Below are positions 1-64,000 of a stretch of 64,000 nucleotides of DNA, piece by piece. The translations under genes and the position numbers were made by a program. A model generated the notes under the pieces. That model was not told the DNA's origin and did no database searches. It saw only the letters and a list, made by a program, of their open reading frames with translations. The stretch is from Haliotis asinina (taxonomy: Eukaryota > Mollusca > Gastropoda > Lepetellida > Haliotidae): contig NC_090287.1 in NCBI RefSeq assembly GCF_037392515.1, positions 11,955,001 to 12,019,000 of the forward strand, given 5' to 3'. Within the stretch, counting starts at the first letter, position 1; every line of letters starts with the position of its first letter.

Positions 1-1300
1 TTTATGAAAAATGAAAGGTAAGGTGTATGTAATGCTTTACAATTAGCCGTGTGTATACAATTCGCGTAACCCCCTAAAGTAACTATAAACACGTCACTCT
101 GGATATAGTCGTGTTTTGTAAACAATTACAGGACTGTATTGATTATACTGTGAGGGTAAAGATGTGTGACAATAGGAAACGAGGCTGTAATGTGAATGTA
201 ATCACTATGTTTCAACAATACCATACATAAACAAACTATTGTCACGGTGACGAGTGCTGTGATAATGGATTCGTCATACTGACTGACTGACAATATATTT
301 GCTTTGTATGATCATGACAGCTATTGTTCCCCGTAGTTGTCTGTAAAAATCTTGTCGTAAAGCCGTTTTAATTTTGACAATCCATGAATATAAGTACTAT
401 TTCCCCTTTGCTTCAATAAAATGTGTGTTTCAAGAATGTATTGTAATTGTGAACATCATGTGACACGTAAATGGCATATATGTTTTCCTCTATAATTTTT
501 AATAAACGACACCTAACTTACTCTGGAGTAATTTTCAATATATTTTAAGCGGCATGTCCAAAATACGTACACAACAGTGGTTTCATGTTTTTAGTTATCT
601 GAATCGGTTTAAGGTAATGCCTCACATGTTGCTGCAGAGCAAGAAGGCAGGTAGGAAAACCTTTTTTTGCTATCACGTAATCAATAAAGCATGTTGTCAA
701 CCCACAGAATAGTTTACTTAGGGTCACTTTGAATTAATAGTAAATAATAGTAAATAATGAACTTAAGTCAAAAGGAAGTTTTGAACGTAACAAAGTCCTG
801 CTTTACGAGGCATAGTTTAACACAACAACAACATTCGAATGTCATATGTATAATCACAGTGCAGAACACAAACAAACTACATTTGACACATAAAACGCGA
901 AAGACTTTCTTACTGAGTCTTTATCTCAATGCATACTTTGAACACAATCGTTATTCCGAATTATAGTATGAAACTGTATCAAATGGGCAATTTCGTGATC
1001 ATCAGTCCTCTTCTGTGTTAAAACAGTACCAAACTATAAATACATATGGTTGTCAGACATAAAATAAACAATCTACATTAGACATGTGAAACGACGATGA
1101 TTCTTCAAACTGTGTCTCAAAGCACAATTTTAAACACAATTGTGTTAATGCATCAAAGCGTGAAATTGTATCAAATGGGCAATGTCGTGATGATCAATCC
1201 TCTTCTGTGCAAAATACCAAACCATAAATACTTAGGCAAATATTCTCGTAATTATTATTGTTGTGAAACCGATGGCGCAAGTGGATAAATATCAAAGCGT

Positions 1301-1530
1301 TACCGATTAATTATTGCCTATTTAGAACTGTTAAAACACTCTATCGGACGTCCAGACAAGCGACGCCTCAGGGTTGAGTCATGGCAACGTGTCATTTGTT
1401 AATCACCTGCAGACAATAGGTTTTAACAGCTTCATGTTTTCTTAACTTGTCACAGGAAATGTCTGATTAGCTCGGTGAGCTAAACGATCTGATTGGATGT
1501 GTAAACGAGCTTAAAACACATCGTATAAAA
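1301..1530 (+). promoter_or_regulatory. A1 promoter: conserved upstream module, inverted CCAAT box and TATA box
   Basis: The core has GATTGG (inverted CCAAT) at 1491-1496 and TATAAAA at 1524-1530, 49 nt before the proposed ATG. If transcription starts about 25-30 nt after the TATA box, the leader is only about 20 nt. Upstream are TACCGATTAATTATTGCC at 1301-1318, a homeodomain/POU-like AT core, and TTGAGTCATGGCAAC at about 1374-1388, which contains an AP-1/bZIP core. The first element also lies upstream of all B genes. Factor assignments are inferred from motif resemblance only. Confidence 0.65.
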
Positions 1531-1572
1531 CCCTGTGATGTAACCTTGGATGGCATAATTCCCTTCACAACC

Positions 1573-2346
1573 ATGTTGGACATACCTACCCATCTTCTTC
1601 AGGCTCTCAGTGTCGACACCAATATCACCTACGATCTGGATATATCAAAGTTCCCAGGTTTGGACGACCCACAACAGATGTACCAACCAGCTCTGTTGAT
1701 AGCCACTGACTGGAGCGACTACGTCTATCCTGACGCACAGAGCGTCCCAAATGACACAGATAATACCACAAGTTCATACGACTCAGACAATGCATTTGTG
1801 GATGACTTGTATTTCCTAATAGGTACGTATTCTATCAACATTTGTATCTAACTTGTATCCTTTAATCCTTGAATCACAGTAACGGCATATGTTTCTTAAT
1901 ATGTACGTATCCTATTCACGTGTATGCTGTAACTCATTGATGACATTGTAACTCTAGCATTTACTGGTATTTAGAGGAGTTGTTCATGTTGTTGTTTTCT
2001 TTCCCCAGAAACAAGCCAGGAGTTCTTCACTGATGTCAACAGCAGCGATATAATGGACGACCAGATTTTCCAGTTTCTAGTGGATGACGTCTTTGCAGAC
2101 ATCGACCCAGCTTCAGAGTGTCTTGATGACAAACTCACTTTGGACGACAAAGTTACGATCCCAAAAGAACACTTATCTCCCTTTGTATCATGTATCAGAG
2201 GACAAAAACGCCGCCGAAATGATGACATCGAAAGCAGATCTGCAAGCAAAAAACCCAAACTGGCGGAGGGACCGACTCTTCAATTTCCAACCATGGTTTC
2301 TGTTTGTTCAAGGTCTAACGTGTGTGAACTCGTGAGGCATTCCTAG
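1573..2346 (+). CDS. A-type gene copy A1: small acidic protein with bipartite basic motif, unknown function
   Basis: Two exons are predicted: 1573-1822 and 2009-2346, with a 186-nt GT-AG phase-1 intron, giving 195 aa. The first in-frame ATG was chosen because it lines up with the ATGs of the C and D paralogues; the open frame extends upstream only through a TTG. Residues 15-33 carry the family signature with DLDISKFPGLDDP. Residues 50-80 are Asp-rich. Residues 99-113 (MDDQIFQFLVDDVFA) are acidic and hydrophobic. KRRR at 150-153 and KKPK at 164-167 form a bipartite nuclear-localisation-like motif, and PTMVSVCS lies near the end. No signal peptide, membrane segment or known domain is apparent. 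By eye it differs from A2 at about eight residues. I do not recognise the family; a nuclear role is inferred. Confidence 0.8.
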
Positions 2347-4455
2347 TACAGAAATACTTGTTGACTCATTCATTTTGAGCTTTGAGCTCCACCAAATCAG
2401 TGCTGGCATCTTTTGCCGTCTTCGAAGTGCATTTGCTTGTGTTAGTGACGGGTGTCAACGATGGGACAGGAACGCCTGGTGTCATCACTATCTGACTTCA
2501 TGAACATGTTGTCGTAGTATGGACGGAATCATTTACCGATATACAACATTTATTGAATTTTGAAAGGTTTTACCCTACATATTTGAAGACTCCATTAGTG
2601 CCAATGTACCATTAGTTGTATATGTGCTATCAACAGTATTATTTACACAAACATTCAGTGCATGTAATACGCTTTGACCTGTTTAATGCCATTTTCTGAT
2701 GTTATTTACATCTGTTGCTCACATCTACTTGTTCAGTTACTTGATTAAACTTTTATGACTGAGTTACGAGTGTTTTTGTTATTGATGCTTGGAATAGAAG
2801 GTAGTCAATGCTCATTTTTGTCATGAGCTAGACTTTTCAACATTGTTGACACAATGAAACTGAGGCGATCAATATTTCTACAACAGGACCATTGTATCGT
2901 TTACAAGTAGGACGTCTTCATCGAAAAGTAAAGAAACAAAACCCAGTTCAGCCCCGCTTGCTTGCCCATTATAAGCAACTACACTTGTTCACTTCTAGTT
3001 CGTTGCAAACCTATGTCAACTATGTCACAACTGTAGCTCCTGGGAATTCATATACTTCATCTCAAATAATGTTTTCCATGGTGCCCTTATACAAGCTGCG
3101 ACCTTCGAAATGAATATTTGGAGGCAAAGATCTCAAGCAGTTTGCCAATCCCTTGTTTCAAAATCAGTCAATTTGAATATTAAAATTGAATTTGCTTGAT
3201 TCAACACAACCGTTCCGCCAAAATATTTATCACAAATACATTATTCTAGAAATGCTAATTTTGTACAATGCATTTCTTTGTTATGTCTAACCGCGATGGA
3301 TAGATCGTGACAGCATGAAACACGTTTGTCTTGTGAGTGTACTCCCGATGGTCCCCCAAATTCAAACGTAAATAGTTCATTGTTAGCGAAGTTTCTTCTT
3401 TTGTCTTGCAATGTTATGATTACTCTGTGGAACCAGCTGCAGTGAATGATTGGCAAAATGTTTTCCTTGTGAAATTGTCTTGTTCTTAGGAGACGTGGAG
3501 TCATATCGTCGTGGGGCTTTGTGTGATATTCTTACCTCATGTGATCATCGGATCTCCGTTTACTGAGAGGCTTTGCCTTTGCGCGTGTGATGATATTGAA
3601 GCAAGGGTTAATATTTTCTTCCTATGTGTCACTCAGAATGTGTTGTTATATATTACACAATCAATGAGGCGATACCTCTAAAGTAGCCATACTTTATCAG
3701 ATTATGATGGTTGTGTATTGGTATAGTAATACGTAGAACTCCTATATTTTCTTTTCTTTTTTTCTTTGGTTGTTTTTTGCTATTATTTGTTTTTGGGTGG
3801 TGTGGGTAGGAGGGTTATTGTGACTTCATTTCGTCATTAACCACTAGCAGATGCTACTGGCTACGATGGGAAATGTATGCTCACAATTGTTTTCTCATCT
3901 GAAACCAAATACCATTTTTGAACAAAATACTTCGAAGTTTTAAAAAGATATACACTAATTATGAAAGTAGAAACTGATGCTTTGGAAGTTTATACCATTT
4001 TCACGCCAGAGTCTCTCGCAACCATCTCCTCTGAGATTATACCGTAATGGTATTAATTAATATTTTAGCCCTGTCTAGCACACGCTAAATAACAACGTGA
4101 ATGGTCATCGAGTAATAGGTGAGGTATACACCTAATTGTCTTTTCTTTATGTTTCAAAAGAATGCAAAATTGCATTTTCAGACAATTTTTTCGTGACCTT
4201 TTATGACATTCAAGTAACTACAGGCGGTTCACACACGTTGAGGAATCTGTTACAACTGGCGATATGTGAAATAATTTGGATTTGACAAATACGTTACATT
4301 TGCAACGTTGCACTTGCTTGATAAAGGTGGTAGTACCTACGACGAAGCATCGCACTCATTACATCAAAGTATTTTCATAGAACTTGGCTTTCCTTCATCT
4401 TTACAAAAACTAAACTGCATCTCAAAGAAAAGTATGTATGAATGTATGTTTGCAG
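2347..4455. other. 3' flank of A1, no gene seen
   Basis: This stretch matches the 3' flanks of A2, A3 and A4 in patches, for example 2590-2900 and 3470-3540. ATTAAA at 2744-2749 could be a polyadenylation hexamer for A1, and is shared with the other A copies. ORFs at 2892-3113 and 3241-3504 are not preserved in the paralogous flanks. I see no gene. Confidence 0.6.
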
Positions 4456-4618
4456 GAGTGAGTGAGTGAGTGAGTGAGTGAGTGAGTGAGTGAGTGAGTG
4501 AGTGAGTGAGTGAGTGAGTGAGTGAGTGAGTGAGTGAGTGAGTGAGTGAGTGAGTGAGTGAGTGAGTGAGTGAGTGAGTGAGTGAGTGAGTGAGTGAGTG
4601 AGTGAGTGAGTGAGTGAG
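4456..4618. repeat. Tetranucleotide microsatellite (GAGT)n, about 40 units
   Basis: An uninterrupted run of GAGT units spans about 163 nt. The same motif tails the SINE at 42827, so it may be an expanded relic of a SINE end, although no SINE body is obvious beside it. Its reverse translation gives a Thr-His-Ser-Leu ORF (4805-4422) that is not a gene. Confidence 0.97.
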
Positions 4619-5655
4619 GTATGTTTGTAGGACGTTTAGATTTTAGAAGGCGTGTATTAATGATTTTCTGGTCTGCGTGTGGGTATGTAGTTGTGGAAAT
4701 AATGAGTATACATAGAAACATTTCATGCAAAAAGTATTTCCCCTTGTAAATGATAGCCTGTGCAAGTTGACATCGGCTTTCATGTTTGCGTATTTTCCAA
4801 ATCATTCCAAATTTGATATTTGCATTTTAATGTTTTTGTGCCAAAGTCTGACTGTAGATCATATTTCTGTTAAGTATTTCCTCTTGTAAATGATAGTATA
4901 AAGTCACTATGTATTGCCACTATCAAGAAAGACTACACATAAAGAAAATTAACTTTCGATAACGTGAAAAGCAGAATCAAGAATTTGCATTCAGTTCATC
5001 ACATTTCTCTTATGTCAAGAGACATGGATATATATCTAACTCAAGAAACCCAATTGTAAAGATTTGTTTGTGTATACCTAATCATTTAAGTAATCATTAA
5101 AACCACGTGGAATGGACTTATTGGCAACAAGCAGCCTGTCCAGTGACGTGCATATCATGCTTTACAATTACCCTTGTGTATACAATGCGCGTAATCCCCC
5201 CAAACAAATAACTTTAACACGTCACTCTTGATATAGTCTTATTTAGATCAATTATAGAATGGTATTGTTTATACGGTGAGGTAAAGATGTGTGACAATAG
5301 GAAACGAAGCTGTAATGCAAATGTAATCCCTGTGGTTCAACAATACCATGTATAAACATACTATTGTCACGGTGACGAGTGCTGTGATAACGGATACGTC
5401 ATTCTGATTGTCGTTCCTTTTTTCGCCGTATTGCTGTTTTTCTTACGAAACCAGCTGTAATGACTGATCGCCAATATATTTGTTTTATCAGATCATGACA
5501 GCTATTGTTCCTTGTAGTTGTCAATAAAAGCCTCGTCGTAAAGCTGTCATACTACTGATGATCCATGAATATAAGTACTATTTTTCCTTTATTCCAATGT
5601 AATATTGTTTCATATTTGTAATTTATTGGGTTTTTTGTTTTGTTTTGTTTTCTTT

Positions 5656-5675
5656 GGGGAAGGGGTGGGGGTGGG

Positions 5676-5706
<31 letters not shown>

Positions 5707-5714
5707 GGTGTGTG
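5656..5714. repeat. G-rich low-complexity tract with a run of 19 G
   Basis: GGGG-type runs are followed by (GT)n and 19 consecutive G at about 5690-5708. This could form a G-quadruplex and is absent from the equivalent place in blocks III and IV. Its exact length is likely to be unreliable in any assembly. Confidence 0.85.
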
Positions 5715-6387
5715 ATATAGAAGAACTATCTTAGTCTGGAGTTGAAATTTTCAACATATGTTCAACGACATGCTCAGTCTATAAACGTGAATATGACAGT
5801 GGTTCTGTGGTGTTAGTTATTTGTAGGAATCGATTAATGTAATGTCTGACATGTTGCTGCATTACTTTTGTTATAACATAATCAGTAAAGCAAATCCGTT
5901 TTCAGTTACGAGTTAACATGGATATTACTGAGATGTAGACAAAAGAATACATGTTAACATATTCTATTTTTCTTAACTGGATTGGCGGAAAACCCACTCT
6001 GTGTCAATGCGACAAGTAGATTATCTGACTTTAAAGACTTCACAAATTTAGTCTTGGTGAGTCATAAAAACAGAGGCCGAAATATATGAAAATTATAGAC
6101 ACTCAATTGTTTCTGATTTCATTGTTCCCTTCAGTTATCAGACATAAAACAAGCAATCTACATTAGACATATGAAACGACGATGATTCTTCAAACTGTGT
6201 CTCAAAGCATATTTTAAACACAATAGTGATACTGCATCAAAGCGTGAAATTGTATCAAATGGGCAATGTCGTGATGATCAGTCCTCTTCTGTGCAAAAAC
6301 AATACCAAACCATAAATACTTAGGCAAATATTCTCGTAATTATAATTGCTGTGGAACCGTGGCGCGGGTAGATAAATATCAAAGCGC

Positions 6388-6618
6388 TACCGATTAATTA
6401 TTGCCTGTTTAGAACTGTTAAAACACTCTATCGGACGTCCAGACAAGCGACGCCTCAGGGTTGAGTCATGGCAACGTGTCATTTCTTAATCACATGCAGA
6501 CAATAGGTTTCAGCAGCTTCATGTTTTTTTTAACTTGTCACAGGAAATGTCTGATTAGCTCGGTGAGCTAAACGATCTGATTGGATGTGTAAACGAGCTT
6601 AAAACACATCGTATAAAA
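6388..6618 (+). promoter_or_regulatory. A2 promoter: upstream AT element, inverted CCAAT box and TATA box
   Basis: TACCGATTAATTATTGCC starts at about 6388, GATTGG lies at 6579-6584 and TATAAAA at 6612-6618. The 33-nt spacing between the last two equals that of A1. The ATG follows 49 nt after the TATA start. Confidence 0.65.
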
Positions 6619-6660
6619 ACCTGTGATGTAACCTTGGATGGCATAATTCCCTTCACAACC

Positions 6661-7434
6661 ATGTTGGACATACCTACCCATCTTCTTCAGCCTCTCAGTG
6701 TCGACACCAATATCACCTACGATCTGGATATGTCAAAGTTCCCAGGTTTGGACGACCCACAACAGATGTACCAACCAGCTCTGTTGATAGCCACTGACTG
6801 GAGCGACTACGTCTATCCTGACGCACAGAGCGTCCCAAATGACACAGATAATACCACAAGTTCATACGACCCAGACAATTTATTTGTGGATGACTTGTAT
6901 TTCCTAATAGGTACGTATTCTATCAACATTTGTATCTAACTTGTATCCTTTAATCCTTGAATCACAGTAACGGCATATGTTTCTTAATATGTACGTATCC
7001 TATTCACGTGTATGCTGTAACTCATTGATGACATTGTAACTCTAGCGTTTACTGGTATTTAGAGGAGTTGTTCATGTTGTTGTTTTCTTTCCCCAGAAAC
7101 AAGCCAGGAGTTCTTTGCTGATGTCAACAGCAGCGATATAATGGACGACCAGATTTTCCACTTTCTAGTAGATGACGTCTTTGCAGACATCGACCCAGCC
7201 TCAGAGTGTCTTGATGACAAACTCACTTTGGACGACAAAGTTACGACCCCAAAAGAACACTTATCTCCCTTTGTATCATGTATCAGAGGACAAAAACGCC
7301 GCCGAAATGATGACATCGAAAGCAGATCTGCAAGCAAGAAACCCAAACTGGCGGAGGGACCGACTCTTCAATTTCCAACCATGGTTTCTGTTTGTTCAAT
7401 GTCTAACGTGTGTGAACTCGTGAGGCATTCCTAG
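6661..7434 (+). CDS. A-type gene copy A2: small acidic protein with bipartite basic motif
   Basis: Exons 6661-6910 and 7097-7434 with a 186-nt phase-1 GT-AG intron give 195 aa. The layout is as in A1: signature DTNITYDLDMSKFPGLDDP at residues 15-33, acidic/hydrophobic segment at 99-113 (FHFLVDDVFA here, where the other A copies have FQFLVDDVFA), KRRR at 150-153 and KKPK at 164-167. It differs from A3 at about four residues by eye. An intact frame over 195 codons plus conserved splice sites argue for a working gene. Function is unknown. Confidence 0.82.
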
Positions 7435-9350
7435 TTCAGAACTTCTGAAATATGTTTTGGCTCATTGACTCTGAGTTTTGAGCTCCACCAAATCAGTGCT
7501 TGAATCTTTTGGTGTCTTCGAAGTACAATTGCTTGTGTTAGTAATGGGTGTCAACGGCGGGTTTTATCACTTTCTGACTTCATGAACATACTGTCATAGT
7601 ATGGACGTAATTGTACAACTGGAAAAAATTATGGAAAAGGTTTCCATTTACATATTTGAATGTCCCATTAGTGCCAATGTATCATTATTTCTATATGTGC
7701 TATGAACAACATAATTTACACAAACACTCAGTGCATGTAATACGTTTTCACCTGTTTACTGCCATTTACTGATGTTATTTACTGACGTTGCTTACATCTA
7801 CTTGTTCAGTTACTTGATTAAACTGTTATAACTGAATTACGAGTGTTTGTGTTATTGATGCTTGAAAAAAGTAGCCTGTGCTCCTTTTGTTATGAACTAG
7901 ACTTTTCAACATTATTGACTACAATCAAATTGATGTTGTCTACAATATGTTTACAATAGGACCATTTTAGAGTTATACATTGTACGTCAACCTAAGCAGG
8001 TCAAGGACCAGTTCAATGCCGCTTACTAGTATTTCCCTGCTGAAACCGACAACACTTCAACACTTTCTCAACACAGTTCGTTGCAAATCTATATCGAAAC
8101 TGTCACAACTGAGGTTTCTGTGAATTTATATGCTACGTCTCATTTGACGTGCCTTTACTTATAAGTTGCGACCCTTAAAATGAATATTTGGAAGAAAGAG
8201 TTTGCCAATCTCTTTAATTTTTAAAAAAAATTCAAAGACACTTTCTGTCAAAACAATCATCACATTATGCATTATTCTAGAATGCTACTGTTACACTATG
8301 CACTAACCGCAGGGGATAGACGCATTACAGCATGAAACGCACTTGTCTGCTGTAGTAATCACGATGTTCCCACCAACCTTAGTGTAAACAGTTCATTGTT
8401 ACTGTAGGTGTTGTGATAAAGGATAGGTCATTGCAATTTTCCTCTTTTGTCCTCCAATATTATTGCTGCTCCGTGGAACCAGTTGCAGTGAATCATTGGC
8501 AGGACGTTAACTTCATCAAATTGCCCTGTGAAGCTTTTCTTTCCAGACGTGGGGTCATCTCGTCGTGGAGCTCATCCAGTATTTTTACGTGATGTGAAAA
8601 AATATACAGCAGTCATTGTCTTATATTGGGTCGTGACTTAACCACTCATTAACCACTAAGAAATACTGTCCCATTAAATGTCTGGGCTACGTGTAGAGAG
8701 CGCAAAGGCCTTGAGCTGATGATGAGCCATACCATCCTGAATGCGTTGAAAAGAATAGAGTAAAAGAATCGGTCATACGCACATATTATGGGTTTTAACT
8801 TTTGACGTGAAGGTTGAAAGAGAGTCACGGAATTTGATTTCCAGAAGCAACATTGTCCACAAGGTTGGTGCAACAGAGGCGAAAACTCCTTTCCCATACG
8901 AAACTACAGGGAATTTGGGAACTTGTACTAGCTGTATTCTGTGATGAGGTCATTGAGATATTCTGGAGCTTGATTGTGGAGATATATGAACGTGAAATAA
9001 TTTGGATTTAATCGTTATTTTACATTTGTGACTGACGAAAAGAATATTTGTCGCGTGTCACATTAGTTCCACAGGCAGAAGCAGGTCAACAAACAAAAAA
9101 CTCCTGTCATTAACAACAGACAAGTCTTTATTTGTACAACACCAAATACATTTATATTGTAATATTGTGTTAGCATCTTAATTGGTTTAATTGAATAATA
9201 ATATGGAGTTGTATCCACAGAAACATTCATATATCCTGTGTCACTTTTACTGAACATAATCGACAATCAAAACATGAGTGTTACATGAAGGGCATCGTAA
9301 TTAGTAAATGCTCCCTAACCAGTGACGCAGCCTGGTTAACATCAAAGCAC
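7435..9350. other. A2-B1 spacer, no gene seen
   Basis: The spacer is conserved between blocks II, III and IV (compare 16600-18570 and 26446-28366) and more weakly in block I. Short minus-strand ORFs at 8649-8897 and 9063-9266 vary in length and frame among the copies, so I do not call them genes. A possible ATTAAA polyadenylation hexamer lies near 7815. Confidence 0.6.
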
Positions 9351-9554
9351 TACCGATTAATTATTGCCCATTAAGAATGTTAAAACCCGACCCAAAGACG
9401 ACCAGACAAGCAACACCTTTGAGTTGAGTCATATTTGTTAATCGCCTTCACCCAATAAAAGCTTTCACGCCGTTTTAACAACTTCATGTTTTCATACAGT
9501 ATCATAGGAAATGTCTGATGTCGGTACGTTAAAAGCTCTGACTAGGTGTATAAA
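9351..9554 (+). promoter_or_regulatory. B1 promoter region
   Basis: TACCGATTAATTATTGCC lies at 9351-9368, identical to the A promoters. TTGAGTCAT is at about 9424-9432, CCAAT at 9452-9456 in the forward orientation, and TATAAA at 9549-9554. Unlike the A, C and D genes, the GATTGG box directly before the TATA is missing. Confidence 0.5.
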
Positions 9555-9611
9555 CACACATTGTGTAAATAATCGTGATGCAATGGCGTATTGTATAGTT
9601 CCGTCCCAAAG

Positions 9612-10545
9612 ATGCTTGACGTACGTCCCCAACCTCTCAGTATCGACACCAACATCACCTACGACCTGGATATGTCCAAGTTCCCAGGTGTGGACGGCCC
9701 ACAACAAATGTACCAACCTGCTCTGCTGATAGCTATTGACTACTTCTACCACACAAGACGCAGACAATACAACACGTTCAGACGACCCAGAAGAAGTCAA
9801 TGTAGACAACTTCCTCATAGGTAATGTAAATCTGTTGACATTTGTATGTTATGAGTATCTATCTTGTATCTTGTAATTCTTGAATCACTGTGACAAAACT
9901 AACGGCAGATATTTCTTAATAGGTACGTAATCTATTAATATTATGAACATCTGCCTGTCTTCAATCAGTAATAACATCGTAACAAAATTACTTGCATTTA
10001 TCTATAGCTCTGTTGCTCATGTTACAACTCGGATTGTCTATTTGTAGACGACTTGTTTTGTCTCAATTCGCGTACTATAACCCTGACGTCCACTGATATC
10101 TTTCTGATTGACAATAAACTGTTGGGCGCTAGTGTAGTGCATGTAATGATATCGTTGCCAAATGAACAAAATATAGTTTTGAAAGTTCTGTAGTTCATGT
10201 GGCTGTTGTCCTTCCCCAGCATGAAGTCAGGAGATTTTTTAACTGATGTCAGCAACAGTAACATAAACGGCGACTATGTTTTCCAGGCCCGGTTTGATGA
10301 CGTTGTTGAACACAATGACGTGGTTGCAACAATATATTGATCCGGGCACACCAAACATCAAAACACATCTTCAGGCAGATGTTTTGGACAGCTTGTATGA
10401 TGGAGTTTGCTTTCGCAGTGAAGAAACTCGAAAGCACATATGTGACGATGTTTTGTCCATAGAACAATTATCTCCCTTTGTATCATGTCTCGGAGGACAG
10501 AAGCGACGCCGAAACGATGAGAAGGCTGTGAAGAAGAAATAGAAA
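9612..10545 (+). pseudogene. B-type paralogue B1, frame-altered relative to A
   Basis: Exon 1 (9612-9820) starts with the family signature (DLDMSKFPGVDGP), but after residue 45 the frame differs from A. The segment that is Asp-rich in A reads as Arg-rich (HTRRRQYNTFRRPRRSQCR). Exon 2 starts at 10220 after CCCCAG. A second length change there restores the A-like frame (FLTDVSNSNINGDYVFQ) until a stop at 10338-10340, predicting about 109 aa. The remainder, including GQKRRRND, stays open in another frame to a TAG at about 10540. Either this is a pseudogene, or a further small intron is used. B2 and B3 share the same changes, so they predate the block duplications. Confidence 0.6.
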
Positions 10546-10634
10546 ATGGCAATCGTCTCTTCATATTCCCAAACTGGTGGTTCCTGTGGTTCAAGATCTA
10601 ATGGGTTTTCTATCAAAACGTTTTCTTTCGGAAA

Positions 10635-11224
10635 CAAGACAAGACAATGGTTTATTGTATTTTAGGCCACTGGCTCTTATACGAGAGAGTTGCATACAAC
10701 ATTGGGATACATGTTTTAGGGATATACATCAGGACATGGCTACTTGTAAGTGTTCGTTACGACGAATAAATGCATACTTAACATAGAGAGCTAGGTTACG
10801 AAGGGTAAATTCATTATTAGTTGTTAATATACTAGTAGAAAAGTCGCATGTTAGAGCGTTTACCTGGAGACCAACAATTCAACCACTGATGCTCAGATGA
10901 ACAAGCATTGTCCCACAACATTTGTAGTTCTGGACACCAATAAGGTTCAGCATTATGTTTACTTTTTTACCCCCTTGTGTAAAAGGTGTAGCCAGAGCAC
11001 ACTTATCCATTTCTTTGTGCATGAACTTCATCATATGCCCCATTAATATCTTGTTGCGAATTCAACTGAGTTTCAATTTTGTACTTGTAACTTTACTGGG
11101 AATATACTGCTTGTGTGTAGAAGCACCCTTATGATCACAATCAACTGCTCTACCTACGTCGAGCTTCACATATTTAGGAATACACATCTCCCATGACAAG
11201 ATGGAGTGGTCCAGTATATTACAG
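10635..11224 (-). mobile_element. LINE 3' fragment (outer element), block II
   Basis: Read on the minus strand, this ends in a LINE-like 3' terminus (GCCAGTGGCC-like motif followed by AATAAACCATTG) whose ending resembles that of the second LINE at 20489. Upstream are broken coding traces suggestive of the linker between endonuclease and reverse transcriptase. It is interrupted on its other side by a second LINE. The same fragment lies at 19856-20488. Block IV has no LINE at this point. Confidence 0.6.
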
Positions 11225-13160
11225 GTAGCCAAAGTGTTTTGGCCAATATTATCAAGATGACAATCACACTGTAGGTTTTTGGGGGCATATTTATTATTTT
11301 ACCCCAGTACTTTAAACAGCGAGAGTAAGAAATTATGTACAAATGGTATCTCCCACATTCACCGTACTCCATACTATTAGGGGTAGACATACCAACATTT
11401 AAAAACCTTTTACATGCAAGAATGTGAAGTGTCAGATTTCGGATCCATAGAGGAGAACAGGCTGCACTTGGGAATCAAACAACTTGAAAAAATATATATA
11501 CTGGGACCAACAACCCCCAACTTCGGCGTAACAGAGAGCAATTATAGGAAAGCCTTTTCCCCTCTACTTGCCATATTAATGACAGATTTATTCAGGTTTA
11601 GTGTATGTGTAAATGATATCCCTAGATATCTATTTTCTTTGACAACGGACATAAGTTCACCATTAAAGCACCACTTTTCTGTTGCTGCCGTTGGGCCACT
11701 CTTACGAAAAACAACAATTTTGGTCTTTTCAAGATTAACGTCAATTCGCCAGTTATCTGAATCAGTGATAGTCTATTAATTTGCCTCTGAAGGCCAATAA
11801 CAGTGCTTGACATTAGGATCACATCGTCAGCAAAAAGTAAAATAAAGAGTTCAACAAGATCAGGAGATAATTGGATGCCATGTCTGCCGGGTGTCAAAAT
11901 ATAGTTCGTTAATAAAGAACAAAAAAAGTATGGGGCTTAGAACAAAGCCTTGTCGTACACCAACAGGGCAATCAAAATAGTCACTGAAAACATTATCGCA
12001 TCGAACCCAAGACTTTACATTTGAATACACTGACCTGATAATATCAAACATTTTGCCTTTAAGACCCCCATTTCTAAGGCATTTCCTCAGTTTATTTCTC
12101 TCTATAGAATCAAAAGCCTTTCTAAAATCAACAAAAGCTACATACAGTTTTCTCTTACTAAAAGTTAAACATCGCTCAACTACTGAGTTTAGAGTAAAAA
12201 TATGATCAAAGGTTGAGTATTCATTTCTAAACCCAGCTTGTGAATCTGGAATCAGGTCTCTCATATTTGACCACTGTTTTAGCTTATTATTGATAATAGA
12301 TACAAACCTTTTACCAAGAGAGATGCCCCGATTATTGTTAGGGTTATTTGTGTTTCTATTTTTAAATACTGGAACAATTATTGATTTAGCCCATTCAGAA
12401 GGGAAACATCTGGAGTCACATACCAAGTTAAAGCTTTTAACAAGGAACGTCATTATCTCAGGCAAGGCAGTTTTGATCATCTCTGGAATTAAACAATCCG
12501 CCCCAGCAGACTTTACAGCTTTAAGACGAGATACAGCGTTAACTATTTCTAATTCTGTAATAGGAGACTCAATAAGAGCCTGTGATAAGGGTAGGGAGCC
12601 TCTTTGGAGGGTGCGAATATTTTGCCAAAATAGCCTTGGACTGTGATTTTTTATTTTACAATACCTTCTACGATTCTGCATATAGCGATAGCGTCTAAAC
12701 TGCCTAATAACCTTCCTAGATTCCGATCTAGCTACAATACCCAGATGTTCATGGGCCGTAATCACACAGTCTACAACCAATGCTCTGTGTTTTACATAAG
12801 TATAGTCTTGTGTACCCAAACGACCGTTTAGCATGCAAAGATTACCATCAACTAAAATCAACTCTATGAATGGATTGCAGTGAGAGTTTTCTTTTAAGTC
12901 AATTACCTCTCTCTCGGGAACACATTCAACACCTTCGATGTAATCACTTCCCTCACCCAAACGGACATTGAAATCGCCACATAAACACAAGATACCTTCG
13001 ATCTAAGTGATATTTTTTCTAAAAGTCCACTGAAAAAGTGTTCAGCATCATGAGGTCGAATGTAACTCGACGGGGGTAAATAACATACACACAAGGACAG
13101 TTTCATCGTGAGTTGATGTAAGTTTAAACCAGATAATGTCCTAATCCTCACAATCTAAAA
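11225..13160 (-). mobile_element. Non-LTR retrotransposon (LINE) fragment with endonuclease and reverse transcriptase, block II
   Basis: A minus-strand ORF (12990-11860, 376 aa) has an APE-type endonuclease motif (CGDFNVRLGEGSD), a linker, and RT blocks including YVAFVDFRKAFDSI and GVRQGFVLSPILF. The catalytic FADDVILM follows in another frame at 11897-11622. More N-terminal endonuclease sequence (CVCYLPPSSY) lies at about 13100-12990. The start of the ORF is missing or unrecognisable and several frames are broken, so it is dead. The 3' terminus is missing here compared with block III. The clade cannot be assigned by eye. Confidence 0.88.
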
Positions 13161-14079
13161 GAGTTATGGTAAATTCTAAGATGCTTCGGTGAAAGTTCAA
13201 AGGCGCCGACAATACTTTATCAGACGATAATGTGCACTTTTTGCATTACGTCAAAATGTGTTGACGTCGCTGCGCCATTCCAGTCTGCCCCCTCGTAATC
13301 GAAATTTTTGCATTACGTCACAATGTAAGCGACGTCACGATGGATGTCAGTTGCCATCGCCTCCCACAGTAAACTGCTTCGTCGCATCCCGTTTCTTGGT
13401 TTGCAATTACATCAAACAGCTAACATCACCGGTGAAAACATTACGTTTATGTTTTCCGAAGGATAAAATGCCTCATAGATCGACTCAAAACTTTACAGAG
13501 ACACGGTAATGTTTGCAATGTCTACATTCCCACAATGCAATGGTGGATTGTTGCATGACTAGTCAGCTTCAGCTGAATGTACTGATCTAAACTTTCGTTG
13601 GTAGTAGAAATGAGACGGCCATTTTGCCTTGTATGGTTTAAGAGAATCACAGATGTAATTAAAATGATCTAGAGAAGATATTTAACCCGAACATAAACCT
13701 TCACCAAACTGTTCATCATTTGTTTTTCTAGTAACGTTTGTCTTAACGTAGGGGGCTGACACGTCAAAAGAACAGCGCGTCAATTAGCCCTGTGCGAGGA
13801 TTCTTAATTTAGGTCACAGAAACCGTCGTTTGTTTTCTGCCACAGATTAATCGAAATTAGGCTTAGAAATTATTAAATACGGCATCTTAGAAAAGAAATA
13901 GAGTTCGTTCTACCACCATGTATAGTGTAACAAAGCACACTTTCGCCGTGAACAATTATCGTTAAAATAAATACAAAATACATTTTTAAGTTAATTGTAA
14001 AATGTAAGAGGAATTCATGGATTGGGGTATGGAATCCGACTCTAATACAATGTTACACTTTAAGAGCGATTAAATAGCC
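13161..14079. other. LINE 5' side and intervening sequence with CRE/ATF-like direct repeats
   Basis: A 22-nt sequence containing TTTTTGCATTACGTCA occurs at about 13238-13259 and again at 13303-13325, with GACGTCGC and GACGTCAC nearby. A short ORF (13258-13509) overlaps this and is not supported as a gene. Positions 13161-13840 match 23060-23720 of block III; 13841-14079 are particular to this junction. It may be the 5' region of the LINE or host flank. Confidence 0.45.
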
Positions 14080-15552
14080 TGTGCAAGTTAACATCGGCTT
14101 TCATGTTTGCGTATTTTCCAAAACATCCCAAACAATTCACCTTTTGATATTTGCATTTGAATGTTTTTTGTGCAAAACGTCTGACTGTAGAAACCTACTT
14201 CTGTTAAGTGTTTCCTCTTGTAAATGATAGTGTAAAGTCTTTGTGTATTAGCACTGTCCAGATAGACTGCACATTCAGAAAATTAACTTCTGATAACGTG
14301 AAATGCAAGAACAAGAATTCGCATTCAGTTCATCATGTTTCACTTAAGAGACACAGTTGTATATCTAACTCAAGAAGCCCTGTTGTGACGATTGGTGTGT
14401 GTGTGCCTAATCATTTAAACAATCTTTGTAACCACGTAAAATGGATTGGCAACAAGCAACCTGCCTAGTAAGGTGCATAATTATAATGCTTTACAATTAA
14501 CAATGTGTATAGAATGCGCGTAATCCACCACAACAATGTAACCACAAGCCCGTTCCTCTGGATATAGTCTGTGATCAATAACCCCTTGAAAGTAAAGATT
14601 GTGACAATAAGAAACACAGCTGTAATGTGAATGCAATCACCGTGGTTCAACAATACCATAAATAAACATACTATTGTCACGGTGACGAGTGCTCTGATAA
14701 TAGATACGTCATTCTGATTGTCGTTCCTTTATTCGCCGTATTGCTGTTTATTCTTACGAAACCAGCTGTAATGACTGATTGCCGATATACTTGTTTTATC
14801 AGATCATGACAGCTATTGTTAGTTGTCCCGGTAGTTGTCAATAAAAATCTTGTCGTAAAGCTGTCACACTACTGATGATCCATGATATAAGTACTTTTTT
14901 TCCTTTATTCCAATGTAATATTGTTTCATATTTGTAATTTATTTGTTTGTGACAACATGTGACACGTAAATAAAACACATTTTTTTCTATTTTTTTTATA
15001 AAGTAGAACTATCTTAGTCTGGAGTTGAAATTTTCAATATATGTTCAACGACATGTCCAATCTATAAACGTGAATATGACAGTGGTTCTGTGGTGTTAGT
15101 TATTTGTATGAATCGATTTAAGGTAATGTCTCACATGTTGCTGCAGCGTAGGAAAACACTACTTTTGTTATAACATAATCAGTAAAGCAAATCCGTGAGG
15201 GATATTCCGTTTTTAGTTACGAGTTAGCATGGATATTACTGAGATGTAAACAAAAGAATACATGTTTACATATTCTATTATTCTTAAAACAGAGGCCGAA
15301 ATATATGAATATTATAGATACTCAATTGTTTCTGATTTCATTGTTTCCTTGAGTTGTCAGACATAAAACAAACAATCTACATTAGACATATGAAACGACG
15401 GTGATTCTTCAAACTGTGTCTCAAAGCATATTTTAAACACAATAGTGATACTGCATCAAAGCGTGAAAGTGTATCAAATGGGCAATATCGTGATATTCTC
15501 GTAATTAGTATTGTTGTGAAACCGATGGCGCAGGTAGATAAATATCAAAGCG

Positions 15553-15783
15553 CTACCGATTAATTATTGCCTATTTAGAACTGTTAAAACACTCTATCGG
15601 ACGTCCAGACAAGCGACGCCTCAGGGTTGAGTCATGGCAACGTGTCATTTGTTAATCACCTGCAGACAATAGATTTTAACAGCTTCATGTTTTCTTAACT
15701 TGTCACAGGAAATGTCTGATTAGCTCGGTGAGCTAAACGATCTGATTGGATGTGTAAACGAGCTTAAAACACATCATATAAAA
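15553..15783 (+). promoter_or_regulatory. A3 promoter
   Basis: TACCGATTAATTATTGCC starts at about 15554, TTGAGTCATGGCAAC lies at about 15627-15641, GATTGG at 15744-15749 and TATAAAA at 15777-15783. The arrangement and the 33-nt spacing match A1 and A2. Confidence 0.65.
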
Positions 15784-15825
15784 ACCTGTGATGTAACCTT
15801 GGATGACATAATTCCCTTCACAACC

Positions 15826-16599
15826 ATGTTGGACATACCTACCCATCTTCTTCAGCCTCTCAGTGTCGACACCAATATCACCTACGATCTGGATATGTCC
15901 AAGTTCCCAGGTTTGGACGACCCACAACAGATGTACCAACCAGCTCTTTTGACAGCCACTGACTGGAGCGACTACGTCTATCCTGACGCACAGAGCGTCC
16001 CAAATGACACAGATAATACCACAAGTTCATACGACCCAGACAATTTATTTGTGGATGACTTGTATTTCCTAATAGGTACGTATTCTATCAACATTTGTAT
16101 CTAACTTGTATCCTTTAATCTTTGAATCACAGTAACGGCATATGTTTCTTAATATGTACGTATCCTATTAACGTGTATGCCGTAACTCATTGATGACATT
16201 GTAACTTTAGCATTTACTGGTATTTAGAGGAGTTGTTCATGTTGTTGTTTTCTTTCCCCAGAAACAAGCCAGGAGTTCTTCACTGATGTCAACAGCAGCG
16301 ATATAATGGACGACCAGATTTTCCAGTTTCTAGTGGATGACGTCTTTGCAGACATCGACCCAGCCTCAGAGTGTCTTGATGACAAACTCACTTTGGACGA
16401 CAAAGTTACGACCCCAAAAGAACACTTATCTCCCTTTGTATCATGTATCAGAGGACAAAAACGCCGCCGAAATGATGACATCGAAAGCAGATCTGCAAGC
16501 AAGAAACCCAAACTAGCGGAGGGACCGACTCTTCAATTTCCAACCATGGTTTCTGTTTGTTCAAGGTCTAACGTGTGTGAACTCGTGAGGCATTCCTAG
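15826..16599 (+). CDS. A-type gene copy A3: small acidic protein with bipartite basic motif
   Basis: Exons 15826-16075 and 16262-16599 with a 186-nt phase-1 GT-AG intron give 195 aa. It is nearly the same as A2 (about four differences, including ALLTATD for ALLIATD). The signature, the acidic/hydrophobic FQFLVDDVFA segment, KRRR at 150-153, KKPK at 164-167 and the MVSVCS tail are all intact. It is an apparently functional family member; function unknown. Confidence 0.82.
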
Positions 16600-18570
16600 T
16601 TCAGAACTTCTGAAATATGTTTTGGCTCATTGACTCTGAGTTTTGAGCTCCACCAAATCAGTGCTTGAATCTTTTGGTGTCTTCGAAGTACAATTGCTTG
16701 TGTTAGTAATGGGTGTCAACGGCGGGTTTTATCACTTTCTGACTTCATGAACATACTGTCATAGTATGGACGTAATTGTACAACTGGAAAAAATTATGGA
16801 AAAGGTTTCCATTTACATATTTGAATGTCCCATTAGTGCCAATGTATCATTATTTCTATATGTGCTATGAGCAACATAATTTACACAAACACTCAGTGCA
16901 TGTAATACGTTTTCACCTGTTTACTGCCATTTACTGATGTTATTTACTGACGTTGCTTACATCTACTTGTTCAGTTACTTGATTAAACTGTTATAACTGA
17001 ATTACGAGTGTTTGTGTTATTGATGCTTGAAAAAAGTAGTCTCTGCTCCTTTTGTTATGAGCTAGATTTTTCAACATTATTGACTACAATCAAATGGATA
17101 TTGTCTACAATATGTTTACAATAGGACCATTATAGAGTTATACATTGTACAATATATTGTCTACAATATGTTTACAATAGGACCATTATAGAGTTATACA
17201 TTGTACGTCAACCTAAGCAGGTCAAGGACCAGTTCAATGCCGCTTACTAGTATTTCCCTGCTGAAACCGACAACACTTCAACACTTTCTCAACACAGTTC
17301 GTTGCAAATCTATATCGAAACTGTCACAACTGAGGTTTCTGTGAATTTATATGCTACGTCTCGTTTGACGTGCCTTTACTTATAAGTTGCGACCCTTAAA
17401 ATGAATATTTGGAAGAAAGAGTTTGCCAATCTCTTTCATTTTTAAAAAATATTCAAAGACACTTTCTGTCAAAACAATCATCACATTATGCATTATTCTA
17501 GAATGCTACTGTTACACTATGCACTAACCGCAGGGGATAGACGCATTACAGCATGAAACGCACTTGTCTGCTGTAGTAATCACAATGTTCCCACCAACCT
17601 TAGTGTAAACAGTTCATTGTTACTGTAGGTGTTGTGATAAAGGATTGGTTATTGCAATTTTCCTCTTTTGTCCTGCAATATTATTGCTGCTCCGTGGAAC
17701 CAGTTGCAGTGAATCATTGGCAGGACGTTAACTTCATCAAATAGCCCTGTGAAGCTTTTCTTTCCAGACGTGGGGTCATCTCGTCGTGGAGCTCATCCAG
17801 TATTTTTACGTGATGTGAAAAAATATACAGCAGTCATTGTCTTATATTGGGTCGTGACTTAACCACTCATTAACCACTAAGAAATACTGTCCCATTAAAT
17901 GTCTGGGCTACGTGTAGAGAGCGCAAAGGCATTGAGCTGATGATGAGCCATACCATCCTGAATGCATTGAAAGGAATAGAACAAAAGAGTCCGTCATTCG
18001 CACTTTGAAACATATGGGTTTTAACTTTTGACGTGAAGGTTGAAAGAGAGTCACCGAATTTGATTTCCAGAAATGTCCACAAGGTTGGTGCAACAGAGGC
18101 GAAAACTCATTTCCCATACGAAATTACAGGGAATTTGGGAACTTGTACTAGCTGTATTCTGTGATGAGGTCATTGAGATATTCTGGAGCTTGATTGTGGA
18201 GATATATGAACGTGAAATAATTTGGATTTAACCGTAATTTTACATTTGTGACTGACGAAAAGAATATTTGTCGCGTGTCACATTAGTTCCACAGGCAGAA
18301 GGAGGTCAACAAACAAAAAACTCCTGTCATTAACAACAGACAAGTCTTTATTTGTACAACACCAAATACATTTATATGTTAATATTGTGTTAGCATCTTA
18401 ATTGGTTTAATTGAATAATAATATGGAGTTGTATCCACAGAAACATTTATATATCCTGTGTCACCTTTACTGAACATAATCGACAATCAAAACATGAGTG
18501 TTACATGAAGGGCATCGTAATTAGTAAATGCTCCCTAACCAGTGACGCAGCCTGGTTAACATCAAAGCAC
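16600..18570. other. A3-B2 spacer, no gene seen
   Basis: This is homologous to 7435-9350 and 26446-28366. The minus-strand ORFs at 17870-18117 vary in reading between the copies and are not called. It contains the local duplication listed separately. Confidence 0.6.
17101..17212. repeat. 56-nt tandem duplication
   Basis: A segment beginning TTGTCTACAATATGTTTAC at 17101 is repeated with a 56-nt period at 17157. Blocks II and IV have a single copy, so it arose after the block duplications. Confidence 0.9.
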
Positions 18571-18769
18571 TACCGATTAATTATTGCCCATGAAGAATGT
18601 TAAAACCCGGCCCAAAGACGACCAGACAAGCAACACCTTTGAGTTGAGTCATATTTGTTAATCGCCTTCACCCAATAAAGCTTTCACGCCGTTTTAACAA
18701 CTTCATGTTTTCATACAGTATCATAGAAAATGTCTGATGTCGGTTAAAAGCTCTGACTAGGTGTATAAA
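18571..18769 (+). promoter_or_regulatory. B2 promoter region
   Basis: TACCGATTAATTATTGCC lies at 18571-18588 and TATAAA at 18764-18769, with TTGAGTCAT and a forward CCAAT between them as in B1. Confidence 0.5.
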
Positions 18770-18826
18770 CACACGTTGTGTAAATAATCGTGATGCAATG
18801 GCGTATTGTATAGTTCCGTCCCAAAG

Positions 18827-19760
18827 ATGCTTGACGTACCTCCCCAACCTCTCAGTGTCGACACCAACATCACCTACGACCTGTCCAAGTTCCCAGGTGT
18901 GGACGGCCCACAACAAATGTACCAACCTGCTCTGCTGATAGCTATTGACTACTTCTACCACACAAGACGCAGACAATACAACACGTTCAGACGACTCAGA
19001 AGAAGTCAATGTAGACAACTTCCTCATAGGTAATGTAAATCTGTTGACATTTGTATGTTATGAGTATCTATATTGTATCTTGTAATTCTTGAATCACTGT
19101 GACAAAACTAACGGCATATATTTCTTAATAGGTACGTATTCTATTAATATTATGAACATCTGCCTATCTTCAATCAGTAATAACATCGTAACAAAATTAC
19201 TTGCATTTATCTATAGCTCTGTTGCTCATGTTACAACTCGGATTGTCTATTTGTAGACGACTTGTTTTGTCTCAATTCGCGTACTATAACCCTGACGTCC
19301 ACTGATATCTTTCTGATTGACAATAAACTGTTGGGCGGTAGTGTAGTGCATGTAATGACATCGTTGCCAAATGAACAAAATATAGTTTTGAAAGTTCTGT
19401 TGTTCATGTGGCTGTTGTCCTTCCCCAGCATGAAGTCAGGAGTTTTTTTAACTGATGTCAGCAGCAGTAACATAAACGGCGACTATGTTTTCCAGGCCCG
19501 GTTTGATGACGTTGTTGAACACAATGATGTGGTTACAACAATATATTGATCCGGGCACACCAAACATCAAAACACATCCTCAGGCAGATGTTTTGGACAG
19601 CTTGTATGATGGAGTTTGCTTTCGCAGTGAAGAAACTCGAAAGCACATATGTGACGATGTTTTGTCCATAGAACAATTATCTCCCTTTGTATCATGTCTC
19701 GGAGGACAAAAGCGACGCCGAAACGATGAGATCGAAAACGAGGCTGTGAAGAAGAAATAG
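18827..19760 (+). pseudogene. B-type paralogue B2, frame-altered relative to A
   Basis: Exon 1 is 18827-19029 and exon 2 starts at 19429. It shares the frame changes of B1 and B3: an Arg-rich segment replaces the acidic one, the A-like frame is restored at the exon 2 start, and a stop follows at 19547-19549 (about 107 aa). It also lacks two residues (Asp-Met) in the signature, which reads TYDLSKFPG. The KRRR-coding frame stays open to TAG at 19758-19760. Probably a pseudogene. Confidence 0.6.
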
Positions 19761-19855
19761 AAAATGGCGAATAGATCGTCTCTTCATATTCCCAAACTGG
19801 TGGTTCCTGTGGTTCAAGATCTAAGGTTTTCTATCAAAACGTTTTCTTTCGGAAA

Positions 19856-20488
19856 CAAGACAAGACAATGGTTTATTGTATTTTAGGCACTGGCTCTTAT
19901 ACGAGAGAGTTGCATACAACATTGTGATACATGTTTTAGGGATATACATCAGGACATGGCTACTTGTAAGTGTTCGTTACGACGAATAAATGCATACTTA
20001 ACATAGAGAGCTAGGTTACGAAGGGTAAATTCGTTATTAGTTGTTAATATACTAGCAGTAAAGTCGCATCTTAGAGCGTTTACCTGGAGACCAACAATTC
20101 AACCACTGATGCTCAGATGAACAAGCATTGTCCCACAACATTTGTAGTTCTGGACACCAATAAGGTTTAGCATTATGTTTATTTTTTTTACCCCCTTGTG
20201 TAAAAGTTTAGCCAGAGCACACTTATCCATTTCTTTGTGCATGAACTTCATCATATGCCCCATTAATATCTTGTTGCGAATTCAACTGAGTTTCAATTTT
20301 GTTCTTGTAACTTTACTGGGAATATACTGCTTGTGTGTAGAAGCACCCTTATGATCACAATCAACTGCTCTACCCACGTCGAGCTTCACATATTTAGGAA
20401 TACACATCTCCCAAGACAAGATGGAGTGGTCCAGTATATTACAGCCATCTACAATGGATGACATAGTGAAAAGTCTGTAAAATAACTC
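19856..20488 (-). mobile_element. LINE 3' fragment (outer element), block III
   Basis: Same fragment as 10635-11224, but extending further. It reaches the 3' end of the second LINE, which appears to have inserted into it. Minus-strand coding traces remain at 20494-20282. Confidence 0.6.
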
Positions 20489-23060
20489 AATCAATCAGTT
20501 TATTGCATGAAGGCCAGTGGCCCATATACAACATATATATGTATAGTATGTACAACATATACAACATATGACACACGTTACAGTGAATCTACTCTTCAAT
20601 ATGAGAGCATGATGAATACATAGAGCTGTCTCATGTTGTAGTAGGGAAGCTTTACTTGAAAGTATTGAATAAAGTTTTGTAGCCTTCTTGTATGAACGTA
20701 GCCATGGCGGGAAATACATCTGCCTTAAATCAGTATATACAGGACATATAAATAAAAAGTGAAATTCATTCTCAACAGTGTTAGAGAATGGACAGAGCCT
20801 TTGTAATTTTATAATGGATGAACATCTTCCTTGATTGATACATAACTCATTTATACCATGTCTCAGGCGTATAAAAGCATTACGAAGGTTTGCAATACAT
20901 AGGTTGTATAGATACGACTCAGGGTCAAGTAGGGATTTAAACTCACGATAGCAGTCATATCTTGAACTTTCATATGAATGCCAGTTCTGTTTAAAGATAT
21001 CGATAGCCCTGGTAAGAAAATGTTTGATAAATGCATTAACATCGCCAAGGGTTTGGGATAACCAGACGAATCCAAAGCCGTGTCTAAACAAAAGACTGCG
21101 AATACAGGTAGCCAAAGTGTTTTGGCCAATCTTATCAAGATGACAATCACACTGTAGGTTTTTGGGGGCATATTTATTATTTTACCCCAGTACTTTAAAC
21201 AGCGAGAGTAAGAAATTATGTACAAATGGTATCTCCCACATTCACCGTACTCCATACTATTAGGGGTAGACATACCAACATTTAAAAACCTTTTACATGC
21301 AAGAAGATGAACCTTTTCGATGGAGTCTCAGATTTCGGATCCGTAGAGGAGAACAGGCTGCACTTGGGAATCAAACAACTTGAAAAAATATATATACTGG
21401 GACCAACAACCCCCAACTTCGGCGTAACAGAGAGCAATTATAGGAAAGCCTTTTCCCCTCTACTTGCCATATTAATGACAGATTTATTCAGGTTTAGTGT
21501 ATGTGTAAATGATATCCCTAGATATCTATTTTCTTTGACAACGGACATAAGTTCACCATTAAAGCACCACTTCTCTGTTGCTGCCGTTGGGCCACCCTTA
21601 CGAAAAACAACAATTTTGGTCTTTTCAAGATTAACGTCAATTCGCCAGTTATCTGAATCAGTGATAGTCTATTAATTTGCCTCTGAAGGCCAATAACAGT
21701 GCTTGACATTAGGATCACATCGTCAGCAAAAAGTAAAATAAAGAGTTCAACAAGATCAGGAGATAATTGGATGCCATGTCTGCCGGGTGTCAAAATATAG
21801 TTCGTTAATAAAGAACAAAAAAAGTATGGGGCTTAGAACAAAGCCTTGTCGTACACCAACAGGGCAATCAAAAGAGTGACTGAAAACATTATGGCATCAA
21901 ACCCAAGGCTTTACATTTGAATACATTGACCTGATAATATCAAACATTTTGCCTTTAAGATCCCCATTTCTAAGGCATTTCCTCAGTTTATGTCTCTCTA
22001 TAGAATCAAAAGCCTTTCTAAAATCAACAAAAGCTACATACAGTTTTCTTTTACTAAAAGTTAAACATCGCTCAACTACTGAGTTTAGAGTAAAAATATG
22101 ATCAAAGGTTGAGTATTCATTTCTAAACCCAGCTTGTGAATCTGGAATCAGGTCTCTCATATTTGACCACTGTTTTAGCTTATTATTGATAATAGATACA
22201 AAACTTTTACCAAGAGAGATGCCCCGATTATTGTTAGGGTTATTTGTGTTTCTATTTTTAAATACTGGAACAATTATTGATTTAGCCCATTCAGAAGGGA
22301 AACATCTGGAGTCACATACCAAGTTAAAGCTTTTAACAAGGAACGTCATTATCTCAGGCAAGGCAGTTTTGATCATCTCTGGAATTAAACAATCCGCCCC
22401 AGCAGACTTCACAGCTTTAAGACGAGATACAGCGTTAACTATTTCTAATTCTGTAATAGGAGACTCAATAAGAGCCTGTGATAAGGGTAGGGAGCCTCTT
22501 TGGAGGGTGCGAATATTTTGCCAAAATAGCCTTGGACTGTGATTTTTTATTTTACAATACCTTCTACGATTCTGCATATAGCGATAGCGTCTAAACTGCC
22601 TAATAACCTTCCTAGATTCCGATCTAGCTACAATACCCAGATGTTCATGGGCCGTAATCACACAGTCTACAACCAATGCTCCGTGTTTTACATAAGTATA
22701 GTCTTGTGTCCCCAAACGACCGTTTAGCATGCAAAGATTACCATCAACTAAAATCAACTCTATGAATGGATTGCAGTGAGAGTTTTCTTTTAAGTCAATT
22801 ACCTCTCTCTCGGGAACACATTCAACACCTTCGATGTAATCACTTCCCTCACCCAAACGGACATTGAAATCGCCACATAAACACAAGATACCTTCGATCT
22901 AAAAGATATTTCTTCTAAAAGTCTACTGAAAAAGTGTTCAGCATCATGAGGTCGAATGTAACTCGACGGGGGTAAATAACATACACACAAGGACAGTTTT
23001 AAAAGTTTCATCGTGAGTTGATGTAAGTTTAAACCAGATAATGTCCTAATCCTCACAATC
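20489..23060 (-). mobile_element. Non-LTR retrotransposon (LINE) with endonuclease, reverse transcriptase and 3' end, block III
   Basis: The pieces on the minus strand, in order, are: endonuclease C-part and RT (22886-21897; GDFNVRLGEGSD, YVAFVDFRKAFDSI), the FADD motif (21793-21518), and C-terminal parts (21273-20863 and 21115-20495). The last carries a Cys/His cluster (CPFSNTVENEFHFLFICP) as at the end of some LINE ORF2 proteins. The 3' terminus at about 20489 has ATTG-like short tandem units, typical of some LINE tails. It is 5' truncated and has several frame breaks, so it is inactive. Confidence 0.88.
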
Positions 23061-23720
23061 TAAAAGAGTTATGGTAAATTCTAAGATGCTTCGGTGAAAG
23101 TTCAAAGGCGCCGACAATACTTTATCAGACGATAATGTGCACTTTTTGCATTACGTCAAAATGTGTTGACGTCGCTGCGCCATTCCAGTCTGCCCCCTCG
23201 TAATCGAAATTTTTGCATTACGTCACAATGTAAGCGACGTCACGATGGATGTCAGTTGCCATCGCCTCCCACAGCCTCGGTTTGCAATTACATCAAACAG
23301 CTAACATCACCGGTGGAAACATTACGTTTATGTTTTCCGAAGGATAAAATGCCTCATAGATCGACTCAAAACTTTACAGAGACACGGTAATGTTTGCAAT
23401 GTCTACATTCCCACAATGCAATGGTGGATTGTTGCATGACTAGTCAGCTTCAGCTGAATGTACTGATCTAAACTTTCGTTGGTAGTAGAAATGAGACGGC
23501 CATTTTGCCTTGTATGGTTTAAGAGAATCACAGATGTAATTAAAATGATCTAGAGAAGATATTTAACCCGAACATAAACCTTCACCAAACTGTTCATCAT
23601 TTGTTTTTCTAGTAACGTTTGTCTTAACGTAGGGGGCTGACACGTCAAAAGATCAGCGCGTCAATTAGCTCTGTGCGAGGATTCTTAATTTAGGTCACAG
23701 AAACCGTCGTTTGTTTTCTG
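23061..23720. other. LINE 5' side or flank, matches 13161-13840
   Basis: This carries the same pair of CRE/ATF-like direct repeats (about 23142 and 23211). A segment of about 24 nt present in block II near 13378 is absent here. No gene is seen. Confidence 0.45.
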
Positions 23721-23936
23721 CCCTGGAGATTGTTTACACCTGAACATCGAAGTCGTGCCGATGATAACGAACATCATGAACGTGCGCCATGAAGAAGTTT
23801 ATGAGCCATAATTTTTCTTTCTATGAAGTGCAATTGACAAATTTAAACACATTGTACAAAAAAATGATGTTATATCTAGCGCACGTTCGTAATCATCGGC
23901 ACGACTTCGATGTTCAGATGTAAACAACCTCCAGGG
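23721..23936. mobile_element. MITE-like element with long terminal inverted repeats
   Basis: The left end starts CCCTGGAGATTGTTTACA and the reverse complement of the right end starts CCCTGGAGGTTGTTTACA. The arms match for about 60 nt with about three mismatches and one 9-nt gap, and enclose an AT-rich centre without coding capacity. The total is 216 nt. No clear target-site duplication is visible. It occurs once in the window, at a point where block III departs from block II. The superfamily cannot be assigned. Confidence 0.7.
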
Positions 23937-24344
23937 GCATGACTTGTTACACTGTTCTGCAGTGGCAATCTTTTCCTAAAAACATAAGCTATTGCCCCGA
24001 CAACACCTCATACCTAAACGCATTCAACACGGGTTGTCAAAGATGCATAAGTATAAAAATGTAACAGTGGGAACGAAAAACACAACTCACCGAGACGGGT
24101 GTTTCTTCCAACGACGCCATGTTTTGCTGCGTGAGTTTCCGCTCGCGACCGAAAAATCTCCGAAGATGGCCGAGCGTGTTTCCAGTATTACCGACATTGC
24201 TTCCGATAGGGCCGATGTGTTTCTGTTATTACCGCTAAACTACCGATATCGCTGCAATTGTTTCGCGAGTGGGCTGCGTTTGTTTCCATTTGAGATGCAA
24301 TTCCTTCAAATTTGCTGTAATTCCTTCAATTACTTAGGGGGGCC
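23937..24344. other. Insert unique to block III, with a possible orphan first exon on the minus strand
   Basis: This is moderately GC-rich compared with its surroundings. On the minus strand, a strong-context ATG at 24120 opens ten codons (MASLEETPVS) that end exactly at a consensus donor, GTGAGT, at 24090. A plus-strand ORF (23992-24390) overlaps but has no family resemblance. It could be a captured 5' exon and promoter of another gene. Confidence 0.35.
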
Positions 24345-25410
24345 TGATTATAATGCTTTACAATTAACAATGTGTATAGAATGCGCGTAATTCACCACAA
24401 CAATGTAACCACAAGCCCGTCCCTCTGGATATAGTCTGTGATCAATAACCCCTTGAAAGTAAAGATTGTGACAATAAGAAACACAGCTGTAATGTGAATG
24501 CAATCACCGTGGTTCAACAATACCATAAATAAACATACTATTGTCACGGTGACGAGTGCTCTGATAATAGATACGTCATTCTGATTGTCGTTCCTTTTTT
24601 CGCCGTATTGCTGTTTATTCTTACGAAACCAGCTGTAATGACTGATTGCCGATATATTTGTTTTATCAGATCATGACAGCTATTGTTCCCGGTAGTAGTA
24701 AAAATCTTGTTGTAAAGCTGTCATACTACTGATGATCCATGATATAAGTACTATTTTTCCTTTATTCCAATGTAATATTGTTTCATATTTGTAATTTATT
24801 TGTTTGTGACAGCATGTGACACGTAAATAAAACACAGTTTTGTCTTTTTTTTTGATAAAGAAGAACTATCTTAGTCTGGAATTGAAACTTTCAGTATATG
24901 TTCAGCGACATGTCCAAACTATAAACGTGAATATGACATTGGTTCTGTGGTGTTAGTTGTTTGTATGAATCGGTTTAAGGTAATGTTTCACATGTTGCTG
25001 CAGCTTAGGAAAACACTACTTCTGTTATAACATAATCAGTAAAGCAAATCCGTGAGGGATATTACGTTTTTAGTTACGAGTTAACATGGATATTACTGAG
25101 ATGTAGACAAAAGAATACATGTTTACATATTCTATTTTTCTTAAAACAGAGGCCGAAATATATGAATATTATAGATACTCAGTTGTTTCTGATTTAATTG
25201 TTCCCTTGAGTTGTCAGACATAAAACAAACAATCTACATTAGACATATGAAACGAGGATGCTTCTTCAAACTGTGTCTCAAAGCATATTTTAAACACAAT
25301 TGTGATACTGCATCAAAGTGAGAAACTGTATCAAATAGGCAATATCGTGATATTCTCGTAATTATTATTGTTGTGAAACCGATGGCGCAGGTAGAAAAAT
25401 ATCAAAGCGC

Positions 25411-25629
25411 TACCGATTAATTATTGCCTATTTAGAACTCTATCGGACGTCCAGGCAAGCGACGCCTCAGGGTTGAGTCATGGCAACGTGTCATTTCTTA
25501 ATCACATGCAGACAATAGGTTTCAGCAGCTTCATGTTTTCTTAACTTGTCACAGGAAATGTCTGATTAGCTCGGTGAGCTAAACGATCTGATTGGATGTG
25601 TAAACGAGCTTAAAACACATCGTATAAAA
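25411..25629 (+). promoter_or_regulatory. A4 promoter
   Basis: TACCGATTAATTATTGCC lies at 25411-25428, GATTGG at 25590-25595 and TATAAAA at 25623-25629, again with 33-nt spacing. Confidence 0.65.
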
Positions 25630-25671
25630 TCCTGTGATGTAACCTTGGATGGCATAATTCTCTTCACAACC

Positions 25672-26445
25672 ATGTTGGACATACCTACCCATCTTCTTCA
25701 GCCTCTCAGTGTCGACACCAACATCACCTACGATCTGGATGTGTCAAAGTTCCCAGGTTTGGACGACCCACAACAGATGTACCAACCAGCTCTTTTGATA
25801 GCCACTGACTGGAGCGACTACGTCTATCCTGACGCACAGAGTGTCCCAAATGACACAGATAATACCACAAGTTCATACGACTCAGACAATGCATTTGTGG
25901 ATGACTTGTATTTCCTAATAGGTACGTATTCTATCAACATTTGTATCTAACTTGTATCCTTTAATCCTTGAATCACAGTAACGGCATATGTTTCTTAATA
26001 TGTACGTATCCTATTCACGTGTATGCTGTAACTCATTGATGACATTGTAACTCTAGCGTTTGCTGGTAGTTAGAGGAGTTGTTCATGTTGTTGTTTTCTT
26101 TCCCCAGAAACAAGCCAGGAGTTCTTCACTGATGTCAACAGCAGCGATATAATGGACGACCAGATTTTCCAGTTTCTAGTGGATGACGTCTTTGCAGACA
26201 TCGACCCAGCCTCAGAGTGTCTTGATGACAATCTCACTTTGGACGACAAAGCTACGACCCCAAAAGAACACGTATCTCCCTTTGTATCATGTATCAGAGG
26301 ACAAAAACGCCGCCGAAATGATGACATCGAAAGCACATCTGCAAGCAAGAAACCAAAACTGGCGGAGGGACCGACTCTTCAATTTCCAACCATGGTTTCT
26401 GTTTGTTCAAGGTCTAACGTGTGTGAACTCGTGAGGCATTCCTAG
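25672..26445 (+). CDS. A-type gene copy A4: small acidic protein with bipartite basic motif
   Basis: Exons 25672-25921 and 26108-26445 with a 186-nt phase-1 intron give 195 aa. It is intact, with about eight residue differences from A3, including DLDVSKFPG, DDNLTLDDKAT and STSASKKPK. KRRR (150-153) and KKPK (164-167) are kept. It is an apparently working member; function unknown. Confidence 0.82.
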
Positions 26446-28366
26446 TTTAGAACTTCTGAAATATGTTTTGGCTCACTGACTCTGAGTTTTGAGCTCCACC
26501 AAATCAGTGCTTGAATCTTTTGTTGTCTTCGAAGTACAATTGCTTGTATTAGTGATGGGTGTCAACGGCGGGTTTTATCACTTTCTGACTTCATGAACAT
26601 ACTGTCATAGTATGGACGTAATTGTACAACTGGAAAAATTATGGAAAAGGTTTCCATTTACATATTTGAATGTTCCATTAGTGCCAATGTATCATTATTT
26701 CTATATGTGCTATGAACAACATAATTTACACAAACACTCAGTGCATGTAATACGTTTTGACCTGTTTACTGCCATTTACTGATGTTATTTACTGACGTTG
26801 CTTACATCTACTTGTTCAGTTACTTGATTAAACTGTTATAACTGAATTACGAGTGTTTGTGTTATTGATGCTTGAAAAAAGTAGTCTGTGCTCCTTTTGT
26901 TATGAGCTGAACTTTTCAACATTATTGACTACAATCAGATTGATATTGTCTACAATATGTTTACAATAGGACCATTATAGAGTTATACATTGTACGTGAA
27001 CCTAAGCAGGTCAAGGACCAGTTTAATGCCGCTTACTAGTATTTCCCTGCTGAAACCGACAACACTTCAACACTTTCTCAACACAGTTCGTTGCAAATCT
27101 ATATCGAAACTGTCACAACTGAGGTTTCTGTGAATTTATATGCTACGTCTCATTTGACGTGCCTTCACTTATAAGTTGCGACCCTTAAAATGAATATTTG
27201 GAGGAAAGAGTTTGCCAATCTCTTCATTTTTTAAAAAAAATTCAAAGACACTTTCTGTCAAAACAATCATCACATTATGCATTATTCTAGAATGCTACTG
27301 TTACACTATGCACTAACCGCAGGGGATAGACGCATTACAGCATGAAACGCACTTGTCTGCTGTAGTAATCACGATGTTCCCACCAACCTTAGTGTAAACA
27401 GTTCATTGTTACTGTAGGTGTTGTGATAAAGGATAGGTCATTGCAATTTTCTTCTTTTGTCCTGCAATGGTATTGCTGCTCCGTGGAACCAGTTGCAGTG
27501 AATCATTGGCAGGACGTTAACTTCATCAAATAGCCCTGTGAAGCTTTTCTTTCCAGACGTGGGGTCATCTCGTCGTGGAGCTCATCCAGTATTTTTACGT
27601 GATGTGAAAAAATATACAGCAGTCATTGTCTTATATTGGGTCGTGACTTAACCACTCATTAACCACTAAGAAATACTGTCCCATTAAATGTCTGGGCTAC
27701 GTGTAGAGAGCGCAAAGGCCTTGAGCTGATGATGAGCCATACCATCCTGAATGCGTTGAAAAGAATAGAACAAAAGAGTCCGTCATTCGCACTTTGAAAC
27801 ATATGGGTTTTAACTTTTGACGTGAAGGTTGAAAGAGAGTCACGGAATTTGATTTCCAGAAGCAAGAGTGTCCACAAGGTTGGTGCAACAGAGGCGAAAA
27901 CTCCTTTCCCATACGAAACTACAGGGAATTTGGGAACTTGTACTAGCTGTATTCTGTGATGAGGTCATTGAGATATTCTGGAGCTTGATTGTGGAGATAT
28001 ATGAACGTGAAATAATTGGGATTTAATCGTTATTTTACATTTGTGACTGACGAAACGAATATTTGTCACGTGTCACATTAGTTCCACAGGCGGAAGCAGG
28101 TCAACAAACAAAAAAACTCCTGTCATTAACAACAGACAAGTCTTTATTTGTACAACACCAAATACATTTATATTGTAATATTGTGTTAGCATCTTAATTG
28201 GTTTAATTGAATAATGATATGGAGTTGTATCCACAGAAACATTTATATATCCTGTGTCACTTTTACTGAACATAATCGACAATCAAAACATGAGTGTTAC
28301 ATGAAGGGCATCGTAATTAGTAAATGCTCCCTAACCAGTGACGCAGCCTGGTTAACATCAAAGCAC
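26446..28366. other. A4-B3 spacer, no gene seen
   Basis: This is homologous to 7435-9350 and 16600-18570. The short ORFs here are not conserved between copies. Confidence 0.6.
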
Positions 28367-28570
28367 TACCGATTAATTATTGCCCATGAAGAATGTTAAA
28401 ACCCGGCCCAAAGACGACCAGACAAGCAACACCTTTGAGTTGAGTCATATTTGTTAATCGCCTTCACCCAATAAAAGCTTTCACGCCGTTTTAACAACTT
28501 CATGTTTTCATACAGTATCATAGGAAATGTCTGATGTCGGTACGTTAAAAGCTCTGACTAGGTGTATAAA
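28367..28570 (+). promoter_or_regulatory. B3 promoter region
   Basis: TACCGATTAATTATTGCC lies at 28367-28384 and TATAAA at 28565-28570, with the same intervening elements as B1. Confidence 0.5.
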
Positions 28571-28627
28571 CACACATTGTGTAAATAATCGTGATGCAAT
28601 GGCGTATTGTATAGTTCCGTCCCAAAG

Positions 28628-29741
28628 ATGCTTGAAGTACCTCCCCAACCTCTCAGTATCGACACCAACATCACCTACGACCTGGATATGTCCAAGTTCC
28701 CAGGTGTGGACGGCCCACAACAAATGTACCAACCTGCTCTGCTGATAGCTATTGACTACTTCTACCACACAAGACGCAGACAATACAACACGTTCAGACG
28801 ACTCAGAAGAAGTCAATGTAGACAACTTCCTCATAGGTAATGTAAATCTGTTGACATTTGTATGTTATGAGTATCTATCTTGTATCTTGTAATTCTTGAA
28901 TCACTGTGACAAAACTAACGGCATATATTTCTTAATAGGTACGTATTCTATTAATATTATGAACATCTGCCTATCTTCAATCAGTAATAACATCGTAACA
29001 AAATTACTTGCATTTATCTATAGCTCTGTTGCTCATGTTACAACTCGGATTGTCTATTTGTAGACGACTTGTTTTGTCTCAATTCGCGTACTATAACCCT
29101 GACGTCCACTGATATCTTTCTGATTGACAATAAACTGTTGGGCGGTAGTGTAGTACATGTAATGACATCGTTGCCAAATGAACAAAATATAGTTTTGAAA
29201 GTTCTGTTGTTCATGTGGCTGTTGTCCTTCCCCAGCATGAAGTCAGGAGTTTTTTTAACTGATGTCAGCAGCAGTAACATAAACGGCGACTATGTTTTCC
29301 AGGCCCGGTTTGATGACGTTGTTGAACACAATGATGTGGTTACAACAATATATTGATCCGGGCACACCAAACATCAAAACCCGTCCTCAGGCAGATGTTT
29401 TGGACAGCTTGTATGATGGAGTTTGCTTTCACAGTGAAGAAACTCGAAAGCACATATGTGACGATGTTTTGTCCATAGAAGAGTTACCTCCTTTTGTATC
29501 ATGCCTCGGAGGACAAAAGCGACGCCGAAACGATGACATCGAAAACGAGGCTGTGAAGAAGAAATCGAAGATGGCGGATAGATTCCAAAACTGTTTTCCT
29601 GTGGTACAAGGTCTAATGGGTTTGAACTTGGACTCATATGTCAGAATTTGTAAAACACTTGACTCATTTGCTAAGTGTGTGCTTTGTGCCCCATCGATCT
29701 CCGTGCTTGGACCTTTACTTCGACTTGGAAGATGCAATTAA
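28628..29741 (+). pseudogene. B-type paralogue B3, the least degraded B copy
   Basis: Exon 1 is 28628-28836 and exon 2 starts at 29236. The frame pattern is as in B1, with an in-frame stop at 29354-29356 (about 109 aa). The second frame runs open to 29741 through GQKRRRNDDIENEAVKKKSK and beyond, past the point where B1 and B2 stop. A 73-nt GT-AG interval (29318-29390) would join the two frames in phase, but its donor (GTTGTT) is weak. It is either a pseudogene or a three-exon gene with a basic middle region. Confidence 0.55.
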
Positions 29742-30210
29742 GTGTATACATTTGTACCAAATACCCTATACATTTAGTTTTATTGTATTCCATGTGAACA
29801 ATATTGTTTCATACACATAACAAATATTTGTCTCATATAGTGCCATGTGTTACTCATATTATTTACACGTGTTTGGTATTTACAACCATGTGATCTATTT
29901 AGAAATGAAACTTGAAACTGAAGTACGAGCGTTTTTGTTACTGAGGTTGGGCATGGCTATTGCCGTGTGTATTCATCGTTATGGCATAATTCTCGTGAAC
30001 GTTTCAATATTTTCCTTGGAGCTGTTATCCTCAAACACATCAAGTCAGCTGCGTGTATTTGTTGGGTTTGGCAGCCACAAAATATTCACATTTGTCAGTG
30101 CCTCGCTCTCACGCTTTCATTTTTTGTGGGTCAGACTAGATTTCGTGGGATGGCGATTTGGTGCCTTAACCTGAGCGTGTTGGGTCGAATCGAAAATCAT
30201 TTTTTTCTAT
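29742..30210. other. 3' flank of B3, no gene seen
   Basis: This is AT-rich and not repeated elsewhere in the window. An ORF at 29845-30174 has no initiator context, repeat support or recognisable domain. Confidence 0.5.
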
Positions 30211-30212
30211 TT

Positions 30213-30319
30213 TGTTAGGTTAGGTCCAACTCGGGATTCGAACACCAGCTATCCACGGTAACTCAATTAATCCCCGGCACATAAAGTAAGCCATCTAACC
30301 CACTAAATCACAAGAAATG
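30213..30319 (-). mobile_element. Probable tRNA-derived SINE head
   Basis: On the minus strand a box A-like TGATTTAGTGGG (30310-30299) is followed by a box B-like GTGTTCGAATCC (30244-30233). The spacing of about 66 nt is too long for a standard tRNA and suggests a long-variable-arm (Leu/Ser-like) ancestor or a drifted SINE. No foldable acceptor stem is apparent, so it is not called as a tRNA gene. Confidence 0.45.
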
Positions 30320-30797
30320 GAAGTCGAACAAGTGGTAGCCTATCCTACGGACCCTTCTGCTAAGTGGGAAGTCTAGTCCTAAATATAACATGTGTTACAT
30401 TGTGTGATAGTGCGACGGTTCTTGAACAGCCATATACCAATGCAAAAATTACCCACATGGTGGTTTTTCGGACAACGCAGGCAGTCAGTGTGCAACAACA
30501 GTAAATCAATGTAGAAGATACAGACCGAAAGTACACGACACAATGTCATGATCATAATGATAAATTTAGCGCCGAAAATCCACCTGAAAGTTGCTCTGTG
30601 GCGCTGCAGAAAGAGATCCGTTTTCAGATCAGGTTTGAACCTTTTTTTCTGTTTGTTTGTTTTCTGTTCTGTTTATGGTCATAGACATCGTGAATCATAG
30701 TAGAAGACTGTTCCAACGATATCGGCTGCCATGGAAAACGCTCTATCACCCATAGTCTGTTTTGCAGAGAGGAGTTGAGAGAAGAAACTGCTTACAA

Positions 30798-31000
30798 GAC
30801 TAATGCTTAGTCTCTGAATATATGATTTTGATTGTAACATACAAACCTATTTAAATGGAAAAGGAGCCCAAGGTCGACCAGACATCCTGAATTTGGGGAA
30901 ATCTAGACCTGCTTTATGAAGAGTCTGTCACTGCAGGGCGGACTTGGCTGTTGGGGGAAAATATGGTGCAGGAACTGTGAGACAGATTACTGTCCTATAT
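30798..31000. repeat. Dispersed repeat, relative of the D-unit region 47071-47270
   Basis: Both stretches share, in order and orientation, a CTTAGT(C/T)TCTGAAT segment, an AATTGAAAAGGA-like segment, TGCAGGGCGG and a TGTGAG(G/A)CAGA segment. It is an old pair of unknown nature. The ORF at 30944-31201 lies partly inside it and is not kept open in the D units. Confidence 0.55.
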
Positions 31001-34000
31001 AGATGTTATAGATTATCCCTGACAGAGCTAAGAGATCGACTGGGTTTGTGGATAGTGAGATCCGTGGATGGCCATGAGAGAACAGTAGGAATTGTCATCA
31101 CAGATGCAGTTATTGATAAGGAGAAGAATCTTGAAGCTCGTGCAGCGTGTGGTGGGAAGCCGTTGGAGAGTTTGTTACGCATAAACACAATAACAATATA
31201 AAACATAAATGGTACTATGGTGACACCGTTTATGAATACACAACTTCTATAACCTTTCTCCGCAAAGATTTTTGCAGGGATGACTACTGCTGGTTAGAAC
31301 TATTGCCATTGCGACAGTCTATTGCAACATACTAATGCGTTTGACATAGCCTACTGTGTCCAACTAGCATTGTTTTCTTCCTCCTATTGTCTCATTTCAG
31401 TCATTTCTCAAATGACTCTATAGTTTATATGAAATGAAAGACAGTTCAGACATACACACAATGAAGCTGCAAGTCTTCACCCAAACAATAAAAAATACAA
31501 AGTATAATAAATATTTGTCAACGGAAGTCAATTACTAAACTATTGATAGTCACACATAATATCGATACATCGATAGGTTTCTGCCATCAATTAATTGCTA
31601 TATTTTATTAGTTGCAATCCATGGCTAGTTCGATGCCTGAGCACAGTACTAGATTCTGATGTCGTTGTCAACCAAGTGACCCTAACGTCTAAAATGCCCA
31701 TCAAGGAAGACAAATGGAACTGTCAAAATGTTGCTAAAGTTGTTACAATTGATATATCTGTATGGTCGATATCTTCTAGCCAAACAAAAGGTTGAGTTAC
31801 AGTGGTTATTAGACTGAGCGGAATGCATTGTGGTGATATGGGATTATGGTGGGCATATTACGTTGTATAGAATCTCTGGAGGTTACGCAACTTTCGTAAT
31901 CAATACTGCTATGTGTAAATTACTTCCAACCGTATTGTATGTTGACAGATATCACCCTGTCTTATCAAACCACAATCTAAATACCTATGTTGTCAATGCT
32001 TAAATATACGCGTCGAACATTGATTCAACACAATTTGAATGGATGCCAAGCGGATTAAACTGAAAATACATCGTTGTGAAAACCTCGTAGATCGACCTCC
32101 TGTTTAATTTATAGCTCTAGTTATCTAACAATTGATCCCATTCATTATAAACCCTGATTGATAGACTTGGAGCTTCTTTGGCGAAAGGTTCTAATCAAGG
32201 GATTAGATCAGGCCCCCGAGCAATCTATCAACGGACTGAGGTTGTGTAAGCCTGTCAGAGAATACATTTCCTTGTTCCCCTTAGAGCAAACAAAACTGTT
32301 AATTGCGTGTCTTAAGCTGAAAGAAAAGTTCATTAAGTGCTGAGGGCTTGAGCAATGATTTATTGATTTTTCTCCCGAAGCACCTACTGCATAGGTTAAA
32401 AATGTATGGATAGTAATCTTTAAATAATTAGTAGTGACAGTGAATACAATATTGGATAAGTGTCCCTTCTTAAGTACTATGTTCTTACAAGGGCGTGTAT
32501 ATTCCGTACGAAGTTGTGCTGAAGGGGACAATAAAGTGGCAAATTGGAACACTTTCTCAATGTGCACATTTAACAATTACGGCAATCTAAAGAAATATCA
32601 GAATGTGAAATTGAAATCGGAATTATTCAGCCTTCAGTGTTTACTACTATTTCTCATTCTTATTTAGCATATGATGCCATGTAAGTATATTTCATGTCTT
32701 CTAGAATGTTACATTGTAAACTGTTGTCAGATCCGACGATGATGACCATATTTTTTTTTCATTTCAGTGCTCAGATACGTTACACATGGCACGGCAATAT
32801 ATATCACATCTTTGAAGCATATAGATATACATTGGGAAGCGATTGGAAATATCAAGTGATAGTATATTATAAGAGCGCTTCATTGCTCACATAAAACGGC
32901 AGATAAATGTTTCCACTTCCATATAAAGGGATCTATTTTTTTTGTTTTTCCTGGCTACATATGATGACCATTTTGTTCTTTGTTTCACATGAACAACTCA
33001 TTCTGCTGTTAGCTAACTGGAACCAACATCCATGTATATGTACATGAACTACATGGTACTTGAGAGGGTGTTATTCGTGGAATACAGTATTTCACTACTG
33101 TTTTCCGTAGTAGAAGTATTATGTACACCTATACCTGCACTATTTGAGGTAAACGTTACCATAATATAACAGGTAAATAAACACTTCTAGCATACCCTAA
33201 TATAGTGCTTGTAATGGCACAATGTGCGAGTAAAACGGAACGATTCAGTTAATCCATAAAGTATTATCATTGTTGATTAGATGATTACCATCGACTTTGA
33301 GAGAACTAGAAAACAGTCGTTTAACCGCAGGAATACCAAATAATGAAATGAATAATGGTATATGGGGTAAGACTTCCTAATTACAGTGCATTTACACACT
33401 CTAGCGTGAATGTTATACTAGCAGGAACAAAGGTAATCTCTTGCATCTGTCGTTTCCGAGTTGGCAGGTAATAGATACCAGAGAAGATAGCCTTTCATTC
33501 CCAGATGCCATAAACACTATCCCAGACAGTGATTCATTTCAGACGCGGCAATAAACTGTCAATCCTCAGTGAGGCGTGATGTTTAATTTACACCTTGACC
33601 TAACGACAGGCTCGTTTATGCTCAGGGTCAAAGCTGACCACTCATGAATGTTATTTCCCCCAATAATGTTATATAACAGTTAAATAGCCTGTTACTGTGC
33701 CTCGCGGTTTAATTAAACAACAGCTGACATCCTTCAACACTGTTGATGCTTCTAATGCAACACAAATAACCAGAATACATCTAAATTGTAGGTTATTTTA
33801 ACTGGAAATAGTCATAACGAATTGTTCTAAATGGAACACAGTAATAATAAAGTGTTGGACACTTGGTACATGTTTTTGTTGGTATTGTGGTTTTGAGATT
33901 GCAATCACGTCCATAACAAAATCCTTCAGTCGTACATATACATTTAAATTTGATATTCACTAACCATAAACCCATTTTCATTCAACTGCGAATAAAACCG

Positions 34001-36060
34001 TGGAAACACAGTAATTTGACAATTATTCAAAGGAAAGCAAACAATCACGGCGTATTTTAAAATATAAATAGGGAGGATGGGACTCTTTAGATTATCGCGT
34101 ATGTTGCGAATTCACATATGACTAATTTGTATTTGTCTATTAAGTAAAATGTTTATGTGGATTACATAAATACTTTCTTTTTATGGAATATTGAAATTTA
34201 GAGTCCATAACATGTCTATTTGCCTAATGAAAGTATACAAATATATACTATCACCATACACTTCATTTATATATACATGTTGGATGTTATATTATGTATG
34301 TACACAGGTATCATGTATTTATATGATATTATGTATATAATCTGGTGTTTTGCCATTGTGCATTTACCGGCACTTCACACAAACAACATATTTACTTTCT
34401 TAAAATGCCAAATACCTCTCATCAGGATAATTTCCTACACACACAACACAACCCGTTGCCACCTGTATACTTATGTAGGGCCTGTCCAATTACCATTTGG
34501 TGAACTCTTTTCAACCTTTGTTATTTAACGTCTTGACTAAAGTCCCCACACATGCAAATAATACAAATTGAAATGCAATTTATCTCAGGTTCAGATTAAT
34601 GCCTATGTAATTGTTAGGACCTTTTTACACTTTATAACTATATTTTGTACAGGTGGAGGTCAACCCAACGTGTTCTTGCGGCGAGGATAGTATGTAACAG
34701 CTTATCCGATTGTCATTACATTAGATATGTTTCATGGGTGGAGTTGTGTACTTCCGAAATTGTGTTTTTGTCCTTTGATCTAGCCTGTGTCTGCATTAAG
34801 CTCTTTTTATCACCAAACCACTGGTACTATCTTCACAAACAACGCAGCCCTATGCCCGCTGATGATACAAGAAAGCAATGACCATCTATAAGTAGATCGC
34901 CTTAAGTAGAGAGAGATAGGCCAGTTATATTTGATTATGGAGCGGAAAGGCCCATTGCGCAATACGTCCCTTTTACCAATCCTTTTGACAAACGTGGATG
35001 TTGATGAGAATTTCGAGAACAATTGCCTTTGCAAGCTGTAACGCTTTGATCTATATGACTATAAGCGAAAAAGATATTCGTAGACGATTATATAGATAAC
35101 CATGCATAAGAAATCCTCCTGAAGTTTCGTTATTTGTAGGATAAAAGAGATAATCGGGTATTTGTAGGATAAAAGAGATAATCGGGTAGATCATGGTGGG
35201 TTGGGAGGATACACTGGTGTCCTGTCAAATTGGGAATGGTTAATAAACACATGAAGTGACATGTCTTTTCGGTGTATTGGCGTCTCTGCGGGAAAATAAC
35301 AACAGTAATATTATGATATTAGTGACAAACTATTGTTCATATGCATGCAACATATGTCGAAATTTACTTTTAAAACGTCGTATCAAGTGTTCCTGTAATT
35401 TGTTTAGCTTCTTAAAGCCACTCTTGTAGAGGAAGTATATACATGTATCAACTTAAACAGTGACTGCTAATGAAGACAGGCAATGTAAAGGAAGCCAAAT
35501 GCGTTTACGTCTGCAAGATCTTACGTCTGCACTTCTTTTATATAGGTCAGTCTTTTTATAATTTTGAATACTTTTCGTTGTCCAGTACTTCATTTTAACA
35601 CATTTTCATGCGCATAACTTGAAATGTTGACGATGTATCTAGACTAAAAATAACTTACGCAAAACCGATTTTCCACTACAATAACTCAACGTTTCTAACT
35701 GATTACTTGTTCGGCTCTTGGTAACAAATGGTTCTTCAACAATCTTTCTTGGAAAATATTTTACCTAATTGTCATAATAAAATCAGATTATTTTCCGCAA
35801 TCACCAATCAGCCGAGACCTGTTAGAATTGACCTGTAAACATTACTCTTTGGCAGGGAAATTAATAAGCTGTGTATTAAAAGGACTGAACGAAAGCCTCA
35901 GGCGGGATGTAATGTCCACACAAGGCGATGGTGAACAATAGTCACTTCACACACACGTGGTATTTTCACCGATTGCTTCTGACTACAGACGACACAACAC
36001 AAAGGCTATTTATCAGACGTTAAGCTCATTTGTTCGCCACAAGCTAACGATGCAATTGTC
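31001..36060. other. Single-copy AT-rich stretch, no gene seen
   Basis: Only scattered ORFs under about 125 codons occur, without domains or matching splice structure. The 5' flank of the C gene forms the right end. Around 35860-35910 there is an AATTAATAAG stretch followed by GCCTCAGG, loosely resembling the order of elements upstream of A genes. Confidence 0.5.
35131..35186. repeat. 28-nt tandem duplication
   Basis: Two perfect adjacent copies of a 28-nt unit beginning TATTTGTAGGATAAAAGAG. Confidence 0.95.
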
Positions 36061-36104
36061 TGGTATGGTCACTTACCAGCTGTCAATCACCCCCGCTGAC
36101 TTGT

Positions 36105-36143
36105 GATTGGATGTAATAAGCAATCTGAGCCGTGCTATATAAA
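36105..36143 (+). promoter_or_regulatory. C gene core promoter
   Basis: GATTGG lies at 36105-36110 and TATATAAA at 36136-36143, with 31-nt spacing, the same order and orientation as in the A and D genes. The ATG follows 43 nt after the TATA start. Confidence 0.7.
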
Positions 36144-36178
36144 GGCACAGGAAGCCAGTGTGTCATTTCACATTCAAC

Positions 36179-37096
36179 ATGGGCATCCCAGAGCACTTAC
36201 AGCACCCTCTGAGTATAGATACCAGCCTCAGCTACGATCTTGACCTGTCCCAATTCCCTGGGCTGGATGGTCCACGATATCACAATGAACCCATGTTGAT
36301 AATTGCACCTTCTACCAGCGGATTTAACTGTGGAATTGAAAGGTCAAACAGTCAAGTTGATGGTTCACCCACAAGAAAAAGCCAAAGTGAGATCCACTTT
36401 TCAACAAGACTTACAGCAGTGGGTCATCCAGGTGGACAGACGGATAGTCAAGATGCATTATGTGATATCATGGGTAGGTTCCTAAGGCATCGTCCTCTTC
36501 ACTATCAAATTGAGATTCATGCACTTCACTTATATACTTCACTGATAATTACGTGAAGTTACTACATACATGTCTACCTTTTGGAACATTTAGTATATTG
36601 GAGGATTTCTTTGCGTGTAAATCATGATATAATCTTACTTATCTTTGTTGCAGATATTCCAAACACGGACCTGTTCGTTGGTCTTGGCAATACAGCTGCT
36701 TACCACTCCATCGTTGAGGATGTGATACGTGGATTACCTTACTTTGATGACTTGACATATGTGGATGGTCCCTCTACGAATCAGAGACCTAAGTGTTATG
36801 TTCCCAGCAGACAATATCCAGAAATATTGACAACACATATCGGACAAAGCAAACACTCAGATGTTTCAAGAGGATGTGCCCAAATGTCTAATGTGAATCA
36901 CAGAAATGTGCCATACGCAAGCACACATGTCTATTCCAAAAGGAAACGAGCTGATGATGACAGTGAAACCGACTATCACAAGAAACCATGTTTCCGAACA
37001 GGACATAAGGAATACCTTTACAGCAACCACTATGGTGCACAAAGCTTTGGGACATATTCTGCCATCGGTTTCAGAAACCAAGTTCGGGTTATTTAA
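36179..37096 (+). CDS. C-type gene: diverged single-copy member of the family
   Basis: Exons 36179-36473 and 36654-37096 with a 180-nt phase-1 GT-AG intron give 245 aa. The open frame extends upstream only via a GTG, so the ATG is chosen; it aligns with the A and D starts. Residues 10-31 hold the diverged signature (DTSLSYDLDLSQFPGLDGP). Exon 2 begins DIPNTDLF and contains an acidic/hydrophobic stretch (SIVEDVIRGLPYFDDLTYVD) around 117-136. KRKR at 194-197 and HKKP at 207-210 form the bipartite basic motif. The C-terminal 35 residues are Tyr/Gly/Asn-rich and differ from A and D. It is flanked by unique DNA, and may be closest to the founder copy. Function is unknown; a nuclear location is inferred. 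Confidence 0.8.
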
Positions 37097-37218
37097 ACTT
37101 CTTGTGACGTAAACGCATTTTAGTAGTGCTGAAGGAATTCTTTGATCACAGCTTTGCGAAAAGAATTGATTGAACGAATTGACCTCTTTATTGATTGTTA
37201 CTGTTACCTTAAACCTGA

Positions 37219-37224
37219 AATAAA
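37219..37224 (+). terminator. Polyadenylation signal of the C gene
   Basis: AATAAA lies 123 nt after the stop codon, followed by GT-rich sequence (GTGTTTG) at about 37242. Confidence 0.6.
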
Positions 37225-40200
37225 TTATTGAAAGTTATTAAGCGTGTTTGCTGATCACAACGTACACTCGCTTTAGTATTGGAATGATAAGTACTTGTAA
37301 CTGATTATTGATGCCACACGATGAGTATTTAGAGCCCATATCTGTAAATTCAATGCTTTGAATGTTCACATTGATGCAAACGATCAGAACACATCCAACC
37401 AGAATCTTGACAATTTTGCAAACAGATAAAACTGTTAATCACATAGTTTCGTTTAAACATGTTTATTTCATGAAATGAATGTATCCATTGACTGGATTGG
37501 TTAACAAGCTCAAAGGAACTAATATACAGAGATATATGACACAATTATGACAAGGAAAACAAACATTAAAATGATATCAAATGAAATTGGATGATATGAC
37601 ATGTAGTCAAAAGATCGAGCACTTTATGGTTAGATGCATTTATGACATTTACAGTCGTTATCATCAATAGTAAAGGTTTAAGAGTCATAAATTTTAGTAT
37701 GTGGTTTGCTCAGTCAAATTGTCTAATATCAATTATAAACTGATAAACCGATTTAATGCAGAGTTAGGGGGTTGATGGAATATGTTCCATGTGATGTTGT
37801 TTTCTAATGAAAAGGCACTTATGTATTAAGATTTATTTTCTCTCAAAGCATCAAATCTGGAGCGCACGAAGAAGTATAATCTACACAGTCAGGACGTACA
37901 TGCAATAATACAAGGCAAAATAATTGAGCTACGTGATCCACGAAGAACACCTGAAACGAATACATTATTATTATGTCTTAAATAATGGTAGTAATGGCAT
38001 ATATACATCAGAACAATGACACATTCAAATCCCTTAATTGTACAATTAGCATAATCCGTACACTAATCCATACACGTATTTCAATATGTGTGAACTGATC
38101 TGACAATGGCGTCACCGCCCCGCCGTAATCAAAAGCAGGCCAGGTATCTTGCACATTTTAATAGGAACATCTGCCTCATGTCTGATTGTGGAGGAAAGCC
38201 TCTGTTTGACCATGAGGCGTTGCTTTAATCTGACATGGAAAACTAATCCTTGTATGAAATCTAATTACATAAGAGCAGACAATCAATATGACCAGAGACC
38301 ACACCGACGCTTACATAGCTCCCCTGGGGTGTGATTAGCTTATGGTAGTGAGTCTGAAGACATGCTATTCATCAGTGTCCGTATTGGTAACACCGTGGTG
38401 TAACAGGACTGGTTGTCTTGGTATCTCAACCTGTTATCTACTTATTAGTGCAATTGGAGCTACTTGATAACAGTCAGCTGTTACTTAATGACGCTGGCAG
38501 CCTTGGGGCTTGTAGAAATAGTAATTATCTTGTCAGTTTGGATTGGTTTTTAGCTTTGTTATCAAAACCTCACTAGCATTGTAAACAGTGTGAACTTCCA
38601 GTGACCTGGAATTTTTGAGTATTAAACCTGAATGAATAAAGAAGACGCTCCATCTTTGAAATAACAAACCTTCATTAAAACGATATGGATTTATTATGCT
38701 TGTAGTGAAAAATACAAACCATATATGCATCGCACAGAAATGTTTATGTTCCAGTGAGATATGTCGATTAATGGTTAAGGGACAACATGTAGATACGTTC
38801 TAAGGACACATTAATTGTTTTTGTCAGAACGATACAGACCTACTGGTTTGCTATCTTGTTTTACGAGTTTCATGCTAAAGTCTAGAGCGATGAAATAACC
38901 TGCATACTTAGTGATGCAGTTAAACTGGAATGTAACGTCAGTCATGTTGTATGAGGATATTTAGTTGGTGTGGGATGCAGAAAAAGCCTTCCTACTTTTC
39001 TCGGCACTGGACACCATTTGTGGCAGTTGAAAGCAGGACCAAGGACGACAAGCTTATTATTTTCCATTCAAATAGGAAACATTAACATGAAAAGCCTTTT
39101 ATTTTTGAATATACGTGAATCAGAATAGAGGATCTACTTGAAGATACGAGACCTGGTGTGTCTCGTTACTCTTTCATTAAGTCATTAGTGTCAGAATACA
39201 TGTCATGTGTCATGTCTTCCTCTTCCCTGTTTCTCGCCCATCACGTAAAACCTATCCTGTAACTGGCATGATGGACATGACAGGTCATTTGCTTCAGGTG
39301 CCATGTACCTTTATATAACATATTATACGTCAGTGAACCTCATGTTACCTGAACTATAACCTTTCTCCCGGAGTTAATATAAATGACGCAACCGCATATA
39401 TAACGTAAGATTTATACATACGTAATGCTGATCCCAGCTCGGGTTAGCGTGTTAAAAACCGAACGACCAGGATAGCAAACATTACGTCACCATGTGCATG
39501 ACGTGTGAATGACGTCATTCGTGTCGCCCTTGGACGGGATATTGCGGTTAATGACGAAGAAGCAAATATTCAAAAGACTATGACGTAACAGCTGTAAGCT
39601 TATAATTGTGTTGGTGGTACCGGTCACTGCACATTCAGATAGCCTCAGAATACACAGCCTACAGTGCACGGGACCCTTACACGGCGCTCATTAACTGTTC
39701 TTGTTTTCAAAGTATATATACATGTGAAGTCGTTAACAGTGAAATTTGGTTATTGCATTGTGAATGTTTGTAACCTTTCCTTTAATTATCTCACACCTTA
39801 CTTTCAGGCACCTTTGTATTTATTATTTAATATCTAATTCACACGACATGGTCCATTACTATGGAAACATGATTACATGGCTCACATACACATTCTAGAC
39901 GTTTATGAGGAATTGTAAATGACGAGTATCATTCATTCATTCATTCATTCATTCATTCGCGGCGAATCGAGTATCTGAAAATGTTACGGATATACTTTGA
40001 CTGAATATACGCGGATGATGGGTTTGTGGAGGTTGAACATGTACATGTATTGCCGTACATACACATACGTATGTGAGCAGGTCATCTGCATAAACAACAA
40101 GGTCTAAACCAAAGAGTGATCTGATAAAAAATCAGATGTCTGTGTATAATCGATATTATATCTGAGGATATTGCTGAGTTACCACATGTTATGTAAACGT

Positions 40201-42826
40201 ACTTAACGTGAGAGTGCATGACATAAACGCTAGCAGAAAACAATGGGATAGATCTTGAAGTCCACAGATGCCGAAACACATTTCACAGGATTTTTAGGCA
40301 AACATTTCAAAACATTTCGAAATTCAGTGATGACACTACGCGTTTGCGAAAAAAATAAATAGTTCAACAGCAGCACCAGTCAAGGATACAGCATTGAAAA
40401 TACAGTTACGTTCTGTCTTAGATCGATAAATGCAAAACATACACATTTTAAAAACATACAAATTAACAAAACAATATACTAATTAAGCCTGCAAAATTCT
40501 GTAGTTCGTGTTTTAAGATTTAAATGATTTGTGAATGAAAATGGGAATGGATTTGTTATTTGAAAAAAGCATTAGAAGCGACACAATGAATGAATGTCGA
40601 TGTCAATACAATGTACCCAGCTCTCTTCACAAATAACTCCAACTAACATCCGACCTATATCATAGCAGTAAAGTGATATCACATTCATACGGGATACAGT
40701 GAATTCTCACATGATAGCAGCTTTTACCAGAAAAACATAATTACTTATCATGGGGACGGGATGTTTAATGGATGTTTTCTGTAATTTGAGAAACACCACG
40801 TATAAAGTTTATATCCCAAAACCATTATGTAAAAAGCTCAGTGTTTTAAGATGTAACGAATTTGTTTAACAATTAATGTATATTTTGTAGTACTATGATG
40901 AAATCTTCCACATACACCATTCTGACATCCTATGCATTCTCAACTGTATATTTGTATCTCTTATAAATGACAGGTATCCCGACCTGGGCGTAATGAAAGA
41001 TCTGTGTCATGCGACAGAAGGTGACATCCATACTTTTCCCCTGATTGTGTATCTCATCCAAATACAATTTAAAGACGATATATGATCGCAAAAGCCGTTG
41101 TTATCTGATGTTGTTTATGAAAGGTGCTAATATATGTAAGATTATGTGAAAGGTATGGATGAATGGTTAGGTGACGAGCAGACTGTGAATTACTTAAAAT
41201 GTCAGAAATTGGTGCTTGGAACATAACAAAATGTCATTGTGTATTCAGAGGATTGTGATATCACCGCTAAGTTTCTACGTTCTACCAAATCTCCTGAGCA
41301 TACTTCTACAGACAACACTTCTTTGTTCAGCATTATCATGATGACACGCTGTAAAAGTTTGAGACAGATTAGTTGAGGATAAGCCCAAGGATGTAGTTAA
41401 ACTGTATAATCGCGGATTGGGGGGTCCGTAAGAACTTCATTAGAGGTGACGAATCAGAGGCGGTAACCGGCTAGGTTTCGAGGAGGCTGACACCGTTCGA
41501 AGGTTCCATGGTTTAATTATGCAAAATGAAGTGGTGAACCCAGGTGGTATTCTTGTGCGTGTATTTATTAATGTGCTATCGCCAATAACACATGGAATGG
41601 ATGATCTGGGGGTATACGATGCTGCAACGTGGTCTGTTGACTTTCAATTATTGTCCAGACCCACTCCGTTCTCCACTTCTCCGTTCTCCGCACCAAGCTG
41701 TGCTCGAGGTAGAGTTCTAAGATGACCGATAGGATCAAATTGGTGCAAAGGTCACATGACATTATTATGTAATAAACACCTTGTTAACAGATGTTGAAAT
41801 AAATAGTTCTGCCACTCTTATTTAGAGGAAATGGCATAATTAAATGTTACAGAGAATGCATAGTTTATTCAGTATTATTTTAGGTCGGAACAGGAAACAG
41901 AAAAAATGCAAAAAAATATTTCCCTGAAATAACCTTTAGGTTTACTGAATGAAATAGAAACACGAAAAGAAAAAAAGAGAGAATAACAGTTGTCACAGAA
42001 AACCTGTTTAATGTGAAGCTAAAACATCCAAGCGTTAACTGCTTTTCATATCGACATGTTTGAAGATACAGTACAACATGGATACAGCGAACAAATTTTA
42101 AAGTCCCGTCAGAAGTCCTTTACAATATTATTAAATTTATACACTCGTGAGTAGCGAAATAACGGCTATAGCGAACTGATATATGTATGTTTATAGCTGA
42201 CGCGCAGTGAATTGGGTTTCAGACTTTAGGGGCTAGATTTTTTATAGAAATCAACCCATTTTTATCACAGATTAATTTCTTCCGGATTTGTTGGGTCTGA
42301 GGTCAAAATTTTAACAATAGCATGTGCATGTAGCATTGATTGTGGTATCAGAGATGTGTCCTGTGCTATTAACCATGCCAATTGTCAATTTGTGTTTCAG
42401 TGTTACGACATAATCAGGAATAAAAAATATACAGCCCTGCACGATCCAGAGCTTTACGATAGTCAGGGCCATAATTCATGTCTCTAATCTGTTAAAGATT
42501 GCCATTAACTGCTCGAACAAGGTACCTTTCATAAACGCTAAGCCGTGTCTCGGGGCTATTTGGAATAAATCGGTGAATCGTCTGCTTAATTAGTAGCCTG
42601 ATAACTGTGTACAGAACCTCTGTGGATTGCTCCGGAAGGTATGGCCGTGGGCAACTCGGCCTGTTTACCACCACTGTGACATAACACCATGTCTTTGAGA
42701 CGTGATTAATTTTCTTAACTCCTCGATCATTTGCAATAGGACGCCAAAGCTTAAATATAAGAGACATGTCTGAGGTAAACAGACAGTGAAAGCGGTACCT
42801 AACTTGTTTTGGAAGACTGGCGAGTG
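37225..42826. other. Gene-poor AT-rich stretch
   Basis: No ORF with recognisable content or paralogous support. There is a short (ATTC)n run at about 39931-39957 and a TGACGTCA palindrome at about 39510. Nothing else can be supported. Confidence 0.5.
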
Positions 42827-43075
42827 AGTGAGTTTAGTTTTACGCCACACTCAGCAATATTCCAGCTATATGGCGGCGGTCTGTAAATAAACGAGTCTGG
42901 GCCAGACAATACAGTGATCAACAGCATGAGCATCGATCTGCCCAAGTGGAAACCAAGTCAGCGAGTCTGACCACCCGATCCCGCTAGTCTCCGCTTACGA
43001 CAGGCATAGTCGCCTTTTATGGCAAGCATGGGTTGCTGAGGGCCTATTTTACCCTGGACCTTCACAGTTCGGAAA
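42827..43075 (-). mobile_element. Gastropod SINE with GAGT tail
   Basis: The sequence runs from GAGTGAGTGAGTTTAGTTTT through a CAGCTATATGGCGGCGG motif and CCACCCGATCCCG to a CCTTCACAG end. I recognise it as a very common repeat of abalone DNA. The GAGT repeats mark the tail, so the element is read on the minus strand. It shares an internal segment (in reverse) with the SINEs in the D units. Confidence 0.8.
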
Positions 43076-46064
43076 ACGAAATGGAGTTTGTAAATACCAC
43101 TCTCATTATGCAATGACTGTTTCTCTTTAAGGCAAATCTGGATATGATGACCACTGATTAATACTAATATCCCATTAATTCCACATACATCCCATCGATC
43201 AAGATAAACGAAGATGGTTCCCGTGTCTACGGACATAGTTGAATATCATGAGAATCATTTCTTATCATTTGATATACGTGTACATATTAACAGAGATTGG
43301 ATGACATGTAAAATATTTAAGTTTGCGCTGAACGCATTGCACGATGAACGCGTTACAAAACTCAGACGGTGATTCTCAGAACTGCCATAATTCGTTATGT
43401 CGTTTTTCTACTCACACAATAATATACAAATATTGCAAAAGCCTTCCTGAAAATATGCTATGTAACTGCAATTGTTAAACATTACCTCTGACGAAAATAC
43501 AATATATTTGTGCGCTTTTCCTATTTGTATTACGTGGCGCAGTCCAGAAACTCCCTCATACAAAATGATAACTATGCATGATCCTATTTTCGCGTTCAGT
43601 CTGTATTAATTGACAAATCCTAAGCTTGCTACGCGATAAATGCAGTAAGGCGAGTCTGATGACCGACGCTGTTCCTTTGCTATTCACTGATGCGAAAATA
43701 ATGACAGAGTATCACATCAAAGTGAAATAATGAACGTTTGCCACAAACCTTTATCATTCCGATCAAGTGCCCGTGTCAAGACCACAACTGACCAGCTTGC
43801 GCTAATCTAACCCAGCGGCATACAGGACTTCCTGCATTGGTCCGCGTGGTCAAGGCTTCAACATTGTCTTGTAATGCACAAAAGGCGCCATTAAAGGATT
43901 AAACGTTTCACACCGGGCTGAGTTGCAACTAGAGAGTAAATGAGTCCAGGTCCACAATGAGTGCAGTTGGAACAGGTGTTCTCATTAGGTGGTAACCTCA
44001 CCTCCTTGGGGTTAATAGGTCTGAATGTATTAGGACACTATGGCTAATAATAACATAAAGAGAATTTACCAGGTAACACAACCAGTGGGGATTGTCATGT
44101 ATGTATTGTTGTTCTTTGTGACATGGAGTCAGCAGGATTTATGAGTGTACAGAAACAAAAGTTCTGAGGAACAAACAGAATACTTCATGTTCGGAGATTT
44201 GCTTTTAGCACGATTGTTTCTGAAATCAGATCTTGAAGTGACGGAAAACTGCTAAGTTGATACAATAATGGATAGTGACACAGCTGTAAATATCAACAGA
44301 GTCAGTGGTAACTGATGCAAATTGGTTCAACATATGGTTCAACATATGGTTCAACAATGCACGTAATCACATTTGCCGCAAGGATATGTGCACAAATACC
44401 TATTATACAAAGATGTTACTTATGGTCTGTAATATGAGAATCTATGGGTTGTAATGCTTTATACTGTGAGTGAGTGAGTGAGTGAGTGAAGGAGATAACT
44501 AAGAAGGCTTTAATGAAGATCAGTTTTATTTCTTTCTGCACAACAATCAATATCACAATTCATAGGTATAGAAAATCCACATTAGCACTTAGTAGCTATC
44601 ACTTTAGAATTCGATACAGGGCAAAGTCACAATGGAATGTGCTTATTCCCAGTCCAGATCAGCACCTTTCCTACATAATTAATCATGATATCGTTGATCA
44701 AATTCTGTACATTCTCGAACCAGTCACCCATAAGCCATTTGGGTTTTACTGCATAGACCATTCAGCGAAGGCTATTATGTTATATTATATATCGGTTGAT
44801 ACCCTTCCACACCAACCGCCAAGCTCAAATGCATTCTTCATCACTCATATGCAGATGGCCCATAAAAGGAACAAAGCCGACCATAGCCCTATACTTTTAA
44901 CGACGCCCCCAACATGCTGATGAGGATATTCTCGATGTGTATCTAGTCAACGAAACAAAAACCGATAACTGCCCCACAGCCTCGGGTGGTGCCACAAGGG
45001 AAATGTGAATATTTATGAATGTTGCTCCCTTCAAAAGAACCCACAATAAAGAGCAATAATAAACAATCTGACAACCGCCTGTGCTGTTATCACAACAAGG
45101 CATGTTACGTTTCCCCTAGTGCAGGACATCAATGTAATAAGAGCCATCTGCCTGTGGATATAATTGACATACCAGTGCTGCCTATTGATATCCGATGTAG
45201 ATTACTATCGCCATTGAGGGTTATATGACGTAAATGAGACGAGAGGGTTAATTAATCTGTTGACTATGGACACGGCCCTCAGTCTCCATCAGAAATAAAG
45301 GTAACAACGGATGTCACCTTGAGTTTTCATTCCAAAGTGAAACGATAATAGTTGATATCTTATCTCATTTTTCCCTCCGCTGTGGACATTTATCACCTAA
45401 TGTTGTAAACACCCACTCATGAGTACTCATGTAAACAGACCAGTTTCAGCTTTCTTCAGTATTTGGTAAAAATATATCCGAAAGAAAGCCATTCGACGCA
45501 CATCCTGAACCACTTCGACCACAATTTCCAAGTGATCTTTTTCTAATTTCAATACAACGACTTAATATTTATCGTATATTCAGGTTTCTTTAATTTTTCG
45601 CCCTGACACTCTCATGCTGGTCAAGAGTAGAAACACCATAAAGAGGACCTTGTATTGGTATACATATATAGCCTATCTACATAATAACATTGATGTTTGT
45701 GGACATTAAAACATTTTGGTCTGTGTTTTAGGACACTAATGTACGTGGATATACTCATGCTCGAAGCGTTATTGAATTGTGGAATAAGACTTGGGAATCA
45801 GTTCTTCGATTAATGTCTAATTTGTCCTCGTAATATACGATACCCGTTGTGGGTCCCAAAAGAAAACAGTTGGGTGAACTATAGCAACATTGCAATCAAC
45901 AATTGATATACTGAAATACACCCACTACAGAACAATCGTCCAAGTAGGTAATGTGTTCAAGATATTGAAATAACGTTCAAATTCCATGACAGTTATGACC
46001 TTAATTAGTCATCAAATCAATGAAAGGTTTGGAAACTGGTCCCAAATGCAAACATTGAGAAATA
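43076..46064. other. Gene-poor stretch before the D array
   Basis: A (GTGA)n microsatellite of about 22 nt lies at 44467-44488. An ORF of 144 codons starting at 44486 begins inside it, has no ATG until 44513 and no family resemblance. No gene is supported. Confidence 0.5.
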
Positions 46065-47597
46065 TCAGCAGCACACAATGCAGTTTACACACACGTGTTG
46101 CAATGCAGAGTTGCACCCCTATGTCACACAATGCGCTAATTCAACTTAATAGACAGGTAATAGTTGGTGGCTAGAAAATATGAATCAACGGTGTAAACAT
46201 TAGTCGCCCTTGCTCTCAGTCTTTTTGTTGCCTAAAAGGCAAAACAGTGGTTACAAATATGTAAATGGATCTCTCAAAATCTCTGACAATTAGTGTGAAT
46301 TAGTGTGACGATATATGACCCAAGACATGTCCAATGTTGTTTTTTTATCACATTCAAAATATGTAACACTACATTGAAAAGGTCAATAAACTTATCAATT
46401 AAACCGGACGAAAGTACAGCCTTGAAATGAGATTATCTGTAAGGTTAAATTACAGTCACCTTCTGATGGAGCGGCCGAGTTTCAAAGAACGGAAATATAA
46501 AACTGACTGAGCCTGGGAGTTGATATCGGGGTAAATGTTTTATCACATATATTTTCTGGTGTCTGTGGGAAAGACAATGCTTCCTAATCCACCATCAATG
46601 TCATTGCCGGATGTTGTGTTGCTTCATCTCACTGTACCCAACAAAATTCGTAGATATGAGGGCCGGCATAGGGAATGCTTACCTAACCTTGCACCAAGTC
46701 TGAACTGAGGGCTAAGCCCTTGGATGTATGGTACTTCTGTCCTTCAAAGATGCAAGTCTAGATAAGGGGAAGGTCTAGATAAGGAGAGGACGCCAGACCC
46801 ACTACACCAGAAACGTGTACAAGTCCTCCCAAGTATATACCTTGCGCCATCCTTTTTGGGCAGACAGTTGTGGCTATGTACAGAAACAACTATATATACT
46901 GAAAAATGTTACATAACATTAGACAGTTTAATTTGAATATAAAGCCTCCAGGGTGCAGGATTGTTTTAAATTAACTATGATATGTTTGCTCCCCGTGTTA
47001 ACCGTTTGATTAATGTTACCAACTGCCCATACATTAAGATGCATGAAACATGTCTCGCAGGTACACAATTAGACTAGCACTTAGTTTCTGAATGTGTATG
47101 ATTTCGATCGTAAGAAATAAACGCATTTTAATTGAAAAGGAACTTTAGTGAGACGAAAGATTAAAAAACTGGTGGAACTTCCTTCATTTAGTGCTTTAGC
47201 ATTGCAGGGCGGGTTAGGCTGTAAGGAATATAATACGATTCAGTGACTGTGAGGCAGACTAGTACACACTGTAAACCTACATTGCAGAGGATGATTTATC
47301 GCCATGCAGATAATAAACCACACGAGTGAACATATTTTGTGATAATTATATGTATTTCAATAAACAACAATAACATGGTAGAGATAACACGAGGAAGATG
47401 TATAGCAGTAACAGTAACTTCAAGCACTCGTTACATGTTCATTTCCTGATCAACCTTAACTGTGAGAAAGTGTAACAGTGAACTGGAATGTTTACATGTG
47501 TTCTTCTAGCACCACAGATCATACTGTCTCTGTATGAGGCCACAGTAACAACTGAGTGGGTTATCATGGGTGGAAGCTGATGATTTCAAATACATCT
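46065..47597. other. Unit 1: 3' flank of D1, no gene seen
   Basis: This contains the dispersed repeat shared with 30798-31000 (here about 47071-47270). No ORF is supported. The equivalents are 53056-54588 and 60044-61575. Confidence 0.55.
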
Positions 47598-48443
47598 TCA
47601 TGACAGTCTGCTTAAGTCACAATGCCCACATGTGGAAAACACAGACACCATAGAGGGAATAAGTTTTGAATCGGTCATCAACCTTGGATTCTTTTTGGAA
47701 TCAGCCTCTTCAGCATCAGCTGATCGGTATCTTTTCTGTCTTCGACCATATTGTGTTGCCGCTAGTAAGTCATCGGCAGAGATCCCACATTCGTTGTGAA
47801 AACTGCAGTCAACATCACAGTGTTCAAAGTCCTGTCGTCTATGCCAGGTGTCTGTGTTGAGGACTGTATGTTTAGTCAAGGTGGTGTCACATGATGACGA
47901 GAGTTCTTCTGCGACGTCGTCCAGAACCAACTGGAAAGTGTTGCTATCCAAGGCACTACTGGGGTCAAGGTCGGAGAACAAACTCTGGTTGCTATCTGAA
48001 GATGAAAGTCATTAAAATTAACTCACATTTTCATACGGGTGTCAACAAATGCAAATCGAAAATATTTACAGTGCATTTGTTTTTCAGTTTAGTCTTCTGT
48101 TCACACAAATATTCTGTTTCAATCAGTAGTGGTCAATGTAGACATTTAAAGAAGGTGTAGAATATAAGAAATTCATGAACTGAATGATGCAACATAATTT
48201 TGACATACCTTCAAGATAATCGAGAGTGTCAAGAATATTTGGAACACGATTTGTATGATCATTATTTGTGACACAATGTGTGATGTTGTCAAAGTAGTCG
48301 CTCCAGTCAGTGGCTATCAACAGAGCCGGCTGATACATGTGTTGTGGGTCGTCCAGACCTGGGAACATTGACATATCCAGGTCGTAGGTGATGTTGGTGT
48401 CGATACACAGAGGTTGAAGCAAGTGGGGAGGTACGTTTGTCAT
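47598..48443 (-). CDS. D-type gene copy D1: small acidic protein with bipartite basic motif
   Basis: Exon 1 is 48443-48209 and exon 2 is 47995-47598, with a 213-nt phase-1 GT-AG intron, giving 210 aa. The first 50 residues are very close to A (CIDTNITYDLDMSMFPGLDDP, then QPALLIATDWSDY), although the rest diverges strongly. Exon 2 carries FQLVLDDVAEEL (99-110), a Cys/His-containing acidic region (136-148), RRQKRYR (163-169) with KKNPR (179-183), and PSMVSVFS near the end, matching PTMVSVCS of A. D1 has Met where D2, D3 and A2 have Lys (MSMFPG against MSKFPG). The frame and splice sites are intact; function is unknown. Confidence 0.82.
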
Positions 48444-48493
48444 TGTGAACCCTACAGAAAGTGTGATTAATGATCACGCAATTACATCACATG

Positions 48494-48537
48494 TATTTAA
48501 AGTGTTTTGGTCAAGCATGCGCGAGCTTCGACCAATC
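48494..48537 (-). promoter_or_regulatory. D1 core promoter
   Basis: On the minus strand GATTGG (48537-48532) precedes TTTAAATA (48501-48494) by 36 nt, and the ATG lies 58 nt after the TATA start. TGTGATGTAA just after the TATA box matches the same place in the A genes. Confidence 0.65.
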
Positions 48538-49452
48538 AGATGGTCAGTTTACTTAGCTTACTTAGCGTAGCTTACGAACCTCGACCCATTCCTTCAGAGC
48601 ATGTTTTTCGTCAAAGCAATTGTCACAAATTACAGCGAGCCGGGCTAATTAATATGTCTCCGCATTGAAGTGGATGTCGGCTTGCACTGCCGCGGACGGT
48701 GCTGGCTATAACCTATTGTGTAGTAATTCTCTGTAGCCAACTGATTACACCCGTTGTTTTTAAGCTGCTTTGAAATGTGTAGACAATAGAAGCGTATTTG
48801 TTTGCTGTGTTGATGCGCTAACATCGCTCTAAAACTGCAGATAGCTTTAACGCATATTAATCCTGATTTCAGAGAATGTATTGAGAGTAGACATAATTAA
48901 AGAAATGAATCTGGTATTTCGTATATTTCAATGAACATGACATTCACTTTACGCAGAATTATACGTGCTAGTTGTAATCATGCACAATTTATCTTGCATC
49001 TTTTTATACAATAACAACCTCTCTTTCGTCTGCAGTCGTCAGCGGTTGTTCTGATGCAAAACCACGAATAGACTTTTGACAGAGAACATCTTCCCAAATA
49101 ATATAAAGGGGGATGTTTGAAATATTGCATTTCCTTGCAAGAATAATCTATCCCCAATATTGGGTTACTGTTTTAATTAGACATATATAGTTTCCAATTT
49201 GATGCATGAACCTTTACGACATTTCAGCGTGGTCGCCAAAACGATACATAAAATATATTTTACGACACTTCAGCCAATGTCAGTGAGCACGAAAACGTGT
49301 TTGTTCTGAAGTTTCTTCCCTTGCAATAGAAACAAATTGATGAGGAGGGGGGGTTCATTTCGTCATCGCACTGGTTAATATATTGAGTTTTGTCTACTTG
49401 GGACCATATAATATATGATGACTATATCTGCAAAATTGAAGAAACAGTGCTG
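48538..49452. other. Unit 1: upstream region of D1
   Basis: No gene is seen. A TAATTAATAT element at about 48647 is a homeodomain-like core on the side where the A genes have TTAATTATT. Equivalents are 55529-56443 and 62516-63430. Confidence 0.45.
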
Positions 49453-49665
49453 TACCCGTGACGATCCGGGTTAGAAATGATCTTCAGTAGACCACGCCAG
49501 TCAATGCCTAACGGGATCGGGTGGTCAGGCTCTCTGACTTGGTTGACACATGTCATCGTATTACAATTGCTTAGAGCAATGTTCATCACTGGATTGCCTG
49601 GTTCAGAATCGATCATTCACATACTGCCGCGATAGACCTGGGCTACTGAGTGTGGCTTAAAACAA
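49453..49665 (+). mobile_element. Unit 1: SINE, relative of the 42827 element
   Basis: It starts ACCCGTGACGATCCGGGTTA and includes GGGATCGGGTGGTCAGGCTC and GACTTGGTTGACACATGTC. It ends near GTGTGGCTTAAAAC. This is the reverse orientation of the 42827 copy and is diverged. Confidence 0.75.
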
Positions 49666-49671
49666 CAAATC

Positions 49672-50062
49672 AACAACAACAACAACCATAATGCATGACC
49701 AACAATAGCAAACAACACTGCATGACCAACAACAACAAACAACACAGCATGACCAACAACAAACGACACTGCATGACCAACAAAAGCAAGCAAAACTGAA
49801 TGACCAACACCAAACGACACTGCATGACCAACAACAACAAACAACATTGCATGACCAACAACAAACGATACTGCATGACCAACAACAACAAACAACATTG
49901 CATGACCAACAACAAACGATACTGCATGACCAACAACAGCAAACAACACTGCATGACAAACAACAAACGATACTGCATGACCAACAACAGCAAACAACAC
50001 TGCATGACCAACAACAACAAACGATACTGCTTGACAAACAACAACAAACAACACTGCATGGT
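49672..50062. repeat. Unit 1: minisatellite of 24- and 27-nt units
   Basis: About 14 units of the type CATGACCAACAACAAACG plus ATACTG (24 nt) or with one more CAA (27 nt) follow the SINE tail. Because units are multiples of three, long ORFs appear on both strands (for example 50162-49617); these are by-products. Confidence 0.92.
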
Positions 50063-53055
50063 AAACAGTTAATATCTTCCTCCACGATTCTGCTGTTTCA
50101 CAATTCACAGAGCTGTTTTCCCGGTGCCGACTCTTTGATTTGTGCAAAACAAAATGTAGCATACAATCGAGTCATGTAAGACAAAGAAAGGAATTGCTTA
50201 TGCCTTCATTTTTCAAACAGAACAACACTGATTAGTTGTGGATGTAAAATACCCAAGCAACCTTTAAACAAACATGCTTTTAATGAAGTTTGTAATTAGT
50301 ATTCAGCTTGTAGTTTCAAGACAACTTTCAACAGGCATTTAAGTTTGTAACCTACATATTGTATCTTTACAAGAAAGAATTCGCATATGCATGTAATGTC
50401 ATAAATCTCTCAAGCAGAAACTGACGACTGTACACAAACAAGGAGAGGTTGGCAGGTGTCTGTGATTGGCACCATCAAAATATTATTTCGTTTAGCCTTT
50501 AATGGTAAAGTATTCAGTTTATCCGATTTTGGGGATTATAGCACTCACGTGTATTTGAGGAAATGATTTGAGGAACTGTTCATTTTAACGCCGGCCATAT
50601 TTTTCTAACGCAAAGGTTCATTATTCATACATATTGTCTCCTTTACTTTAATATGCATTTTTAATATCTGGCTGTTGTTCTTTCACGAACCTTTGCCGAT
50701 ATAAGTTACTTCAAGACCTGCCACGATTACATCTTTACTATCATACAGTTGTATGTGCTGTCTTGGATGTCAGGCCATTTGGCCGGACATATTACATGTT
50801 ACTGCCCGTTTGACAATGTGAGACACTATAGTAATACACTTCATCTTATTACCATTCTTAATAAGCAACAAGCAATAAGCAGTGGTACTGAGAGTGTACC
50901 GATGTGACGAATTGTTAGTGGATGAGAAATTAAAGCCATTAACCTTTTTTTGAAACTGACCAGCGTAACCGAATCAGCTGAAACTGGTCGATAGCTGAGC
51001 ATTCTCAGGAAATACCACTAATCAACTATCTCATGCGGTTACTGTGAGAGATGAGTTGTAAGTGTTCATTTTCTGCTGTGAGATGATCTGTTTTATACGG
51101 GAACGGATAAAAGTTCTAACAAGGCTTTGAATGTTGAACCCTTGATCACACAATCTTCACCAAACCAGTATGCTCATAATTAATTAGTGATATTTTGGCC
51201 GATTTGATGAAACATTGTTCCATATTAAGGGAAAGTGGACTAGTGCAAATTCGAAGTGAGAGAGACTCGTGGAACTAATACTTCCCACTTCATCAGGTGA
51301 ATGAAGTGAATAGTTGCATAGATATTAACAGTATCTACAGGAAGCCACAGACTCGTTTGTTTACAAAGGTATGTACATGAAGCCACAGGGGTACAACGAA
51401 TGACTCGTGGAAAATCATTCCGCTTGTGATACAGTGTGTCACAGCTATATGTTAGTCAGTCGCCTGCCTTTCTAGTTTATGTTGGTAAATGGATTTTATG
51501 GTGTGGTTGTTGAACAATATCAGATTATCGTTATTCAACTAGTTTACGTTGAAGTAATTTTCTTTACCACGGTCAGATTCAAATACTCAAAGAACAACAT
51601 CACCAAGACTGGAAACAAAGCTGAGGATGTCCACTTCTTTACTAAACGTGCTACTCCCCAATTGTAGGTGTCACCAGGGAGGAAGTTAAATAATTCTCAT
51701 ATCGTGTTCTCAGTTTACTTCAGAAGGCCAGAACGTACCTCCACGGTTTACATTTACTTAACTTAAAGGTCACATGCAACGTAAAACACAACTTTGCAGA
51801 TTCTGGTACCTTTCGGTGTGCACTTACTGAAACAAATCATAAAAAATGCCAATTCAAGCTATAAAGTTGAAAAAAACGCGATGAAAAAAAAGCCCGCGAA
51901 ATCTGAGTTCAAACGTTTCACTAAATTCCCCCCCAGCGCTGGGGGGAAAACTGGTTTCAACAGCTGTGCTGCGCTGCGTCCATAACGCATGCGCAGTGAA
52001 TAGGTTCGCGGAGCTTGGAACAGTATGCATGCCCAGCGTCTAAGGTCGTGAGCAGTAGTCTAATCTTGGTTGTGTACACAAACAAGTAAATAATCTACTC
52101 GTTACGCAAAACAGCTTGTTGATTGTGGTAAGCAGTCTCTGTCACAGAGAAAGCTCAGTGTCTGGTTTATTTACACCTATATATCTATCTGCCTGTCTGC
52201 TAAAGACAACATGCAATACACAGCTTCAATCATTGACCACGTGCAAATTGAACTTAACACCTATCAGACTATACGACATAAAGAAAATAAGTTGATTTAT
52301 GACTCGTGCACCCGAGTGCCGTGTGTGCCACATTATGTAATTAGGCACGTGTGATACACATGACATGTTTTTATGTCTGTGGGTTGCAAACAAACTACAT
52401 TCATTTTTTTCGGATGACTGGATCTGACGGAAACTGGTGCAAACTCTTGTCAGTTTCAAGTCCTGCTTTGTACTTGGACGAATGGCAGATTCCATCCATG
52501 CAGTAGTTTACCATTTCTACTGACATGATTTTTTATTGGATCGAGCGCAAATTCAGAGAACATGTATTTTCCAAACCCAACATCTCTATATACATTCTTC
52601 ATGGATAACGACTTCTTTTCGTGTATATGATTTTGTTTGACAACAGTATATGAATCCATACTGAAACGACGCATCAAGTACACAAAAAGAAGTTGCTATC
52701 TGCAAAGATTCTTACTTTCTTGTGACTGGCTATACTTCTAAAATGCCCATCAAACAGATCATCTTTCTGTACACACAATGAACCCTCAGCATATCAGCAA
52801 ATGAAACAGCCAATCGGAAGCCGTCGTTACACATGAGTGCATATCCACCCGCTATGACTGGGTTCGGTCTCCCGAGGGCTTCGTTTCGGGGGAAGTAAGC
52901 CCAAGTACAAAATATTGCACTTTTGAATCGCGATTGTACGCTTATAATTTTGTTTATTTGTTTTTTTAAAAACAGCAATGTATATTATGTGTCATGAATA
53001 AGTGATAATTGTGTTTTAATTATGTTTGATTTTTTGGTTTGATTTTTTTTGATTT
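50063..53055. other. Unit 1: right part, no firm gene
   Basis: From about 51765 it looks like a dispersed repeat with a GC-rich patch. Minus-strand ORFs at 52495-52226, 52683-52456 and 52978-52730 lack recognisable domains. The unit ends in a T-rich tract just before 53055. Equivalents are 57050-60043 in unit 2. Confidence 0.5.
51926..52030. promoter_or_regulatory. Unit 1: GC-rich patch with palindrome and NRF1-like site
   Basis: CCCCCCAGCGCTGGGGGG at 51929-51946 is a perfect 18-nt palindrome. ACGCATGCGCAG at 51985-51996 fits the NRF1 consensus. It is a CpG-containing island in AT-rich DNA and could be a promoter of a repeat or unknown transcript. It also occurs in unit 2 near 58917-58990. 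Confidence 0.4.
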
Positions 53056-54588
53056 TCAGCAGCACACAATGCAGTTTACACACACGTGTTGCAATGCAGA
53101 GTTGCACCCCTATGTCACACAATGCGCTAGTTCAACTTAATAGACAGGTAATAGTTGGTGGCTAGAAAATATGAATCAACGGTGTAAAACATTAGTCGCC
53201 CTTGCTCTCAGTCTTTTTGTTGCCTAAAAGGCAAAACAGTGGTTACAAATATGTAAATGGATCTCTCAAAATCTCTGACAATTAGTGTGAATTAGTGTGA
53301 CGATATTTGACCCAAGACATGTCCAATGTTGTTTTTTATCACATTCAAAATATGTAACACTACATTGAAAAGGTCAATAAACTTATCAATTAAACCGGAC
53401 GAAAGTACAGCCTTGAAATGAGATTATCTGTAAGGTTAAATTACAGTCACCTTCTGATGGAGCGGCCGAGTTTCAAAGAACGGAAATATAAAACTGACTG
53501 AGCCTGGGAGTTGATATCGGGGTAAATGTTTTATCACATATATTTTCTGGTGTCTGTGGGAAAGACAATGCTTCCTAATCCACCATCAATGTCATTGCCG
53601 GATGTTGTGTTGCTTCATCTCACTGTACCCAACAAAATTCGTAGATATGAGGGCCGGCATAGGGAATGCTTACCTAACCTTGCACCAAGTCTGAACTGAG
53701 GGCTAAGCCCTTGGATGTATGGTACTTCTGTCCTTCAAAGATGCAAGTCTAGATAAGGGGAAGGTCTAGATAAGGAGAGGACGCCAGACCCACTACACCA
53801 GAAACGTGTACAAGTCCTCCCAAGTATATACCTTGCGCCATCCTTTTTGGGCAGACAGTTGTGGCTATGTACAGAAACAACTATATATACTGAAAAATGT
53901 TACATAACATTAGACAGTTTAATTTGAATATAAAGCCTCCAGGGTGCAGGATTGTTTTAAATTAACTATGATATGTTTGCTCCCCGTGTTAACCGTTTGA
54001 TTAATGTTACCAACTGCCCATACATTAAGATGCATGAAACATGTCTCGCAGGTACACAATTAGACTAGCACTTAGTTTCTGAATGTGTATGATTTCGATC
54101 GTAAGAAATAAACGCATTTTAATTGAAAAGGAACTTTAGTGAGACGAAAGATTAAAAAACTGGTGGAACTTCCTTCATTTAGTGCTTTAGCATTGCAGGG
54201 CGGGTTAGGCTGTAAGGAATATAATACGATTCAGTGACTGTGAGGCAGACTAGTACACACTGTAAACCTACATTGCAGAGGATGATTTATCGCCATGCAG
54301 ATAATAAACCACACGAGTGAACATATTTTGTGATAATTATATGTATTTCAATAAACAACAATAACATGGTAGAGATAACACGAGGAAGATGTATAGCAGT
54401 AACAGTAACTTCAAGCACTCGTTACATGTTCATTTCCTGATCAACCTTAACTGTGAGAAAGTGTAACAGTGAACTGGAATGTTTACATGTGTTCTTCTAG
54501 CACCACAGATCATACTGTCTCTGTATGAGGCCACAGTAACAACTGAGTGGGTTATCATGGGTGGAAGCTGATGATTTCAAATACATCT

Positions 54589-55434
54589 TCATGACAGTCT
54601 GCTTAAGTCACAATGCCCACATGTGGAAAACACAGACACCATAGAGGGAATAAGTTTTGAATCGGTCATCAACCTTGGATTCTTTTTGGAATCAGCCTCT
54701 TCAGCATCAGCTGATCGGTATCTTTTCTGTCTTCGACCATATTGTGTTGCCGCTAGTAAGTCATCGGCAGAGATCCCACATTCGTTGTGAAAACTGCAGT
54801 CAACATCACAGTGTTCAAAGTCCTGTCGTCTATGCCAGGTGTCTGTGTTGAGGACTGTATGTTTAGTCAAGGTGGTGTCACATGATGACGAGAGTTCTTC
54901 TGCGACGTCGTCCAGAACCAACTGGAAAGTGTTGCTATCCAAGGCACTACTGGGGTCAAGGTCGGAGAACAAACTCTGGTTGCTATCTGAAGATGAAAGT
55001 CATTAAAATTAACTCACATTTTCATACGGGTGTCAACAAATGCAAATCGAAAATATTTACAGTGCATTTGTTTTTCAGTTTAGTCTTCTGTTCACACAAA
55101 TATTCTGTTTCAATCAGTAGTGGTCAATGTAGACATTTAAAGAAGGTGTAGAATATAAGAAATTCATGAACTGAATGATGCAACATAATTTTGACATACC
55201 TTCAAGATAATCGAGAGTGTCAAGAATATTTGGAACACGATTTGTATGATCATTATTTGTGACACAATGTGTGATGTTGTCAAAGTAGTCGCTCCAGTCA
55301 GTGGCTATCAACAGAGCCGGCTGATACATGTGTTGTGGGTCGTCCAGACCTGGGAACTTTGACATATCCAGGTCGTAGGTGATGTTGGTGTCGATACACA
55401 GAGGTTGAAGCAAGTGGGGAGGTACGTTTGTCAT
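54589..55434 (-). CDS. D-type gene copy D2: small acidic protein with bipartite basic motif
   Basis: Exons 55434-55200 and 54986-54589 with a 213-nt phase-1 intron give 210 aa. The predicted protein equals D3 and differs from D1 at one residue (MSKFPG). All family features (signature, FQLVLDDVAEEL, RRQKRYR with KKNPR, PSMVSVFS) are intact. Confidence 0.82.
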
Positions 55435-55484
55435 TGCGAACCCTACAGAAAGTGTGATTAATGATCACGCAATTACATCACATG

Positions 55485-55528
55485 TATTTAAAGTGTTTTG
55501 GTCAAGCATGCGCGAGCTTCGACCAATC
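55485..55528 (-). promoter_or_regulatory. D2 core promoter
   Basis: GATTGG (55528-55523) and TTTAAATA (55492-55485) are placed as in D1. Confidence 0.65.
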
Positions 55529-56443
55529 AGATGGTCAGTTTACTTAGCTTACTTAGCGTAGCTTACGAACCTCGACCCATTCCTTCAGAGCATGTTTTTC
55601 GTCAAAGCAATTGTCACAAATTACAGCGAGCCGGGCTAATTAATATGTCTCCGCATTGAAGTGGATGTCGGCTTGCACTGCCGCGGACGGTGCTGGCTAT
55701 AACCTATTGTGTAGTAATTCTCTGTAGCCAACTGATTACACCCGTTGTTTTTAAGCTGCTTTGAAATGTGTAGACAATAGAAGCGTATTTGTTTGCTGTG
55801 TTGATGCGCTAACATCGCTCTAAAACTGCAGATAGCTTTAACGCATATTAATCCTGATTTCAGAGAATGTATTGAGAGTAGACATAATTAAAGAAATGAA
55901 TCTGGTATTTCGTATATTTCAATGAACATGACATTCACTTTACGCAGAATTATACGTGCTAGTTGTAATCATGCACAATTCATCTTGCATCTTTTTATAC
56001 AATAACAACCTCTCTTTCGTCTGCAGTCGTCAGCGGTTGTTCTGATGCAAAACCACGAATAGACTTTTGACAGAGAACATCTTCCCAAATAATATAAAGG
56101 GGGATGTTTGAAATATTGCATTTCCTTGCAAGAATAATCTATCCCCAATATTGGGTTACTGTTTTAATTAGACATATATAGTTTCCAATTTGATGCATGA
56201 ACCTTTACGACATTTCACCGTGGTCGCCACAACGATACATAAAATATATTTTACGACACTTCAGCCAATGTCAGTGAGCACGAAAACGTGTGTGTTCTGA
56301 AGTTTCTTCCCTTGCAATAGAAACAAATTGATGAGGAGGGGGGTTTCATTTCGTCATCGCACTGGTTAATATATTGAGTTTTGTCTACTTGGGACCATAT
56401 AATATATGATGACTATATCTGCAAAATTGAAGAAACAGTGCTG

Positions 56444-56656
56444 TACCCGTGACGATCCGGGTTAGAAATGATCTTCAGTAGACCACGCCAGTCAATGACT
56501 AACGGGATCGGGTGGTCAGGCTCTCTGACTTGGTTGACACATGTCATCGTATTACAATTGCTTAGAGCAATGTTCATCACTGGATTGCCTGGTTCAGAAT
56601 CGATCATTCACATACTGCCGCGATAGACCTGGGCTACTGAGTGTGGCTTAAAACAA
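56444..56656 (+). mobile_element. Unit 2: SINE
   Basis: Same insertion as 49453-49665, carried along with the unit duplication. It has ATGACTAACGGG where unit 1 has ATGCCTAACGGG. Confidence 0.75.
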
Positions 56657-56659
56657 CAA

Positions 56660-57049
56660 ATCAACAACAACAACCATAATGCATGACCAACAATAGCAAA
56701 CAACACTGCATGACCAACAACAACAAACAACACAGCATGACCAACAACAAACGACACTGCATGACCAACAAAAGCAAGCAAAACTGCATGACCAACACCA
56801 AACGACACTGCATGACCAACAACAAACAACATTGCATGACCAACAACAAACGATACTGCATGACCACCAACAACAAACAACATTGCATGACCAACAACAA
56901 ACGATACTGCATGACCAACAACAGCAAACAACACTGCATGGCAAACAACAACAAACGATACTGCTTGACCAACAACAGCAAACAACACTGCATGACCAAC
57001 AACAACAAACGATACTGCTTGACAAACAACAACAAACAACACTGCATGG
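56660..57049. repeat. Unit 2: minisatellite of 24- and 27-nt units
   Basis: Same array as in unit 1 with a different order and number of 24-nt and 27-nt units, so it has changed since duplication. Units 2 and 3 look alike over the visible part. Confidence 0.92.
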
Positions 57050-60043
57050 TAAACAGTTAATATCTTCCTCCACGATTCTGCTGTTTCACAATTCACAGAG
57101 CTGTTTTCCCGGTGCCGACTCTTTGATTTGTGCAAAACAAAATGTAGCATACAATCGAGTCATGTAAGACAAAGAAAGGAATTGCTTATGCCTTCATTTT
57201 TCAAACAGAACAACACTGATTAGTTGTGGATGTAAAATACCCAAGCAACCTTTAAACAAACATGCTTTTAATGAAGTTTGTAATTAGTATTCAGCTTGTA
57301 GTTTCAAGACAACTTTCAACAGGCATTTAAGTTTGTAACCTACATATTGTATCTTTACAAGAAAGAATTCGCATATGCATGTAATGTCATAAATCTCTCA
57401 AGCAGAAACTGACGACTGTACACAAACAAGGAGAGGTTGGCAGGTGTCTGTGATTGGCACCATCAAAATATTATTTCGTTTAGCCTTTAATGGTAAAGTA
57501 TTCAGTTTATCCGATTTTGGGGATTATAGCACTCACGTGTATTTGAGGAAATGATTTGAGGAACTGTTCATTTTAACGCCGGCCATATTTTTCTAACGCA
57601 AAGGTTCATTATTCATACATATTGTCTCCTTTACTTTAATATGCATTTTTAATATCTGGCTGTTGTTCTTTCACGAACCTTTGCCGATATAAGTTACTTC
57701 AAGACCTGCCACGATTACATCTTTACTATCATACAGTTGTATGTGCTGTCTTGGATGTCAGGCCATTTGGCCGGACATATTACATTTTACTGCCCGTTTG
57801 ACAATGTGAGACACTATAGTAATACACTTCATCTTATTACCATTCTTAATAAGCAACAAGCAATAAGCAGTGGTACTGAGAGTGTACCGATGTGACGAAT
57901 TGTTACTGGATGAGAAATTAAAGCCATTAACCTTTTTTTGAAACTGACCAGCGTAACCGAATCAGCTGAAACTGGTCGATAGCTGAGCATTCTCAGGAAA
58001 TACCACTAATCAACTATCTCATGCGGTTACTGTGAGAGATGAGTTGTAAGTGTTCATTTTCTGCTGTGAGATGATCTGTTTTATACGGGAACGGATAAAA
58101 GTTCTAACAAGGCTTTGCATGTTGAACCCTTGATCACACAATCTTCACCAAACCAGTATGCTCATAATTAATTAGTGATATTTTGGCCGATCTGATGAAA
58201 CATTGTTCCATATTAAGGGAAAGTGGACTAGTGCAAATTCGAAGTGAGAGAGACTCGTGGAACTAATACTTGCCCCTTCATCAGGTGAATGAAGTGAATA
58301 GTTGCATAGATATTAACAGTATCTACAGGAAGCCACAGACTCGTTTGTTTACAAAGGTATGTACATGAAGCCACAGGGGTACAACGAATGACTCGTGGAA
58401 AATCATTCCGCTTGTGATACAGTCTCACAGCTATATGTTAGTCAGTCGCCTGCCTTTCTAGTTTATGTTGGTAAATGGATTTTATGGTGTGGTTGTTGAA
58501 CAATATCAGATTATCGTTATTCAACTAGTTTACGTTGAAGTAATTTTCTTTACCACGGTCAGATTCAAATACTCAAAGAACAACATCACCAAGACTGGAA
58601 ACAAAGCTGAGGATGTCCACTTCTTTACTAAACGTGCTACTCCCCAATTGTAGGTGTCACCAGGGAGGAAGTTAAATAATTCTCATATCGTGTTCTCAGT
58701 TTACTTCAGAAGGCCAGAACGTACCTCCACGGTTTACATTTACTTAACTTAAAGGTCACATGCAACGTAAAACACAACTTTGCAGATTCTGGTACCTTTC
58801 GGTGTGCACTTACTGAAACAAATCATAAAAAAATGCCAATTCAAGCTATAAAGTTGAAAAAAACGCGATGAAAAAAAAAGCCCGCGAAATCTGAGTTCAA
58901 ACGTTTCACTAAATTCCCCCCCAGCGCTGGGGGGAAAACTGGTTTCAACAGCTGTGCTGCGCTGCGTCCATAACGCATGCGCAGTGAATAGGTTCGCGGA
59001 GCTTGGAACAGTATGCATGCCCAGCGTCTAAGGTCGTGAGCAGTAGTCTAATCTTGGTTGTGTACACAAACAAGTAAATAATCTACTCGTTACGCAAAAC
59101 AGCTTGTTGATTGTGGTAAGCAGTCTCTGTCACAGAGAAAGCTCAGTGTCTGGTTTATTTACACCTATATATCTATCTGCCTGTCTGCTAAAGACAACAT
59201 GCAATACACAGCTTCAATCATTGACCACGTGCAAATTGAACTTAACACCTATCAGACTATACGACATAAAGAAAATAAGTTGATTTATGACTCGTGCACC
59301 CGAGTGCCGTGTGTGCCACATTATGTAATTAGGCACGTGTGATACACATGACATGTTTTTATGTCTGTGGGTTGCAAACAAACTACATTCATTTTTTTCG
59401 GATGACTGGATCTGACGGAAACTGGTGCAAACTCTTGTCAGTTTCAAGTCCTGCTTTGTACTTGGACGAATGGCAGATTCCATCCATGCAGTAGTTTACC
59501 ATTTCTACTGACATGATTTTTTATTGGATCGAGCGCAAATTCAGAGAACATGTATTTTCCAAACCCAACATCTCTATATACATTCTTCATGGATAACGAC
59601 TTCTTTTCGTGTATATGATTTTGTTTGACAACAGTATATGAATCCATACTGAAACGACGCATCAAGTACACAAAAAGAAGTTGCTATCTGCAAAGATTCT
59701 TACTTTCTTGTGACTGGCTATACTTCTAAAATGCCCATCAAACAGATCATCTTTCTGTACACACAATGAACCCTCAGCATATCAGCAAATGAAACAGCCA
59801 ATCGGAAGCCGTCGTTACACATGAGTGCATATCCACCCGCTATGACTGGGTTCGGTCTCCCGAGGGCTTCGTTTCGGGGGAAGTAAGCCCAAGTACAAAA
59901 TATTGCACTTTTGAATCGCGATTGTACGCTTATAATTTTGTTTATTTGTTTTTTTAAAAACAGCAATGTATATTATGTGTCATGAATAAGTGATAATTGT
60001 GTTTTAATTATGTTTGATTTTTTGGTTTGATTTTTTTTAATTT
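57050..60043. other. Unit 2: right part, no firm gene
   Basis: Nearly identical to 50063-53055, including the GC-rich patch (about 58913-59018) and the same unassigned minus-strand ORFs (59214-59966). Confidence 0.5.
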
Positions 60044-61575
60044 TCAGCAGCACACAATGCAGTTTACACACACGTGTTGCAATGCAGAGTTGCACCCCTA
60101 TGTCACACAATGCGCTAGTTCAACTTAATAGACAGGTAATAGTTGGTGGCTAGAAAATATGAATCAACGGTGTAAACATTAGTCGCCCTTGCTCTCAGTC
60201 TTTTTGTTGCCTAAAAGGCAAAACAGTGGTTACAAATATGTAAATGGATCTCTCAAAATCTCTGACAATTAGTGTGAATTAGTGTGACGATATATGACCC
60301 AAGACATGTCCAATGTTGTTTTTTATCACATTCAAAATATGTAACACTACATTGAAAAGGTCAATAAACTTATCAATTAAACCGGACGAAAGTACAGCCT
60401 TGAAATGAGATTATCTGTAAGGTTAAATTACAGTCACCTTCTGATGGAGCGGCCGAGTTTCAAAGAACGGAAATATAAAACTGACTGAGCCTGGGAGTTG
60501 ATATCGGGGTAAATGTTTTATCACATATATTTTCTGGTGTCTGTGGGAAAGACAATGCTTCCTAATCCACCATCAATGTCATTGCCGGATGTTGTGTTGC
60601 TTCATCTCACTGTACCCAACAAAATTCGTAGATATGAGGGCCGGCATAGGGAATGCTTACCTAACCTTGCACCAAGTCTGAACTGAGGGCTAAGCCCTTG
60701 GATGTATGGTACTTCTGTCCTTCAAAGATGCAAGTCTAGATAAGGGGAAGGTCTAGATAAGGAGAGGACGCCAGACCCACTACACCAGAAACGTGTACAA
60801 GTCCTCCCAAGTATATACCTTGCGCCATCCTTTTTGGGCAGACAGTTGTGGCTATGTACAGAAACAACTATATATACTGAAAAATGTTACATAACATTAG
60901 ACAGTTTAATTTGAATATAAAGCCTCCAGGGTGCAGGATTGTTTTAAATTAACTATGATATGTTTGCTCCCCGTGTTAACCGTTTGATTAATGTTACCAA
61001 CTGCCCATACATTAAGATGCATGAAACATGTCTCGCAGGTACACAATTAGACTAGCACTTAGTTTCTGAATGTGTATGATTTCGATCGTAAGAAATAAAC
61101 GCATTTTAATTGAAAAGGAACTTTAGTGAGACGAAAGATTAAAAAACTGGTGGAACTTCCTTCATTTAGTGCTTTAGCATTGCAGGGCGGGTTAGGCTGT
61201 AAGGAATATAATACGATTCAGTGACTGTGAGGCAGACTAGTACACACTGTAAACCTACATTGCAGAGGATGATTTATCGCCATGCAGATAATAAACCACA
61301 CGAGTGAACATATTTTGTGATAATTATATGTATTTCAATAAACAACAATAACATGGTAGAGATTACACGAGGAAGATGTATAGCAGTAACAGTAACTTCA
61401 AGCACTCGTTACATGTTCATTTCCTGATCAACCTTAACTGTGAGAAAGTGTAACAGTGAACTGGAATGTTTACATGTATTCTTCTAGCACCACAGATCAT
61501 ACTGTCTCTGTATGAGGCCACAGTAACAACTGAGTGGGTTATCATGGGTGGAAGCTGATGATTTCAAATACATCT

Positions 61576-62421
61576 TCATGACAGTCTGCTTAAGTCACAA
61601 TGCCCACATGTGGAAAACACAGACACCATAGAGGGAATAAGTTTTGAATCGGTCATCAACCTTGGATTCTTTTTGGAATCAGCCTCTTCAGCATCAGCTG
61701 ATCGGTATCTTTTCTGTCTTCGACCATATTGTGTTGCCGCTAGTAAGTCATCGGCAGAGATCCCACATTCGTTGTGAAAACTGCAGTCAACATCACAGTG
61801 TTCAAAGTCCTGTCGTCTATGCCAGGTGTCTGTGTTGAGGACTGTATGTTTAGTCAAGGTGGTGTCACATGATGACGAGAGTTCTTCTGCGACGTCGTCC
61901 AGAACCAACTGGAAAGTGTTGCTATCCAAGGCACTACTGGGGTCAAGGTCGGAGAACAAACTCTGGTTGCTATCTGAAGATGAAAGTCATTAAAATTAAC
62001 TCACATTTTCATACGGGTGTCAACAAATGCAAATCGAAAATATTTACAGTGCATTTGTTTTTCAGTTTAGTCTTCTGTTCACACAAATATTCTGTTTCAA
62101 TCAGTAGTGGTCAATGTAGACATTTAAAGAAGGTGTAGAATATAAGAAATTCATGAACTGAATGATGCAACATAATTTTGACATACCTTCAAGATAATCG
62201 AGAGTGTCAAGAATATTTGGAACACGATTTGTATGATCATTATTTGTGACACAATGTGTGATGTTGTCAAAGTAGTCGCTCCAGTCAGTGGCTATCAACA
62301 GAGCCGGCTGATACATGTGTTGTGGGTCGTCCAGACCTGGGAACTTTGACATATCCAGGTCGTAGGTGATGTTGGTGTCGATACACAGAGGTTGAAGCAA
62401 GTGGGGAGGTACGTTTGTCAT
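61576..62421 (-). CDS. D-type gene copy D3: small acidic protein with bipartite basic motif
   Basis: Exons 62421-62187 and 61973-61576 with a 213-nt phase-1 intron give 210 aa, the same predicted protein as D2. It is intact; function is unknown. Confidence 0.82.
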
Positions 62422-62471
62422 TGCGAACCCTACAGAAAGTGTGATTAATGATCACGCAATTACATCACATG

Positions 62472-62515
62472 TATTTAAAGTGTTTTGGTCAAGCATGCGC
62501 GAGCTTCGACCAATC
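62472..62515 (-). promoter_or_regulatory. D3 core promoter
   Basis: GATTGG (62515-62510) and TTTAAATA (62479-62472) are placed as in D1 and D2. Confidence 0.65.
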
Positions 62516-63430
62516 AGATGGTCAGTTTACTTAGCTTACTTAGCGTAGCTTACGAACCTCGACCCATTCCTTCAGAGCATGTTTTTCGTCAAAGCAATTG
62601 TCACAAATTACAGCGAGCCGGGCTAATTAATATGTCTCCGCATTGAAGTGGATGTCGGCTTGCACTGCCGCGGACGGTGCTGGCTATAACCTATTGTGTA
62701 GTAATTCTCTGTAGCCAACTGATTACACCCGTTGTTTTTAAGCTGTTTTGAAATGTGTAGACAATAGAAGCGTATTTGTTTGCTGTGTTGATGCGCTAAC
62801 ATCGCTCTAAAACTGCAGATAGCTTTAACGCATATTAATCCTGATTTCAGAGAATGTATTGAGAGTAGACATAATTAAAGAAATGAATCTGGTATTTCGT
62901 ATATTTCAATGAACATGACATTCACTTTACGCAGAATTATACGTGCTAGTTGTAATCATGCACAATTCATCTTGCATCTTTTTATACAATAACAACCTCT
63001 CTTTCGTCTGCAGTCGTCAGCGGTTGTTCTGATGCAAAACCACGAATAGACTTTTGACAGAGAACATCTTCCCAAATAATATAAAGGGGGATGTTTGAAA
63101 TATTGCATTTCCTTGCAAGAATAATCTATCCCCAATATTGGGTTACTGTTTTAATTAGACATATATAGTTTCCAATTTGATGCATGAACCTTTACGACAT
63201 TTCACCGTGGTCGCCACAACGATACATAAAATATATTTTACGACACTTCAGCCAATGTCAGTGAGCACGAAAACGTGTGTGTTCTGAAGTTTCTTCCCTT
63301 GCAATAGAAACAAATTGATGAGGAGGGGGGTTTCATTTCGTCATCGCACTGGTTAATATATTGAGTTTTGTCTACTTGGGACCATATAATATATGATGAC
63401 TATATCTGCAAAATTGAAGAAACAGTGCTG

Positions 63431-63643
63431 TACCCGTGACGATCCGGGTTAGAAATGATCTTCAGTAGACCACGCCAGTCAATGACTAACGGGATCGGGT
63501 GGTCAGGCTCTCTGACTTGGTTGACACATGTCATCGTATTACAATTGCTTAGAGCAATGTTCATCACTGGATTGCCTGGTTCAGAATCGATCATTCACAT
63601 ACTGCCGCGATAGACCTGGGCTACTGAGTGTGGCTTAAAACAA
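63431..63643 (+). mobile_element. Unit 3: SINE
   Basis: Same insertion as in units 1 and 2. Confidence 0.75.
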
Positions 63644-63646
63644 CAA

Positions 63647-64000
63647 ATCAACAACAACAACCATAATGCATGACCAACAATAGCAAACAACACTGCATGA
63701 CCAACAACAACAAACAACACAGCATGACCAACAACAAACGACACTGCATGACCAACAAAAGCAAGCAAAACTGCATGACCAACACCAAACGACACTGCAT
63801 GACCAACAACAAACAACATTGCATGACCAACAACAAACGATACTGCATGACCACCAACAACAAACAACATTGCATGACCAACAACAAACGATACTGCATG
63901 ACCAACAACAGCAAACAACACTGCATGGCAAACAACAACAAACGATACTGCTTGACCAACAACAGCAAACAACACTGCATGACCAACAACAACAAACGAT
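63647..64000. repeat. Unit 3: minisatellite, cut by the window end
   Basis: Same 24/27-nt array as in unit 2; the window ends inside it. Confidence 0.9.

Follow-up and report, generated by a model that had tools for sequence, protein, structure and literature searches.

CITED-type proteins are small transcription co-regulators that lack a DNA-binding domain. The abalone proteins considered here are like these and other small co-regulators in manner of working only: they are small, mostly have no predicted fold, and carry hydrophobic or acidic helices together with a nuclear-type signal. Unlike CITED-type proteins, however, they have no significant match in Pfam or among PDB sequences, and we do not claim membership; the CITED family model of Pfam was absent from the Pfam matches of both three proteins from the locus and 25 family members. 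A similar shape is seen in the N-terminal basic stretch of CBP80 (NCBP1), a bipartite nuclear localisation signal (NLS): RRRHSDE...HKRRK was aligned to the basic motif of the family in a search of PDB sequences, although the domain i-Evalue of 700 is not significant and no homology is implied.

Abalones are noted for fast-evolving reproductive gene families, and their acrosomal families encode secreted sperm proteins. Our family likewise consists of duplicated abalone genes, but by eye its proteins lack a signal peptide, and they bear a nuclear-type signal. Closest of all are uncharacterised Haliotis proteins (P0001; P0002, LOC124146649; P0024, LOC124146298), which are members of the same family, although they were deposited as single predictions with no family or function assigned. 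No mention of the locus names of six Haliotis relatives was found in the literature searched, nor, judging by titles and the openings of abstracts among the matches listed, was the family described there.

A clustered family of two-exon genes

The window (the whole 64,000-nucleotide stretch of Haliotis asinina DNA that was analysed) holds part of one large family, hitherto undescribed, whose small two-exon genes lie on a single contig. An earlier note had counted eleven copies in four classes, and a motif scan allowing up to three substitutions recovered the same set: four A, three B and one C copy on the forward strand, and three D copies on the reverse strand. According to spliced models, the four A, one C and three D copies are intact. 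In class A, where exon 1 comprises 83 codons plus 1 nt and the intron 186 nt, A1 (1573–2346; exon 1 1573–1822, intron 1823–2008, exon 2 2009–2346) encodes 195 residues and equals the uncharacterised H. asinina protein P0001; the other models are A2 (6661–7434; exons 6661–6910 and 7097–7434), A3 (15826–16599; exons 15826–16075 and 16262–16599) and A4 (25672–26445; exons 25672–25921 and 26108–26445). The C gene (36179–37096; exons 36179–36473 and 36654–37096), with 98 codons in exon 1 and an intron of 180 nt, encodes 245 residues and equals P0012. Class D, having 78 codons in exon 1 and an intron of 213 nt, comprises D3 (47598–48443; exon 1 48443–48209, intron 48208–47996, exon 2 47995–47598; 210 residues), D2 (54589–55434; exon 1 55434–55200, exon 2 54986–54589) and D1 (61576–62421; exon 1 62421–62187, exon 2 61973–61576), the protein of D1 being identical to that of D2.

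The GT-AG, phase-1 introns described earlier for A, C and D were confirmed, with spliced frames open to the stop codon; the intron range of 180–213 nt holds inside the window only, since models elsewhere in the genome span 139–626 nt. The model search presupposed phase 1 and a hydrophobic end of exon 1; unconstrained ranking by length returned the adopted junctions for D, while the top-ranked junctions of A and C differ from those adopted. For three loci outside the window (L013, L018 and L023), acceptors from second-ranked models were picked for their agreement with relatives. Independent support for the splice models comes from database proteins, which match 9 of the 21 own-genome models (two of these differing at most in the start codon chosen), A1 and C being among the nine.

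The three B copies, at 9612–10620 (B1), 18827–19830 (B2) and 28628–29741 (B3) on the forward strand, all with approximate ends, read as A relatives with frame slips in both exons; in B1, the basic motif is readable and cut by a stop. Because longer spliced readings (154, 158 and 215 residues, the last in B3), mostly unlike A, also come out of a mechanical search, we regard the B copies as likely, though not proven, to be broken, least securely so in B3.

The recent part of the family's history is the multiplication of A (four copies), B (three) and D (three), and the suggestion that expansion took at least two rounds agrees with the presence of two kinds of repeat unit. The units A2+B1, A3+B2 and A4+B3 are spaced at 9.2 and 9.8 kb, with A1 lying 5.1 kb ahead of A2 and the A blocks being 90–98% identical; the D units are spaced at 6.99 kb and are 99.3–99.6% identical. 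Reverse transcriptase open reading frames are located within the A+B unit, and the single flank that was read contains, by eye, transposon-like open reading frames.

Genome-wide, protein queries located at least 27 exon-1 places, including the eleven of the window, whereas searching with a degenerate DNA pattern gave no match. Contig C8 holds 26 of them (23 at 11.877–12.126 Mb and three at 10.560–10.572 Mb), and a single broken one lies on contig C14. An intact spliced model was obtained at 21 of the 27; no convincing one was found at L025, L028 and L030.

Upstream of A1, promoter-like elements occupy 1489–1531 of the forward strand, namely consensus matches CTGATTGG (an inverted CCAAT box; 1489–1496) and TATAAAAC (1524–1531), the latter 49 nt ahead of the ATG. 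Among 14 representatives taken from 24 upstream stretches, a TATA-like element occurs in eight (shuffle mean 0.33) and [CGT]TGATTGG also in eight (shuffle mean 0.09), counts that are to be read with the patterns having been picked post hoc from these same, related sequences and with six representatives lacking each element. Such candidate TATA- and CCAAT-like promoters in about half of the classes would suggest regulated expression. The sequence TGATGxAA stands near the TATA position in four of the 14 (A, B, D and L007), but as these are close relatives we attach no weight to it.

Protein architecture and relatives

In the product of exon 1, a conserved module of some 36–45 residues with the core PLxIDTxIxYxLDxSxFPGLDxPxxxxQPALLIA precedes a variable linker, and a short hydrophobic segment (e.g., DDLYSLI), predicted to be helical, lies where the two exons join. 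The middle of the protein, also variable, and the bipartite basic motif come from exon 2. An alignment of 25 proteins contains YxLDxSxFPGLD with PxL downstream throughout, the invariant columns being L12, Y20, L22, D23, F27, P28, G29, L30, P33, P39 and L41, and the phase-1 GT-AG intron follows the hydrophobic segment in all 21 models, phase and exon-1 end having been presupposed. One alignment (alignment A2) held the L013 model with an acceptor other than the one later adopted.

The basic motif noticed earlier at the C-terminal side was scored in 12 of the 21 own models, one per class, and is present in all 12; 0.1–14% of composition shuffles of these representatives contain such a motif. It was also found in 13 of 15 other proteins examined, the two misses being P0027, which has none, and P0008, in which the motif can be made out by eye with a longer spacer. 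Net charge ahead of the motif ranges from −22 to −31 in the A/D/L007/L008/L014 branch and from −2 to −10 in C, L013, L019, L020, L024 and L026, so that a role in acidic activation would fit that one branch. AlphaFold2 models of A1 and P0021 are of low confidence (mean pLDDT 58 and 55; pTM 0.20 and 0.22) and place helices across the exon junction (residues 73–90 in A1; 74–88 and 90–97 in P0021).

In P0030 the N-terminal segment recurs at residues 141 and 187 (family scores 89 and 111; shuffle maximum 39 each), ahead of a basic motif, which indicates that the segment is a module; a weak third segment at 103 scores 45, against a shuffle maximum of 47, with one of 1000 shuffles equally good. As a query, P0030 matched only itself among 658 candidates, while in the H. 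asinina genome it matched the cluster, with E 1.4e-4 at best, and nothing beyond the family had E below 0.5.

That no known family could be recognised was upheld by Pfam, PDB-sequence and Rfam searches, none of which returned a significant family. In Pfam, the three window proteins had no match at E ≤ 10, and the 25 members matched eight families at E ≤ 1, none above its curated cut-off. The best of these, crustacean neurohormone (P0027; E 0.0012), reached 19.2 of the 25 bits required and was rejected.

The supposed lineage specificity also stands among named matches, all of which are from Haliotis. The 25 named relatives are without exception uncharacterised proteins of this genus; a first homologue search gave ten matches, all from Haliotis, and a later one, whose list lacks P0009 and P0010, gave 28, of which the 23 that are named are again all from Haliotis. 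In a tree of 36 rows (omitting B, L025, L028, L030 and P0025–P0030), sequences from H. rufescens, H. cracherodii and H. rubra cluster class by class with those of H. asinina, and partners from other Haliotis species were found for 9 of 11 classes, all except D and L013. These partners rule out a purely recent burst of the whole family. The long-branched L013 and P0008 are unsurely placed in the tree, as are some of its deep forks.

The start of exon 1

The earlier note took the near-unchanged start of A and D as a sign of a selected domain. The start is indeed conserved and the remainder divergent (dN 0.106 in the first 48 codons vs 0.658 in the rest), but silent sites agree as well (dS 0.47 vs 1.81), so the identity is in part homogenisation and cannot serve as sole proof of selection. 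Among A1, D1, L007 and L008, identity over the first 144 nt is 85–90%, while the introns in the six pairs show 47–52% identity, against shuffled means of 44–47%. Between A1 and L007, identity is 90% over these 144 nt vs 47–51% upstream, in the intron and in exon 2, and fourfold sites are alike at 14 of 15 positions in the start vs 4 of 17 beyond it (Fisher p 8e-5); among the six pairs, two other contrasts are not significant (p 0.106 and 0.132) and one is moderate (0.016). Upstream regions and exon 2 of the six pairs lie up to 10 points above shuffles, so some common ancestry is retained there. Three copies at 10.56 Mb (L014, L015 and L018) are mosaics: in exon 2, 79 sites of L018 agree with L014 and three with L015, and in nt 186–213 of exon 1 all eight agree with L015. 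The Fisher contrasts for L014–L015 and L015–L018 are not significant (0.132 each). A near-identical exon-1 start, diverged introns and agreeing silent sites together point to gene conversion as the probable cause of homogenisation in the A1/D1/L007/L008 group, and conversion is likewise the probable origin of the mosaics.

Constraint on the nucleotides themselves, imposed by a regulatory element or some RNA feature embedded within exon 1, seems to us distinctly unlikely as a replacement for conversion. It would account for the fact that in several pairs the alike tract stops near the end of the conserved peptide, and the old pair C–L024 is still alike at 8 of 13 fourfold sites of the exon-1 start; other old pairs, however, differ (2 of 12 alike in L019–L020, 5 of 18 in L013–L026), and the L014/L015/L018 mosaic also speaks against it.

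Selection on the peptide is indicated as well, since it persists between older classes whose silent sites have diverged: for the first 48 codons, dN/dS is 0.10 in C–L024 and 0.13 in L013–L026, with dS above 2. The proposed fast evolution applies to exon 2 and not to the start of exon 1. Wherever computable (pairs with dS of 0 or saturated being excluded), pairwise dN/dS is 0.10–0.68 and never exceeds 1, so no positive selection is evident; four comparisons of the first 48 codons with dS of 0 contain one to three replacement changes.

Possible roles of the family

We consider it about an even chance (roughly 0.5) that the family proteins are mostly disordered nuclear adaptors, made up of a docking peptide, a helical middle and a bipartite NLS. 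Judging from their sequences, they would act without a DNA-binding domain: the N-terminal module would dock onto a conserved host partner, the junction helix and the segment after it (acidic in the A/D/L007/L008/L014 branch) would recruit transcription co-regulators, and the basic motif would serve as an importin-type nuclear localisation signal. More tentatively, the peptide may be a nuclear module in its own right, single in the abalone proteins and tandem in P0030, with conversion keeping some paralogues uniform over tracts of roughly 150 nt at the exon-1 start; this would leave a shared docking piece and an effector exon free to diversify.

It is unlikely that the proteins serve as nuclear antagonists in some conflict, being decoys or inhibitors whose N-terminal module binds a partner of viral or host origin while an arms race drives exon 2 apart, even though clustered birth and death, recent tandem multiplication, a divergent exon 2, probably broken copies and restriction to Haliotis among named matches are what this reading would lead one to expect. 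The dN/dS values given above run counter to this reading, the conserved part is the putative docking part, and none of 12 stretches of viral contigs that fit the peptide pattern encodes a relative. We are similarly doubtful that these are abalone-specific regulators of reproduction or the early embryo, expressed in the gonad or during cleavage; the reproductive families of abalones offer a general precedent, yet N-termini without an evident signal peptide (by eye) set the family apart from the secreted lysin/VERL type. It is very improbable that the genes belong to a mobile element or form a functionless family in decay, as the neighbouring reverse transcriptase and transposon-like reading frames and the apparently broken B copies might suggest, for intact models exist at most exon-1 places, most tree classes have partners in other Haliotis species, one contig holds nearly all places, and reverse transcriptase domains are confined to neighbouring reading frames, the family genes containing no reverse transcriptase, integrase or transposase domain and the 25 members no Pfam transposon domain at E ≤ 1.

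If the proteins are nuclear adaptors, abalones would possess a set of nuclear regulators, encoded by multiple genes, that share one docking module and are undescribed in the libraries searched. Because its constrained and free parts are split near the exon boundary and by conversion-like tracts, the family would provide a handle on how orphan regulatory families originate and diversify, and at least 25 'uncharacterised' Haliotis database proteins could be named and tested jointly.

Copies in the window and across the genome

A motif scan allowing up to three substitutions located the eleven signatures, in four classes, where an earlier note had placed them: those of A at 1615, 6703, 15868 and 25714, of B at 9645, 18860 and 28661 and of C at 36218, all on the forward strand, and those of D at 62379, 55392 and 48401 on the reverse strand. 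As the same note had proposed, GT-AG splice models gave intact proteins for A (195 residues, intron 186 nt), C (245 residues, 180 nt) and D (210 residues, 213 nt), phase 1 and a hydrophobic exon-1 end having been imposed on the search for the adopted junctions. When ranked by length alone, the D junction was unchanged, and for A and C other junctions came first; the A1 and C models with the adopted junctions are identical to database proteins.

In the B copies, the A-like reading frame slips in both exons, the bipartite basic motif encoded in exon 2 is interrupted by a stop in B1, and B1 and B3 carry altered versions of the CCAAT and TATA sequences found upstream of A. We consider these copies only probably broken, since a mechanical search yields spliced readings of 154 (B1), 158 (B2) and 215 residues (B3). 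By eye, a stretch missing from A exon 2 and present in relatives from H. rufescens and H. cracherodii (P0002/P0003) can still be made out in the B copies.

Two reverse transcriptase ORFs (PF00078; LINE-like by eye) on the reverse strand, at 11860–12990 and 21897–22886, form part of the A+B repeat unit, with which they were duplicated (block 97% identical). Each D unit carries a tandem array of 24–51-nt units (CAACAACAACAAACAACACTGCATGAC; 49674–50060, 56662–57048 and 63649–63997), producing long ORFs of low complexity that are not to be counted as genes. A repetitive ORF at 4422–4805 on the reverse strand stems from a perfect tandem run of roughly 41 GAGT units (4456–4618). About 118 kb outside the window, a flanking stretch (L091) holds a long reverse-strand ORF, Tc1/mariner transposase-like by eye, at its positions 7919–8929.

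Three protein queries combined identified 26 distinct exon-1 places on the cluster contig (C8) of the H. asinina genome, 23 at 11.877 to 12.126 Mb and three, the outlying triplet L014, L015 and L018, at 10.560–10.572 Mb, as well as one with a stop (L025) on another contig (C14); these counts are lower bounds. Exon-2-only matches mark two more places (12102302 and 12068804). Spliced models were adopted for 21 exon-1 places, using second-ranked acceptors, chosen to agree with relatives, for L013, L018 and L023; nine of the 21 are identical to database proteins, two of these up to start-codon choice. The splice-model search gave no convincing model for L025, L028 or L030. L028 (C8 11881384) and L030 (C8 11877371) are divergent members at the cluster edge, L030 keeping only the core of the conserved N-terminal segment; the H. 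rufescens protein P0027, which looks by eye related to L028, retains exon 1 and lacks the bipartite basic motif.

Upstream of the ATG, 8 of 14 representatives have a TATA-like sequence at 30–62 nt and 8 of 14 have [CGT]TGATTGG (an inverted CCAAT box) at 45–140 nt; dinucleotide-shuffle means were 0.33 and 0.09 representatives of the 14, and the patterns occurred in 3.9% and 0.9% of random stretches of the window, respectively. These figures are only descriptive because the patterns were picked with the sequences in view and the copies share ancestry. With a TATA box so near the ATG, the 5' leader would have to be very short.

Protein architecture and the N-terminal module

In an alignment of 25 proteins, invariant columns are confined to the first 41 residues, and Q10, P11, T16, D78, R152 and K164 are nearly invariant. 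The exon junction lies just behind a segment of the type DDLYSLI or EDLLSVI, over which both AlphaFold models place helix (73–90 in A1; 74–88 and 90–97 in the relative P0021). Overall confidence is low (mean pLDDT 58 and 55, pTM 0.20 and 0.22, for A1 and P0021); over the N-terminal residues (1–40 and 1–30, respectively) block means of pLDDT are 69–79 with only short turns, a picture that a segment folding on a partner might give. All 12 H. asinina representatives and 13 of the 15 proteins from elsewhere carry the basic motif, previously noted at the C-terminal side of the intact classes; the two that the pattern missed are P0008 (longer spacer, by eye) and P0027 (none). Net charge before the motif is -22 to -31 in A, D, L007, L008, L014 and L015, and -2 to -10 in C, L013, L019, L020, L024 and L026.

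In P0030, a 281-residue protein encoded on a 1035-base contig, copies of the segment start at 141 and 187 (local scores against P0021 of 89 and 111; shuffle maximum 39 in 1000 for each), followed by KKRKREENVHKIQKR. A third copy, at 103, is weak: it scores 45, which 1 of 1000 shuffles equalled or beat (maximum 47). As a query, P0030 matched no protein other than itself, and its better matches in the H. asinina genome all lie within the cluster. On sequence grounds, the conserved segment is a module, not merely an N-terminus.

Relatives and age of the classes

Searches of Pfam, PDB sequences and Rfam returned no significant family, in agreement with the first impression that no known family is recognisable; judged from the listings alone, the literature matches listed do not describe the family, which is undescribed as far as they show. 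With an A-type query that differs from A3 by one residue, all 10 proteins found carried a Haliotis name; among them was P0001 (uncharacterized protein, Haliotis asinina; 97% identical to the query), which equals A1. The suggested profile search gave 28 matches of 5148 candidates at E <= 10, five on short contigs and 23 named, all from Haliotis (asinina, rufescens, cracherodii and rubra); it did not list P0009 and P0010 from the A-type search, so that named relatives total 25. Because the profile search depends on shared 5-residue words and may miss distant relatives, restriction of the family to Haliotis is provisional.

In a maximum-likelihood tree of 36 rows, A, L007, L008, C, L024, L020, the L014 group and L026 have partners from another Haliotis, as does the L019 group with support of only 87/76; D and L013 have none among these rows. 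Most compared classes thus predate the split of these species. The fourfold multiplication of A and the threefold multiplication of D are younger, in agreement with the window self-comparison (A blocks 90–98% and D units 99.3–99.6% identical) and with the proposal of separate expansions at this locus.

Constraint and probable exchange among paralogues

The earlier note had attributed the near-identity of the A and D N-termini to selection, which is only partly borne out. Over the first 48 codons, the old pairs C–L024 (dS 2.6, dN 0.27, dN/dS 0.10) and L013–L026 (dS 2.0, dN 0.27, dN/dS 0.13) combine high silent divergence with low dN, from which we conclude that the peptide is under purifying selection; fourfold sites agree at 8 of 13, 5 of 18 and, for L019–L020, 2 of 12.

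The likeness within the group of A1, D1, L007 and L008, however, extends to silent sites. These genes are 85–90% identical over the first 144 nt, 52–79% over the remainder of exon 1 and, in forced alignments, 39–58% over upstream sequence, intron and exon 2, which exceed shuffled means (12 shuffled partners each) by 0–10, 1–6 and 2–9 points, respectively. Within the first 48 codons, the six non-independent pairs have the same base at 75 of 94 fourfold pair-sites, and the contrast with the rest gave p values of 8e-5, 0.004, 0.005, 0.016, 0.11 and 0.13. In the outlying triplet this contrast was not significant (0.13 in both pairs tested). L018 sides with L014 across exon 2 (79 sites versus 3) and with L015 at exon-1 nt 186–213 (8 of 8 informative sites); judging from these sites, the triplet copies are mosaics. 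Gene conversion or an equivalent exchange is the simplest account of both homogenisation and mosaics. Pairwise dN/dS is 0.10–0.68 wherever computable and detects no positive selection, so that we make no claim of it.

The family is a lineage-restricted, tandem one, and its unusual feature is an exon-1 start that is both homogenised and constrained, as against a free exon 2. Beyond what is established (the conserved module, the position of splicing, a variable exon 2 bearing the basic motif, and patterns of exchange between paralogues), the products may be imported into the nucleus through the bipartite motif, dock through the module and, in one branch of the family, act in recruitment through the helix and acidic segment.
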